Notes under the pieces: model-generated | What the model saw: the letters and a program-made list of their open reading frames with translations, nothing else | Database searches by the model: none | What the model was told of the DNA's origin: nothing | Shown: positions 1 to 64,000 of the stretch, piece by piece | Numbering within the stretch: the stretch's first letter is position 1 | Layout: each line of letters opens with the position of its first letter | Position numbers and translations under genes: made by a program | DNA from: Druceiella hillmani | Lineage: Eukaryota; Arthropoda; Insecta; Lepidoptera; Hepialidae | Reading direction: 5' to 3' | Assembly: GCA_039881145.1 (NCBI GenBank) | Contig: JAYKKI010000090.1 | Span: 8,358,501-8,422,500, forward strand | Length of the DNA stretch: 64,000 nucleotides

Positions 1-245
1 TGACGTCACGGTGCTGAATAAATAAATACAGCTACAGAAATCGTCAAACTTGCTACCTTCATTGCAGCTTAAGCCTCCAATACAGGTTAATCTTCCGTAA
101 TTAAAATAATGAACCGCAAGTAAAAATTAGACAAAATGCCGGCATTTAAGCCAGTTCGTACGTACAACAATAAGCGTTTCACGAAAATCACCGCATCTTA
201 GATAGCGCAAAGGAGAAGAATCCCTTGAAAACTTTGTTATTTATA
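1..245. repeat. Segmental repeat z, copy 1
   Basis: This segment aligns on the same strand with 39775-40010. Shared blocks include the stretch around ttgcagctt, the motif acaaaatgcc followed by attt(a)a-ccagttc, and a block reading caccgcat...ta-atagc-caaa. The two copies are clearly diverged by substitutions and small gaps, so the duplication is old. No open frame is shared. It may continue to the left of the window. Confidence 0.7.
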
Positions 246-250
246 TACAT

Positions 251-251
251 A

Positions 252-307
<56 letters not shown>

Positions 308-321
308 ATGTGTGTGTGTGT
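251..321. repeat. Compound (TA)n-(TG)n microsatellite
   Basis: About 40 bp of TA repeats run directly into about 30 bp of TG repeats with one interruption. Such compound tracts usually arise by point mutation and slippage. Confidence 0.95.
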
Positions 322-640
322 CCCGCCCGCCAGATATGTCACAGAAGTTAATTTGTATATTTTCATTATATTATGCGCATTAAGGATAAACTAATAATTT
401 TGGAGTATTTTTTTGAATTGACGATAGCTTTATCCTCAATTCTCTCGAGCTCTTAAAAATTCATGTGTAATTCTCCTTTGGTGCCATAAAAAAATATCTT
501 ACTTATCAACACCAGATATATATTCATTATCAGGGTATAAGTTCCGCATGTACATATTCCGCCTGTAGCTTACCGTGCTGACTATCTAATTGTTTTTATT
601 TAGTATTACACAGCCTTTTACTACTTTTGGGTAGTTAAAT

Positions 641-694
641 ATTGCTGTGAAGTGTATTGTAAGTTTAGGAACATACAATACACTTCACAGCAAT
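641..694. repeat. Perfect 21-bp-arm hairpin
   Basis: Arms 641-661 and 674-694 are exact reverse complements, with a 12-bp spacer. There is no flanking target duplication or transposon-like terminus, so a local inverted copying event is more likely than an inserted element. Confidence 0.9.
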
Positions 695-2756
695 TTTTTT
701 TTTGACCCTTGTCACTCGCGGCTAGACTAACTTGACCGGATCTTTTTCCTGCTAAAGAGTCGTTATTTTGCTACCTTAATTTTTTTTTAAAAGTCGTGTT
801 TTCTTTTTTTTGTAGTAGATTACGATATTTAGTCCTGTACGTTGAAGTGTCGTAGTCTAGGTTCTAGGCATCACATTTACTAGCAGAAGCTATGAGAGCA
901 GCGGCATAACTTGGACTTTCATGATATGATTTCTTCTTTGGTTTAGACTTACACTCTGTATTTACTCGTATATGTCTATATTTAATACAATTGAATCCAG
1001 GAGGACCTTTAGTTAGTTATTTCTTGTTGCCTTTTTTCTTATGGTTAGCATAAAAAGTGTTGCATCACCTTCACTTAATTTAAAAATTTTTTACGACTTT
1101 TGTCTTCGCCGAATCTACATTAATCTTAATACTGGAGCTTTGGATGTTTCATGGATTTATACCAGTCTGGTTGACGGTTGAGTAGTAATGTGCCATTCAT
1201 TCACAATTATTTTTTTCTGTTTATGAGTCATTGCCATTATTTTGCTCACGTATTCCTCTACGTTTTGACATACAAAATTAGATGTATATAAGTCAAGAAA
1301 AAATCCCACACGTGGTGTGACAACCCTGAATCGTCGAAAGCGTACGCCAAGTTTTTACACACTTCCTTGACAGACTTGGTTTTTTGAATGTGGATGTAGT
1401 TTGTCGAATTGACAAGTAGAATTATTTATGATTTCGCTTCCACATTATTCCTTGAATCTACAGGTGCTTCATCTTCTATAAAATCTCAGAGTTCTTTGTG
1501 CTTGAGATAAGTTCTCAATAGGTAGGAGATAAGTTATATAAGTACTCCTGGGCCCATAACACGTGGATTAACACGGATTTAATCAAATTTACCTACTAAT
1601 ACATACTGCACAAGAAATGTCACCGAGCAGAGTGAGTAGCGTGAATGAGCCATAGACAATGTACATTGCTTAGTTCGTTATTTTAACACAAAATATAGAT
1701 GACGCTAATATGCATCAATAAAAGCTCGTAACTTACTATATATTAATATGTTAATAAACAGAACTACAACAGTTTCGTGCATTTAAGGGTATGTAGTACT
1801 TTTTATTAAAATACTTAGGGGGTTCTAGGAAACTGTACTCGATTCCTAATTAAGGGTTTATAATATCATGTGTAATTTATAAATTAAAACATAAATAATT
1901 ATTTACCACAGTCCAGTAGAAGATGTGATCGTAATAATCTCAATTTGTTTATGAAATTGATAGGCATAACTTGAATTTATTTCGGCAAATTGATTTTTTA
2001 GAAAAAAACATATTTTTCTATAATTCGACACCCAGGTAAAAGACTCCTTCCAAGTTTTTAAAGTCAACGAATTAATAAATACACATTTTTAAATCAAGTT
2101 TTTTTTTTGCAAGTATTACTCTCAAACCAGTAGAGCCTAATAAGCCATGATAATTTTCTTTTTAATTTCCTACTACATTCTACTCTTGTGAATACTTTTG
2201 GAATATTATAAAATAGTTATTTAGAAATTTGTGATTGAAAATATTATGTTTTTTGACATTTTACTCGTAACTCTAACGCAGACTGCTATTTTAAAGCGTA
2301 ATATTTCGTAAACGGATTCTGGTATCCTAAACGTGTTCATTATTATTTTTGGGTGCATAAAATAATCAATATTTTTATATCCAATACCCTCATTATTTTT
2401 AAATCTAAGATCGAATGACTACTAGCACAGTGTGGTTGTGAGGTTTTTTATTTCATTATATTCTTAAAAACGAAAAATATTTATTAAAAGAAAATGTGAA
2501 AATATTTAATTTTTCTCCCTTTTAATTATTCAGAATATTAGGCCGAATCACACCAGTGAAATATATTTCATTTAACTGCCTTTATCTCTTTTGGCGCGAC
2601 TTGAGGAAAATACCTTTTATTTGTATTGAAAAAATTAAGCAAACGAAAAATAACTTGGCAAATGAAATAGGTAAATATCCCAAAAATTTGTAAGGAGAAA
2701 GGGTGAAGAAAAACATGAATGAATATTTATTGACGTTAGCCTTTTTTTTGGTTTTT

Positions 2757-2831
2757 ATGTGCCATATAATTATTTTTCCATATAATTATTATGTGCCATA
2801 TAATTATTTTATGGCCATATAATTATTTTTC
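2757..2831. repeat. Four-copy tandem array of a 13-bp motif
   Basis: The motif ccatataattatt occurs four times in 75 bp. The spacing is irregular (short T-runs or atgtg between units). Confidence 0.85.
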
Positions 2832-2876
2832 AACTTTGTATCGCATATCGTGCCCGTATAAGTATTCAAGACGAAA

Positions 2877-2909
2877 TTATAAGATATATATATATAATAT
2901 ATCTTATAA
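2877..2909. repeat. A+T palindrome
   Basis: Arms ttataagatatat (2877-2889) and its reverse complement (2897-2909) flank a 7-bp TA-rich spacer. It is probably a by-product of a short TA microsatellite. Confidence 0.75.
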
Positions 2910-3105
2910 GACAATAAAGGTTTGTATAATTTTGATTTTTTATCCATATATTCTTTGTAATAATCATTAAATTTTACTTCTTAAAAATAAAAGAAAGAGC
3001 GACGCAGGTTCTTTTTGCTTTGCGGTAACATTGTAAAACTCTAAACATAGAGACAATTCTGAATCTACCTTTCATGGAAAAATTAAATACGTATATTTTC
3101 TGAGT

Positions 3106-4495
3106 CAAGATTGAAAACGTCAAAAATAAAAGGAAATCGTGTCTCAAGTTTCTCAGAATCTTATTTTACTGTATAACATATCTTTAATGGTAAGATAAAA
3201 AATATAAAATCAAATGTGTACGGTTAGTGGAGATATTTACAAAAAAATTACAGTAGCAAAATTTTAGCCATATGGCAAAATTAGTTTAAGCGCTACACCA
3301 TCGGTTCCACACCTAGGAAACACGCGCGAAGTTATATATATACGATTGCACTCACCCTCACGCAAACACATAAACAAATGCATATTAGGAAGCACAAACA
3401 CGTATATGCGCATACGCACACACACACACACACACACACATGCACATGCACATACACGCTCGCACCCACTTACATGCACTCACACATACGCACACACGTA
3501 TACACTCATATTGCATACGTGCACCTACACACACAAACACACTCATACACATATAATCACACATTAGGACCCACGTCTGCTCCTACACACACGCGCGTAC
3601 TCACACTCACACATACGCAAACAATTTTAATTTTTACGTAAGTAAAAATGTAGTTTGTGTCAATCAACAAAAAAATTATTAAATTACTTGCAAATTATTT
3701 TTCATAAAGTTAATTTGATACTTGCGTCTTAAACACATATAAGAAAAATATTTAAATTATTTTTCAGGATCACCCTCATATATTACCCAAAAAAATATGT
3801 TAATTGCCTCGTCAATGAAATGCTTATTTTTTATCAAATGAGTGTTGTAATTAAAAACAAGCAAACTGGTCGATGTTTCGGCTTGCAAGCTGCCTTGTTA
3901 CACGGCGCACGATCGCTTGGACGTGAATAATTTTCTCGTCATAAAAGGCTTTAATTTCTCTAGGGAAATGCATGTTTTATTTTATTTATTGAAACATTAC
4001 CTTTGCCACATTTTACCTTTTGGGTTGTAATTATCTTTAACACCAATTACAAGTTGTTTGCTTTCAGGCTAAGACAAGTGAATTGGTCAAATTTTTGATA
4101 CGTAGATAAATTAACAAAACCGGTCAAGCGCGTGTCACACACTAAATCGAATTTTCAGTTGTCTCAAATGATAATATGTAGTATTTTCATATTTTTTCTA
4201 CACTTTGGCTGAAAAATCAAAGTTATTGTGAAAAAAACCATTCATATAACTATTTCTAGAAGTCAATACAATTATATAGTTTTTAAGGTAATTTTATATT
4301 TATTTCATGATATATGAAAGAAATAATTTTTTTATGCTTCAAGTTATAATTGCATTAGAGAACGAATAACAAAAGAATTATTTCCTTGTGATACAAATAA
4401 TTATAATAAATACCGACACAAAAATAAATTTGGAAAACGATAACGCTGTAGTGGCAAGTGAAAAATCAAGCGAAATATTTTAACCACTTGATTAC
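3106..4495. repeat. Segmental repeat a, copy 1
   Basis: Collinear with 52060-53310 on the same strand. Shared landmarks are the run of text before ttagtttaag-g/a-ctacacca, the CA-rich tract, the motif caggat-accc-atatattaccc, ggctttaatttctct-ggaaatgcatgtttta, and agtggcaagtgaaaaatc near the right end. Copy 1 keeps about 140 bp around 3970-4105 that copy 2 lacks. The open frames inside are CA-repeat artefacts. Confidence 0.85.
3350..3625. repeat. CA-rich degenerate microsatellite
   Basis: Contains a pure (CA)n core at about 3417-3440, then interrupted ca/cg/cat repeats. The paralogue at about 52230-52580 keeps the same CA-rich character without identical sequence, so it has turned over by slippage since the duplication. 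Confidence 0.9.
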
Positions 4496-5397
4496 TTTAT
4501 CTTCTTGTAATTCAACAAATCTCATGTTTTTGTTTCTCGTAAAGTTGCTCCTTAAAATTGAAACAACTACTGAATAGGAAAGCACATATATTAAACCCGA
4601 CCTGCACAGTTTTCCCACCACATCAATTAAGTAGAAAGACTTATTTCCCGAGGATTATCGATTAACGTTCAGCGTTTGATTTTACATCGTACGGTTGAAA
4701 ATAAATCGAGACAAGAATGATTTTACAATTTCGTACAATCAACAGAAAAGGGCAGTCGAATTCAATGACATTCATTTTTGAATAACAAAATTGACTATAA
4801 ATCCGTTAAATTCAGTTATAATAGAGTTTAGGTATTAAATCCATATGTAAAATAGAGCTGTTTCGCATTTCTATTTGAATCTTTCCATAATTGAACGTTT
4901 TCATCGACCCCAAATATAATAAGCACGTAACCAAATGAAATATACGTGACTTTTCAATTCATTGACATGCAGTGGTACAAAGAACTAATAATGAATTTTA
5001 GTGGAAACGAAATGCTAATCAATTAAATTCTGATTTAAAAGAGTATCGAAAATCGATAGGAAAGTTAAAGCTACTTCGGCAGTTCGGCGTTATTTCAAAT
5101 AGATTTCCCCAGGTAGAATGTAAAAATGTTGTCAATGAACAATGTGAACAATGCCTTTATTTACCCTTCTTTATGATGCGAATAAATTACAAATACCCAG
5201 AAGTTTAAACATGAATTTTCAATTGTTAATCAAGTACTCCACTTCATTGTGACGAATATGAAGATCAAGTTAAGGAGTGAAGAAATTGTTATTGCAAACT
5301 CTATTTGTTTACAAATGTAATCAACCAAAATATAATCTGTAAACATTAAATATTAATAGAGAACAATTTCCTAAAAATTTTTCTCACTACGAACTTA
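4496..5397. other. A+T-rich stretch, nothing recognised
   Basis: No open frame of note, no repeat partner seen in the window and no transposon motif. Confidence 0.5.
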
Positions 5398-5637
5398 ATT
5401 ACTCGTTTAGTAACAATTAAATGAAACTACGTGATGTAGTATTATTTTAACTGTCTAAGTTCTTTACCACGACCTAGGTTTCGTTGTATTACAACATCTT
5501 CAGGTGGGCTATTAGCAGAGATCATCATTAGGTGGGCTATTGGAAAGTAGAAATAATACTACATCGCGTAGTTTCATTGAATTGTGAATAATGAATTTCT
5601 TAAAAATAAAAGCCAAATATTTTCATTACTCCTCTAG
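5398..5637 (+). mobile_element. Hammerhead fold-back element, copy A
   Basis: Element body at 5411-5624, flanked by 13-bp direct repeats at 5398-5410 and 5625-5637 (11 of 13 identical). The left arm begins caattaaatgaaactacg and contains a minus-strand hammerhead. The right arm keeps only the outer inverted repeat (actacatc-cgtagtttcatt), because its inner part with the second ribozyme is lost. The family-specific tail lies on the right, ending with a degenerate form of the motif gccaaatat. Strand is set by the tail being at the right. No coding capacity. Confidence 0.85.
5467..5507 (-). ncRNA. Hammerhead ribozyme motif, copy A left arm
   Basis: Read on the minus strand: stem I CCAC paired with terminal GTGG; core CTGAAGA; one extra T; stem II GTTGT/ACAAC with loop AAT; GAAA; stem III ACC/GGT closed by TA; then GTC, after which cleavage would occur. 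All invariant core positions are present. The unpaired T between the core and stem II is the main departure from the consensus. Confidence 0.72.
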
Positions 5638-6009
5638 GAACGTATCAACAATAACACTTTAACGGATATTTTTGTAAGAAATATGTATGGGAAATTTGCA
5701 CCTTGAATAAAAAAGCGATCAAGTACTTGTTTGACCCCATTGTGAAAGAATTTTATAAGAAAATATCAGGCAAGATGTGTAGGAAACTAACATTAATTAA
5801 ATTTTTTTAACTTTATTTATCCATTATTATATATGCTTAAATCACTATATAACTTGATTTATGTAACAGACTTCGTTATACTCAACAGACATAAGAGAAA
5901 TACGGAAATGATTTTTACTCATTAACTTCTATGGAAAATTCCTTACGATAATTTCTTTCTATAGACAGGAAAATAAAATAAACGATTGATATTCAAATCT
6001 TTTTAAACT

Positions 6010-6220
6010 ACGGTAATAAGATATTGAATATATTTGGCTTTAATTTTGTAGAAACTCATTATACTTAATTTTTCACAACTAAATTTTTACAAATTGCGCA
6101 CCTGAAGATGTTGTCATACAACAAAACCTAGGTCGTGATAGAGATTTTATATAAAGCAGAAATAATACCGCATCACGTAGTTTCATTTAGTTGTGAAAAA
6201 TTAAATAACGGTAATAAGAT
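6010..6220 (-). mobile_element. Hammerhead fold-back element, copy B
   Basis: Body at 6023-6207 between perfect 13-bp direct repeats acggtaataagat (6010-6022 and 6208-6220). The tail is on the left (attgaatatatttggc...), so the copy is inverted relative to copy A. The inner left arm is deleted and the right arm retains one ribozyme-like segment. It shares outer-arm variants with copy E (cattag/atac before a T-rich stretch), which suggests a subfamily. Confidence 0.85.
6098..6138 (+). ncRNA. Decayed hammerhead motif, copy B
   Basis: Same 41-nt architecture, but the GAAA after stem II reads AAAA, so the invariant G is lost, and one stem I pair is broken (GCAC with GTGA). Predicted inactive. 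Confidence 0.6.
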
Positions 6221-6349
6221 CCGTAAAAATGTAGTGTGAAAACCCAATAGCCAAAGTTTTGTAACTTAATAACCGCTAAAACTAGAAAATTAAAATTTAA
6301 TCAATTGCTTTATGTTGTATTGTGTGATCGATTGCTAATTCTTATAAAT

Positions 6350-6950
6350 AGGAAAATGAGCTAAAAAGTTGGAAAAAGTAAATGTATTTTATATGTGGCC
6401 CATGCGATCTGTTGATGACCGCTGACTATTTGGCTTTGTGCGATACTGTTAGTTATTTGTGATATTGAAATTAAGCCAGTTTACAGATTGGCAAAATAAT
6501 CGATCGATATGGAGGAGAAATTGAATTCTATAAAATTCCATTTTTAAGTTTATTTCGTTTCCAGTACCGTCAATAATTAATTTAGTTCAATTATTAGCAT
6601 GCTTAGGCTATTACTATTTAGTTCAATCAACATGATCACGTTTAGGTCATTACATACATTTAGGTTATTGTTATTTAATTAAATCAAATATGGACACACC
6701 CATTTCTATTCCAATAGCTTCACGATGTAATTATTTTATCGACCAGAATTCAGGCGTCAACCAGACAACTCACTTGCCTTCCAATGTTTAACGGAACATA
6801 TATTAGTGGGAGTAAAATGTTGATATATCACGGTTCTCTAAATATGAAAGAATAATTTTGGCAAAGCCAATTCAGTTCAGTGACGTTTAATATCTGATTG
6901 CCTCGAGCGCGAAGATAAAAGCTTAGATAAGTGTTTCACTTATGAAACAC
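6350..6950. repeat. Segmental repeat b, copy 1
   Basis: Collinear with 61795-62315. Shared blocks include ccgtcaataattaatttagt, the ctctaaatatgaaagaat block, aattcagttcagtga and gcgaagataaaagcttag. It has no coding content. The copy ends in a perfect hairpin that copy 2 lacks. Confidence 0.85.
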
Positions 6951-6960
6951 TTATCTAAGC
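6921..6960. repeat. Perfect 18-bp-arm hairpin, absent from paralogue
   Basis: Arms 6921-6938 and 6943-6960 are exact reverse complements around a 4-bp loop. In the paralogue (about 62293-62330) the left arm is conserved, but the following bases are unrelated to the right arm. Confidence 0.9.
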
Positions 6961-7772
6961 TGTGTCCCTTTATTTATTTATTCTGAATGAATATAAACAT
7001 GTACATATGCAACACTATATATTACCCCCCCTTTGTATATATTAAGGTCTTATTAATTATGGCATATTTCATTAGCTTAAAATTACAAATAATTTAAATA
7101 TGTTAGGAGATTATGATATTTTTGCGACTGTCATACTGAGTTAAGTTCGTTGAACAGAAAATTTTAAGTAATTAATGTAATTTATTAAATAGAAATAATT
7201 TATAAAAATAGTTATTATAGAACTTGACAGACAAATTAACTAGTACAAGAGCAAGACCAAACCATAGACGTCAATATGTCAACATCAATGTACAAAAAAA
7301 TAATTAATGTTCTTTGCAAAAAAGGACTTATTTTTATAATAGAAAAACGGTTTCAATAAAACTATGGGTAGTAAATTTTTTTATAAATTGAAATTTTTGT
7401 GTGTGCTAGCAAACGGAAATAATAGGACAAAGAAATTAAAAATTGGGTATAATCCTTTTAATACTTTTTATAATTTTTTATATAATTCCTACATTACCGT
7501 AAATTAATAATAACATTATATAAAAATGTTTTAAATTATTAACGACCACCTGGAATGTTACCAGGAATAATGTAATTTTATATCAATTTTTAGCGCACTG
7601 TACATCCTTTGTAGAATTTAATAGTAAACCTTATATAAATAGATTCATTCGAGTATTTACAAAACTTATCACATTTAACAAAAAAAAACAGTTTGTAATA
7701 AACGAAGATAGAAGAGAAAGGTGCCATCATCTTCTCAATCACGATGCCGCTGACAGGCCCGCTGAGAATCAT

Positions 7773-7926
7773 GGTCATCAAGTAGTACTGTCAGGATTTG
7801 TAACCCACCGATCAGGTTGTACTATCAGGAGCTAAGTAATTACCGAATAAGATCCTGGTTATCATAGGATATCAAAGGCAAAGTAACCCGTCCATCAAGT
7901 GGTATTGTCAGAGGCTAAATAGTGCC
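7773..7926 (+). repeat. Imperfect three-fold tandem repeat
   Basis: Three related units of about 35 bp start near 7773, 7807 and 7889. Each has the pattern atca-g-g/t-gta-t-tcag followed by gctaa-ta in the last two. It sits just left of repeat c. Confidence 0.65.
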
Positions 7927-8375
7927 TACCCTACATAGGTGCACTATCTGCTTTCCGTTAGTCCAACTCTTTCTGCTTCCTGTTAGTTTGATAAATTCCT
8001 GCAAAGAAATAGTCCATATCATATCGCTTCATCGCATGAGCAATCACACGCAGGTCCTGGTGCTCTCTTCTGCACCCTGCACGAAAAGGCGCTCTATGGA
8101 ACTCTAGCTCTCGTTCCGCAGTGGGATGTGGCCAAAAAAATTGAGTATCTAAAAATGCACTATGGTCGATCGACGCTGCTTGATGCTGAGCATTTAGGGT
8201 GTAGTATTTCAAATCTGGCGTAAATTTAATATGGAAGAGAGAAAAAGAGACGAAAATAGGCTAATCGCAGCGAAATTTCAATTAATTTTTATTCGAAATA
8301 AGTATTGAATCAAGTAAAAAGTTGACATATTCTGTGTAAATATAAAATAGGAAAGCTTTGAAAATAATAAGCTTT
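7927..8375. repeat. Segmental repeat c, copy 1 (empty site)
   Basis: Aligns with 63285-64000. Shared text includes gca-cct-cacga-a-ggcg, ctcgttccgcagtg, atggtcgat-gacgctg, gagac-aaa-aggctan-cgcag and aactttgaaaat-nataag. A third partial copy is at about 24985-25075. Reading the minus strand gives an 84-codon open frame, but the other copies do not keep it open, so I do not call it a gene. This copy lacks the 225-bp insert and the 103-bp duplication seen at 63.5-63.9 kb. Confidence 0.8.
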
Positions 8376-8379
8376 TATC

Positions 8380-10714
8380 GAATATTTTGAATAATCATAT
8401 TCGATCATATCATAAAAAATATAAGATTCGAAAAATTTTAGATTGGGTGGAAGAATTTTCTCAATACGACAATGTGTGACACCAAAATCATAATGAAATT
8501 TATAAGACGCCAAAACCATAAGTCAAAAGTATGAGGGAAACAGGTCAGTGTAAACGATTAGTAGGTAGAAAAATTATAGACAAAAAAAAACAGAAATACG
8601 TAAAGTTCTTTATTACAAAACGCCAAGTTCAATACCCACGCGATATTTTACTTCTAAATATTTTATCGGCAATTGACTCGAACCTCATCTCACGTTAACT
8701 TTCTACTTGTCTTGAATCTGCTGAAATGACTACCAATTTACTTATTCGAGGAAAAGAAACATCCGAAAAAGATATGGCGTTACCGAAATAGAACATAGTT
8801 TTGATGCGAAATATCATTCGGCCAGCTTCGAGTCTTGTAGGATTTTTCTAATTTTATTCGGCCAGCTTCGCGTGTTGTCGGCTGATGGAATTATAAAATT
8901 AAAAATACCTTTTCTGTATTTTGCTAAGAAATATTTATGTGGTAAAAATAAAAAAGTTACATTAATATTTTATTACGAACAATTATCTAAATATTTGTTT
9001 TTTCGTTTTCGATTTATTCAAATAAAAATATTTCAATATTTACACAAACATTAAAAAAATTTAGATGTTTCACATTTGCCAGTTGTACCATGATGGCACA
9101 CAATTTTTTTTAAAAGCTGGTATTTTTTAAAACACAAAAACCAAACAAGGTACGAATTGACAGTTAGAAAGGTGAAAAAAAAAAAATTAAGATCATAACA
9201 CAAACCAGAGAAGCCACCTTCAAGACGCGCATTTATTGTATTTTTAATGTATCAAATATTGTTAATGTTACATAAAAATAACAGTAAAAATCTAACGCAT
9301 TTCGGTAATATATTTTCAGAAATTGTTATAAAAAATAATCAATGTCGATCGTTTTTCTTTCTTTTGCGGTAGCCAAAGTTTTAATATTTGGATGGTAACT
9401 TTAAAGCAAGCAAGTGTTCGAACAAAATTTTATTTTAGTTTATACACCTTGCAGTATCTGGGTTGTATTATATGTGAATAGGCTTGTTATAAGGAATTTA
9501 AAAATATTTTTTTCAGATGTCCGAATAATATCATTACAAAAATGAACTGAAATTTATAAGAAAATGTTTGCACCTACTTCTGAAATTACTGAACCAAAAA
9601 TGACAAAGTATACAAGGTTGTTACAATTAAACTACATGGTTACAAACATATTATGGCGATTATCCTAGGTCTTTTAGTTCTTTTTTTCCTTTAGATAATA
9701 ACAATATTTTTATTCCATTAAAAATATACTATGTAATACATTAATAAATTGAAAAATAATATGTATATTTACAAATAATTTAACAGAAACTTTGTACGCT
9801 TAAATGTTTAAACTTTTATTTATATTTAAGTAACGCTGGTTGCGTGACAAGTAAATGTCGGTTCGAGCTATTCAGATTATTTTCGATAATTTTGATATGT
9901 TTTTATCAATTAAAACGAAACACATATTCCTGATTGCGGTAATAACTTAGTACGTTATTTAAATAGTTTCTTTAACTTTCGTTTCCTTCTTTATGTGGAA
10001 CCCACAATATTTTATAATTTGTTTAATGAATATTTCGCGTGAAAACATTATTCGGACTATAAATTAAAGTCGACATAAATATCCTGTTACAATATTGTAG
10101 TTAATGTTGAAGTCATGGTTAAGCATACAGAGATTATGACGGCTCAAATATAATTGTTAATAAAAAATAATTGGGAAAAGGCCTTCAGTAGAAAAAGATT
10201 GCTCTTCAGATCATGCGATGACACCGAACAATAGAACTCATTTTCAACTGCATTTTCTGCATATGTGTAGAAAATTAAATATTTTATTATATGCAATGAA
10301 ACGAGAATTCAACACAATATATCGATTTTATGGTGGAATTCGAATGCCAGAACAGTACTGTACCGGATATTTTTAGGTTTTACCTGTTGAAAGTATATAA
10401 TATTGCGAGTACATTTAAGTAAAGATGGGTTGACAAGTCGATATCACCTTTCCCGTAAATTGTATTTTAAAATTTATATAGCTAAATAGAAAAATATAAA
10501 ATTAATAATTCTCATAATGAAGCGTTTTATTTTAATTTCAAATTATATTGAATGATTTATACAGTTATATAAAATGTAACGAACAGAAAAATATTTTCCA
10601 TATATATATGTTGGACTAATTGCTCTAGATATTACACTCTTCAATCAATTGTTGTTTAATAGATTAAACCTGGTCTCTATGTCTAGAGTTAATCAATCAT
10701 AAGAAGAGAAGAAA
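8380..10714. other. A+T-rich stretch without genes
   Basis: No protein motif seen. It holds a short direct duplication: a block reading attcggccagcttcg at 8816-8837 recurs at 8856-8880. The rest is unique A+T-rich sequence. Confidence 0.5.
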
Positions 10715-11575
10715 AATATTTGTATATAACTTCATTCGGTAATAAAAGCAAACATAAATTAATTTTAAACTGAATACGGAATTACAATACAAATATTTAC
10801 ATAAATTGGAATGGGAAAACGACAAGAAAACAGAAGAAATAGGAGGTTACGAAACGTAAAACTTTGCAGACGGCTTTGAAGATATTTATGAAGGTTAATT
10901 TCCCGGTGTCAGGATTCACTTGATTGCAAAGTTGTATACTTACACAGTAACTGACTTTTCGTTAAGTTTAGAAGGTTATTTGGGAATTGGATGGGCGACT
11001 AAGTTTTATAACGTGGCCAAGGTCATAGGCATACAAGTCTCTTATTGATTCGATGGATTCGAGCTAAAGAAAAGTCTTCTTATGGATACAGATATATTAG
11101 GTTAAGTATCAAATAATAAAAAATATAAATGGGTGAACTATTCAAGAGTATTTCGTAAATAAATATATGTTTTGCCCTTTAATGACGTCATCGGTACATC
11201 TCAGATCGGTTTTCATGTGACACTAAATTCACCGGCGTTTGTTCAATAGTATCCACATTAGATCAGTGGTGTAACTGTAACGCATGTTATTAAGAGACAG
11301 AATATTAATGGGTGGTTTGTCTGCTGAGCAATTATTTCACAAATAAATTTATGAAATCCTTAGGAAATTTTTCCGTATTTGCAATATTGTTTAACATTTT
11401 TCATAATTCTCATGTTTTGTTAAGAGGTTCCCTAGTTTAGAGGTGTTATATTATTAATTAGTGGCCATTATACATATCTAGCTACAATACTACGTATGTA
11501 ATTCATAATTTAAAAAATTGTCGCTTTCAGTATTATTTATTAAAATTATGTGACATTACATTATTTGATCCAATG
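10715..11575. repeat. Segmental repeat d, copy 1
   Basis: Collinear with 53340-54195. Landmarks are tttgaagatat-tatgaaggtta, ggtgtcaggattca, tctcttattgattcg-tgg, attcgagctaaag, ggcgtttgttcaatagtatc, taattctcatgttt-gttaag and ttgtcgctttca-tattatt. In copy 1 the fragment lies 6 kb from repeat a, while in copy 2 it directly follows repeat a. Confidence 0.85.
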
Positions 11576-11670
11576 ACTTTGTAAGTTATATTCTCATAAA
11601 ATAAACAAAAAAGTGGCTCCGGGTAGCGTTCATCTATGGTCAGTAAAGAAAGATACATAGGGTAAAGAAA

Positions 11671-11697
11671 GCGCGCGCGCGCACACACACACACACG

Positions 11698-11742
<45 letters not shown>
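11671..11742. repeat. Compound (GC)n-(CA)n-(TA)n microsatellite
   Basis: Twelve bases of GC repeat pass into about 15 of CA repeat and then about 44 of TA repeat. A pure (TA)n tract also follows the paralogous segment at 54235. Confidence 0.95.
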
Positions 11743-11746
<4 letters not shown>

Positions 11747-11749
11747 ACA

Positions 11750-13329
11750 TATCTGTAGAATAATTGAATTGCAACCAAGGCAATTAACTTATGTTTTTAA
11801 AACCAGGTTTTGAAATTTGAGTTTTAATAACATTTATATAGAATTAATAAATATGTGTTTTAAACATATTGTCTATAAAATACTAATGTCATGTAATAGC
11901 CTTATTATATACATTGAAAGAAATCTAAGGGAATTGAGAAAAATGTTTTCATTACTTCACGCATAAAATGATACAGAAATAATGTGAAATAATGAATATC
12001 CGGACCTAGTCCTCTCGAATTTAAACCGATATATAAGTATGAAAGTATTGCTATTCCGTATCGCTGTCATACAAATATTTATAAGTTGTTTAAATTTATT
12101 TTTTGGTTCATCCATTTACTGATTTTATATTAAAATTATTTGACAACACACCGATGAAGTCGATAAAGATATCGCTAAGACAAAATAATCACATGGACTG
12201 AACAAAATAAAAAAAAAACTTTTAAAATATTCTTAATTTTGTTATCACCATGATTAATTATCAATCTAACGATATTAGAACGGCAGTGATGTAAAAGGAC
12301 ACCGTTGATAGTTATTGTGTTTTATCTCACTCCCGTACGAATTCGTATAAATTGATAACTTAAATTTTGTTTGAACAAAGAAATTAAATGATATTGGAAA
12401 AAGTCTGACGCAAATACTATTAATTAAAGTCGCACACTTATTCTGAAACTATGATACATAAAATATTCAATGCATGTGCAATCTTTAGATGTTTAAATAT
12501 ATTATTCATAGGTTTCTACGTTTTTCATTCGGTATCCCACAAATTTTCCTCATTTACTCTATACCCCTTGACACATCGCAAGGGATTTCGTATTGTTTAC
12601 TCTCTTTCTTATAACCGTATTAGATTTGGAAGTATCAAAAAGCCGAACAACGTCAAGTAGTTAACTAGTACAAGTGTAACATATACAGAACTAATAACCA
12701 ATACATACTAATTGATGATATAAGTGATACGCTTTTAAAAACCTGTCACCCTTTCTTAAAATGATATGGAAGAATAAATACGGCACATATGTCTTGATCG
12801 GGGTTACTTTTTGAAGTATCAGAAGTTAATTTTTTTTATTTCTTTGTATATTTTGAAAACATGTTTTGTGTGGAAAAAGTGATGAGAAAATCGAAATTTA
12901 AATCTATGTCTAGGACTGTTTTCCAAAAAAAAATTATTCGTATGTGCATACCTGTTATTTGTAAAATTCTGTACCGCAATAGGAAAAAAATTAAACTCTT
13001 GTAAACTCTGATAAAATCAATTACATGTTCATCTCTTTGTCCGTATGTTACAGTAATTTATCTAAGAAACTATTGATGAGCTGTTACCGGTAATCGGTAC
13101 AATTGAGGTATTATTTATAATTCCTAAGCAACGTATAGAATACCTGGGTAGTCCAGGCAATATATGATACATACTTTAATTAGGTAATGTATACTATTCC
13201 CAGGGATTGCATAGACTAATTGCAGGTCCAACGGCAACGTGTAAGGTAAATAAATTTGGATCTGTATTTATCAGATTTACATCTACCTGTAAAATGATGG
13301 ACAAATAAAACACCTTGTGTTATATATTA

Positions 13330-13363
<34 letters not shown>

Positions 13364-13744
13364 AGAGCAACTAAAGGAATCGAACTTTTCTTTCAACGTT
13401 TACATATCACGTAGTCTTTCAACTGAAAATCAAAGGGATTCCAAAACTACTGTTTTCATAATATAATGTAGGATAATCGTAGAGATAGTTCTGAAACGTA
13501 CACGAATAATATGCCGACATTTTAGATTTAAAGTACTTGTACTGTTCGATTCGTGAAATATTCAATCATTGCAGATCTAGAACCAGTCCATTTCCAATTG
13601 TGGTTGACAAGTTTCAAGACATTGATTAAAAAATAACATACATTCTTGACTCAACACGACAGTCGAGAATCAAGAATTGGTATACGTTCGAGTGATAGGA
13701 TAAATATATTCACTTCAACTCTTTATTCTTTACTTTTGGTATCC
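11750..13744. other. A+T-rich stretch without genes
   Basis: A (TA)n tract at 13332-13360 is the only clear structure. No coding or transposon motif recognised. Confidence 0.5.
13332..13360. repeat. (TA)n microsatellite
   Basis: About 14 uninterrupted TA units. Confidence 0.95.
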
Positions 13745-15180
13745 CATATTTCAACTTATTGATTCGGTACTACGACCCCATTCTTAAACACCAGGTACTC
13801 CATAAACCGCATTAACAACGAACGAATTCGTCTATGGAAAGATTACAAACCTGTACCGGAAAAGAAGGGTCTCCAAGGGTCGAACCTCACACACCACCAA
13901 TTGGAATTATACAGCCTCAGTATAATAAATATTCATTTAAATGACGCTTATTGGCTCCATAATGACCTACGCCCCTAATAATTTAGCACTGAATTTGAGT
14001 GCGTACGTGGGTAAATGTGTACACTACATGTTGACAGGAAGATGTATGAAGACACAGATTGCACTTATATAAAACAAACAGCATTTAACTTGAAATGGAA
14101 ATAATAAACGCACATTACACAGACGTCTCACGTAGTGGACCCGCGAGGGATCATGAGGCTGCACGATAGTACTGAACAACATTTGATGAGTTTAAGCATC
14201 GGGAGCTGGTTTTCTGTTTTTATGCAACTTTCAATTTCTTGTTCCTCCAACAATGGGAGTGATATATGATGACAAGCTATTTATTTTATAGACGAACGAT
14301 GTATTGGCCTTTGACATAAATAAAGCGTTCTCATGAGGTTACTTAAGAAATTAGCGTGTACAGTCACATATAAGAAACATGTTCTATTCAATCCATGTAC
14401 AGTCTACTACAAGAAACTAAATATTATTCGTTTAAATATATACATACATCTATAAAAAGTGTAACAAAAAAACTGTATATTGCAGCAAACAGATGATACT
14501 GTCCATCAATCTACGTATGTTCAAAGTGTGTTTCAGTAAAAAGAATTAATTTTTATGTTTACTGGAATCGTAATTTCTATTGTGATTTTTTCAAAAACGG
14601 TGGAGCATTGTTAGAAAGCTGTTTAATGTTTTTTACTCAATTAAGAACAAAATTATATATATGAATTACAAATACGCGTTTTTATACTTACATATTTGTA
14701 TACAGGGTTGAAAATATTCATATAGTTCCTAAATATTTTCTACTCAGTTTGATGCATAGAATTCCCTGTATGAATAACAAATTTGTAACACATGATTGTT
14801 TAACATCCAACTGTAGTTTTGTTCAAAAAAATCTATATGAATGAAAAAAAAAATTCGTAAATGAAACCGAAAAGAACTTAAAAATATTAATTAGAGAGAA
14901 GAAATAAGACAAATTATTAAGGCCCTAGAACTTTCTTTACAAAAGTATAACGGTTCAGCTTTATATCACAAAGGAAAATTCAATAATTTCAAAATCTAAC
15001 TTTGATAGTCAAATTTTTCAAAAGCAGGCTATTGAAATATTTGAGGCCAAACATTGAGAAACCTCGACTTGATTCTAGTTATAACTTAGCAATTATTTTA
15101 ACAAACGTAAAGCCTCGTTGAAATATTTCAACATAAATATTCGGTTAGCTCTATAAGCGATAGAATATTTAGTTAGGTCT
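13745..15180. repeat. Segmental repeat e, copy 1
   Basis: Collinear with 56105-57600; its first about 150 bp also resemble 59030-59180. Landmarks are caccaggtactc-ataaaccgc, aagggtcgaacctcacacac, atgacgcttattggctcc, gtgtacactacatgttg, gatgagtttaagcatcggg, cagtcacatataagaaacat and gtttgatgcatagaattccc. On the minus strand the first block contains ggttcgaccc, which resembles a tRNA-type B box. No coding frame is conserved between the copies. Confidence 0.85.
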
Positions 15181-16554
15181 GTAATAAATAATCTAGATTA
15201 TATTATGGTCTATGCATATACGACCCAGCGTGAAGTCGGTTTATGTCCGCTATTTTTAATAATCTCTGCGACCCACTTACTTTGTCAGTTGCTATATTTT
15301 TCTCCTTTTATAAATTTGTTTTATTTTGAAATAGCTTTGCCTGGAATATGTCGTCTTAAGATTTGCTTAGAAAGGTCTTTTTTTGATAGACACATTTAGT
15401 TAGTCAATACTTTTGCTGTTGTATCATATGTTGCACCCTATGGAATTTCATTGAAAAAGCTTTTGACAATATAGGGTCCTGCTGTTGAACTATGGATGGC
15501 GCTTTGTGGAATATAACGGAAATTCTAGATATAGTCTTAATATATTAAGTACTGTGTAAAATTTTTTCGATAACTTATATTTCAAAAATATCAGTAGTTT
15601 CTGACTTAAATTATTTTACCAACGGATACCCTTCAACATTAGATTCGTTATGATAATCAAATATACAAAGTGAAAAAATATTAAAAATTAAAAATCACGG
15701 AAGACACTTAAATTTTATTTATCGATATCGATTTTATAATTTGTCACCGTATTGCTCTTCTTCATACTTTTAAAGAAAACTAACTTTTTTGTGTATAAAA
15801 GTTGTTATTATTTTCCTTTTTTTTATTAGTCGTTCCATAATTTTTGCAAATCTGCAAAGGATTCAACAAGAATTAAAACGTACCTAAAAAGTCTTAAACT
15901 CGAACAGAACTAGCTATTATTTTACATTTTAAATATTTTTGTATCTGAGCAGGTAAGCAAGTAAATAAAAAACATCTCAAGGACAAGTAGAACTTACCCT
16001 ACGAGGGTTCATTGAAGAATTCAATTATTTAAGGATAAAAAAATATTTATAAATGCTAATTTTATGATTCATCGTATTAACAATTTGAATAGCATATCTT
16101 ACACAGGCGTAATAATTGTGCGTCTTTCCTAAATAATTACAAGACGTTAGATAGTCGCTATAATTTCCTAGTAATCAATAAAAGTCAGATGTTTGATTTG
16201 TTTCCATATGTATTAATGCTTGATGTAATAAATTTGCCTCAGTTAATGTATATGTAGCATAGTGTTAGCTAGAGCGAAATATTTCAAATAATATGATTTA
16301 TTATTATTCTTTAAGAACTCGGATTTTTTTTCATAATTCTTTCATAGTTCTTGCTTTCGGATTTAAAGAAGGATAATATAATTTCAAATATTTTTCAGTT
16401 CATTTCTGAAGACGGAGCGTAAATTTGAGAAAAACATATTTTTGAAACGTTTAAAACTTTGAAACTAATATTTAATTTAATTTGCTACAGCAAAAATTTC
16501 CATTTAAGTACTTTTATGATCTAAGTGTTAAGATATGCGGGTGATAATACACCT
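15181..16554. other. A+T-rich stretch without genes
   Basis: No convincing open frame, repeat partner or RNA gene recognised. Confidence 0.5.
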
Positions 16555-16690
16555 TATTACAGTGCTAAATGTAATGTTTCTACATCAAACGGTTTTGGAA
16601 TAAATCGGAAGTGACAAGACAAATAACAAATATATAAATGTTCTTGAAAGGATTCCATTTTTTCTTTTGCAGCACAAAAACCAAAAAATA
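16555..16690 (+). repeat. Dispersed retrotransposon-tail-like motif, copy 1
   Basis: Pattern: atcaaacggttttgg, then gga-gtgac-aga, then a short gap, then aaggattccatttttt and cttttg-ag-ac-aaaacc. The same order recurs at about 19840, 20100 and 24100. Phrases of this type (tcaaacggttt after a caaatttc) are common near the 3' ends of arthropod non-LTR elements; that family link is inference. Confidence 0.45.
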
Positions 16691-16789
16691 ACTCTATGCA
16701 TATAGCGGCATTCATATTTCCGTTATAATTCATTGAAAAGGTCATATGTTTGAATAATAACCTATCAACCGTGTGCAAACATGAACATC

Positions 16790-16970
16790 ATATATATTTG
16801 AATAACCGATGCAACGGCTTGCCACAAGGTCGATGCATATGCGCGGACGTGCATGCATAATCAATTAGTGAGCGATGCCGTACTCTTGCTTCGTTAGTGC
16901 ACCTGATCGATATTATTTATAATAGGAATGAAAAGAGCACGCACTGCGAGGATTCTATATACTTACGCTT
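16790..16970. other. Less A+T-rich island
   Basis: Sequence complexity rises here (tgcatatgcgcggacgtgcatgc, with aatcaattag nearby). It has no open frame and no repeat partner in the window. It could be a conserved non-coding element; function unknown. Confidence 0.3.
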
Positions 16971-19839
16971 AAGCATCTACAAACATTTATATAGTATTTC
17001 TGTGAACCAGGAGAAAATGCCATTAGTTCTTTTCACAATGTAAATACATTGCCTATTATGTCGTTCACAGGCCTATTATTAGTGTTTTAAAAATTACCAA
17101 ATTTAGAATCTCCTGTATACTTTTCCGCTAAATTGTAGTTAAACTTCTACTGTCGCTGTTTTATCATAGTTTTAACTAACGTGCTTACTATATACTAGGT
17201 ATAATAAAAATTATGTAAAATGATAATCAAACACATAACTTAATTTTTTCCATAAACTTAAAATAAGTTTGAAGTGATGATTTTAGAAAACTTTAAGGGT
17301 TTCTTTAGGGGTTGCTCGTGATCAAAATGTAAGTCGACAGCATCCCACCCTTTTTTTTACATTGGAGTATATTTTTTTTATCAATCACACAATTCTTATT
17401 TCAAGTATACTAAAGAAAAATTAAGTTATATCCAGTTATGTGACATCCTTTCGCTCTTGGCCAAAATCTTTATATTTAAAGATTTTGGCCAAGAATGATT
17501 ATTTTTAATTTTTTAATTCATACTGCTGCAAATGTAAGTTTTTTTATTTTTTTTTAATTATAATTTTAAAGTCTAAATGTTTAATTCCGATATTATTTTA
17601 TTTTCATCGGTTCTTGATACATGTGCAAAATTTAAAATAATTGGAACCTCTGGAAGTTGATGAAAATTTAATTGAAAAATTCCTTTACATTCACACATAC
17701 ATTTATATAAGTGAAGCTAATATAAAGCATGTTAAACATATAAACTTTACCCAAATAAGCTCATCGATGAAATAACATTTGTTTAATCGTTCACATTAGT
17801 TCATAATTTATAATTGTTATTGGAAATTAGAATGTATATTTTTTCTTATAATTTTAATTGAAACCTTATTTTCACTAATTTATATTAATACACACAACAA
17901 ATTTTTGCTTGGAGTTTTTGAATAAATTATAATATTGCACTCACTTTCAATTTCTGCTTTGTACTGTACACAAAACTAAACGCACGTGTAGAACCGCGAA
18001 AATTGATGGTGATCTACCGATTGAAGGACTATTTGACATGGTCTATATACTGTTATGCATTTTCGCATATTTTTTTGGCCTTTATTTATATTTTTGATAA
18101 ATTATTTTTTAAATTCTGGTTGTTGTCAAATAATTTTTACAGGTAGATGAAACACAGTATTTTACGATTAAAGTTTTACGTTTACTATTTTATGAAAATG
18201 AAGGCTAATTATTGTAAAAAACTACATTTTTGCATTTTTACCTATATATTGCATGCTAAATTAGCCTTAAAGGACAATAAATAAATTTTAATATAAACAA
18301 TGTTTTGTAACGCTTCCTTAACTTAAGGGAACATTAACGATACAAAATTATTGATATCAAATAACCGTCCGATTCAAAAATATGCAAATTTCACTATTTT
18401 TGTGGTAATAAATGCATTTATAATAAGTTCACGACTTGGAAGCTGCGTTAACAGTCTGTTTATTGTGACCGAGCGCTGAAAAACCGTGGTGCAAAACTTT
18501 CTAAGTGCTTCTTTCCGACGCCGACGCATGTACGACATTTCCGTTTTCAATAAACGCCTCCGCTTGAAAGAATTCAAGAGATGCCGTTACTACCGAGATA
18601 TTTGGTTACCGACGAAAAGTAATTACAATTAATTATTTTTTTTAATAGTGAAATGTTTATTACAGACTTTATTTAATATTTCTGTACACAAATACGCCAT
18701 CACAGAATTTATTGTAGACAATTTTGAAAAGTACAATATTGTCATATATTGTTTCCATGCATCTCTAACTATCGAAGCAGTGCACGCCAAGTTATCTCTT
18801 CGACGAATTCTCTTTTCAGATTTCATAGGTATTTATGATCACAGGTTGGTCAAGATTTACAAAATATTCATAAATTACACATTACAGTCGATCTACTAAT
18901 GAAAATAGTTATGAAATAAATTTAGTAGCTGATCAGAAAATTGTGTGCGAAAAAAGACGCAACATAGAATAGACGCAAGATAGAACTTTGTTTTATAGTA
19001 TTTATTCATTCATAGTTTAAGGACGAGAATAGCAACCGCATAATATTTACAGAAACACGGATACGCTCATTGTAACTACATGTTGCTTCTTTTGACGTAC
19101 AGAAACCTCGTTTCAGTTAGATAATACCTACAATGTTTTCTGCACCGCGTTAGATGCTTTGCTGGTACGGTACCTGTAGCCACTCAAAGGGACTCTCAAT
19201 AAGCTTTCAGCAACAAGTTCGTAGGAATCCGATTATAAATATCATTATGCCAAACAGGTTTTTTAGTCAACTTTCTTCAAATTCTGCTTTTTATTTTGTG
19301 ATCAAATTTAGGGTTGAATATAGCTGCAAAGATATAAGAAGAGAATAAAGAAATAAGTGTAGTCATTTTCTTGATCATTCTGAGTTGAACGAGCTCATAG
19401 TATACTTTAAGTACAGAAGTAATATTAAGTATGTTACTAATTTTAGTAATAATAATAAATAATTCTTGATAAGAAAATCTCTCAAGCACGAGTAGAACTC
19501 ACACCACCAGAGTTCCAGACAAATTTAGGCACTTTTATAGATTTAAGAGTACATAAAGTTTCTATTGAACTGTTTGAATGTAGGATGATCACTGCAGTTT
19601 TCCTAAAATCTCTGCGTAGGTTTTTAGAAATCTAATTTTTTGAAATTTAAGGTTAAGTACTCGGAAATAAAGGGGTGGAGGTCATAATTTTTTGCATATG
19701 TTTTTACATCTTAAGATATAACACCTCAAATTATGGAAAAGATCTTTTGAGGCTCCCCTCAAATTTCCTTCGAATATTCAAGCTAAAAAACTGAAGTATA
19801 CGGGGGTTGAAATGTTTTATTGTAGTGCTAATTTTCAAA
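16971..19839. other. A+T-rich stretch without genes
   Basis: Contains the hairpin at 17456-17493. Short open frames at 18374-18899 lie on opposite strands and resemble nothing I know. Confidence 0.5.
17456..17493. repeat. Perfect 17-bp-arm hairpin
   Basis: Arms 17456-17472 and 17477-17493 (starting cttggccaaaatc) are exact reverse complements around a 4-bp loop. It is not followed by a U-run typical of a terminator and is probably mutational in origin. Confidence 0.9.
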
Positions 19840-19965
19840 TTTCTATGTCAAACGATTCACGAGAAATACGGTTATGATAAACGGAGAAATATTCACATAA
19901 ATAATCATATAACGGTTACGCTTTTTCTTTTGAAGTGCGAAAACTTAAAAAAAATAATAGTGTAG
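19840..19965 (+). repeat. Dispersed tail-like motif, copy 2
   Basis: caaatttctatgtcaaacg, then gaaatacggttatgat, then a T-rich block, then cttttgaagtgcgaaaac. Preceded by gggggttgaaatg, which often accompanies such tails in arthropod repeats. Confidence 0.45.
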
Positions 19966-20094
19966 AAGTAACTTTTCTATAGTACTTATTTTGCCTCCAC
20001 CTATTTTCCCTTTCCTTGTAGATATACAAATTTATGCGTCAATGACATATGTAAGGCCTAGTGCTTGTGAGTACTAGTAAAATTTTGCGTTACC

Positions 20095-20225
20095 ACTCTG
20101 CAAAATTTCAAGTTTATATGTAAAACGGTTTCCAGGAAAATAGCTGTGACAGATGAACATATACGTGATTTTATAAGGATTTCATTTTTCCTTTTTAGGT
20201 CCAGATTCCTAAAAATTTGTCTCAG
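20095..20225 (+). repeat. Dispersed tail-like motif, copy 3
   Basis: gcaaaatttcaagtttat, then aaaacggtttccaggaaaa, then gacagatgaa, then ataaggatttcatttttcc and ttaggtccag. It lies only about 130 bp after copy 2, so the two may be tandem. Confidence 0.45.
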
Positions 20226-23200
20226 CAAAATTAGTTTTACCTAATAAAGGTATAAACTTTGTATTTTTTTTTGAGTTACTTTGTACGTTCATGTAACAAA
20301 TAAATTATCGTTTTTTTTTCATTATCTTTAAATAAAATAAAATAAAGGTATAACCGTAACATGGCATCTTGCCAGTTAACAAAATCAATATCGAGATTGA
20401 CCATCGAATATCTAACAGGTTGTCTCTTATTTAAACGAAATACATCCCTTTTTCTAACACCATTCTCGAATTAGTCTGAGCGAACGTAAGTTTATGACTC
20501 GCTATGGGGATGAGATTTTATCGGGGCATTCACTGTGTATTCATTAAATGGCCATCCTTTATAAACAACCGGTTGGCGGTGCACGATTCCTTTACAGTTC
20601 ACAAAACTTGAGAACGGATTGGGACTCGCGGACCTTCAAAACAAGACGTATTTTTCTGAATGAAGGGTAAAATGACCAAGCAGTTATTCTGAAAATTTAA
20701 ATACTTCTTTAATTTTCAAACCGAAATTTACATTCTCACGATAGTAAAGTTAGTGTTTTGAGGAATTTAAACGTAATAATAAGTGTAATATATCAGTTAG
20801 TGAGGGAAGCCAGTATAAGATAGTATTTCTTCTTCTATTGTGGAGAAAGTCAAGTTTGTTTAAGGTTTAGTTTTAACTCACACGTGGTAAAGTGCACATT
20901 AATTTTTGTGCATTAATAATATTACATTGTATATCAGAACTTGTGAAGTATACAACGAGAATTCTATCCTTACTTAAGCATATAAATATTCAAGAGTACA
21001 TCTTCTCCATGAAAATGGTTTCATAAAATATTAATATTTTAATCGATAAGTAAACGCCTATCATATCTTTTACTGACACAAAAATTTCAGAAAGTTTCGC
21101 AAAAAGCCATAAAACCGTTGAGAGAGCCATCAGCAAGAGATTCCAATAAATATTAAGGAAGTGACGTTGTTTTCTTCTTCAAAATTTAAACTGTAGCGGT
21201 TCCGGAGTTTGGAGGATATATATATTTGGGACAATTTACACAGAAGGATAGTTTTGAAATATGTATAACTTTTACTTTCAATTGATGACCCAAACGATGA
21301 ATGAAATTGAACCGAATTTCTAGGTATTGCCAAACTAACACGCATACAGACAGATGTACTGTGCAAAATATCATCAGTAACAAGGAACTATAGATGAAAC
21401 GAGACGATAACGTTCTACCCATCTGCGCACTTGCTTAAATGAAGCTGTTAAGTACAAACAGAACTCGCTTTACTAGAGTTCCGCGCATTACAAACATTTA
21501 AGGGTCGTAAAGGTATATTTTTTGTACACGTACTGTGTAAAACCGTAAGATATTTAAAAAAAACTTATAACTTCCTGTTTCAATTGATATCCTGCAAGAC
21601 GAAGGGAATAAAAAAATTTCGATTACAATATTCATTCTCTAAAATTCTGATTCGAATATTTTGGGTAAATTAATTTTAGCTTTATCAAATTTAAATTTTC
21701 TACGGCCGAAACGATTTCTGAAAACAAAGAGGCTCTGGTAGACGTACAGAAGTACGATAATCTTAAAAGGCGACTTTGTGAACTCGGAATCATTGACGTA
21801 ATAGATCGCAAACACTTTTTTAGTATCATTGGTGTACACGTACACATATTTTCATATTCGATAAAATTTCCCTTGACTATTGTTAAGTTATTTTTTAAAA
21901 ATTACAAAATATATATTTTTATTTCTTTACGTTCTAAAAGCTTTTCAACTACATTTTTCACGTTCAACGAATGTAAATTTCATTTGATTGGAACTTGCGT
22001 AATAAGCACTCGTCTGTAGAGGGTCAGTGCGGCTAGCAGTCACGTAAATAAGTCGAAATGCCTTTTGTCTAATTACGTGAGGTTTTTACGCGGTTGCGGG
22101 CGTCGGATTTATAGAGACACGGCACTTAACTCCGTGTCCGTGGTCGTAATGCTCTGTTTCTGCTCTGTTTCATAACGGCCTTCGAGACAATTATTTCGCA
22201 TTATATCGGCAATATATGCAGTAGTCGAAGAGATATAAGTAAAAAGTTATCTAATAATATTTTAATAATAATATAATTACTGGATTTAAGACTTATTTAA
22301 AAAATCTAAAATAAAGTCGTGGTACTCTCCTTTACTTAAATTAAATTAAAATTATTTTGCTTAACTTGCATTAACCATTTCAAAATATATTTACAACTAG
22401 GGATTTCTACTCCTCGCTTGTTTCGACGTATCGGGTGTGTTTAAGGACAACCTTTTTGATATGTCAATTAAAATAATTTTGTTATTTTTTCAGTCCTTGC
22501 AAAAGAGAACGTCAACCATTCCTTTTTTTTAATCCTTTCACGTTTTGTACTTCTTTTGACGTTATTTATATAAATTTATTAGAATTTGACAAGAAGAAAT
22601 TAAACCGAGGACAACATAAATATTTTGCCTGAGATTATATATTTTTGATTTCAAAAAGATTAAAATTAAGTAAAATGTATTCAACAAGAACTTATTTTTG
22701 CACAAACAATCTTACAATTAACCAAAATATTATAAATGTAACATGCCTCATATCGGTTTTTGATACTGCAATTCGTTGTATTTCATATAACGAATAGCAA
22801 TAACGTAAAAATGATAAAAATAGAAAAAAATTAATTTTACAAAATGTTGAATTACATAATTCTATATATCGAAATATAAATGAAGAGTACAAAACAATAA
22901 AGTTATGTACATAAATCTCAAGTTCAATAAGATAGAAAAGAGAAGTTAAAGTATGTGGTTTTATAAAAGGTCTTTCAGTTTAAGAAAAATTGTGAAGAAA
23001 GTTTACGCGAAGGCGTAGTTAAATTACGTAAACACAGAAATCAAATTGTTGTATTCCTCCAAAATATAATCGAGTAGTATAATACTAAAGACCACTTTTA
23101 AAATGCAATAGAAACTACTGAACGTTATATTTGACACGAAATATTCTTCGCTAGATATGAATCGACAAAACGTTTTGCAACTCAGTTTTTAAATATCAGA

Positions 23201-24099
23201 AATCGGAAACAATTCATGACAACGGCATATTTATTTAATTATTTAACAATTTTATTGTGTAGTACATATGATGGAAGTATTGATACAGGAACAATTTCTT
23301 CCAGTCAACCATTACAACATTTTGAAAAATTTGTTTTGTGGTACTCCGTAGGATAGTCGCATCTCCTATAAAATATAAGACGAAGTAAAAAACCTGTCAA
23401 ATACGCGTAGAACGCACATTATTATGGTTTTGTACACGTGTGGACACTTAAGTACATATTACGTAGAATTCTGTCAAACTATTAAGAAATACTAATTTTT
23501 CACAATGTAAACATATTGCAAAATATATATCAACAGTCAACTGTGGCACTGTTCTTAAATTGATCTATTTTATCGTGTATAGAAAAAAAGGTAATATCCT
23601 AAAAGACAAAGTAGAAGACGATAATCGACGGAGAAAACATTTTAGGCCTCTATAAGGGGCCCCTTCAAGCTATAAGTACCCTACACTATAACGAATTTTT
23701 GAATATTTTTAGTGCTCAATTGCTTCTTCAAAAATTTCCATTTAAATATTTAGGAGTAATAATTATTAAGATATATATAAATTCATGCAATTTATCACTA
23801 TGCCAAATTTAGTGTTAGAAACTTGGAACGATTTCTAAAAAAAATTTTGTGAACATATTTAACAAAGATCTCTGGAATGAACGCGAGTAAAATTGTTAAT
23901 AAACTATTTAGATTTCATACATTATAGGCCACTCCTTCCTCTTGATACCCTAAAAAAAACATGACATATAAAAAATATTTTCAGTGTTCTTTCTCCTTCT
24001 ATTTTTTCTCTTTCTTCCTTCTCTTCCTTCTAATTTTTAACATGAATATTTTTAGTTTTTACTATGCAAATGTTTGTTTTAAATATATTTTAACATTCT
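20226..24099. other. A+T-rich stretch with two less A+T-rich islands
   Basis: No gene recognised. Islands at about 20460-20650 (tttatgactcgc, ccatcctttataaac) and 22000-22200 (a small gacacgg/ccgtgtc hairpin, taattacgtga) are unique in the window and non-coding in all frames. They are candidates for regulatory sequence only because of their composition. Confidence 0.35.
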
Positions 24100-24240
24100 G
24101 CTAATTCATTCAATCAAGTTTTCGTGTCAAATGGCTTAGGAAAAAAACGGATATGGATAGAAATGTGAGAGGTTTTACAAGACTTCCATTTTGATTACAA
24201 CCTTTTGATTTACAAATCCCTAAAAAAGTATTTTACCATT
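24100..24240 (+). repeat. Dispersed tail-like motif, copy 4
   Basis: gtgtcaaatggcttaggaaa, then acggatatgga, then acaagacttccattttgatt and acaaatccctaaaaa. It is more diverged than the others. Confidence 0.4.
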
Positions 24241-24984
24241 TTTGCGGGTAATGTTTATAATTATTATTATTAATAATTTTAGCAACCTTTACTCACCGAA
24301 AACTTACTTTCGTCAGATAAATCTTAGGCATACTTTTTCTCTGATAATGTAATGGTGGCCTTAACGAAGTTTTGCAAAAAATAGTTGCTTAAATTATGAC
24401 CATGTAATCACAGCGTTGAGTCGGGAGCCGTAAATAAAAAGCTGTATATTCTAACTTCATTCAATTTAGAAACGAAATTTCTCTGCTATAAATATTTATA
24501 ATTTTCATTAAATTTAAATTTATTCTCTATGGTTTTCGCATGATAAGTAACTATATTGCTTATACCTACAAAGTATCTGCAATATTTATATCATTAAGTA
24601 CCTGAATTTATCATACTCACTAAATAACTGAACAATGTTTATACCTTCTAAGTTAATAAATGGGTTATTTATACCATGTAACTGAATTATTCATACCTCT
24701 TTAGTAAATGTACTTTTGATATCCACCAACTAACTCTATTATTTGTATCTACCAAGTATTATTAATAAAACCTCTAGCTTACTGATGGTTAAAAATCTTC
24801 AAATTCGTCCCTTAAATTCTTGTCCATGGCTTTGCACTGAACAGAGCGTGGTCAGCATAGAGAGGCTATTTCTCTCTGTTTATCATCACCTGTTGCACTC
24901 ATAAAGGAAACCATCTACAGCAGATTTTATCTGGTTTGTTCACTGCATTTACTAATTCCCACGTGGTCTAGTGCTTTCCACTCT
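24241..24984. other. A+T-rich stretch without genes
   Basis: Around 24560-24770 a loose motif built on ttta-acc-a-aagta-ctgaa recurs several times. It may be a decayed tandem repeat. Nothing else seen. Confidence 0.35.
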
Positions 24985-25075
24985 TTCCTGCAAAGCAATA
25001 TGCTCTATGGAGCCACTATCTCAGCGCATGACGTGATCAAAAAAATTTAGAAACCGAGTCTGAGCAAGTGTTGAT
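24985..25075. repeat. Segmental repeat c, partial third copy
   Basis: cctgcaaag-aat, then gctctatgga, then cgcatgacgtg-tcaaaaaaattt-ga matches 8000-8150 and 63370-63440. Flanks are unrelated, so this is a short fragment. Confidence 0.5.
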
Positions 25076-26085
25076 AAGACGTTTCTTCAAGCAGAAAATC
25101 ATATCGAAATTTTTCACCATATAGCGACTAGTATTCACAATTTTCAAGCATAAAATTTACAACTTTACGATGTATTCTTTAACACTATTTATTTGATAAT
25201 ACATCCTAAACTATTAAAAAGTAATTTTTTTCTCAAATTTCTAAAATGGCAGTTCAAGATGGTGCATTTATTCCAAATTCAAATTTAAATCGAGAAATAG
25301 CTAAATTTTGCAGAAGCTATTGCGTCAAAAACACACACATTCACACAGAAGATTGATCCTCAACTTATAAAATTAAGAATTTCGCTTAACTCCGAACAAA
25401 TATCTTTTTGCACAATCTCACTGCAAAACTTATTGTTTTTGACTTTTTTTACGATTCATAACTTAGTGCTATCATAAAGGTCTCACAGTTTAATCATGTG
25501 CATTTTATAATACTTTAATAAGACCATCACTACACTGCAAATATGTCAATAATTTATCTGATCACGAGATGCTACAATACAATAAACCAGCTTTTATAAA
25601 ATATTTCTATGTGAGATTTCTATGATCATAGATGTGATGTTCATATTATGTATAGTAATTTTTGATGCAAAAAGGAAAATGATGCCTGCGAAGATATTAA
25701 AAATCGCAACAAGTAGTATGAAATTCAAATCAGGATCGCAAATATCGTGTGTGAGTTATTTTATTTTAACTTCAAGCTAAATTACCGTCACCAATAGAAA
25801 GAAAAATAAATGTCACTATAAACCTATCTTCTACTCTTTCAACTGCCTATCGAACTAATGAGTCCATCATCAAGTGTATTAGTATCCACGGTAGGTTGAC
25901 CCTTTTGCAGTTACACGTCGTCCTTAGATACTTCATTCATACTATTAACAAAAACCATGACAACTTAAAACGAGACATCCTATTGAGAAGGGTTGAGGAC
26001 ACAAGACCTCGTGGTCAAAAGTCGGCTCGTTAGACGGCTAGTGCAACAACCGAAGAGATCACAAACACCCCATACACACAGACCA
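25076..26085. other. A+T-rich stretch without genes
   Basis: Nothing recognised up to the inverted repeat at 26086. Confidence 0.45.
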
Positions 26086-26183
26086 GATCACAAACTCCCC
26101 ATAAATAAACATCCAAGAGGTCGACTAGGGCAAGATTGCGCTAGTCGACCTCTCGGATGTTCATTTATAGGACGTTTGTGATC
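26086..26183. repeat. 45-bp inverted repeat, GC-richer than surroundings
   Basis: Arms 26086-26130 and 26139-26183 pair at 39 of 45 positions around an 8-bp spacer; the inner agaggtcgactag block is perfect. Similar small open frames on both strands here are the mirror images of one palindrome, not genes. A shorter copy of the outer motif (gatcacaaac-cccca) lies just left, at about 26057-26071. Confidence 0.85.
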
Positions 26184-27550
26184 CGGTAGCCAAACAATTC
26201 TCTCAAGAACTGATTGCAGAAAGGAAACCTCATTAGTGGTAGTGCGATAACAGAACAAAACAAATACGTTCACGGTTTATAAAAAGGTCGTATAATTTTG
26301 TCGTCGTTGTCATAATTTAATCCTTTTATTTAATTTATTTGGCAACTTAATTTATCACGTCTGGAACTTATGGTATTATCTTTAAATATCTATCTCATCT
26401 GTTTTTTTTTTAAATAAAACCAAAATTTTCCCTGTCGCACTTAGTATTATTGCAAAAGCAAACAGCCGGAGAAAGAGAGCTCCAGTAACGAAATGTTATA
26501 TCTTATATTTATTGAAATAACGCAAAATCATTTCTATTATCCATGAAACGTGATTAATTCTTTTATCGATTATCTGATCTGTGCTGAAAATAGTGTAATG
26601 ACAGCGAAACACCGAGAAGTAAAATGATAAAAGGAACTATAAAAATATCGTAGTCTACAAACAGACAGTACGGACCACAAAAAATGGACTTCCAGGACGC
26701 CAGACTAAGTTATAATCTCTTTAAAAGTAAATTTGTTTCATATTTATTACGACTTAAAAAACTCTAACCAAATTATCCTCTCCGAAATCTGTTCCATGCT
26801 TACACTCCTGGAATATTAATGCAGTCCAGCGTAGAAGCGGCAATAAGCTGTAACGAACTAAAAAATACCCATCGAATATTAACAACGACAAAAAGGTTTG
26901 CTTCCATTGTTTAGTAATATAATTTACAGCTGCTTCAAGGTTCCAGGCCGTCGCACACGGCTGGCATTTCAATTGGACCCCCGCTTAAGTGGTTAGCCTC
27001 GATAAATTTTCTCAAACGAACACGCAGCCTGGGCTAATAAAACTTCCCAACTAGAAATAAGATAATTAGCCCACAAAGGTTTTTCAATAAGTTTTCGTAA
27101 AGTTTGATAGCGTTTCCCTCGGCGGGTCGAGTCACGGTATTGATCACTATGAACTCGCATAGTTAGTTGTTTTGTTATTTCGCCAGTAGATCGTGCGTTT
27201 GTTTATGTGGATGCGGTTACAAACTCGCGATATGTCTGGGATGCAACGACCGTATTTAATGTTAAATCAAGTTTAAGTATATTAGAGGCGGAAGTGCTTT
27301 CAATCCGCGAATAAATATTGCTTAGGATGTTCGAGAACTAAGGCCAGTACTATGGCAATGAAACAGTACGCCGTCTAGCAGCTTCATGGCCATATAAATT
27401 AAAGCTGAAATATTTAGCAAAGAGTCAATTGGCATGAACAGTCAAATAGGATTTGTAATTGTTAAAATTTTGTAATATAAGCAAATTATTGTAAATATAA
27501 ATGTTGCTTCCTAGCAATTGCTTCGCGTATGATGTTCATTACAAGTTTTT
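26184..27550. other. Mixed stretch with a less A+T-rich segment
   Basis: About 26930-27260 is richer in G+C than the rest (ctggcatttc, cccccgcttaag, ctcggcgggtcgag, gcggttacaaactcgcg). All frames are closed by stops, no repeat partner is visible and no RNA gene fold is recognised. It could be a conserved non-coding element or a decayed element. Confidence 0.35.
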
Positions 27551-27555
27551 GTATG

Positions 27556-27628
<73 letters not shown>

Positions 27629-27660
27629 CTATGTTTATATATATATATATATATATATAC
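27551..27660. repeat. Interrupted (TA)n/(GTAT)n microsatellite
   Basis: TA runs broken by gtatgtatgt and gtatctatgt. Tyr/Ile-rich open frames on both strands are artefacts of this tract. Confidence 0.95.
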
Positions 27661-30600
27661 ATAATTTTCTTGTTGGTATTAGTAATCATAGTTATTTCCT
27701 TAACAAATTTTAATCAACTTCAAAAAAAGCAGACTTCCGGTCAGATATTCTATTAGCAATCCTTGCAATTACATTGCATATTGTTAAACTGCTACAAAGC
27801 TTGGCATAAAAATATGAAACTTTCGTGGGTCATTTTGTGAATTTCACTGAATGAAATGATGCCATTGAGGAAATTTCTCTTTATATCGATTGATCGTGAA
27901 TAACACGATTCAAAAAATTAAAATGGGTAGTTTGAAAGTTTTCATATACGTACGAGGATGGAGATTACGATTTTTGACTATTTGTTTTCAAATTTGATCG
28001 TAAAATACAAGTATCAAAGGCAAGTATCTGATACTGCAATGTACATTTGTTTAACTTCCTCGGGTTGTTTTGGTTGACACTCGACTATTTTCTATATATG
28101 ATGGGTACTTTCCAACAGTTAGACACTTGCGATAGAATGGATCTACCAGACCAATTCGCACCGCCTCCTACAGTATATCTAACAACTTGCAGAACTGAAA
28201 ATAATGGACGCATACTCAGCCTCAGTGGCGTGCAATGATTCTTGGGAAGGGCAAGCTATGAACGAGCGACATATACAAATTATATAGATATACAAACAAG
28301 GGCGCAAATATCCGCGAACGCCCCTTATAGCCCTGATAATGGTATTGAAGGTGCAATAAATGGAAAATGTGTCTCAATAATTGAATGTAGGCACTTAAAA
28401 ACAATAAACTTTCGACGTAATTACCTCGACTTTTATCGTGACCATGAAAAGTTAATTCTTATTTATCTAAAAATAAAATAGTATCTATTTACCTTTTTAA
28501 ATTATTTGCGTTTCTATCATTTGTTCTTTTTGTTCTTTCATTATGTTCCCAAATCGCAATAATTAGTTGTCGATACAAATTTCTATACGCAGATACAAAG
28601 TTTTTTAGTTTTACCGTTTACTATAAATTTTTTTCTGAATGGACATATTTTTATTTTAAGTTCAGTGTAGCAAAACAGTAAATTTCCCGTTTATTTGTTT
28701 TATATGAAGGACGGTACATAATCGGACACGATTTTTTCATAATAAAAAAATTATTTCAAAAATTTCTATGAAGAAAGAGTTGTCAATTGGCTTAACCGCA
28801 CTATATGTGATCTACTTTGCGCATTTTCCTACTTTTATTATATGGGTTTATTTCCGAGCCAATTTAACCGAGCCCTACTACTATTTCATTCTTCGTTTCT
28901 TCTCTATTTTCTTTCATTAAAACAAAAAAACAGGGAATTAACATTTTTGTTAAATTGAACGCACTCCATATTTTTTTACAAAATTTGTCAAATAACCTAA
29001 ACTATCAAAACTACCTTTATTGCATTTATTAAATTGAGTTCCGAATAATAAACAAGGCTAGCAATACACTTTATTTAAAATGCAATTCCTGTTTAGCCAC
29101 CGACACCTATTGTAAAAATTACGTAAATGTATTAGGTTTATCAGTAACGTTAAGTTTCAAAACTGGCTTCGATCTATCATTTTTCAATGCACAATTTTTT
29201 TCACTAAAAGATAAGTTGAGAAATCTTACTTCAATTATACAATAAACAGGGCAGAATTGTATAGTCGCCATTGCTTGTTTACTTTCACGACGATAATGCA
29301 CGTTCCAAAAATAAACTAATAAAATATTAATTTTAATGCACCAAGAAAACAGAATAAATATTAAACGTGCAAAATATAATACCTTACTTTAAAAACGGAA
29401 TACTATTATAGTTATTTATAAATTAGTTAAAAAAATACACTCAGCCTTTTGGTAGCCAAGTCTATTGGTTATGCCTCACATTTATAATGGGGCCCGCCCC
29501 CTCTATTTTGTGAATTATTATATACATTTTAAAACATTATTTTTTGTAAGTAATGTTTTAAAAGGTATAACATAATTTACAAAATTATGTTATGTGTACG
29601 CCAAAACTTCATAATTTGTGACCTTAAAAACCCTCGTATATCAATATCTATATTTGTCACAACTATATTTTTATTACAAGAATATCTTCTTTGTGTCGTC
29701 ATCTTAAATTGTTATAATACGAAAATTCAGAATGTGTATTGTCACACGAAGTATGTGCGCATGCGCTGAGTAGAAAAAAACATAGGCCATGAAACTTCTC
29801 CCAAAAAGGGGAAAATAATCGTAATTAGGATTATCTATTGATATTGGGGTTAGTTAAGAAAACAGAAAGAAAACGTTAATAAAATTTCGATTCAATTAAA
29901 CTTACAATGGTTTAAACTTTTGAAGTCTAGTATCATACCTAAGTTAAGAAATCATTACTTCGTTGCCAACGACAATGAATAATATTATTTTTATATTGGT
30001 TTGGGTTTAATATTCTAAAAAATAAACAACGGTAAGTTAAATTGTTTAAAAATGTATTTATTACTTTTTCAAGAACGTTAAACTTTATATGTCCAGAAAT
30101 TGAGTTACTTCTTTGGAAACAAACAGCATAATAATGACAAAACGGTCAAAATGTTCCGTACAAATGAAAAATATCAAGTTTACTACGCAAGAATCCTTAT
30201 GTTATTGACGAAGTAAAACCTTGTGTTATGCAACAATTTATTCACTGTTGTGTTAATATACTTTATAAATAAAGTACTGAATATATTGACTTGAATTTCG
30301 ACACAGTGATTAAGAATAATATCCAAATGAATCACCAATAACGGTTTTTGCTTAAATTTTATTTGTTGCATAAAGAATTGCATTAATTTATTGGTAATAT
30401 AAACATTGCATACTCGTATGTTATTATAAACCCGCCATCTCTAAAACGTTCACCGTCTCAGTTACAAATGGTAATAGTTTCAGTTTGTGTAGGAAAATAG
30501 CGTGCACTTAATATTCGTACTTACTAAGTTTAAAAGTAAATGCGATTTAAAATGTATGTACATAGTGCCATCTAGCGACAATATATTCAACATTGTTTAA

Positions 30601-33061
30601 TTAGCAAATTAATTTAATAAGAAGTAGTTTTTGGTATCGTTTTGTATTATGTATGAGCGGGTCTTTAGTTAGGTTTTTTCAAGTGAATAGTTTTCCCAAG
30701 TCTCTAGTTGATAGAATTGTTTACTCCGTTACAAAGTTTGTAGCATTCTCTTACGGGCTGAATTCTAAAAGATTCTAACATTTATTTCATTTATATATGT
30801 ATTGGAATTCATAATTCATGAAGTTTCTAATTTAGAAGAACATCTGATTTTAAATAAATATTTCACCCCTTTGGGGGTTAATTTTGAAAAACTCTTGCCT
30901 GGTTGCAACATTATATTAAATTATTTTAGTTTACTTCATTATGAACTTTATGACAAAATGTTCATTATTAAAAATGGCATCACAATTCAATATCGCTGTC
31001 TTTATCTGAAATTTAATCTTTATAACTTGATAAATTTTCAATATTTGCCAATTTTTTTCATCCCTTGTCAGCTTATATTTCAAAATCAGGATTAATAAAA
31101 AAAAACATTCAAATGTCCTATAGGAATGTTCTCCATCACGTTTCACGGTAGTAGCGAAAACTACAATATCTAAGAAAAACTTTCTTTCAGTAATTGATTA
31201 AAATAATAATTTCACTAATATTGCTTCTATATTTAAAATTTAAAATTATTGGAAAGATTGATTGTTATCGATAACCCAAGCAATCCAATAATTTTAAAGT
31301 CAAGTCACGAACAGCTATGAAGAACTATAGATTCTGCGAACCGGGTTTCCGTTTGAAATCTAACCTTGAACACAGTTAAAATACATCGTTTAGAGCTTAC
31401 AAAAAATCAAATACAGCCTAATAGTTTGTGGAATCCAAAAGACATTCCTTCGATACACATGGGACCGTACGCTTACTTCCGTTTTCTATTTCCTATTTAT
31501 TTTCTCTTAGCAATACTGTACTTTAATCCATTGCAGTTCAGTAAAATGTTTACTTATGAAATAAAAAAAATGTATGGTGTGTTACTGACAAAATTCTCGT
31601 CCTACGTATATAAAACTTCTGCGCTCGCGTTCGTGTGATATTTTCGGAAATTATATGAGAATTTTCAACTTTTTCATGGTATTTAATTGGCCAACCACCT
31701 AATTGCAGTCGCACCAAGTATCCTAGAATTTATTAATAATATTTTTATCCTATAATTAATCTTCCCATCTGAAGTACTGAAAGGTTTGGATGTGTCAGTT
31801 CTTATTATTATGGCCAATTTGCCTTGATTTAATTGTTCTTAGGCTATAACAATTACTTTTGCATATAATCACGTATTTGTAGTACTCTTTTACGATATGA
31901 GGGCAACAAATATCATATCTCGAATTTCCCAATCGATATACTCAGCATTCATAAGAATATGCTAATAATTTCAACGCCGGTCAATATTTTCAAAAGAATA
32001 GGTTACATACCATAAAAGTTTGGATTCTTTCGTAACTTTTGGTGAATGGTTTTTGAAACGTTACTTTCTATTATTCGTTATTGACAATACATTAGTTAAT
32101 GCCTCTGTGTTTTTTAATTGCCTATGTATTCATCATCTTTACCATTAGGCGGAGAACATTGACTGTCAAATCCTGTTTTTTCCAAAACTATTCAAACTAA
32201 AATTCTCAACAAAAAAAAAGGATTTTAAGAATCCTACACAATGCCTCTTAGGAAAATTATAACGATGATTCATAGTTTTTGCGATATTCATGACAAAATA
32301 ATTTCCATAAAAAATGTATATTTCCAAAAAAAATATTTGTTATAAATATTCCGCAAGAATAAAAAAAATCCCAGCCCAGGCCGGCCCAGCCGGGCCGTAT
32401 ATTGAACTATTTATATATTTAGACAATAATTACAATACTTACTATTAAACAACAATTCACCTGACATGAAAAATATTACAAAAATTGGAGAAATGTGTGT
32501 TGCAATATATACATATACCAAAATATACTAAAAGACACAAACATACACGCCTTGGTTCCTTCACTGTTAAGTTAGTTTGTCACGTCAATAATTATTATTT
32601 TAATCCTCGGTATCGTCAAAAGACGGCACTGTCTGACTTCATTGTGGAAAAATATTAGTACACTACATTTTAATAAAAGTTATTAAGCGAATTTCGAAAT
32701 TTGTTAAGAAGTCCGAATTATGTACAGCTTTTGGACTATATACCCGAACTGTGTAATTAACCTGTAAGGTATTTGAATATTAACAGAAACTGATAACATA
32801 CCAAAATAAATTTGAATACTGACTAGTTAATTTTATTTTTTGATTAAAAGTAATATTAGCACGCTACGTGTAATGTTTACTCAGCATATTCTTTCCGAAC
32901 CAAGTGTATGAAAGGCTGACTTTGAGTTAAAAAAAGAAATGAAAAACTACGGCATAACTAAAACGGGAATTGACGTTGAAATATAAATTATTACTTAATT
33001 TTTTTGTTCATATAATTGATGTGAATAAAACTGGTCTTCTTTATTATATCAATATTTTTAA
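27661..33061. other. A+T-rich stretch without genes
   Basis: Small frames at 28047-28481 and 30802-31095 show no known domain. Around 30864-30900 the phrase cacccctttgggggttaa, followed by ttttgaaaaactc, matches a style of repeat sequence common in arthropod genomes. A GC-rich patch lies at 32369-32398. Confidence 0.45.
32369..32398. other. Short GC-only island with internal symmetry
   Basis: Thirty bases of almost pure G+C with overlapping ggcc/ccgg palindromes (cccaggccggcccagccggg), preceded by an A-run. On the minus strand it reads GC-rich into a T-run, like the start and tail of a very short retroposed fragment. It recalls the ggccgggcc start of the 63592-63816 insert, but is too short to prove kinship. 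Confidence 0.4.
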
Positions 33062-33272
33062 CAATATTACAAATTCACAATTAAATGAAACTACGTGATG
33101 TAGCAAAGAATCTTTGCTAATATCCCACCTGAAGATGTTGTAGTACAGCGAAACCTAGGTCGTGGTAAAGAAATTAAAGAAAGTAGAAATAATACTACAT
33201 CACGTTGTTTCATTTAATTGTGAATAATGCATTTCTACAAAATTAACGCCAAATATATTCAATATTACAAAT
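33062..33272 (+). mobile_element. Hammerhead fold-back element, copy C
   Basis: Body at 33075-33259 between perfect 13-bp direct repeats caatattacaaat (33062-33074, 33260-33272). The left arm is reduced to its outer inverted repeat (tcacaattaaatgaaac), while the right arm is complete with one ribozyme and the right-hand tail ending gccaaatatatt. An internal deletion joins the outer left arm directly to the caaagaatctttgctaatat centre. Confidence 0.9.
33125..33165 (+). ncRNA. Hammerhead ribozyme motif, copy C
   Basis: Stem I CCAC/GTGG, core CTGAAGA, extra T, stem II GTTGT/ACAGC with one G-U wobble and loop AGT, GAAA, stem III ACC/GGT, GTC. Differences from the other copies fall in the loop or preserve pairing. 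Confidence 0.72.
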
Positions 33273-33494
33273 ATTTACAAACAACATATAATAGTGAAAA
33301 CCGTATCTAAATTAATTAGAATGAAACTGGTCTTCTGTGAGAATTGTGACATTATTGTTTTTATTGAAGATTCTAAAAATATTAATAAACAACACATCAT
33401 AGTGAAATCAGTATTTAAGAAAAAAAATAAATTGTTTTTATATCAAGTAATTATGTACTGAAAAAGATTATATCTATTTTGAAAGACTTAATTA

Positions 33495-33538
33495 TTAGCG
33501 CATACTCTCGTCGTCTATTTAATAGATGTATGCGCTAA
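33495..33538. repeat. Hairpin, 11-bp perfect arms
   Basis: ttagcgcatac (33495-33505) pairs with 33528-33538. The spacer itself contains a tctatt-t-aataga palindrome. Confidence 0.8.
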
Positions 33539-33627
33539 CATTAACCGCTGGGCAATAATTAAATTAAGCAAACATTGACATAACATATCCAATTATCGAT
33601 ATACAAATGACACTTTGAAGAGCTCAT

Positions 33628-33676
33628 TAATAACTCAACGTCTTTAATATAGTATATTAGCGATGTTGAGTTATTA
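33628..33676. repeat. Hairpin, 15-bp arms with one mismatch
   Basis: taataactcaacgtc (33628-33642) pairs with 33662-33676. Confidence 0.8.
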
Positions 33677-34819
33677 TATGCCATTGCACCCTTTCCAATT
33701 TCAACTAAAATGATTGCGTTAGCTCCTTGGAGTTCACACGTTCACGTGGGAGATGTCAAGTGAGCTACATTGACGTGTGTTGCGATGACTTAAATCCAAT
33801 TTGTTTACAGATTTCATTAGCGTGATGAGTGCGGTCGGGTTTTGCGCTCGCGCTATTGAAATTGTTTTAATAACCTACAGTGGAAGGCTTATTCTCAATT
33901 CATTGTATAACGGCAACATTTTGCATTTGTTATACGTTTGTTCATACCGACTTTCATCAATTATTAACAGTGGATTTAATATCTGATGTTACGAAAAACA
34001 ATACGTAGATTTTTTCCTTGACACTATTCAAAAAATTAAAATGTAACAATTTCCGGGCCATCTAACGTTTCCAAATGGGTCTAAGGAGAAGCATTTGTGC
34101 TTCAAAATCTTATGGTTTACCCATTTGTTGTAAATGGTGAGACATGTAATCAGTGATTAATCACATAATAATTTTATATCATGACTTTTTCATCACGTTT
34201 CTTTTTTGTATTTCAATTTTCAATGTATCAACACGCAAGCTTTAATGATTTCTTGCCTAGCATAGGTGATCACTTTAAATGACAAATAAAAAATGTTACA
34301 AAATACGGAGCCTAAAGCTATTTAAAATTAATAGTCGTTTTCCTAACCTTAGCTCGCAATTTTTAATTCAACTACTGATAATTGTATGGAGCATTATATT
34401 TATCTGATCCACTTCAGCGAGTCACATATTAAAATTAAATTTAACATGTTTTATCCCCGAATCGAGCGACGGCGGTCTTTTTTTGTATCATAATATAAAA
34501 TAATGAAATAAATCCATCAAGAATTGCTGTCCGTAGAGTTATTTGTACAAGTTGATTGGTTGGTAGAGAAAATTTCCTATTGCTCTGGAAAATATAAAAT
34601 TAATAAATAAAAAATACAATATGAAAATAAAAATGTTATAGATACTCAATAACCCTTTTTTGAGCTTTTATCAAAGGAGACTAAATCATAATTTATTAAA
34701 AAATATTTGCTTAATTTACAATATTATTACATTATTTACATACAAGGCTGCAACGAATGTTATATTTAAAATTTTGTCTCTAATTCAATAGTTTTTAAAT
34801 TTTTATCCAAGAACCTTGA

Positions 34820-34970
34820 ACATAACCTGGATAACTAATTGCAAGTCTTGTAACTACTTGTAAAAGTCTCCACAAAATCGGTTTAGCCGTTTTGAAGATT
34901 AACCCAGACAAGCAGATAGACAGTCAGGCAAACAGACAAACATGTTAAAAAAGGGTGTTTTTGTTTTGAT
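34820..34970 (+). mobile_element. Retrotransposon 3'-end-like fragment
   Basis: caaaatcggtttagccgttt, followed by tgaagatta, then a run of cagac/cagat units. This layout is typical of 3' untranslated ends of arthropod non-LTR retrotransposons. No reverse transcriptase frame is attached, so it is a truncated or decayed tail. Confidence 0.45.
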
Positions 34971-35720
34971 ACCATAGAAATAACCATTTGAGCTTAAAGA
35001 AAGAAAATTATTTCAAAATTTCAGAAACACATTTTAATTTCATTTATTCGCATAAATAGAGGGTATGTTGGTTTACCCATTGAATAAATTTAGGAAAAAC
35101 ACAAAAAGAAATAATATCACTGAATTTTATCATATAAGTACAAAAATGTACAAAAAGGTAATAAAATTGTTAATATCTGAATGTCTCATATTTTAAACAA
35201 ACAAGGTAGGTTTTAATATATTTTTACAGATTACACGTGAATTTGTTAATTTTCAATTTGCTGCAGTCAGGCGAATGCGTTGCGATTTAAACAGAAGCCA
35301 AATTGCTTTGGGAAATTCCGATCTGGTATGATAATATACTATTCAAGAAGTTTATGAATATTTGAAAGTTAGAGTTATTAAATCTTAATTATACACTCAC
35401 GTTAACGTTGAATAATTTTAAGTGTTTCAATTATATATTGAACTATTTAATGTAAATAACAATACTAATCGAAAGTTCGATGAACTTTGTAAATATAAAT
35501 AATACCAAAGACTATAACCAAATACAATACAATAATACCAAAGACAATACCAAAGACGCAATGTTTAGACTAAAAGGTTTATCCTTATTGTGAAAAAAGT
35601 TGAATGGTTTTCATAAGACGATTGTCTCTCCACAAAATATTCTTAATGTATTGATAAATATCTATTTATGATATGGTATAATATCTATTGATAAATATCA
35701 AAATATTCTTAATATATTGG

Positions 35721-35721
<1 letters not shown>
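34971..35721. other. A+T-rich stretch with short duplications
   Basis: aataccaaagac is repeated three times between about 35501 and 35560, and a ttgataaatatc block with attcttaat-tattg recurs across 35637-35720. Both are local tandem events. Confidence 0.5.

Positions 35722-35767
<46 letters not shown>
35722..35767. repeat. (TA)n microsatellite
   Basis: About 23 TA units. Confidence 0.95.
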
Positions 35768-35772
<5 letters not shown>

Positions 35773-36140
35773 GCTCCATTCTAAATTTTATTTAATTTTT
35801 AAATTGTCGTTTTTTTTATAATTAGTTTGCGTCAAGCACCAAGTTCTATAATTAGATTCCTTCATGTTTAAGTCACTGTTGAGGCAGCAAGGTGAAAAGC
35901 GGAAACGAATGGGCGCAAATGGATTAATAAATTGAAGAGGGGAATTAATTTTAAATTATTCTAAATTAATATCCTTTTTGTTTTAACTCGCAAAATAAAC
36001 TTCGTAAACGTTTTAGCATTATGGATACATTTTTCCTGTTTTTGTGTTGTTCCTTCCTTGCACCGATTGGAAAAACAATTTTCAAAAAACTATAGGGGAA
36101 AACAGAATTATAAAACACAGACTACAGATATGTAACTGTC

Positions 36141-36250
36141 TATATATTTATTTTAGATATGAGTCAGCTGTTAAGTGTTTATTTTTTAATTTCTCATTTT
36201 TCGATTCACCTTTTATGGAAAACATTCAAAAAAAGTTGTTAGTACATATA

Positions 36251-36301
<51 letters not shown>

Positions 36302-36320
36302 TTTAGATATGAGTCAGGTG
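36141..36320. repeat. 30-bp direct repeat with (TA)n before the second copy
   Basis: 36141-36170 recurs at 36291-36320 with one C/G difference (core tttattttagatatgagtca). A (TA)n tract at 36256-36298 merges with the second copy. The short phrase tgactacggagccctag at 36374-36390 resembles a widespread insect repeat. Confidence 0.85.
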
Positions 36321-36518
36321 TGATGTGACAGACAGACAAAAGAACATACGGATATAAGTAAATTATCAAAGTTTGACTACGGAGCCCTAGCAAAAAGAAC
36401 ACATAATAACGAAAGGTTTAGATACAAATCAATATTTATTTTGTGTCACATAAAAGGCAACAACAAACTTTGTTCGTGTTCCTTGTTAAGATTTAGTGAC
36501 TTAATGATAAGTGAAATA

Positions 36519-36965
36519 TTGGTTGGTGAATAAGTTCTTGGACACTCAAACAATTTTTTTAAATTTTGTTATTATTTATATGTATAAATTATTAAATGAA
36601 CAATATATTCACCATCATAGTCTACAATACATAGCCATCTACCAGGTAAAGGCAGGATGTCTCCTTTCTAAAGAGTGGAAGGCTGGCATTCAAAATATTC
36701 CATGATGTCGTTTTTAACTTGCTCATTGTTAACAAACTTTTTTCTGCTAATGTTGCTTTAAAGACCGAAACAGATAGCAATCCAACAGAGCGATATCTGG
36801 ACTATACCGTAGTTTTATTAGAGTGGTTCGGCCTAAATCGTTCAGTGTGCGATAGACAGATTTCGAAATGTGCGTTAGAGTATTGTTTTGATGCATGGAG
36901 ACATTATGTCATTTCGGTCGCTTTCCACGCAATTCTGCGGCCAATTTTTTTTAAATTAATTTCAT
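36519..36965 (-). pseudogene. mariner-type transposase, 3' relic with terminal repeat
   Basis: Minus-strand translation gives YSPDIALLDCYLF (codons ending near 36806), the mariner motif around the third catalytic Asp, here the D at 36780-36782. Downstream come KKFVNNEQVKNDIMEYFE and RWLCIVDYDGEYIV, a typical mariner C-terminus. Upstream is a blurred version of the second-Asp region. At least two frameshifts and several stops separate these pieces. On the plus strand ttggttggtgaataag starts at 36519 after a TA dinucleotide, matching a mariner terminal inverted repeat and TA target. The N-terminal half and opposite end are missing. Dead, non-autonomous remnant. Confidence 0.82.
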
Positions 36966-36969
36966 TTTA

Positions 36970-39774
36970 AAAGACTTTTTGATGACATTCCACTTAATAG
37001 AGTACGCGAAAATTGGTGATGTACATTATGTTTAATAAGGTATATAAAATTTTTTTTTTCTATTTTACTGCATTTTAATTAAGACATTTCTTTGAAGTAT
37101 CTACTTCCAAAATTTCTTGTACGTATGTTTAAAATTGTGAAAACTGTTAAACTGTGGCAGTCAAATAGACGGATGGATATAGCAAATTAATTTTTTTAAG
37201 AATTTTTTAAAACAAAAATACGGAATAAAATATATGCAAGGTTTTGATTTTCATCATTCTACTACGTAACTCTAAAAATATTTTGTTTTTTTTAAATAAC
37301 GTCATTACTTTTTAGTAGCATAAGGGGAATACAGTATCTTGCGATGAGTACAAAGAAACAACCATTCTATTAAAATTGTTTCTTTTAAATATTTTGTAAA
37401 ACAACATTTTTCCCAACAGTTGGTTTAGATTTCATACAGACCTCCTTCTGACTGACGAAATACGAAACCAACAAACTTTTCTTCCATTTACACATTTACT
37501 CGGACGCGGATTACCCAACAGCATTCGAACTAATCTGGCTGATTTATTATGAAGATTTATCTTGTTAATTGTATCAAACAAGAAGATAATTAGTGAAATA
37601 GTTTAGCAGATTTATGCTTAAATTATTTTTTTTAAATCTATCCTTCTATAAAGTAATGTAGCACACATGTATCAAATCTATACTGAACCAATTCAACCTT
37701 ACCATTTCAAACTTAGCAACTGAAAAAAAAATATCTTTATATTTACGCGGAACGCAAACGACCGGCAATAATCGATCCAATAATAGCACCTCTTGATGTA
37801 TGCACTGAATCGATTGAAATTTGGTCACCTATCTCTTCTGAAAACTCGCCTCTTACAATAATCTATTGTATGATATGACATAGGGGTAACCAACTTATAG
37901 ATGTTTTCCTTACAGAATTTAAGTCATTAATAGAAACTTTACTTGTATAAGGGAAGAATTATAGGGGAAAATAATTAGGAAAATACTAGATATTTTAGCT
38001 TAGATTTCTGAATGTTTTATTGATAATTACGGATATAATTAAAAAGAAAGTTGTTAGAACAAAGTTTAAGATTATTAAAGACTGAAATAACAAAATAATT
38101 TTAGTTTTTTCAAAGAACATTACTAAATTTATTACATGTCAATCTGTCAGAGCTGTTTTTTCCAAAAATCACTTGACCTCTTTAAACACCACGCACACAA
38201 TCGGCCAATCTATGCCACCTCCTCGAATTTTATTGCCTAAAATGCTGGAAAAATGCCTAAATAAAGACGTAGCGGTTGGAAAAAATTATCAGAGTATCTT
38301 CTGTAACCATTTTGAATTAAATAAATGACCTGTTCAAAGTTAATGCAAGGTGGGTGCCAAAAATTCTCACGTCGCGGCAAAAGTAACAATGTATCGAATC
38401 ACGCAACTTTGTGTAGATTTCCTTAAAAAATATTTATTCAATAACGTTTTATAATTTCTAACCTCTGAAGTTCAAACATTAGGAGCTGCGACAAATTGAA
38501 AATTTCAAGAAAATAATTCAATATCTAAGAAGTGTTATGCAATTAAATATGTGAGTTACGAAATTAAATAAATGATTCAAAGTATGCAAATGGTTATTTA
38601 AACAAATTCACAGTTTTAGCTTAAAATATCGTTTTTCCGTAAACATTTACTTCAAATGTAGCTTTCTATCGAAAAACTAATACAGAAAGGTTCATTGCAT
38701 AAAACAATATATTTTTTTACAAGGTCCGTTCCGTATTTGGCTAATATTTATAACTACTAATCTCTGACAAAATAGGTGAACTCGACTTTCATCTATAAAA
38801 AAATCGCGCGCGCATTACCCGACAGCGCGGGAAATACTCAATCAATCAATCACAATAAGCTCCTAATCCGGCTGATTCACCGCGAAGATTGTTCCTGTCA
38901 AATTTGTAATACATGATGTCATTCTTTTAGTTTGTTGAATTATTTCAACTGCGTTATTGGAAACTTATGGTATGCATAACGAAAATATGCCGTCGTCGTC
39001 AATTTATGTTTATATAAAGCTTATGTGTATGTTAAAGTTTATTTACAGGTTGTAAGTTGGTTTTAAAATCACTACAACAGCTGTTTTAAAATGAAATTGC
39101 CCCACAGAAGTGACAAAATTAAATCACTGTCAAAAAACTTCCGGCAGATGGGTTTATGTTGTATAAAGAGTAAATTAAGGGCGGTGCCTGATTCAGGTTT
39201 AAAAAAATCATAAATGGTTTTCTTAAATTGATATTATTCATTGGAGATTAATTCAGAATGTTATAGAACGAAATTCTCAATATTTTGAGAATCACACCCT
39301 ATAGTATTCGAGTGAGTGAAGCAAATAGCTAGTTAACTTCTAGGACGAAACAAATTTTCGTTTGTTTTATACTGTCACAAAAAAGATTATATCATCGACT
39401 GATATTTCGTGGACCTGGTTTTTAGTTATTTTATTACCACATATTAAAATTATAACATACCCGTTACGGATTGAAAATCAAAACAGGTATCTGTACTGAT
39501 AATGACGTAAGAAACTGTTAAAACGACATTAGGTCATTTACTTTTAACAAATGGGGATCCACAGTATGACATCTCTGCGGATGGCGAGAACAATTTGTAA
39601 CAAAAATTAAGTAGCACCAAAACAGAAGGACTAACATCATATATCTCAACTTAATCCAAAGATTTTAAACTACTTAACTACAATCTTTGAAGATTTATCT
39701 AAAGAAAAATTGCCTGTGAGACTCTTAAACGGCCATACGCAAAATTTCAATGAAAATTTTAACTAAGCAATGTG
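36970..39774. other. A+T-rich stretch without genes
   Basis: No protein motif. A tgtggcagtcaaatagacgg phrase at about 37153 is another tail-like repeat trace. Nothing else recognised. Confidence 0.45.
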
Positions 39775-40010
39775 AAGTATCCGTGCTGAAAAATTAAACA
39801 GAACTGCTGATCTGTCAAATTTATTGCCTCCGTTGCAGCTTTAGTATCCAACAAAAGTTATCCTTCAACAAACTGCAAATGAACATTGAACAAAATGCCG
39901 TCATTTTAACCAGTTCATACAAAAATACGCGAGTCACGAGAAGCACCGCATATTAAATAGCACAAAAGAGAATAATTCTTTAGAAGGTATATGTTTTATT
40001 TAAATATTAC
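39775..40010. repeat. Segmental repeat z, copy 2
   Basis: Paralogue of 1-245 in the same orientation. It is not followed by repeat a: the next paralogous block (a) starts only at 52060, so about 12 kb of unrelated sequence intervenes here against about 2.9 kb in copy 1. Confidence 0.7.
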
Positions 40011-40745
40011 ACTTGCTTCCTATACAGAGGCCATCAACATAACAAAGAAATGCAAATCAAATGAAAATAAAGACTATTTTCTATATAGTAAACTTTTTTC
40101 CTTTTAGTTTATTTTAACATTTTTAATATACGAAAATATATAATTCAATTTCATTTTTCATTCATTCATTCATTCAAAAATTAGAAAACCTATTTATTTT
40201 TCTTCCTTCCAGATCTTCCGTCAATGATGGAAGTGTGAAAAATAACAATTTAGAAATTCAGAATTTCAAAACCAAAACTGAGAAAGAAAGTCCGAAAAAG
40301 GAAGAAAGATAATTATCGCAGTATTTGATCTACCATATTAGTGATGACTTACGATGAGTAGAGTAATATTACTACAAACAAGGTACGGAATACTCGATGG
40401 ACAGTCTCGCTCGTGGTTGTTTTTTTTATTAATATCCATTTTTATAAGAATTTGGATTAATTTTTGAATACCAAGAATCAAATTCACGAGAAGTGAAGAA
40501 AGTTGATTAGAATGACAATTCACCGCACAAACTTACTTGATAGCTTGCCATATTCGTTGGACTTTTTTAAAGACAATAATAATTACAATTATTACTGCTA
40601 CATTACTTTATTAGGGTCTATTATTTCTTTACTTCTTATTTTAATATTTACTCTATCGTACATTATTATTCAATCCATATTGATATATCATTTAAGTCAA
40701 ATGTGTTATTCATTTTAAATATATATATATATATATATATATATC

Positions 40746-40818
<73 letters not shown>

Positions 40819-42199
40819 AAATTTATGTACATACCATTTGCCACTCTCTCTTTGATAGCATTATTTTATTTTGCAATCAGTCACCAAATAATAAATTTCC
40901 AAATACATATGTCAAGGAATAAGACAATCTGATTTATCAACAGCGGCGGATCAATACAGTTAGTAAATTACTAGTTAAGTCCTAATCAATACAAATACTT
41001 CTCCTAATACCTAACCCAAATTACTTTTTCATCGAATCCTAAATATGTTCAACACATAGCACAAAACTTATTCGTATTGATACAATAATTAACACTACGA
41101 AAGTATGCTCAATCAATATATACAATCGAAGAAAATCACCCAGACCGCGTCCGCCTGTCTGTGCACCCTTTTCTCAGTAAGTACTGAACATATTTTATTT
41201 CCATTTTGACCAATGGATGGGAATGGCGTTGTATAAATTAGCTAGTCTGTAATGATTTTTCTTGAGGAAGTCGAAAAAAAAATCAACTTTGCAAACCATC
41301 AGAAATACACGAACGTTATGCATATAAGAAGGTTGGCCTTAAATATTGCCATAAAAAAGTATATGACAATACCTGTCTGCCTTTTACATGGAGGCTATAA
41401 TAATGAAATTCATGAAATCATCAAAACCCAAAATTCAGTTACAGTTGCAGTGTATTTTTGAGCAATAACATATTAATCGTAATCCTTTTAAAAATGTTAA
41501 TTGCTGTTAATATCCCAAGGAATATTATTTTTAATACCAATTTATTTAAACGAATAATTCAGAACTTATAGGAATGTCTTTGATCACGAGGCAAAATAAA
41601 TAACTACCTTACCTGAAAAAAAAGAAATATTTCTATTATATATATTTATACATATTTTTTGTGTTCTGAAAGAAATGAGCCTGTATTTAAAAGTACCAAA
41701 AGATCTTACAAGCGATTTAATTTCTTTGGAAAAAATTGTACTGGTATCAATTCGTTTAAAATTTAGCTCAATAGATGGCGGTAGTGTCTAATGAAATCAC
41801 GACGTAATTTCTATACCGGAAATATACTAAAATATGTTGAAAAGTTAATATAACAAGTCTCCGTCTTTAAATACTTACAAAGCTCCATTGACTCCTAAGT
41901 TTGTGGATATTGGTTATAATTGGTCGATATTTAGTTTTTGATTATTTTTTTTATCAATAATTAAATAACGAACTTTTTAGTGTAATATTTTAGTTGTCAT
42001 TTTTAATTTTAAGCTGTCAATTACTATAATTTTTAGTAATAGGGAAAGAACTTTATTTACGAAATGACAACTAGTCATTCTATACAAAGAAGAAGACAAT
42101 TTTCAGTGGAATGAAAGTCTGCCCTTTCATTAAACCGTGAAAAAAGTTGACGTGAACAGAAAGAGAATCTTCAGCTGAATATGTTGTAATAAGCGCTTG
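40011..42199. other. A+T-rich stretch with a TA microsatellite
   Basis: The 40720-40818 tract is the only clear structure. Frames at 40503-40718 and 41252-41461 resemble nothing known and are not supported by any homologous copy. Confidence 0.45.
40720..40818. repeat. (TA)n microsatellite
   Basis: About 100 bp of TA with single C or G interruptions. Confidence 0.95.
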
Positions 42200-42480
42200 T
42201 AATTAGACCACATAAGAGAAGAGTTATATTATTATCGACGAACAAATAGATCCGTAATGAGAAGATCCATATGAGATTTACAATCCCCGACATAGCTCAC
42301 GCAATTAGTCCGCTCGGAAGAAATAGTTCTCAAATAGCCGTCATGTACCGAAAGACGTAGTGTAGGACAACGCGACCTGCTAAAGTCACGGGAATCTGTC
42401 GAATGCATGTAGCACGGGATCGATGAAGAATAATGGATCGATGGGAATCAATTGAGGAGGCCTATGTTTAGAGGTGGACG
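42200..42480 (+). pseudogene. Possible Tc1-like transposase N-terminal trace
   Basis: A less A+T-rich block. In one plus frame it reads RFTIPDIAHAISPLGRN, then a stop, then RPAKVTGICRMHVARDR. This recalls the second half of the paired helix-turn-helix domain of Tc1 transposases (xAxxIAxxIS...RRPAKV). Frames on both sides are broken and no catalytic motif follows. It could equally be unrelated unique DNA. Confidence 0.3.
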
Positions 42481-42575
42481 TCTTCCAAATTATTAGTCTT
42501 ACAACAGATAACATGATACGTTAAAAATATCTATGTTGACCATTGCCAAATAATTTAAGCTTTATTTAAATTACT

Positions 42576-42654
42576 TAAATATTATTCAATTAGCGAAATT
42601 GGGAAAGATCAATCATGTTCATCTTTCCCAATTTTGCTAATTGAATAATATTTA
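42576..42654. repeat. 34-bp-arm hairpin, one mismatch
   Basis: Arms 42576-42609 and 42621-42654 pair at 33 of 34 positions around an 11-bp loop. No target duplication outside the arms was seen. Confidence 0.9.
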
Positions 42655-42902
42655 ATCATTTTGGATTATTTATAGCTTAACAATTTTAATAATCATTATA
42701 TTTCATACTTTTTGTCAAAAGTAACATATTTCACTTTGATAATCGTGACGAAAGCAGCCAGTTGCATGTCATATTGTGCATAAAATAGAGTTGCGCAGTC
42801 ATATATATCTCAAAAAATTAGTGACATAAGTTAAGTAAATATCTCCAAATCCCTCGCTTGGGCAATATCAGGGAGTGAGAGCATACAATGCGTATCAATT
42901 TG

Positions 42903-43172
42903 AAGCTCAGTATTTTCCATAAGTGGTTTTTGATTAAAAATGGATAAAGAAAGAAGTATTATTAAGAGTATTAGTTTTCTTAAAGAAAAAATTTCTTTAA
43001 GAAAACTAATACTCTTAATAATAAAAAAAAATATCGCCCTTACTTTAATCTACCTTCTAAATTAATATTTTTTTTACATTTTATTGCGCATTAGTTGAGA
43101 TCGCCACAGAAATAATATTCTTTCGCAATATAGTATTTTATTTCCATTGGCTTAGAACCGAAGAAACTGTAA
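42903..43172. repeat. Direct repeat g, copy 1 (with hairpin)
   Basis: Aligns with 44032-44273, starting aagctcagtattttccataa and ending near ggcttagaaccgaagaaac. The copies are highly similar outside the hairpin region, so this duplication is younger than the a-e set. Confidence 0.9.
42958..43022. repeat. Perfect 31-bp-arm hairpin inside repeat g
   Basis: Arms 42958-42988 and 42992-43022 are exact reverse complements with a 3-bp loop. The paralogous site at about 44085-44125 has a recognisable right-arm sequence (aagaaaactaatact) but no matching left arm. Confidence 0.92.
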
Positions 43173-43734
43173 TATAGCAGTAGATTTATTTACTACGGAA
43201 TCAAAAAATAATAAATTTACGTTTAATTCGGGGGTGACTCTCTGGCTACCCACCTTCCCGTACTGGCATCTTACCATCGACTGATGGTTCTTTATGCAAA
43301 CAAAGGTCAACGAGCTTATGAACTAGTTTTACCACAAATGATTTTGAAATCCATCAAGCCCTAATTCCACACTTAAAAGCAAAAATATCAAGGATAGTCG
43401 TTGGTTATTAGTAGTAATACTATTCAACAACTCTACAAAAATATTAGCGTAATATCAAAGAAAGAATTTTATTAGTAATTATTTTTTTTATAGTTTTTTG
43501 CTTTCAAAAATGACATGAGTGTGCTATGTAATTCAGTATATGAAATATATTCTATATATTAAATAAAAGTATATAAACTAGCCAATAAATAGCCACACCA
43601 CAACTTAGTATTTTAATTAGTTCATAAAGAATTTCTCAACCATTAAAAACTCTTATTCGTCCAGAAGACAGAGAGCGCATGCAAACATCCATGACCATCT
43701 TTAGTAGAATAAAAATATATGGAAATGTCTAAGG

Positions 43735-43900
43735 TAGTACCAAAATAGAAAGGGATATTCATGACAAAGTCAATTCGGTCCGGAGATATTTTGGTATTAT
43801 TGGAATCACCAGAGAGCTAATGTTGAAACTTTTTCAGTTACACCTTACGTGACGCTGAGTGAATGGGCGGCGACCCGCCTCACGAAGTTACATATGATTC
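43735..43900. repeat. Direct repeat h, copy 1
   Basis: Resembles 46895-47040: ccaaaatagaaagg-atatt, gacaaagtcaatt-g-t-cg, ttaggtattattgga-t and cgcctcacgaa. Diverged, non-coding. Confidence 0.55.
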
Positions 43901-44031
43901 CATCACGTAACTTTCGATTTTAACACGTTAACTGCCAAGATGCATACTGAGAAATAGTAAAAACACAACTTGGTGTTACTTTATTTAAAATTGTGTGTAT
44001 ATGCCATTAAAACAATAATAAATAGTTTATT

Positions 44032-44273
44032 AAGCTCAGTATTTTCCATAAGTGGTTTTTAATTAAAAATGGATAAAGAAACTTTCCTTTTAAAATGTTT
44101 TTTAAGAAAACTAATACTAACGCACCAAAAAATATAGCCCTTACTTTAATCTACCTTCTAACTTAATTTTTTTTTACATTTTATTGCGTATTAGTTGAGA
44201 TCGCCACAGAATTAATATTCTTTCACAATATAGTATTTTATTGCCATTGGCTTAGAACCGAAGAAACCGTAAT
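44032..44273. repeat. Direct repeat g, copy 2 (no hairpin)
   Basis: Partner of 42903-43172. It contains the uninverted sequence at the position where copy 1 carries the hairpin. Confidence 0.9.
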
Positions 44274-44808
44274 TACAAAACTGCAACTTGTATTATATTG
44301 CTGGGTATTTTGTTTACAAGTGTTGGAAAAGGTGAAAGTTAAACAGTGGGGGATAGTCTATGGAGATAAAAATCTAAGGAGCCTGTCTTATACTTTCATA
44401 TTACGTGTGTAGAAAAATTTGTCATAATTTTTGTAAGCGGAGACACGTCATATCTACTTGCATTTCAACGTCACTCGGACCGAGACAAAATATTTCCTCT
44501 TTGTGAAATATATTTATGTTTCTTGGAAAATACATCAAAAAGTGCAAAAATTAGAGCGGAAAGACCTGTGCCTTAAAAACAATGTCACTTATTATAAATA
44601 AATCCACTTTTATTTAATTTTGAACAATATATATTATTCGTAAATAATTCACTCTCAATTTAATGAATTATTGAAAGGCCATTTCAAACTAATGAAATAT
44701 TAAACGGCGTGTACCAAACGAATAATTTTTAAATTAAAAAGCAGGATAAGTCAAAATTAAATGAACCTACGTGATGTAGTGTTATTTCTACTTTCTTTAA
44801 TTTCTTCA

Positions 44809-44849
44809 CCACGACTTAAGTTTCGTTGTATTACAACATCTTCAGGTGG
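44809..44849 (-). ncRNA. Hammerhead ribozyme motif, copy D left arm
   Basis: Intact core. Stem III has changed from ACC/GGT to ACT/AGT: two substitutions on opposite strands of the stem that keep the pair. Because the site is a palindromic hexamer this is suggestive of covariation, not proof. Confidence 0.72.
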
Positions 44850-44892
44850 GATATTAGCGAAGATCTTCTTAGCTAGAATCTTTGCTAATATC

Positions 44893-44933
44893 CCACCTGA
44901 AGTTGTTGTAATACAACGAAACCTAGGTCGTGG
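44893..44933 (+). ncRNA. Hammerhead motif with mutated core, copy D right arm
   Basis: Same architecture, but the core reads CTGAAGT instead of CTGAAGA. The last core A is an invariant hammerhead residue, so this arm is predicted inactive. Confidence 0.65.
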
Positions 44934-45044
44934 TAAATAAATTAAAGAAAGTAGAAATAATACTACATCACGTAGTTTCATTTAATTGTGAATAATGAAT
45001 TTCTACAAAATTAACGCCAAATATATTCTATAAAGCAGGATAAG

Positions 45045-46894
45045 GTTTAACATTTTCTATTGAATATTTCCATAATATAAATCGTTAGTTACATTATCTC
45101 CTGAATTGTAATTTCAGTCATACATGCAATCAGATGGCCATTGAAAACTTTGGTATTCTAATTTATTGAATGCACTGAATATTTTTGTTAATGATTTTAT
45201 TTGTATTGTTGCAAAACATTCAGTTCAATTACGAGATATAATTTTGAATGAAAATATATTTCAAGGACAATATTTTGATGGCGTTATTTATGACAAGCAA
45301 AATATAAATTGAAAACATGCGAATACCATACTGTAAATGCGTCTTTTATAATTATGAATATTAAACTTTTTTTTCCCTGTAATGACATTAAATTAATTAA
45401 TATTTTTTAAAACTTAAAAAATGATTTTTCATGTAATGTATAATTTATATCGAAATTTCCATATTTTATAAGGTACTTCCTAACATGATACTTTCTTAAG
45501 CGTTTTATTTTTATGATAACTTTAATCCCTATGTTCGTTAGTCTTTTTATGATTCATTAGTTTTCATTTCAAACTCCCGAAAATACCAGGTACTTTAAGA
45601 AACATTGGTAAATACGTATTGCCAATAATTGGTTACCAATAAGAAACAGTACCTTTTGCTCTCAAAATTTCACAACTGACTACTTTGGGATGGATGGAAA
45701 ACAATACAAAACAAAATTTTAATTATACAATCTCTTTCAAGGTTCAAAAGGTTCGTACCTAGCATTAGATCTCTATAAAGACCATTAAAATATTGTATAT
45801 TTTATCTAAATTTATCGATTCTTTTAAAAGCCCTCGAGAGAAACTTTGCTTAAGTTAATGACTTCACCTAATTCATAATTTAAACTTCCAAAAAGGTATT
45901 TTTCTGAGGATCTGGTAAATCATATTTCTTTTAAAAAATCTGTTAGGAGAGTCCAATTGCAAAACGATAATTTTATTTAAAAATATTAATGATATCTTTA
46001 CTGTCAGAAACGGCACAGTTAAATGTTTTTAAAAATTTTGTCTGTTATTTTATTACTCATAGATTAACTAATAAAAAAAATTCTGACCAATTAAATTATT
46101 TCATAAGCATTGATAATAGTATTAATATTATTTAGCTGTTACTAAAACTTCATACTGCTTTAACATTGAAAAGTTCATTCAAAACCGTGATGTATTGAAG
46201 AAAAAAGTGCGTATGCGAATCCACGCATGTGAAGCGAAATTCTTTATTGAGATTATTTATTTATAACTAATTTATTTATAAATTTATTACTGGTAAAATT
46301 TATGTAGAATTATTAATATTAATAAAAATATATGCTGTCTAATTTAATCGCTTGGTTTGTAATCAAATAAGTATACAATAACGGAGACTTATAGAAACAT
46401 ACATTATAGCAAAACTCATAAACGACTGTGCAGATTGCGAAAATTATTTTAACATTTCTAATCTAACATGTATGCTAAACAAAGTAATGAGTGAGTAAAA
46501 CAAGTTATTAAATCGACGTTTACTGAAGAAAATGAAAAGGAAATTAAATACTTTTCCCAAAAATATAGGAGCAGAATGTTTTAACAGAAATATCTACCTA
46601 TTCTAAATGCACAGTACGTATATATTTAACTACTTGCACTTTAACAAAATCCGTCCTTTATTCCTTTTTTTATTTATACAAGAACAACAAATAACGACAA
46701 AGGAATACTTTGATAGAGGGCCTAATACACATCAAAATTTTATAAAAAAATTTTAAATTAATCGTGGCATCACCCCACAATAATTGAACACTGTCACCCA
46801 TCGCACTCAAGCCGTTCAGCGCGGAGAAAACATACGACACAATCCATAACCAGCCTCAATATGAAAGAAATATTACTAAACTATAACCGGAAGT
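45045..46894. other. A+T-rich stretch without genes
   Basis: Nothing recognised. Confidence 0.45.
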
Positions 46895-47040
46895 CCTCGA
46901 AATAGAAAGGTATATTGGTGATAAAGTCAATTTGATTCCGATACATTTAGGTAATATTGGATTCCCTACAGCCCGAAGATTGAAGCTTATTTCACTTACT
47001 CTCATACAAAATAACGTAATGGCAGTGCCACGCCTCACAA
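46895..47040. repeat. Direct repeat h, copy 2
   Basis: Partner of 43735-43900. Just to the right, 47080-47115 (cataattcccgacttcagtt) also recurs at about 49865-49895. Confidence 0.55.
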
Positions 47041-47318
47041 TGTTTCGGATTGATTCTTAATAACATGTGATCTCAGCATTTCATAATTCCCGACTTCAGT
47101 TCATTCCCACCCTACTGAGCATAACATCCGCGGGGTAAATGAAATGTTTAGAAATCGATTTAATGTAACTAACAGATTAGTATAACATTTTGTATTCATT
47201 AATATAATACTTGAAATTACAGTTTTCTAATTGTGTTCAAGGTCTTACTGTAATTATCAGTTTAGAAAAGTACCAAATGTTTTATAAACCAAAAAGTAGA
47301 TGCAAATAATTCATTTAC

Positions 47319-47321
<3 letters not shown>

Positions 47322-47369
<48 letters not shown>
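47322..47369. repeat. (TA)n microsatellite
   Basis: About 24 TA units. Confidence 0.95.
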
Positions 47370-47371
<2 letters not shown>

Positions 47372-48811
47372 TTGGCAGTATGCCACATATACTGCAAAGT
47401 TATTCAATTAGCAATAACCTTTACGCCAGAAAGGTTTTAATTAGTTTGAGAAATTGGTTACGAAAATGTAATTTCAATGCCTCGATGTATAAAGGCAATT
47501 ATTTTATTTTTAAAAATGGTTATTCAATTATTTTTAAGCAAATCAGCGAATTGATAATTATAAAAAAAAATAAGCAATTTTGTACTACAAGTTTTTCTAT
47601 GTTAATATATTCTATATATTCTGCCTCCATGGACGCATACACGAATAGTAATCATTTTTGATAAAACTAAACAATCTCAATAAAAACTTGGAACGTTTTA
47701 GAAAACCTTAATAACTTATATAATATTGAATTAAATACATTTTAAGTACAGTTTCAATGACATAAGTCATAATAACTGCCATATCAAAACCTAAAACAAA
47801 TTTACACACTTTTTAAGTTTTTGTTTGTGCAGATTTAATATACATTTGAATACAACGTGCACAAGTATTCACTACTTTAGCACAAAGAGTTCCTTTCACC
47901 TATTATTATTCGATCAACACACGAAGCAAATATTAATATCAGGTATATATTTAAATAAATATTCCGATCAAAGGCCTTACGATTTATAATTCGATGTTTA
48001 CAAACAATTGAATACGTTTCATGGATTTAAAACATTCGTTTAAACGATTTTCGTCATCTCCAGAAATCAAATAGAGGGACCACAGTCATAAACTAAATTT
48101 ATTAAATATTAAATAACACCTAATATAATTAAGTAGGAGGGGAGGGGGCATACATCGTCATTATAACAAAACTATGACATTTACAGCTATCATTATAGTT
48201 TTCCTGTAACCTCTACGCAGGTTTCTGAACACCTTTTTTTGAAGTTATACTTCTTTAGGCGCGTTATGAAAAAATGATGAGAGTGAAATTTTTAGATTCG
48301 TCACACAAGTACAGCATGAAGTTGCAGCGGTTGCAGTCTCGAAACAAAAGCTATTGGCACCATCGTCGCCTCTGTTCACTGTTTTCATATTTATAGTATT
48401 TATCCACATGTTTTTAGTGTCTACATTCACACATGTGTTTTAGTGTCATTTAAGTTCGATTTATATATGCGCTGATAAATTATATTCAGTAGTGATTTAA
48501 ATTAAATATTTTGATTAATATATTTACTATTCGTAAATATTAATGAAAAAATTGTGTTTATAGACTTTTTCAAGTGCTCCAATATAATTGAGGTTATCTA
48601 TCCGTATGTATTATTTAATGATGCCAAAGAAGTATAACTTCTCACGCGAGTACATAAGTACACGCTCCCTTTTTTATTTTTTATAATTATAGATTCAGTA
48701 GTTTCAGCAAAACGTGGGGACAAACATATGTTTGTATATTTTATATTTCTTTATCTCTGAATATATGCTAATTAAAATTACGTGTAAGAAAATAAATGTA
48801 TGTCTGATACG
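47370..48811. other. A+T-rich stretch without genes
   Basis: A 93-codon plus frame at 47380-47661 has the biased composition expected of A+T-rich random sequence and no recognisable domain, so it is not called. Confidence 0.45.
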
Positions 48812-48812
48812 C

Positions 48813-48850
<38 letters not shown>

Positions 48851-48853
48851 GTA

Positions 48854-48925
<72 letters not shown>
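48812..48925. repeat. Interrupted (TA)n microsatellite
   Basis: Two long TA runs around a gtatgtatatgtg interruption. Confidence 0.95.
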
Positions 48926-49933
48926 GCATGTATGTCTTGAAAAGCAATGTTTAATCTTGACTTAAAATTAGAATACGCCATATTTAATATGTGAGTTTGT
49001 AGAAAACGACTAAACGTATAAAAGAGTCGATAATATTATATATAATGATCTATTATGAAACTATAAAGAATAGAATAGTATTTATCAATAATTGTAACTA
49101 CAAAGGACGTGTCAAAACTTAATGTACCCCACAAAGCATCTAATATGAATATCTATTTTTTTCAATCTACAAGACAGTTATATTTAATAAGTGCTTTATT
49201 GCACATCCATTCTTTGTTCGTTATAGCGAACATTAAATAACTGTAATAGAAGCATCTAATAGAAGCCGTTTACATAAAAAATTAATATCTATAGTACATT
49301 TTTGTTATTGCTTCGATTTTCATTTCCCGATAAAGATTTTTCACATAATCACCATTTGGTAATTTATTAACATATTGTATCTAGACGTGCACAATCAGGT
49401 TGTTTCAAACTGACAATTGTAAGTTTGATATTGCTTGACACGTATAGCCTATATATAAGCCAGTTAGTTCTGCTAGCTATATATATATATATATGCTAGT
49501 TCGTATTGACACACAATCAAGAACACACTCTTCAGAAACAAAATCTAGGGGAGCAGAGCTAAAAATAATACAGATGTTAAAATATAGCAAAATGAAGTCA
49601 ATATTTTTTATCCTAATGCATTAACATTTTTCCCCAACTTGTATTTAATAAAAGTTAGTGCAGAAATTCCTCGAAAAATCCCAATTAATTACAATAATTA
49701 TATTATTGTCTAGAATAAGTTATAACACCCCCAAAATTTATGCTTCCGACATATCTTAGGCCACGGAAGGTATGATCATATTTGTATGCACTGGGCACCA
49801 TCCAAATTGTTGAAGATCCGTGATCAATACCGATTAACGTCTTTACTGTAAGGAAGGTTTCAGTGTTCCATAATACCCGACTTCAGTTCAGTACCAGGCT
49901 ATTGTAATACGATTGCAAAATAAAAAAAACGAG
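48926..49933. other. A+T-rich stretch without genes
   Basis: A short TA run bracketed by gctag inverted ends lies at about 49472-49500. Nothing else recognised. Confidence 0.45.
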
Positions 49934-50050
49934 TTGAATATATTTAGCGTTAATTTTGTAGGAATTCATTAGAATTTAATTTTTTCTAACTAATTAAAAC
50001 TACGTGATGCATAATACTACATCACGTAGTTTCATTTAGTTGGGGAAAAT
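49934..50050 (-). mobile_element. Hammerhead-family fold-back element, copy E (minimal)
   Basis: Left tail (ttgaatatatttagcgtta) and outer arms only: actacgtgatg-cataa meets its inverse directly, so both ribozymes and the centre are deleted. Flanking A-rich sequences (49921-49933 and 50051-50063) match at about 9 of 13 positions, too weak to assert a target duplication. The outer-arm variants ally it with copy B. Confidence 0.75.
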
Positions 50051-50119
50051 TAAAAAAATAGTCTTGAAATATTTAACAAAATTCAATATAACTGGTAGGT
50101 TAATCTACCATATAACACT

Positions 50120-50900
50120 TTCATTTCTAATAAACTAAACATACACCCGAGCTTCTCTTTGAAATCGCTTTGGCATGTATCAAGTTTATATGTTGAAAAT
50201 ATTTCGCGACAATAATGACAATAGTCTTAAATAAAATTTAACGAGACCCAGTTATATATTATTTCATCGTATCTGCAGTTGACAACGCAAAAAATTTTTA
50301 TGATTATTTCATTTGAATTACCCACCAAAATACTTTAGAAGAATTGCTGAAAATAAGAAAAATGGGTGTGCTTATGACCACGCAGTAGAAGTGAAAATTT
50401 TGGTAACAAATATAAATGCACTTTCCACCTGGAAAATTTTGAATTTGAATTAAAAAAGAAGTAAAATACGTTCAAAATTAATTTATAAAAGTTACGCATC
50501 TGCATAAAAAATACATCAAGTAATAAATACATTTGTCTAAAGAGAACGTCTTCCATATAAATGTGAACTTTATGTACAAATTAAAATTCTAGTCGGTATT
50601 GAACTGAGTTGTTTTCCGTAATCCATTAATATAATAACAAAAAGTATGCACTACGCTGTATAAAATACAATATCAAAGTTTGCAATTGCGACATGATTGT
50701 TTACAAATAAAATTATTTAAGTATTTTAATGATAAATTTATATTTTCGAAATATTAAACACATATTACCTTATATCGTTTGTTTTAGTTTAAAATTGTCG
50801 ATGTAGTGTACGTTCTCAACATTTCATTAATTTCAAATTGCGGTGAATTATTTACAAATAATATACACCTTTGCAAAAAAACGAGCACCTAAAATTTTTC
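50120..50900. repeat. Direct repeat f, copy 1
   Basis: Left part (aacatacacccgag, ggcat-tatcaa, acaataatgacaatagtct) matches 59190-59290. Right part (atttgtctaaagagaa, aattaaaattct, atttcattaattt-aaattg) matches about 60870-61200. Copy 2 is split by about 1.5 kb of extra sequence. Confidence 0.7.
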
Positions 50901-51489
50901 TTTATAGCTATGGAAATATTAAAAAAGAGGTTTTATATGCATTCGAATATATCGGAAATATTTTTCTGCAAATTGAAGGGTACTTGAATACACGATAAAA
51001 TTGGAGTTAAAAGATTTGTTATATGGTTAGGTGTTCTGTTTTTTTTTTTTTAAATAAATAACAAATTAAAATTACTCAAACAGTTATTTTTAAATACTGT
51101 TATAGTTTTTAGTGACAAATTTTATAACATATTATAGCAAATTTAAAAATAATCGCTTGTAATGTTGTGACTCTTCTTGAAGAAGATTGTACTCAATATT
51201 ATGTTACGTAATCGTTTAGTGTAACCCATCCTATTGTTAAGAGGACCTAGCAAAGATTTAAAGACAGAAATTCATGGAAAAGAAAGTCAGAATAGGGAAG
51301 AAAACCATGCACTCAGCCAAGGCACGATGCACTGAGCCAAGTTTTATAAAATCTAAAGTTTACTTACACAAACATAAAAAATAATCTCGACAAAGTGAAA
51401 GATGTAAGTGGAAGCCTATCAGAAAAAAATTCTATAAGTTGATGTCTACAGCAGAAAACTGGGTAGGGTCCCAAATTACTCCCCAGGCA
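50901..51489. other. A+T-rich stretch without genes
   Basis: Nothing recognised before the transposase relic; its N-terminal part may begin somewhat left of 51490. Confidence 0.4.
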
Positions 51490-52055
51490 CCGCTTTGCAA
51501 AGTCAACATTTGCCCAAAATTGTGCGACATGGACCGATGCAGAATGAAGTAGGGTTTTATTCACTTATGAAGCCAAAATCTCTTTGTTTGTTGAGGAACA
51601 AAGTCGCAAAGTGCTGGGAGAACCTAGAAAAGTTAAGCAAACATATGCTTAAAAGAAATTACACCTTACGGAGGAGGCTCCGGTATGTTTCGGGAATAAG
51701 TTATGAGGATCGTACGAAGTTCATTTTTGTTTTAAAAAAGTCTCTGACTACATAAAGATACATTGGAAAAATTCTAATTCCTCGTGCACAGTCAACACTA
51801 GCCGTTATAAGAGGTACTGATGTCCTCATGAACCATAATTCTCGAACGCTTTGAGAGGGCAATGTAGACGCTTATATGAATGAAGTGATATGCCATTTAG
51901 ATTGACCAGCATAAAGTCCCGACCTCGATCCTATTAAGCATTTATAAAGCATTCTAAAATGGCGTATTAAAGCGGTATATCCAGCTCCACGGAACATCCG
52001 AAAACTAAAAAGAATTGTTTCGTCCGAATAGAGGTGTGTTCTCCAAGAAGTCAAA
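51490..52055 (+). pseudogene. Tc1-like transposase relic
   Basis: The plus strand, read across several stops and at least two frameshifts, gives fragments in Tc1 order: a SRVLF-YEAKISLF segment where the first catalytic Asp should lie (51559 region), GISYEDRTKFIFV (about 51695-51735), YIGKILIPRAQS, then TDVLMNHNSRT for the second-Asp site, and finally SPDLDPIKHL followed by ILKWRIKAVYPAP (about 51915-51990). The expected catalytic residues are changed (first D to Y; second D to H or N; final E to K). Long dead. It is related to, but not the same copy as, the element at 54.5 kb and lies in the opposite orientation. Confidence 0.78.
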
Positions 52056-52059
52056 AAAA

Positions 52060-53310
52060 ATTCAAGAAAATCGTTTCACAAGTGTCTCAGAAAACTGAAT
52101 TTATTTAACTTCATGATGTATCCAGGATAAAATAAAATCAAATGTGAAAGGTTTGTAAAGATATTTCCAAAAATATTACAATAGAACAATTTTAGCCACA
52201 TAGTTAAATTAGTTTAAGCACTACACCATAGAACACACGCACAAACACACACGCATGTGATTCTACACCTAGGAAACACGTGCGTGGTTATACATATACA
52301 AGCGCACTCACTCTTACACAAACCCATAAACAAATACACATTAGGCCGCACAAACATGTATATGCGCAAACGCACATATATACGCATACTAGCACCCACT
52401 CACATACACTCACACACACGCACACACGCACACACGTGTACGCACTTACTTGCATAAGTGCACATACACACACTTTCGCACTCATATACTCACGCACATA
52501 TAATCACACATTAGGACACGCCTTCGGGTATACACACGCACGTACCCACACTCACAAATATGCAAACACATATTGCAATTCGTCTTTTACGTCTCACGTA
52601 AGTAAAAATGCAATTTTTTAAAAGCAGTAAAAAATAATTAAATTACTTACAAATTATTGTTTAAAGATGTACTTTGATACTCGCGTCCCAAACACATAAA
52701 TAGAAAAATCTTTAAATTATTTTTCAGGATAACCCCAATATATTACCCAAAAAATTTATGTGAACTGCTTAGTTGCTAATGACTTATTTTTTTTCAAATA
52801 AGTGTTTTTATTTAAAAAAAGCAAACAGGTCGGCTACCTTGTTACACGGGGCGTGACCGCTTGGACATGAGTAACTTTTTTGTCAAAAAGGCTTTAATTT
52901 CTCTGGGGAAATGCATGTTTTATACGTACATAAATTGACAAAACTGGCCAAATGCGTGTCCCACACTTAATCGAATTTGAAGTTATCTTAAATGATAATA
53001 TGTTGTATTGTCATACTTGTTCTAACCCGTGGTTGAAAAATTAAGTTGTTTTAAAAACCATTCATATTACTATTTCTAGAAGTCAATATAGCTATACAGT
53101 TTTAGAGTTAATTTTATATTTATGTAATAATATAAACGAAATTAATCGTCTATGGTTCAAATTATAATTGCATTAGAGAACGCAAGGCAAAAGCATTCTT
53201 TCTATATAATACAAATAATGATAATAAATTCTGATACGAAAATAAATTAGGAAAACATAACGATGAAGTGGCAAGTGAAAAATCAAGCGAAATATTTTGA
53301 TTATGTTCAA
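52060..53310. repeat. Segmental repeat a, copy 2
   Basis: Paralogue of 3106-4495 including a CA-rich tract at about 52230-52580, where His/Thr-rich and Val/Cys-rich frames are artefacts. It begins almost exactly where the Tc1 relic ends. Shorter than copy 1 by a deletion around 52920. Confidence 0.85.
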
Positions 53311-53339
53311 AATGTATCTCTATGTTACAAACATTGCAT

Positions 53340-54195
53340 AATGTTTCGATATAGTTCCATTGGGTAATTAAATAAACATAACTAAACTTTAAATGAAGAA
53401 TCAGAATTACAATAAAAATATATACATCAATAAGAACTAAAAAACAACTAGAAAACACAAGAGGCAGAAAGTTAAGGAACTTAAAACTTTTCAGACAACC
53501 TTTGAAGATATTAATGAAGGTTAATTTCCTGGTGTCAGGATTCATCATCATTGCAAAATTTTGTGCTTTATAGAAAATTACTTTCCAAAAAGGCAGAAGC
53601 GTATTTGGAAATTAGACCTGCGAATAAGTTTGAATAACGTAAACAAGGTCATAGACGTACAAATCTCTTATTGATTCGGTGGATTCGAGCTAAAGAGAAG
53701 AACTTTACGAACACAAATCTGTTAGGTTAAATGTCAAATATTGGCAAATTCAATAGCATTTCGTTAATAAATATTTTTTGTCCTTAAATAATGCCACCGG
53801 ATCTAGATCGCTTTTCAAGTGACACCAAAATAATCGGCGTTTGTTCAATAGTATCAACGTAACACCAACAGTGTCACTGTACGACATATTGTTAATAGAT
53901 GTATGTTCAATGAGTGGTTTGTTTGTTTTGTTTGAATTCTTGGAAAATATTTCCGCACTCGCAATATTCAATTGCAAGTGCGGAAATATTAATATGCGGA
54001 ATACACTTGCAATATACAATTTCGTAATTCTCATGTTTGGTTAAGAACTTCTCTAGTTTACAGGTGCAGTATTATAAATTAGTGGCTACCATACGTTTTT
54101 ATCCCTAATACCAAATACGTCCGTTCCTAATTAAAGAAAAAATTGTCGCTTTCAATATTATTCATTGAAATTATGTGACATTATATTATAATTTA
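53340..54195. repeat. Segmental repeat d, copy 2
   Basis: Paralogue of 10715-11575. A 129-codon minus frame at 53162-53551 spans the a/d junction, is not open in copy 1 and is therefore not called. Contains the hairpin at 53946-53990. Confidence 0.85.
53946..53990. repeat. 20-bp-arm hairpin, one mismatch, absent from paralogue
   Basis: Arms 53946-53965 and 53971-53990 around a 5-bp loop. A partial direct copy (acacttgcaatat) follows at about 54004-54016. The paralogue at about 11360-11395 has only the left-arm sequence, in diverged form. Confidence 0.85.
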
Positions 54196-54232
54196 TCCCA
54201 GGATGTTGCATTAAATTAACAAGTTTTAAATG

Positions 54233-54234
<2 letters not shown>

Positions 54235-54301
<67 letters not shown>
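54235..54301. repeat. (TA)n microsatellite
   Basis: About 33 uninterrupted TA units. Confidence 0.95.
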
Positions 54302-54302
<1 letters not shown>

Positions 54303-54483
54303 CTTATTTGCACATCTACAATTACACCATGATTCTCATGTGTGCTCCCACTCTGTAGCTCATGTTTTTGTTTTTAATATTTTTGAAGCTCACGAAATAA
54401 ATAATTTAAGCTTAGCATATGAATGAACTCTCGAGGACTATATGAATATTTATATGTATGTATTACACACCCCAACCACGAAA

Positions 54484-55209
54484 TTAAAATGAAAAAAGAG
54501 CTGGTTTTATGGCTCTGACGCATCTTTTGAGATTATCCCATGTATGTTCCATCGGATTCAGGTCAGGACTTCTAGCTGGCCAGTCTAACCGATGAATCCC
54601 GGACTTCTGCATATACGCATGAACGTCTCTAGAGCGGTGGGCGCGAGCGTTGTCGTCCATAAAAATAGACTCGACTCCAACTGCTGTTAATGCGGGTTGT
54701 GCATGAGGAATTAGAACTTCTGTTATGTAACTTTGCGCATTAAGTGTGCCATTTTCAGTAAAAACTAACTCGGTACGGTCATCTGAGTTAATAACAGCCC
54801 AAAATATTACGGAGTCTCCACCGTAAGGGGTGATTTCCTCAAAGCACACTTCTGCGAAGCGTTCTCCAGGTCTTCGCCGACATCGATCCTCATCACTAAT
54901 CGATATACGAGCTTCATCGGAGAATAAAACACTATTCCAGTCTTGTTATTGAGTCCGTGACGAAACATTTTCAGCGAATCTCAATCTGGCAACTCGATGC
55001 TCACGGAACAATGTAGGGTCCCGAGCTGGGCGATAGCTACGCATATTGACGGGCTGGAGTCTCCTTCTAACTGTCCATAGGCTTACTCGTGTAGCTCTGA
55101 CGTCCTCGAGGTTATGTTTGAGATCCACGTACGTAACTTGACGATTTCGTAGCTCTTGACTGACTATGAAGCGGTTCAGTGCACCATTTTCTACCAGAAC
55201 CGGAGTTTT
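54484..55209 (-). pseudogene. Tc1-like (DD34E) transposase, one in-frame stop
   Basis: A single minus-strand frame runs from 55209 to the stop at 54484-54486, interrupted only by a TAA at 54946-54948. It would otherwise give about 240 codons against roughly 340 for a complete Tc1 transposase. Order: the second helix-turn-helix part (VSLWTVRRRL), NSVLFSDEA with the first Asp (54916-54918), FMDDNARAH with the second Asp (54652-54654), and DWPARSPDLNPMEHTW with the Glu (54547-54549). Exactly 34 residues separate the second Asp and the Glu. The catalytic triad is intact. The first DNA-binding helix bundle and the last 40-50 residues are absent, and no terminal inverted repeats were found. The transposase would act on the ends of its own element by cut-and-paste at TA. 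Its good preservation suggests a younger insertion than the 51.5-kb relic. Confidence 0.9.
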
Positions 55210-55501
55210 TCAACCATGCTGAGAACAGCAAACAGAAGTGAACTAATACAGCAAACAACAGAAATTTAATTAAAATTTATTCGTTAAAATAATAAAACGT
55301 AACAAATGGAAAAGAACTTAATAAGAGTTGGATTTCATTTACCGCCAAAAAATACATTTTGTCAGTGAAAACGTTCCTTTTATGTGCCAGAATACACTAT
55401 ACCTGCCAGTAACAATTATAATTAATACAATATCTTAATAAATAATATTTTGTTAATAATATTTAACAAAATCAAAACCGGCCGTTTATATACAAAAGAG
55501 T
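55210..55501. other. A+T-rich stretch, probable remainder of the Tc1 element
   Basis: No terminal inverted repeat could be matched to the left side of the transposase. Nothing else seen. Confidence 0.35.
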
Positions 55502-55502
55502 G

Positions 55503-55590
<88 letters not shown>

Positions 55591-55602
55591 TATCTAAATA
55601 TG

Positions 55603-55656
<54 letters not shown>
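55502..55656. repeat. Compound (TA)n-(TG)n-(TA)n microsatellite
   Basis: TA run, about 26 bp of TG repeat, then two further TA runs. Confidence 0.95.
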
Positions 55657-56104
55657 CAGTTCGTAAAAGATTTGTATTGTAAACAAGTCAAATATTTTGT
55701 GTTTTTAGAATTACACTCCGAGTAACTTAAAAGCATTTTGTTCTCTTCGTTAATAAATATAATAAATAAAAAAGGGATTAATTTAGATCCATGTGATACA
55801 TTAGAAGTCACCTGGACATATGGTGATAAGAACCCAAACTTTAATTGCTTGCTATGAAAAAAAAATTCCAAGCAGGTTGTCCCTGGTCCCGTTAAATACC
55901 AGTTTTTGCATCAGCATTAATTGATCGACCTTGTCAAATGCTTTCTTGAAATTCATGTATATCACATCAGCCTGCTATCTGAAACACAATGACTCGAACA
56001 ATTGTCGATCAAACAGTTTTTAAAATGTTTCTTAAAGGTATCGAAACTTTGCTCAATCAAGAAATACGAAACGGGAAAATATATATATACCAAATTTATA
56101 TATA
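55657..56104. other. A+T-rich stretch without a called gene
   Basis: At 55780-55960 the minus strand translates to short phrases (MEFFFHSKQLKFGFLSPYVQ, and further right YMNFKKAFDKVDQLM in another frame). The phrase FKKAFDKVDQLM resembles the AFD-V motif region of non-LTR reverse transcriptases (nFxKAFDxVxH). The surrounding frame is broken. This may be a small reverse-transcriptase relic of about 180 bp. Confidence 0.4.
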
Positions 56105-57600
56105 CGACCCCCCTGTTCAATACCAGGTACTCGATAAACCGCATTACCAACGAACGAATTTATTTATGGAAAGAAAACAAATCTGTTAGTACCTATACCG
56201 GAAAAAGGGGCACCAAGGGTCGAACCTCACACACCACCAATTGCAATTATACAGTATTGGTGTAATAAATATTCATTTAAATGACGCTTATTGGCTCCGT
56301 TATGACCTTCACCCGTAATAATTTAGTACTGAACTTGTGTGCGTACGTGCGTAAATGTGTACACTACATGTTGGCAAGAGAGTTTATGAAGACACAGATT
56401 GCACTTAATTAATAAATGTATATTACACCGACAACTCACGTAATAGACCCGTAAGATACCGCGACGGTTGCACGATAGTGTTGAACAATATTTGATGAGT
56501 TTAAGCATCGGGAGCCGGTTTTCTGTTTTTATTCAACTTTCGATCTCTCTGATTCTTCTAAAAATAGGAGTGATATATGATGATAAGTTCGTTATATTAT
56601 AGACGAACGATGTTTTGATTTTTGACATAAAGGAACCCTTTTCATAAGGTTAGTAAATAAGCGTGTACAGTCACATATAAGAAACATGCTCTGTAGAATC
56701 CGTGTAGTCTACTACATCAAGCAAAATGTTATTGCTATATATAGACACATTTGTATAAAGTGCTAACAATCTGTCTATTGGGCATACAGGTGATTATGTC
56801 TGTCAAGCTGGGTATATCCAAAGCATGTTTCAGAAAAAGAATTAATTTTTATATTCACTAGAATCGTAATTTCTATAGTGATGTTTTCAGAAACTTTCAT
56901 TCCAAAATTTTCAGATATTTTCAGAAAGCTGTTAAACGTTTCTAGTCAGTTTGATGGACATAATCGTCTTTATGAACAACAGATAAAGTTTTTTTACACT
57001 TACATATTTGTATACAGAATGAAGCAGCCAACGTATGTAACATTCATGCAGGTTTAGTACGCATGAAACATAACTTTCACAGCATTTTTTATTGAAACGG
57101 TTGAATATATTAAATATAATTCTTTTATATTTTTCACTCAGTTTGATGCATAGAATTCCCTGTATGAAAAACAAATTCGTTCTTTGTTACCCCTGAATAT
57201 CTAACATGCAACTGTAGTTTTGTTCAAAAAAAGCTAAATGAATGAAAAAAAATATTCATAAATAAGAACGAAAAGATTTAAAAAAATTTAAGAACACTAA
57301 GAGAAAGGAAATAAGACAGGTTATTAAGGACCTAGAAACTTCAATACTAATATATAATGGTTTAGCCTTATATTACAAAGGAAGTTTCCATAATTTCACA
57401 GTCTAACTTGAAAAGCTAAATTTTCCGAAAGCATGCTATTGAAATATTTGAGGCCATAGGTCAAGAAATCTCGACTTGATTCGAATCATAACTTAGAAAA
57501 TATTTTATTAACAATAAAGCGTTGTTTAAATATTCAAAAATAGGTATTTAGTCAGCTTTATAATGGATAGTCGATCTATTAGACATTATTACCTTATATA
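56105..57600. repeat. Segmental repeat e, copy 2
   Basis: Paralogue of 13745-15180, collinear over almost 1.5 kb with small indels. Overlapping short frames in its left part are not conserved in copy 1. Confidence 0.85.
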
Positions 57601-58330
57601 TAACTACTTAAGTAACTATATTCAAATTCCTGCAAAAGTTTTGAACGTGAGTGGATTAGTCAAATAGTGAAAATTCTAAATATGTACGACATAATTATGA
57701 GTTATTTTAGTAAGAAGATCACGTATTTAACTACTAATAACAAATATGAAATGGAAATTCATATTTAAATCATTTCGTGTTAAAAAACCTCCATGTTTCT
57801 CCAGCTATTTTCTACTTATAACTCTAAACATTTCTGATCTTGCATGCACTAGAAAATTATAAACGGAGTGGCATTAATAATTATTCTTGCAATAAAATAC
57901 TTAAGGAACTGAGTGGAGTATATTACCATCGCAGCATACGTTGTCATATGAAGCAAACTATATCTAGGTAAAACCAAAATCAATACAATAATAAACTTCT
58001 CTGAATTGACTGTCTGATGCTTTTCATAGCTAAAATTTCACTGCTGCTGCTATAGTCTAGACTCAATATTTAATTTTCAAAAGATTGAATAATGCCTTTA
58101 TTTAAAGGAAAAACGTCTTCTTTTCCAAGAACATGAGTATAATGTCTGCACATGAGCAATATACGAAACTACTATTTATAGTAACAAGTAATGAAACTTG
58201 ATATAGTACATTTCGCTATCCATTGGTAAGTTATGGAAATAAATGTTTACTCCAGCATGGCCCTCCAAGTTATTGCATAAACCCAGATTTTATAAATAAC
58301 AATGTGCAATAAAAATCGTCTTGCAATAAA
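57601..58330. other. A+T-rich stretch without genes
   Basis: Nothing recognised. Confidence 0.45.
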
Positions 58331-58446
58331 GTTAAACTGTAATCAAATATTAAATATATTTGGCGTTTATTTTATAGAAATTCATTATTTACAATTAAAT
58401 GAAACTACGTGATGTAGTATTATTTCTTCTTTCTTTAAGTTCTTTA

Positions 58447-58487
58447 CCACGACCTAGGTTTCATTGTATTACAACATCTTCAGGTGG
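58447..58487 (-). ncRNA. Hammerhead ribozyme motif, copy F left arm
   Basis: Intact core CTGAAGA and GAAA. Stem II reads GTTGT/ACAAT, so one G-C pair is now G-U and the stem is preserved. Confidence 0.72.
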
Positions 58488-58521
58488 GTTATTAGTTCTT
58501 TGAAGTATCTTTGATAATAAC

Positions 58522-58562
58522 CTACCTGAAGATGTTGTAATACAACGAAACCTAGGTCGTGG
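58522..58562 (+). ncRNA. Hammerhead ribozyme motif, copy F right arm
   Basis: Intact core. Stem I is CTAC/GTGG, with one C-G pair replaced by U-G. Stems II and III match the family consensus. Confidence 0.72.
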
Positions 58563-58632
58563 TAAAGAACTTAAAGAAAGTAGAAATAATACTACATTAC
58601 GTAGTTTCATTTATTTGATGTTAAGCTGTTAT

Positions 58633-59029
58633 ACCAAATGCCAACATTTTTTTTACATGACTTTTACATTTTATTTCATGGAAATATTGAGTGAAGATAA
58701 ATTGACTTTCGCGATTTCTTCTTTCTCTTTTGAAAGTAGGGTTCCTTTCAGACCCGCTATGTACAAAAAATTACCCCTATATAGACATTTTGGTTTCCAA
58801 ATAGGAACCGTCGTCGATATTCGAATCCGCAACCCATTTGATTTTTTTATTGTATCTATAAATATCGCCTTAGCTCAAAAAGTGTGACCCCAGATTTTCA
58901 CTACTACCCTTGAAAATGTGAACCATAAATAATTACAGATAATTAAAGAATTCATTAAACAGGGCTGCTCCACTTCGCGTGAAGAAGCCTCAATAACATC
59001 AACTGCACAAACAACATTTACAGAGGGTA
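58633..59029. other. Stretch without a supported gene
   Basis: A 90-codon plus frame starting inside the right edge of element copy F (58615-58887) has no recognisable domain, and its start lies in transposon sequence. Not called as a gene. Confidence 0.4.
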
Positions 59030-59180
59030 AACGCGTTCAATAAAAGGTAACAAATTTACAATCGCCTCTCCCGGAAGGAAGCCCTGGAGGGTCTGAACCT
59101 CGCTTACCCGCTATCGGAGTCACATAGCCTAATAAATACTAATTTGAATGACGTTTATTGGTGCCATAATCACCTTTGTC
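59030..59180. repeat. Segmental repeat e, partial third copy
   Basis: aggaagccctggagggtct, aacctcgcttacc and atgacgtttattggtgccat match the left part of repeat e at 13820-13970 and 56150-56300. Minus strand contains ggttcagaccc, again B-box-like. Confidence 0.6.
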
Positions 59181-59184
59181 TTTA

Positions 59185-61200
59185 ATAAACAGAACATACA
59201 CCCGAGGTTTGCCCTGAAATGAATATGGCATATATCAAATGTATATATAGAATATATTTCACAAAAATAATGACAATAGTCTCACTAATACTGCTATTAA
59301 CAAAATTGGAGTAGAAAAATACCTTGCATAAATAGCGAATAGATAAAACGCTACTTTTTTACGCTTTTTTTCAGTTAAAATGTTTATATAATTATAGTCA
59401 AGAAAACGGCTGTATATAATTCAATTCGTACAGTCGAAACTATTGGGAAGTATTATTCTATTTATTATGTGTAGCTGCACCAAGAGCAATATATATTGAT
59501 GCCAATTTTTAATCAAATAAAATTAAGTATTTTAAGCTTAATTTATTTTTAGAATATTTTAAGGAGAATTGATACATTTTTTTTAAAAATTTGATGCGAA
59601 ATTTTAAATTAAACCTTGTTGGTTCATGCTGTTCTAATGACGTTTTCATACACAGCTCATACTGTTTTTCAGAATCACATGCACTTTTATAAATAGAAAA
59701 AAGGTAAATGTTTAATAAGAATGTACACAGGCAAAGAACAACATAAATTTTAAAGACACCCTAAAGATGCCATCCGATGTAACAGATGTAATTTGTGAAC
59801 AAAGTTTACATATTTATCTATGAAATGCAACCCATTGCTACGTTGCATTTTGAAATAACTTCAAAATGGTTATTTTGTTGTTTTACTGAGTTTGTTAGTA
59901 ATAATTCATGCTTTCCGTATGCCAACGTTACGAACGGTATAAGCGTGCTCAGAATAATATTAGATAACTTAAGTTTAACCATTTTTTATTAATAATAGTA
60001 ATAAAGTTCAACGAAATACAATTATATACCTTGTATATGAGTAATATAAAATACATCTATGTTGGTAAAGCACTGTGAATAGTTATCGGAGAAAGAGACT
60101 AAATATAAATATACCGATCATTCCGCTAAATAATTTCCGATATTCTCGCTAAATAACTAAATAATTAAAGCAGTGAAAAATAACTCAACAAATGAATTAA
60201 TTGAATACTTCAAAAACTTTGTGATGAGGAAAGTGTGGAGAAAAATACAGATAAATAATGAGTGAGATGAGATTTTTCAATTATAATTTTCAAACAATTT
60301 TAATAAATCACCCTATTATTACTTTTCCGATAGTCGCAATTGATTAAATAATTATGTGCATTTCCACAAGAGTTATCATGTACTTTGCTCGAAGGTATAA
60401 AAAATAATAAAACAAGCATTAACTATTTTGAGCACAATCGAATCAGGTAAACGTACGCGTGATTTAAGTTTAAAAGAGCATAGTTTGATATGGTATCCTA
60501 TGGCCCTACAAATATTGTTCAACTTTGTATGGTATACCGTGCTTTTATATGTATTCGAAACGTAATTAGGCCCAATTCGGTTTACTATTAAACTAAAAAT
60601 ATACAAATATAAACTGAAAATATACAAATATAAACTGAAAACATACAAATATAAACTGAAAACATACAAATATAAACTGAAAACATACAAATGTACCAAG
60701 TTTATGTGACGAATGATATTTTAATTATAATTTTATTTAAATTATTTTAATTATAATTTTATCTAACTCAAATATAATTTTAGAGAAATGTATAAATACA
60801 AAAAATTGAACGTGCTTAATACATCAGAGTGGAAGAGAAAATGTAGGCAACTAATATATTGGTTGCACTGTCTACGTCTGAAATTAAATGTATTAATCCA
60901 AAAAATACGGTCAATTCATTTATTAAAGTTATGCGATTACATACAAAACACCCTATATTAAATACTTTTGTCTAAAGAGAAAATGTACTTCTTCATTACA
61001 TACTTTATTTACGAATTAAAATTCTGAACAAAATATATAAATATTAATAATTGTTTCGAAATGAATGTAATGAATAACTTATATTATCGATATACTCCAT
61101 ACAGAATAAGAAATTACATCATAGATTTTAGTACAAAATTATCAATATAGAGTATTTCATTCGATATTTCATTAATTTGAAATTGGGATTATTTCCAAAA
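59185..61200. repeat. Direct repeat f, copy 2 (split)
   Basis: Only 59185-59290 and about 60870-61200 match 50120-50900. The intervening 1.5 kb is unique and includes the 21-bp tandem array. Confidence 0.6.
60590..60694. repeat. Five-unit 21-bp minisatellite
   Basis: Five head-to-tail copies of a 21-bp unit (aaactgaaaacatacaaat plus at). Units 2-5 differ at one or two positions and the first lacks a G. The length is a multiple of three, so the minus strand shows a seven-residue repeat FSLYLYV. That is a by-product, since the frame has no homologue or start context. Confidence 0.95.
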
Positions 61201-61365
61201 ATTTAATGAAAGCTAATTTCCTTATACATATCAATTTTAAAACTACATTACTTATGACAAGCGACGTAGTTTTAGAATTCATATGTCTTCGGACTATAGT
61301 TTTTGGACATTTTGATATAAACATTTTCCAACAGAAATAAAGCAGTATAGGAAGCATGCAATGCA

Positions 61366-61532
<167 letters not shown>

Positions 61533-61794
61533 AGGGCTCTTTGAATAATACGAGTCGTTTGCGCGCGAGAATTGTCCTGCATGATAACAAAATCATTGCC
61601 CGCTCATTGTAAAAATGAGGTAGATTGAGGTCCGATTTCATGCCCAACAGCAGTTACGGTACCCTCATTCAGAATTATCAGATCCTTCGTAATTTATTGA
61701 CCTTTATTAGCGAGAATTAATTTTCTCGCTGTTTTATATATCTATATTATTTTTCAACTGTTTTATATTATATTATATGATTGCTTTAAATAAA

Positions 61795-62315
61795 AATGTA
61801 AGCTAAACATTTTAAAAAAATGGATCTATTTTATATACAGCAGATTAGAAAAATAAAACCTGTTTATGACCGTTAACTAATCAGTTTTGCACGATGCCGT
61901 TAAATATTTGTGAGAATAAAGTTACGCTTGCATACAAGTTGGCACAGTAATCACATAAAGAAAAAATTAATTTTCTGATATTTCGTTTTTGGTTTGCCGT
62001 CAATAATTAATTTAGTTCAATAATTAGTATGTTTAGGATTATTTAGTTAAATTAACTTTATTACGGTAACGCTGTTTCGTACATTTAGGCCACACACCTG
62101 AATGCTTTCATCAACTGGAATTTACACGGCAACCAGACAATTCATTTGACTTCTAATTCCTAACGGAACAGATTTCAATGGCAGCAAAATTTCAATATAT
62201 CATGGTACTCTAAATATGAAAGAATGCTTTTGACAAAGCTAATTCAGTTCAGTGATGTATAATATCGGATTCCTTCAGGCGCGAAGATAAAAGCTTAGAT
62301 AAGTGTTTCACTTGT
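61795..62315. repeat. Segmental repeat b, copy 2
   Basis: Paralogue of 6350-6950. As in copy 1 it lies next to repeat c, but here a transposase relic separates the two. Confidence 0.85.
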
Positions 62316-62505
62316 GAGTAATATCTTTACGTATATGTCTTCATTTACACATTTTCAATGAATATGGAACAGCAAATTTTGATATTAATTTATTAAATTA
62401 AGGGTGTTCATTGGGAATTTTTCGAGTTTTAAATTTAATAAAAATTTAGCAAATAAGTTTCGAACATTTATTTTATTTTTAAAATGTAACATGGGCCTGT
62501 AGATT

Positions 62506-63205
62506 TTAACTCTTAAAAATAATGTCTTCCAAGTGACGTCCATTTAACTCAATACACTCTTGTAAACGAACCTTCACATTGGCAAGTACGCGCGAGCAAA
62601 GTGCTGGGGGGATGAGAACGATTTCACACCGAATATTCTCTTGTAGGGCAAGGATAGTGCTGGGACTATTACAATACTCTTTAGACTTAAGGTAAGCCCA
62701 AAGAAAAAATCACATTGTGTCAAATCCGATGATAGGGGTGACCAGGGTATATCTCCAAACTTTCTTATTAATTTTTTAGGGAAAATTTGTCTTAACTTCG
62801 TCATGGAGACCCTGGCAGTGCGTGGAGTAGTCCCATCTTGTTGAAAATGCATCCTATTTTTGAGTCCATGAAACATTTCCAAATATGATACCAAAAAGTC
62901 ATCAATCATACGGCAGTATGTCGAGGTAGTGACAGTTTCCGGTTGATTAAAAAAATATATGCCAATTATTCCCTGAGCAGAAACCGCGCATCATACTGTC
63001 GTTTTAGGGCAGTGAAAACTCTTCTGATGGATTCCATTGGATTGTTTCTGTTCCATTAGCGCATATTTTGTGTGTTTATGTAGCCTGCATTGTGGAAATA
63101 AGCTTCATCACTAAACAATATGTTTTCGAGGGTTCTTGGGGACCGAAAACGTTCCAATGTTATTCTTGTGAACGTTTCCCTTGAAACATAATCACTATCT
63201 TTAAG
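62506..63205 (-). pseudogene. DD41D-type Tc1/mariner-superfamily transposase relic
   Basis: Minus-strand pieces in order: DYVSRETFTRITLERF, ENILFSDEAYFH with the first Asp (about 63105), then a stop-broken segment, then MIDDFLVSYLEMF, HFQQDGTTPRTARVSM with the second Asp (62835-62837), KLIRKFGDIPWSP and DLTQCDFF with the third Asp (62709-62711). A one-base frameshift follows. In the new frame come AYLKSKEYCN, RVLANVKVRLQECIELNGRH and LEDIIFKS, then a stop at 62506-62508. I count 41 residues between the second and third Asp, as in DD41D elements. The C-terminus is complete and the N-terminal DNA-binding part is missing. At least two stops and two frameshifts make it non-functional. Confidence 0.88.
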
Positions 63206-63488
63206 TTTTTAGACGACTTACATTTTGTAGGGATGAACATTTAGTTTTTTTCTTAACATCACAAGCAAATTTGACTTTTTAATGCCTCAAAGGGGTTGCT
63301 CATAATATGCTCATCCATCTCATGACCTATAATAATACGCAGTCTCTGGTACCCTTTACTGCACCCTTCACGACATGGCGCAATATGGAGCCCTTGCCCT
63401 CGTTCCGCAGTGAAACATGGCCAAAGAATTTGAGTAAGCTGGAATGTACAATGGTCGATTGACGCTGATTGATCTCGAGCGCTTAAGG

Positions 63489-63591
63489 TTTAGTCCTTCA
63501 TATCTTGCGTAAATGAAATATGCGAAAGAAGAAAAGAGACAAAAGCAGGCTAGCGCAGTGAAATTGAAATTTATTTTTCTTTAAAATAATT
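63489..63591 (+). repeat. 103-bp flanking duplication, left copy
   Basis: Identical to 63817-63919 except for one T/C difference (63494 against 63822). Confidence 0.95.
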
Positions 63592-63816
63592 CCTTAGGCC
63601 GGGCCTAACTAGGCTGTGGTTAGGCGGGCGGACTCGGTGCCGCTCGTTGGGAAAAGCGAGGGTCTGGATTTTTGCCGCCTCTTCGCTGGCTGACGACATG
63701 AAGGGGCGGATTTTTCCCAAACTGGGTTAAATCGTCAGATCTGAAGGTCAAATACCCGTTTAAAGTGCTGTACACGGGCATTTTTAAAATTTTTTTTTTT
63801 TATTTTTATTTTTTTA
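63592..63816 (+). mobile_element. GC-rich 225-bp retroposon-like insert
   Basis: Starts ccttaggccgggcctaacta and continues GC-rich (gcgggcggactcggtgccgc, ttttgccgcctcttcgctgg), then becomes A+T-rich and ends in a T-rich tail with short A interruptions. It has no open frame. Composition and tail suggest a SINE or a 5'-truncated non-LTR element end, placed between near-perfect 103-bp direct repeats. Weak tRNA-like boxes (tggttaggcgg; gggttaaatcg) exist but lie too far apart for a tRNA. Confidence 0.65.
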
Positions 63817-63919
63817 TTTAGCCCTTCATATCTTGCGTAAATGAAATATGCGAAAGAAGAAAAGAGACAAAAGCAGGCTAGCGCAGTGAAATTGAAATTT
63901 ATTTTTCTTTAAAATAATT
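63817..63919 (+). repeat. 103-bp flanking duplication, right copy
   Basis: Right partner of 63489-63591. Beyond it the sequence continues collinear with 8285-8375, showing that host sequence resumes here. Confidence 0.95.
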
Positions 63920-64000
63920 ATGAAATAAAGTAAAAACTTAATGTTTCCAGTATAAAAATGACATGGAAAAACTTTGAAAATCGAGATAAGAATATATCAA

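What the first reader, a model, noticed from the sequence alone, without database searches (positions are those of the whole stretch)
5398..58632. Six-copy fold-back element family with hammerhead ribozymes in both arms and a 13-bp target duplication
Copies at 5.4, 6.0, 33.1, 44.8, 49.9 and 58.3 kb share inverted arms, and five carry a 41-nt hammerhead-like segment (seven segments in total, five with an intact core). Fixed 13-bp direct repeats flank five copies: perfect in B, C and D, 11/13 in A and F. Established knowledge: Penelope-like retroelements carry hammerhead motifs in their terminal repeats. Here the ribozymes are in inverted, outward-facing arms of a tiny non-coding element, so this may be a non-autonomous Penelope derivative or a separate ribozyme-bearing fold-back class. 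A constant 13-bp duplication suggests one specific staggered nuclease.
Basis: partly seen in the sequence, partly recalled or inferred. Interest (0 to 1): 0.88.

Follow-up and report, generated by a model that had tools for sequence, protein, structure and literature searches.

The report
Head-to-head Penelope mRNA-leader insertions
The six small fold-back repeats are short double copies of the start of the messenger RNA of a Penelope-type retrotransposon present in thousands of copies in the same genome, and the way the two halves differ suggests that this element writes itself into both sides of a cut in the DNA at once.

Summary
In detail: six copies (A-F), inverted arms, five intact hammerhead-like cores, and 13-bp direct repeats that are perfect in B, C and D. 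They are not a separate class. In the source genome (2.59 Gb) the hammerhead word occurs 93,187 times at up to three mismatches. The same arms form the 5' leader of a Penelope-like retroelement: a 3,096-bp unit with an 810-aa reverse transcriptase plus GIY-YIG frame. The one-sided 'tail' is that frame's start codon and first codons. Leader-only arms mostly end inside at one point, 31 nt below a TATA-like box, as expected for run-off at an mRNA 5' end. Leader-only and coding copies share head-to-head order, one-sided tails and 12-13-bp target duplications. In 16 of 61 elements the tail-bearing arm is the shorter one inside, so neither arm can be a copy of the other. That argues against self-priming and for two independent cDNAs, one primed from each target strand. 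Insertion sites show symmetrical TTAA half-sites. The mechanism is inferred from sequence. Ribozyme activity is untested, and no Rfam hit reaches its gathering score.

The parts
5398..5410 (.). Copy A, left target duplication (ATTACTCGTTTAG; 11/13 to right copy)
5414..5516 (-). Copy A, tail-less arm = inverted leader, unit 105-1
5467..5507 (-). Copy A hammerhead-like motif, intact core
5543..5628 (+). Copy A, tail-bearing arm, truncated inside at unit 64, ends in tail (unit 149)
5625..5637 (.). Copy A, right target duplication
6010..6022 (.). Copy B target duplication, 13/13 (ACGGTAATAAGAT)
6021..6070 (-). Copy B, tail-bearing arm, only unit 101-150
6098..6138 (+). Copy B hammerhead-like motif, broken (G12 to A)
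6099..6204 (+). Copy B, tail-less arm, unit 11-116
6208..6220 (.). Copy B, other target duplication
33062..33074 (.). Copy C target duplication, 13/13 (CAATATTACAAAT)
33073..33103 (-). Copy C, tail-less arm, truncated (unit 110-80)
33116..33263 (+). Copy C, tail-bearing arm, full leader plus start of the open reading frame
33125..33165 (+). Copy C hammerhead-like motif, intact core; no hammerhead hit in Rfam at E up to 10
33260..33272 (.). Copy C, other target duplication
44738..44750 (.). Copy D target duplication, 13/13 (AAAGCAGGATAAG)
44755..44858 (-). Copy D, tail-less arm (full)
44809..44849 (-). Copy D left hammerhead-like motif, intact core; one stem III C-G pair replaced by U-A
44884..45031 (+). 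Copy D, tail-bearing arm (full)
44893..44933 (+). Copy D right hammerhead-like motif, broken (A9 to U)
45032..45044 (.). Copy D, other target duplication
49934..50010 (-). Copy E, tail-bearing arm, strongly truncated, no hammerhead
50011..50053 (+). Copy E, tail-less arm, unit 74-116
58331..58343 (.). Copy F target duplication, 11/13 (GTTAAACTGTAAT)
   Evidence: sequence
58344..58495 (-). Copy F, tail-bearing arm (full; tail a few nt longer than in C and D)
58447..58487 (-). Copy F hammerhead-like motif in tail arm, intact core
58515..58617 (+). Copy F, tail-less arm (full)
58522..58562 (+). Copy F hammerhead-like motif in tail-less arm, intact core; weak Rfam hit Hammerhead_HH9 15.3 bits (gathering 52)
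58620..58632 (.). Copy F, other target duplication
   Evidence: sequence

Best explanation
The six elements are leader-only insertions of a Penelope-like element (PLE) that is abundant in the same genome. Shown by sequence: the arm is the 5' leader of a PLE unit encoding RT and GIY-YIG; the hammerhead-like motif lies in that leader; the tail is the start codon plus about 12 codons; most full arms stop inside at one point 31 nt below a TATA-like box; target duplications are 12-13 bp with TTAA half-sites; oppositely oriented arms are head-to-head, with the tail on one side as a rule; arms are truncated independently. Inferred: the PLE endonuclease makes a staggered cut leaving 12-13-nt 3' overhangs. 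Each 3' end primes its own cDNA on PLE RNA, one starting 3-7 nt before the start codon and one about 36-38 nt into the reading frame. Started at the leader near the RNA 5' end, both cDNAs soon run off at the cap site. Their ends are then joined, directly, by microhomology or with filler. Starting instead at the leader copy in the 3' pseudo-LTR gives long coding copies with the same anatomy.
For: PLE identity: RT and GIY-YIG frames upstream of the same arm and tail in L011, 12-bp target duplication there; two tandem units in L069 at 3,096-bp offset, identical over 3,253 aligned bases, with 810-aa frames whose protein begins with the tail read in frame; Pfam RVT_1 9.9e-15 and GIY-YIG 4.8e-4, the latter 20.8 bits against a cut-off of 22.6; 150 scored RT matches of 2005 first-look candidates. 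Fixed inner end: of 122 arms reaching the model start, 42 stop at exactly ATCTTT and 27 one base further (one of these 27, in L017, is a diverged long form); the other 53 are long forms, decayed or differently ended; TATA-like box CATATAAATG with 31 nt from its first T to that A in L046, L047 and L069, CATACAAATG and CATTTAAATG in L011 and L018. Genome counts: 93,187 leader words against 8,363 words spanning that point. Head-to-head: 62 of 62 oppositely oriented adjacent arm pairs; tail one-sided in 55 of 62 and in 19 of 20 coding pairs. Independent cDNAs: tail arm shorter inside by more than 8 nt in 16 of 61, tail-less arm shorter in 8, equal in 31, 6 not one-sided; coding copies are joined at unequal points with 0-3 nt overlap: L070 (tail arm 992, other 912), L018 (2793 or 2715, other 2291), L071 (848, other 897), L011 (1202, other 2111). 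Same source RNA: shared derived bases in the two arms 55, shuffled mean 11, maximum 24 of 1000. Target: TTAA in 21 of 68 flanks against 1 of 68 control stretches. A purified lizard PLE cleaves and extends both strands and starts reverse transcription internally (PMC11167929, main text read).
Against: No RNA data: the transcription start is inferred from a TATA-like box and the sharp end, and the box is imperfect in two of five long copies. Later deletions could shorten one arm in old copies, but L070 and L071 have arms over 99% alike. TSD length scatters: runs of 11-16 in 35 of 59 and none of 9 or more in 19 of 59; 6 of 20 coding pairs have no run of 9 or more; L018 has only a 9-nt run. Five of 62 pairs show no tail and two show tails on both sides. 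Loci were picked for an exact hammerhead word at the start of one contig, so they lean to young copies. In the 31 elements with equal arms self-priming is not excluded by length. GIY-YIG scores just under the Pfam cut-off.
Confidence: 0.78

Rival explanations
1. Self-priming (snap-back): one cDNA folds on itself and is copied back, giving the inverted arm, as proposed for rotifer Penelopes.
For: Arms of one element share derived bases; 31 of 61 elements have arms equal inside within 8 nt; palindromic junctions occur, 4 of 15 analysable loops of 35 join with no filler; proposed by Arkhipova et al. 2013 (PMC3846280, Discussion read).
Against: A copied arm cannot be longer inside than its template while lacking the template's tail; the tail arm is the shorter one inside in 16 of 61 elements, in window copies A and B, and in L070 and L018. 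The tail is on one side only in 55 of 62.
Confidence: 0.1
2. A genuine non-autonomous fold-back family that propagates itself using the PLE proteins.
For: Leader words greatly outnumber words that run on into the pseudo-LTR: 93,187 against 8,363.
Against: Central loops mostly differ from copy to copy (35 loops; L060 and L061 are one duplicated locus, and four are plain palindromic joints); short copies lack the TATA-like box; the two commonest haplotypes of short copies, T/A (70 of 111) and G/C (18 of 111), are also the commonest of long copies (3 and 2 of only 6).
Confidence: 0.15
3. A miniature inverted-repeat DNA transposon.
For: Small, non-coding, inverted arms, target duplication.
Against: One-sided tail, internal end at a promoter position, 12-13-bp duplication, identical ends on an RT plus GIY-YIG element.
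Confidence: 0.01
4. The hammerhead match is a chance resemblance and the segment is just a hairpin in the PLE leader.
For: No Rfam gathering-level hit, and copy C gives no hammerhead hit at all at E up to 10; the minimum-energy fold of the 41-mer is a plain hairpin, -7.2 against -3.8 kcal/mol for the hammerhead fold in copies A and C; an extra U sits after A9.
Against: Chance rate 0.067 hits per random window; weak hits to hammerhead models in copy F (HH9, 15.3 bits, core aligned) and in the intact PLE leader (Hammerhead_1, 16.6 bits, alignment not shown); published PLEs carry minimal hammerheads in the pseudo-LTR (PMC7761336, passages); core positions change less than the outer arm, p 0.04 and 0.013.
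Confidence: 0.12

Closest known systems
Adineta vaga Penelope elements with inverted pLTRs (Arkhipova et al. 2013, PMC3846280; passages and Discussion seen)
   Same: Head-to-head inverted pLTRs, a 31-bp tail on one of them, tail adding about 10 codons of the frame, solo pLTRs, RT plus GIY-YIG
   Different: There TSDs are 8, 9 or 10 bp or absent in the passages seen and inversion is ascribed to self-priming; here TSDs are 12-13 bp, arms are independently truncated, and leader-only copies dominate
Poseidon PAc of Anolis (PMC11167929; main text seen)
   Same: Internal RT start, tail between two start sites, hammerhead at the leader and frame start, AT-rich target, both strands cleaved and extended in vitro
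   Different: RT start is 111-118 nt into the frame there, a few nt before to about 38 nt into it here; no leader-only fold-back insertions were described in the sections read
[quoted passage not shown] Lunse et al. 2017; neither held, known here only through passages of PMC7761336 and PMC6155905)
   Same: Hammerhead core, very short helix III, location in the pseudo-LTR
   Different: An extra U between A9 and stem II; activity not tested
Metazoan non-LTR retrozymes (PMC7229834, passages)
   Same: Small non-coding hammerhead elements; PMC7761336 passages name PLEs as likely helpers
   Different: Those are tandem repeats of about 300 bp with classical type I hammerheads; here single head-to-head leaders with minimal hammerheads

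Membership tests
Penelope-like element (as source of the arms) | Reverse transcriptase domain in the same element | tested here: met
   RVT_1 9.9e-15 in the 810-aa frame of L069; 1.1e-11 in L011
Penelope-like element (as source of the arms) | C-terminal GIY-YIG endonuclease | tested here: met
   PF01541 E 4.8e-4 in L069, residues 703-739, 20.8 bits, just under the 22.6 cut-off; for the L011 piece a group I intron endonuclease model at 1.9e-5 and PDB 1mk0 weakly, 0.017
Penelope-like element (as source of the arms) | Pseudo-LTRs, tandem or inverted | tested here: met
   tandem L069, head-to-head L070 and L071
Penelope-like element (as source of the arms) | 30-40-bp one-sided tail | tested here: met
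   55 of 62 sampled pairs; 19 of 20 coding pairs
Penelope-like element (as source of the arms) | RT places in the PLE/telomerase clade | not tested
   no RT tree built; the likeness of the RT motifs to PLE RT is recalled
Hammerhead ribozyme, minimal type I | Conserved core CUGANGA, GAAA, UH with three stems | tested here: met
   5 of 7 window segments, with an extra base after A9; none without it
Hammerhead ribozyme, minimal type I | Rfam gathering score reached | tested here: not met
   best 16.6 bits against 34 and 15.3 against 52; no hit in copy C
Hammerhead ribozyme, minimal type I | Self-cleavage | not testable with these tools
   needs RNA
TIR DNA transposon / MITE | Symmetrical termini | tested here: not met
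   one-sided tail in 55 of 62
Metazoan retrozyme | Direct tandem monomers with hammerheads | tested here: not met
   62 head-to-head pairs against 6 same-strand neighbours
SINE | Pol III promoter from tRNA, 5S or 7SL | not tested
   no A/B-box scan run

The most novel reading that the evidence does not exclude
Penelope-like elements integrate by two-ended target-primed reverse transcription: a dimeric GIY-YIG nuclease cuts a palindromic TTAA-n(12-13)-TTAA site with 3' overhangs, both overhangs prime separate cDNAs from two internal start sites, and end joining at the RNA 5' end makes the head-to-head 'inverted pLTR' long known but unexplained. Most products in this genome are dead leader-only copies that record the transcription start.
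Probability: 0.7. Interest if true: 0.8.

Novelty: new variant of a known kind. Interest (0 to 1): 0.72.

Why it matters
How Penelope-like elements integrate, and why their pseudo-LTRs are so often inverted with a tail on one side, is an open question; the 2013 rotifer paper invoked self-priming on antisense RNA (PMC3846280, Discussion). A genome with tens of thousands of leader-sized insertions gives a natural experiment: the inner ends mark the likely RNA 5' end, the outer ends mark the two RT start sites, and unequal arms separate self-priming from two-ended priming. It yields directly testable predictions about a palindromic nuclease site and dual priming by one retroelement protein. It also suggests that a large number of hammerhead-like motifs in one genome (about 93,000 at up to three mismatches here) can be by-products of a single PLE family.

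Tried and rejected
Rejected: MITE or fold-back DNA transposon (one-sided tail, ends shared with an RT element); self-propagating ribozyme class (junctions mostly differ per copy, no promoter in short copies); hammerhead cleavage as the source of the leader 5' end (the common inner end lies about 50 nt upstream of the cleavage site, and only 2 of 30 truncated arms end within unit 45-49); selection on the whole ribozyme in single copies (hammerhead and outer arm change at equal rates, p 0.72 and 0.56; only the core is lower).

Led nowhere: Rfam on the whole window gave only below-gathering matches to microRNA and small nucleolar RNA models, those on D and F reflecting their long hairpins; exact pattern scans of viral and prokaryote contigs, 0 matches; Pfam on 10 of the 74 longer window frames found only a Tc1-type transposase; a protein search with the RT piece gave 4 unnamed relatives; the tree of the seven window arms was unresolved; a fuzzy regex scan timed out; three key PLE papers are not held. 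Paper searches listed no paper on leader-only PLE insertions or on two-ended PLE priming as the cause of inverted pLTRs, judged from titles and abstract starts, and from the passages named elsewhere for eight papers. The host was not identified; that it is a eukaryote rests on genome size and mobile-element content. A whole-genome count of tails that run on into the frame was asked for but did not complete.


Full report
WHAT IS THERE. It holds six related elements, A to F. Written with the tail at the 3' end, each is: target duplication, inverted tail-less arm, short centre, direct arm, tail, target duplication. A, C and D point right; B, E and F left. Full arms carry a hammerhead-like motif of 41 nt: CCAC-CUGAAGA-u-GUUGU/ACAAC-GAA-ACCUAGGU-C-GUGG. 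It has the full core, a palindromic stem III too short to close well on its own, and an extra U after A9. A descriptor scan finds five such motifs in the window, all in these elements, against 0.067 per random window. B and the right arm of D are broken at G12 and A9. No Rfam model reaches its gathering score: copy F's tail-less arm and the intact PLE leader give weak hits to Hammerhead_HH9 (15.3 bits) and Hammerhead_1 (16.6 bits), and copy C gives none. The plain hairpin is the lower-energy fold, and in D and F the arms pair into one long duplex, so activity must not be assumed.

GENOME-WIDE FAMILY. The hammerhead 39-mer with up to three mismatches occurs 46,681 times on one strand and 46,506 on the other; the reversed control pattern occurs 0 times. 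I fetched stretches around exact matches listed at the start of contig C1. With two overlapping loci (L006, L008) dropped and the window added, the set has 67 loci and 318,274 bases, with 159 arm or tail hits. The choice favours young copies. Of adjacent arms within 150 nt, 62 pairs are head-to-head, none tail-to-tail, and six are on one strand. The tail is on one side in 55 of 62 pairs, on both in 2, on neither in 5. L060 and L061 are one duplicated locus; drop L061.

TARGET DUPLICATION. Of 74 tail-bearing hits, 59 had both ends found. Their longest exact flanking run is 12 in 13 cases, 13 in 12, 11 in 4, 14 in 3 and 15-16 in 3; mismatched flanks give 11 or more in 0.3%. The other 24 have shorter runs, 19 of them under 9, as decay, misplaced ends or true absence would give. 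Allowing for chance extension, 12-13 bp is the natural length. Outside the duplication both flanks show the same half-site, T T A A n next to the cut, read inwards on each strand: TTAA in 9 and 12 of 34 flanks (8 nt each) against 0 and 1 of 34 stretches about 30 nt away (elements with runs of 11-16). A symmetrical site of this sort fits a nuclease acting as a dimer.

THE SOURCE ELEMENT. Masking the arms and comparing flanks showed that a few arms continue into shared sequence. In L011 the space between two arms encodes an RT (RVT_1, 1.1e-11) and a GIY-YIG domain (2.7e-4) reading towards the same arm and tail, and the insertion has a 12-bp duplication (L018 shows only 9 nt). An RT query then gave 150 scored matches of 2005 candidates, several in open frames of 810 aa. 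L069 holds two tandem units at an offset of 3,096 bp, identical over 3,253 aligned bases. The 810-aa frame starts MNFYKINAKYIQY, which is the tail translated: the tail is the start codon and about 12 codons. Pfam finds RVT_1 at residues 336-532 (9.9e-15) and GIY-YIG at 703-739 (4.8e-4, slightly under the cut-off). RT followed by GIY-YIG in one frame is the canonical PLE layout (PMC11167929). I built no RT tree. So the arm of the small elements is the PLE's 5' leader, unit 1 to 111, with the hammerhead at unit 10-50, cleavage after 46, and ATG at 112.

WHY THE SMALL ELEMENTS STOP WHERE THEY DO. Of 122 arms that reach the model start, 42 stop matching the long pseudo-LTR at exactly ATCTTT and 27 one base further; one of the 27 (L017) is a diverged long form, and the remaining 53 are long forms, decayed or differently ended. 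Eight arms in the set are joined to pseudo-LTR sequence (two each in L011 and L018, one each in L046, L047, L026, L017). In the long form a TATA-like box (CATATAAATG in L046, L047 and L069; CATACAAATG in L011; CATTTAAATG in L018) lies upstream, 31 nt from its first T to that A where the box is TATAAA, the classical spacing to a Pol II start (general knowledge). Words spanning this point occur 8,363 times in the genome against 93,187 leader words, so roughly nine in ten leaders do not continue upstream; the two patterns differ in length, so this is approximate. The simplest reading is cDNA run-off at the capped end of PLE mRNA.

HOW THE TWO ARMS ARISE. Three facts bear on this. First, the two arms of an element share derived bases far more than arms of different elements (55 against a shuffled mean of 11, maximum 24 in 1000), so they come from the same or closely similar RNA. 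Second, they start at two different places: the tail-less arm mostly at unit 105-109, 3-7 nt before the start codon, the tail arm at about unit 144-151, roughly 40 nt further on (junction offsets, unit sequence). Third, they are truncated independently: among 61 elements 31 have equal inner ends, 16 have the tail arm shorter and 8 the tail-less arm shorter, 6 not being one-sided. In the window, A and B are cases of the tail arm being shorter and C of the reverse. In coding copies the same holds: L070 joins unit 992 (tail arm) to 912, L018 joins 2793 or 2715 (tail arm; an internal repeat makes this ambiguous) to 2291, L071 848 (tail arm) to 897, L011 1202 (tail arm) to 2111, all with 0-3 nt overlap. 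An arm that lacks the tail but reaches further inside than its partner cannot be a copy of that partner, and the partner with the tail cannot be a copy of it. This excludes snap-back for these elements unless later deletions are invoked; for elements with equal arms it does not. Of 21 coding head-to-head pairs whose ends I fetched, 20 had both arms; 19 of 20 have a one-sided tail; 14 of 20 have a flanking run of 9 or more, 7 of them exactly 12, two of the shorter ones clipped by the search frame; 6 have none. L100/L101, the pair with two tails, lies in a longer palindrome. Leader-only and coding copies are therefore most simply made the same way.

MECHANISM. Inferred: a staggered cut leaves 12-13-nt 3' overhangs; both 3' ends prime reverse transcription on PLE RNA from two internal start sites; the two cDNAs are joined at their inner ends. 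Joining is direct or with fillers that mostly vary from copy to copy (35 loops; 15 with both ends clear, 4 with no filler and 11 with 4-44 nt). This agrees with a purified lizard PLE that cleaves and extends both strands, starts internally, and whose tail spans two start sites; there hammerhead mutants insert normally (PMC11167929, main text). It differs from the self-priming view of the rotifer paper (PMC3846280, Discussion).

ROLE OF THE HAMMERHEAD. Unresolved. Inner ends do not pile up at the cleavage site (2 of 30 truncated arms within 45-49). Hammerhead and outer arm change at the same rate in copies not chosen for their own motif (43 partner arms and 22 bystanders); the core alone changes less (7 of 473 against 79 of 2399, p 0.04; 8 of 242 against 98 of 1256, p 0.013), which is suggestive only.

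NOVELTY. PLEs, their hammerheads, tails and inverted pLTRs are known. I found no description of mass leader-only insertions, of a symmetrical TTAA site with a 12-13-bp duplication, or of unequal arms as evidence for two-ended priming (searches listed in Tried and rejected; mostly titles and abstract starts, and the main PLE papers of 2014, 2017 and 2021 were not held). I rate it a new variant of a known kind.

Noticed in passing
54487-55209 (-): Degenerate Tc1-type transposase: DDE_3 1.4e-13 and HTH_Tnp_Tc3_2 1.1e-12 in neighbouring frames.
   Followed up: partly
3122-4481 and 52056-53298; 13771-15163 and 56103-57570; 10715-11564 and 53340-54189: Several stretches of 0.2-0.8 kb repeated within the window at 75-82% identity, origin unknown.
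   Followed up: no
63489-63591 and 63817-63919: A 103-bp direct repeat at 99% identity.
   Followed up: no
L069: Two tandem PLE units identical over more than 3 kb, which suggests copying from a multimeric or circular RNA; a possible role for the hammerhead.
   Followed up: no
L100, L101: Flanks of this head-to-head PLE are reverse complements of each other beyond the element: a larger palindrome or an assembly artefact.
   Followed up: no
44809-44849 (-): Stem III palindrome ACCTAGGT is ACTTAAGT here, changed on both sides so that pairing is kept; a single case that chance could give.
   Followed up: no
33256-33310 and 33362-33418: Short imperfect direct duplication next to copy C.
   Followed up: no
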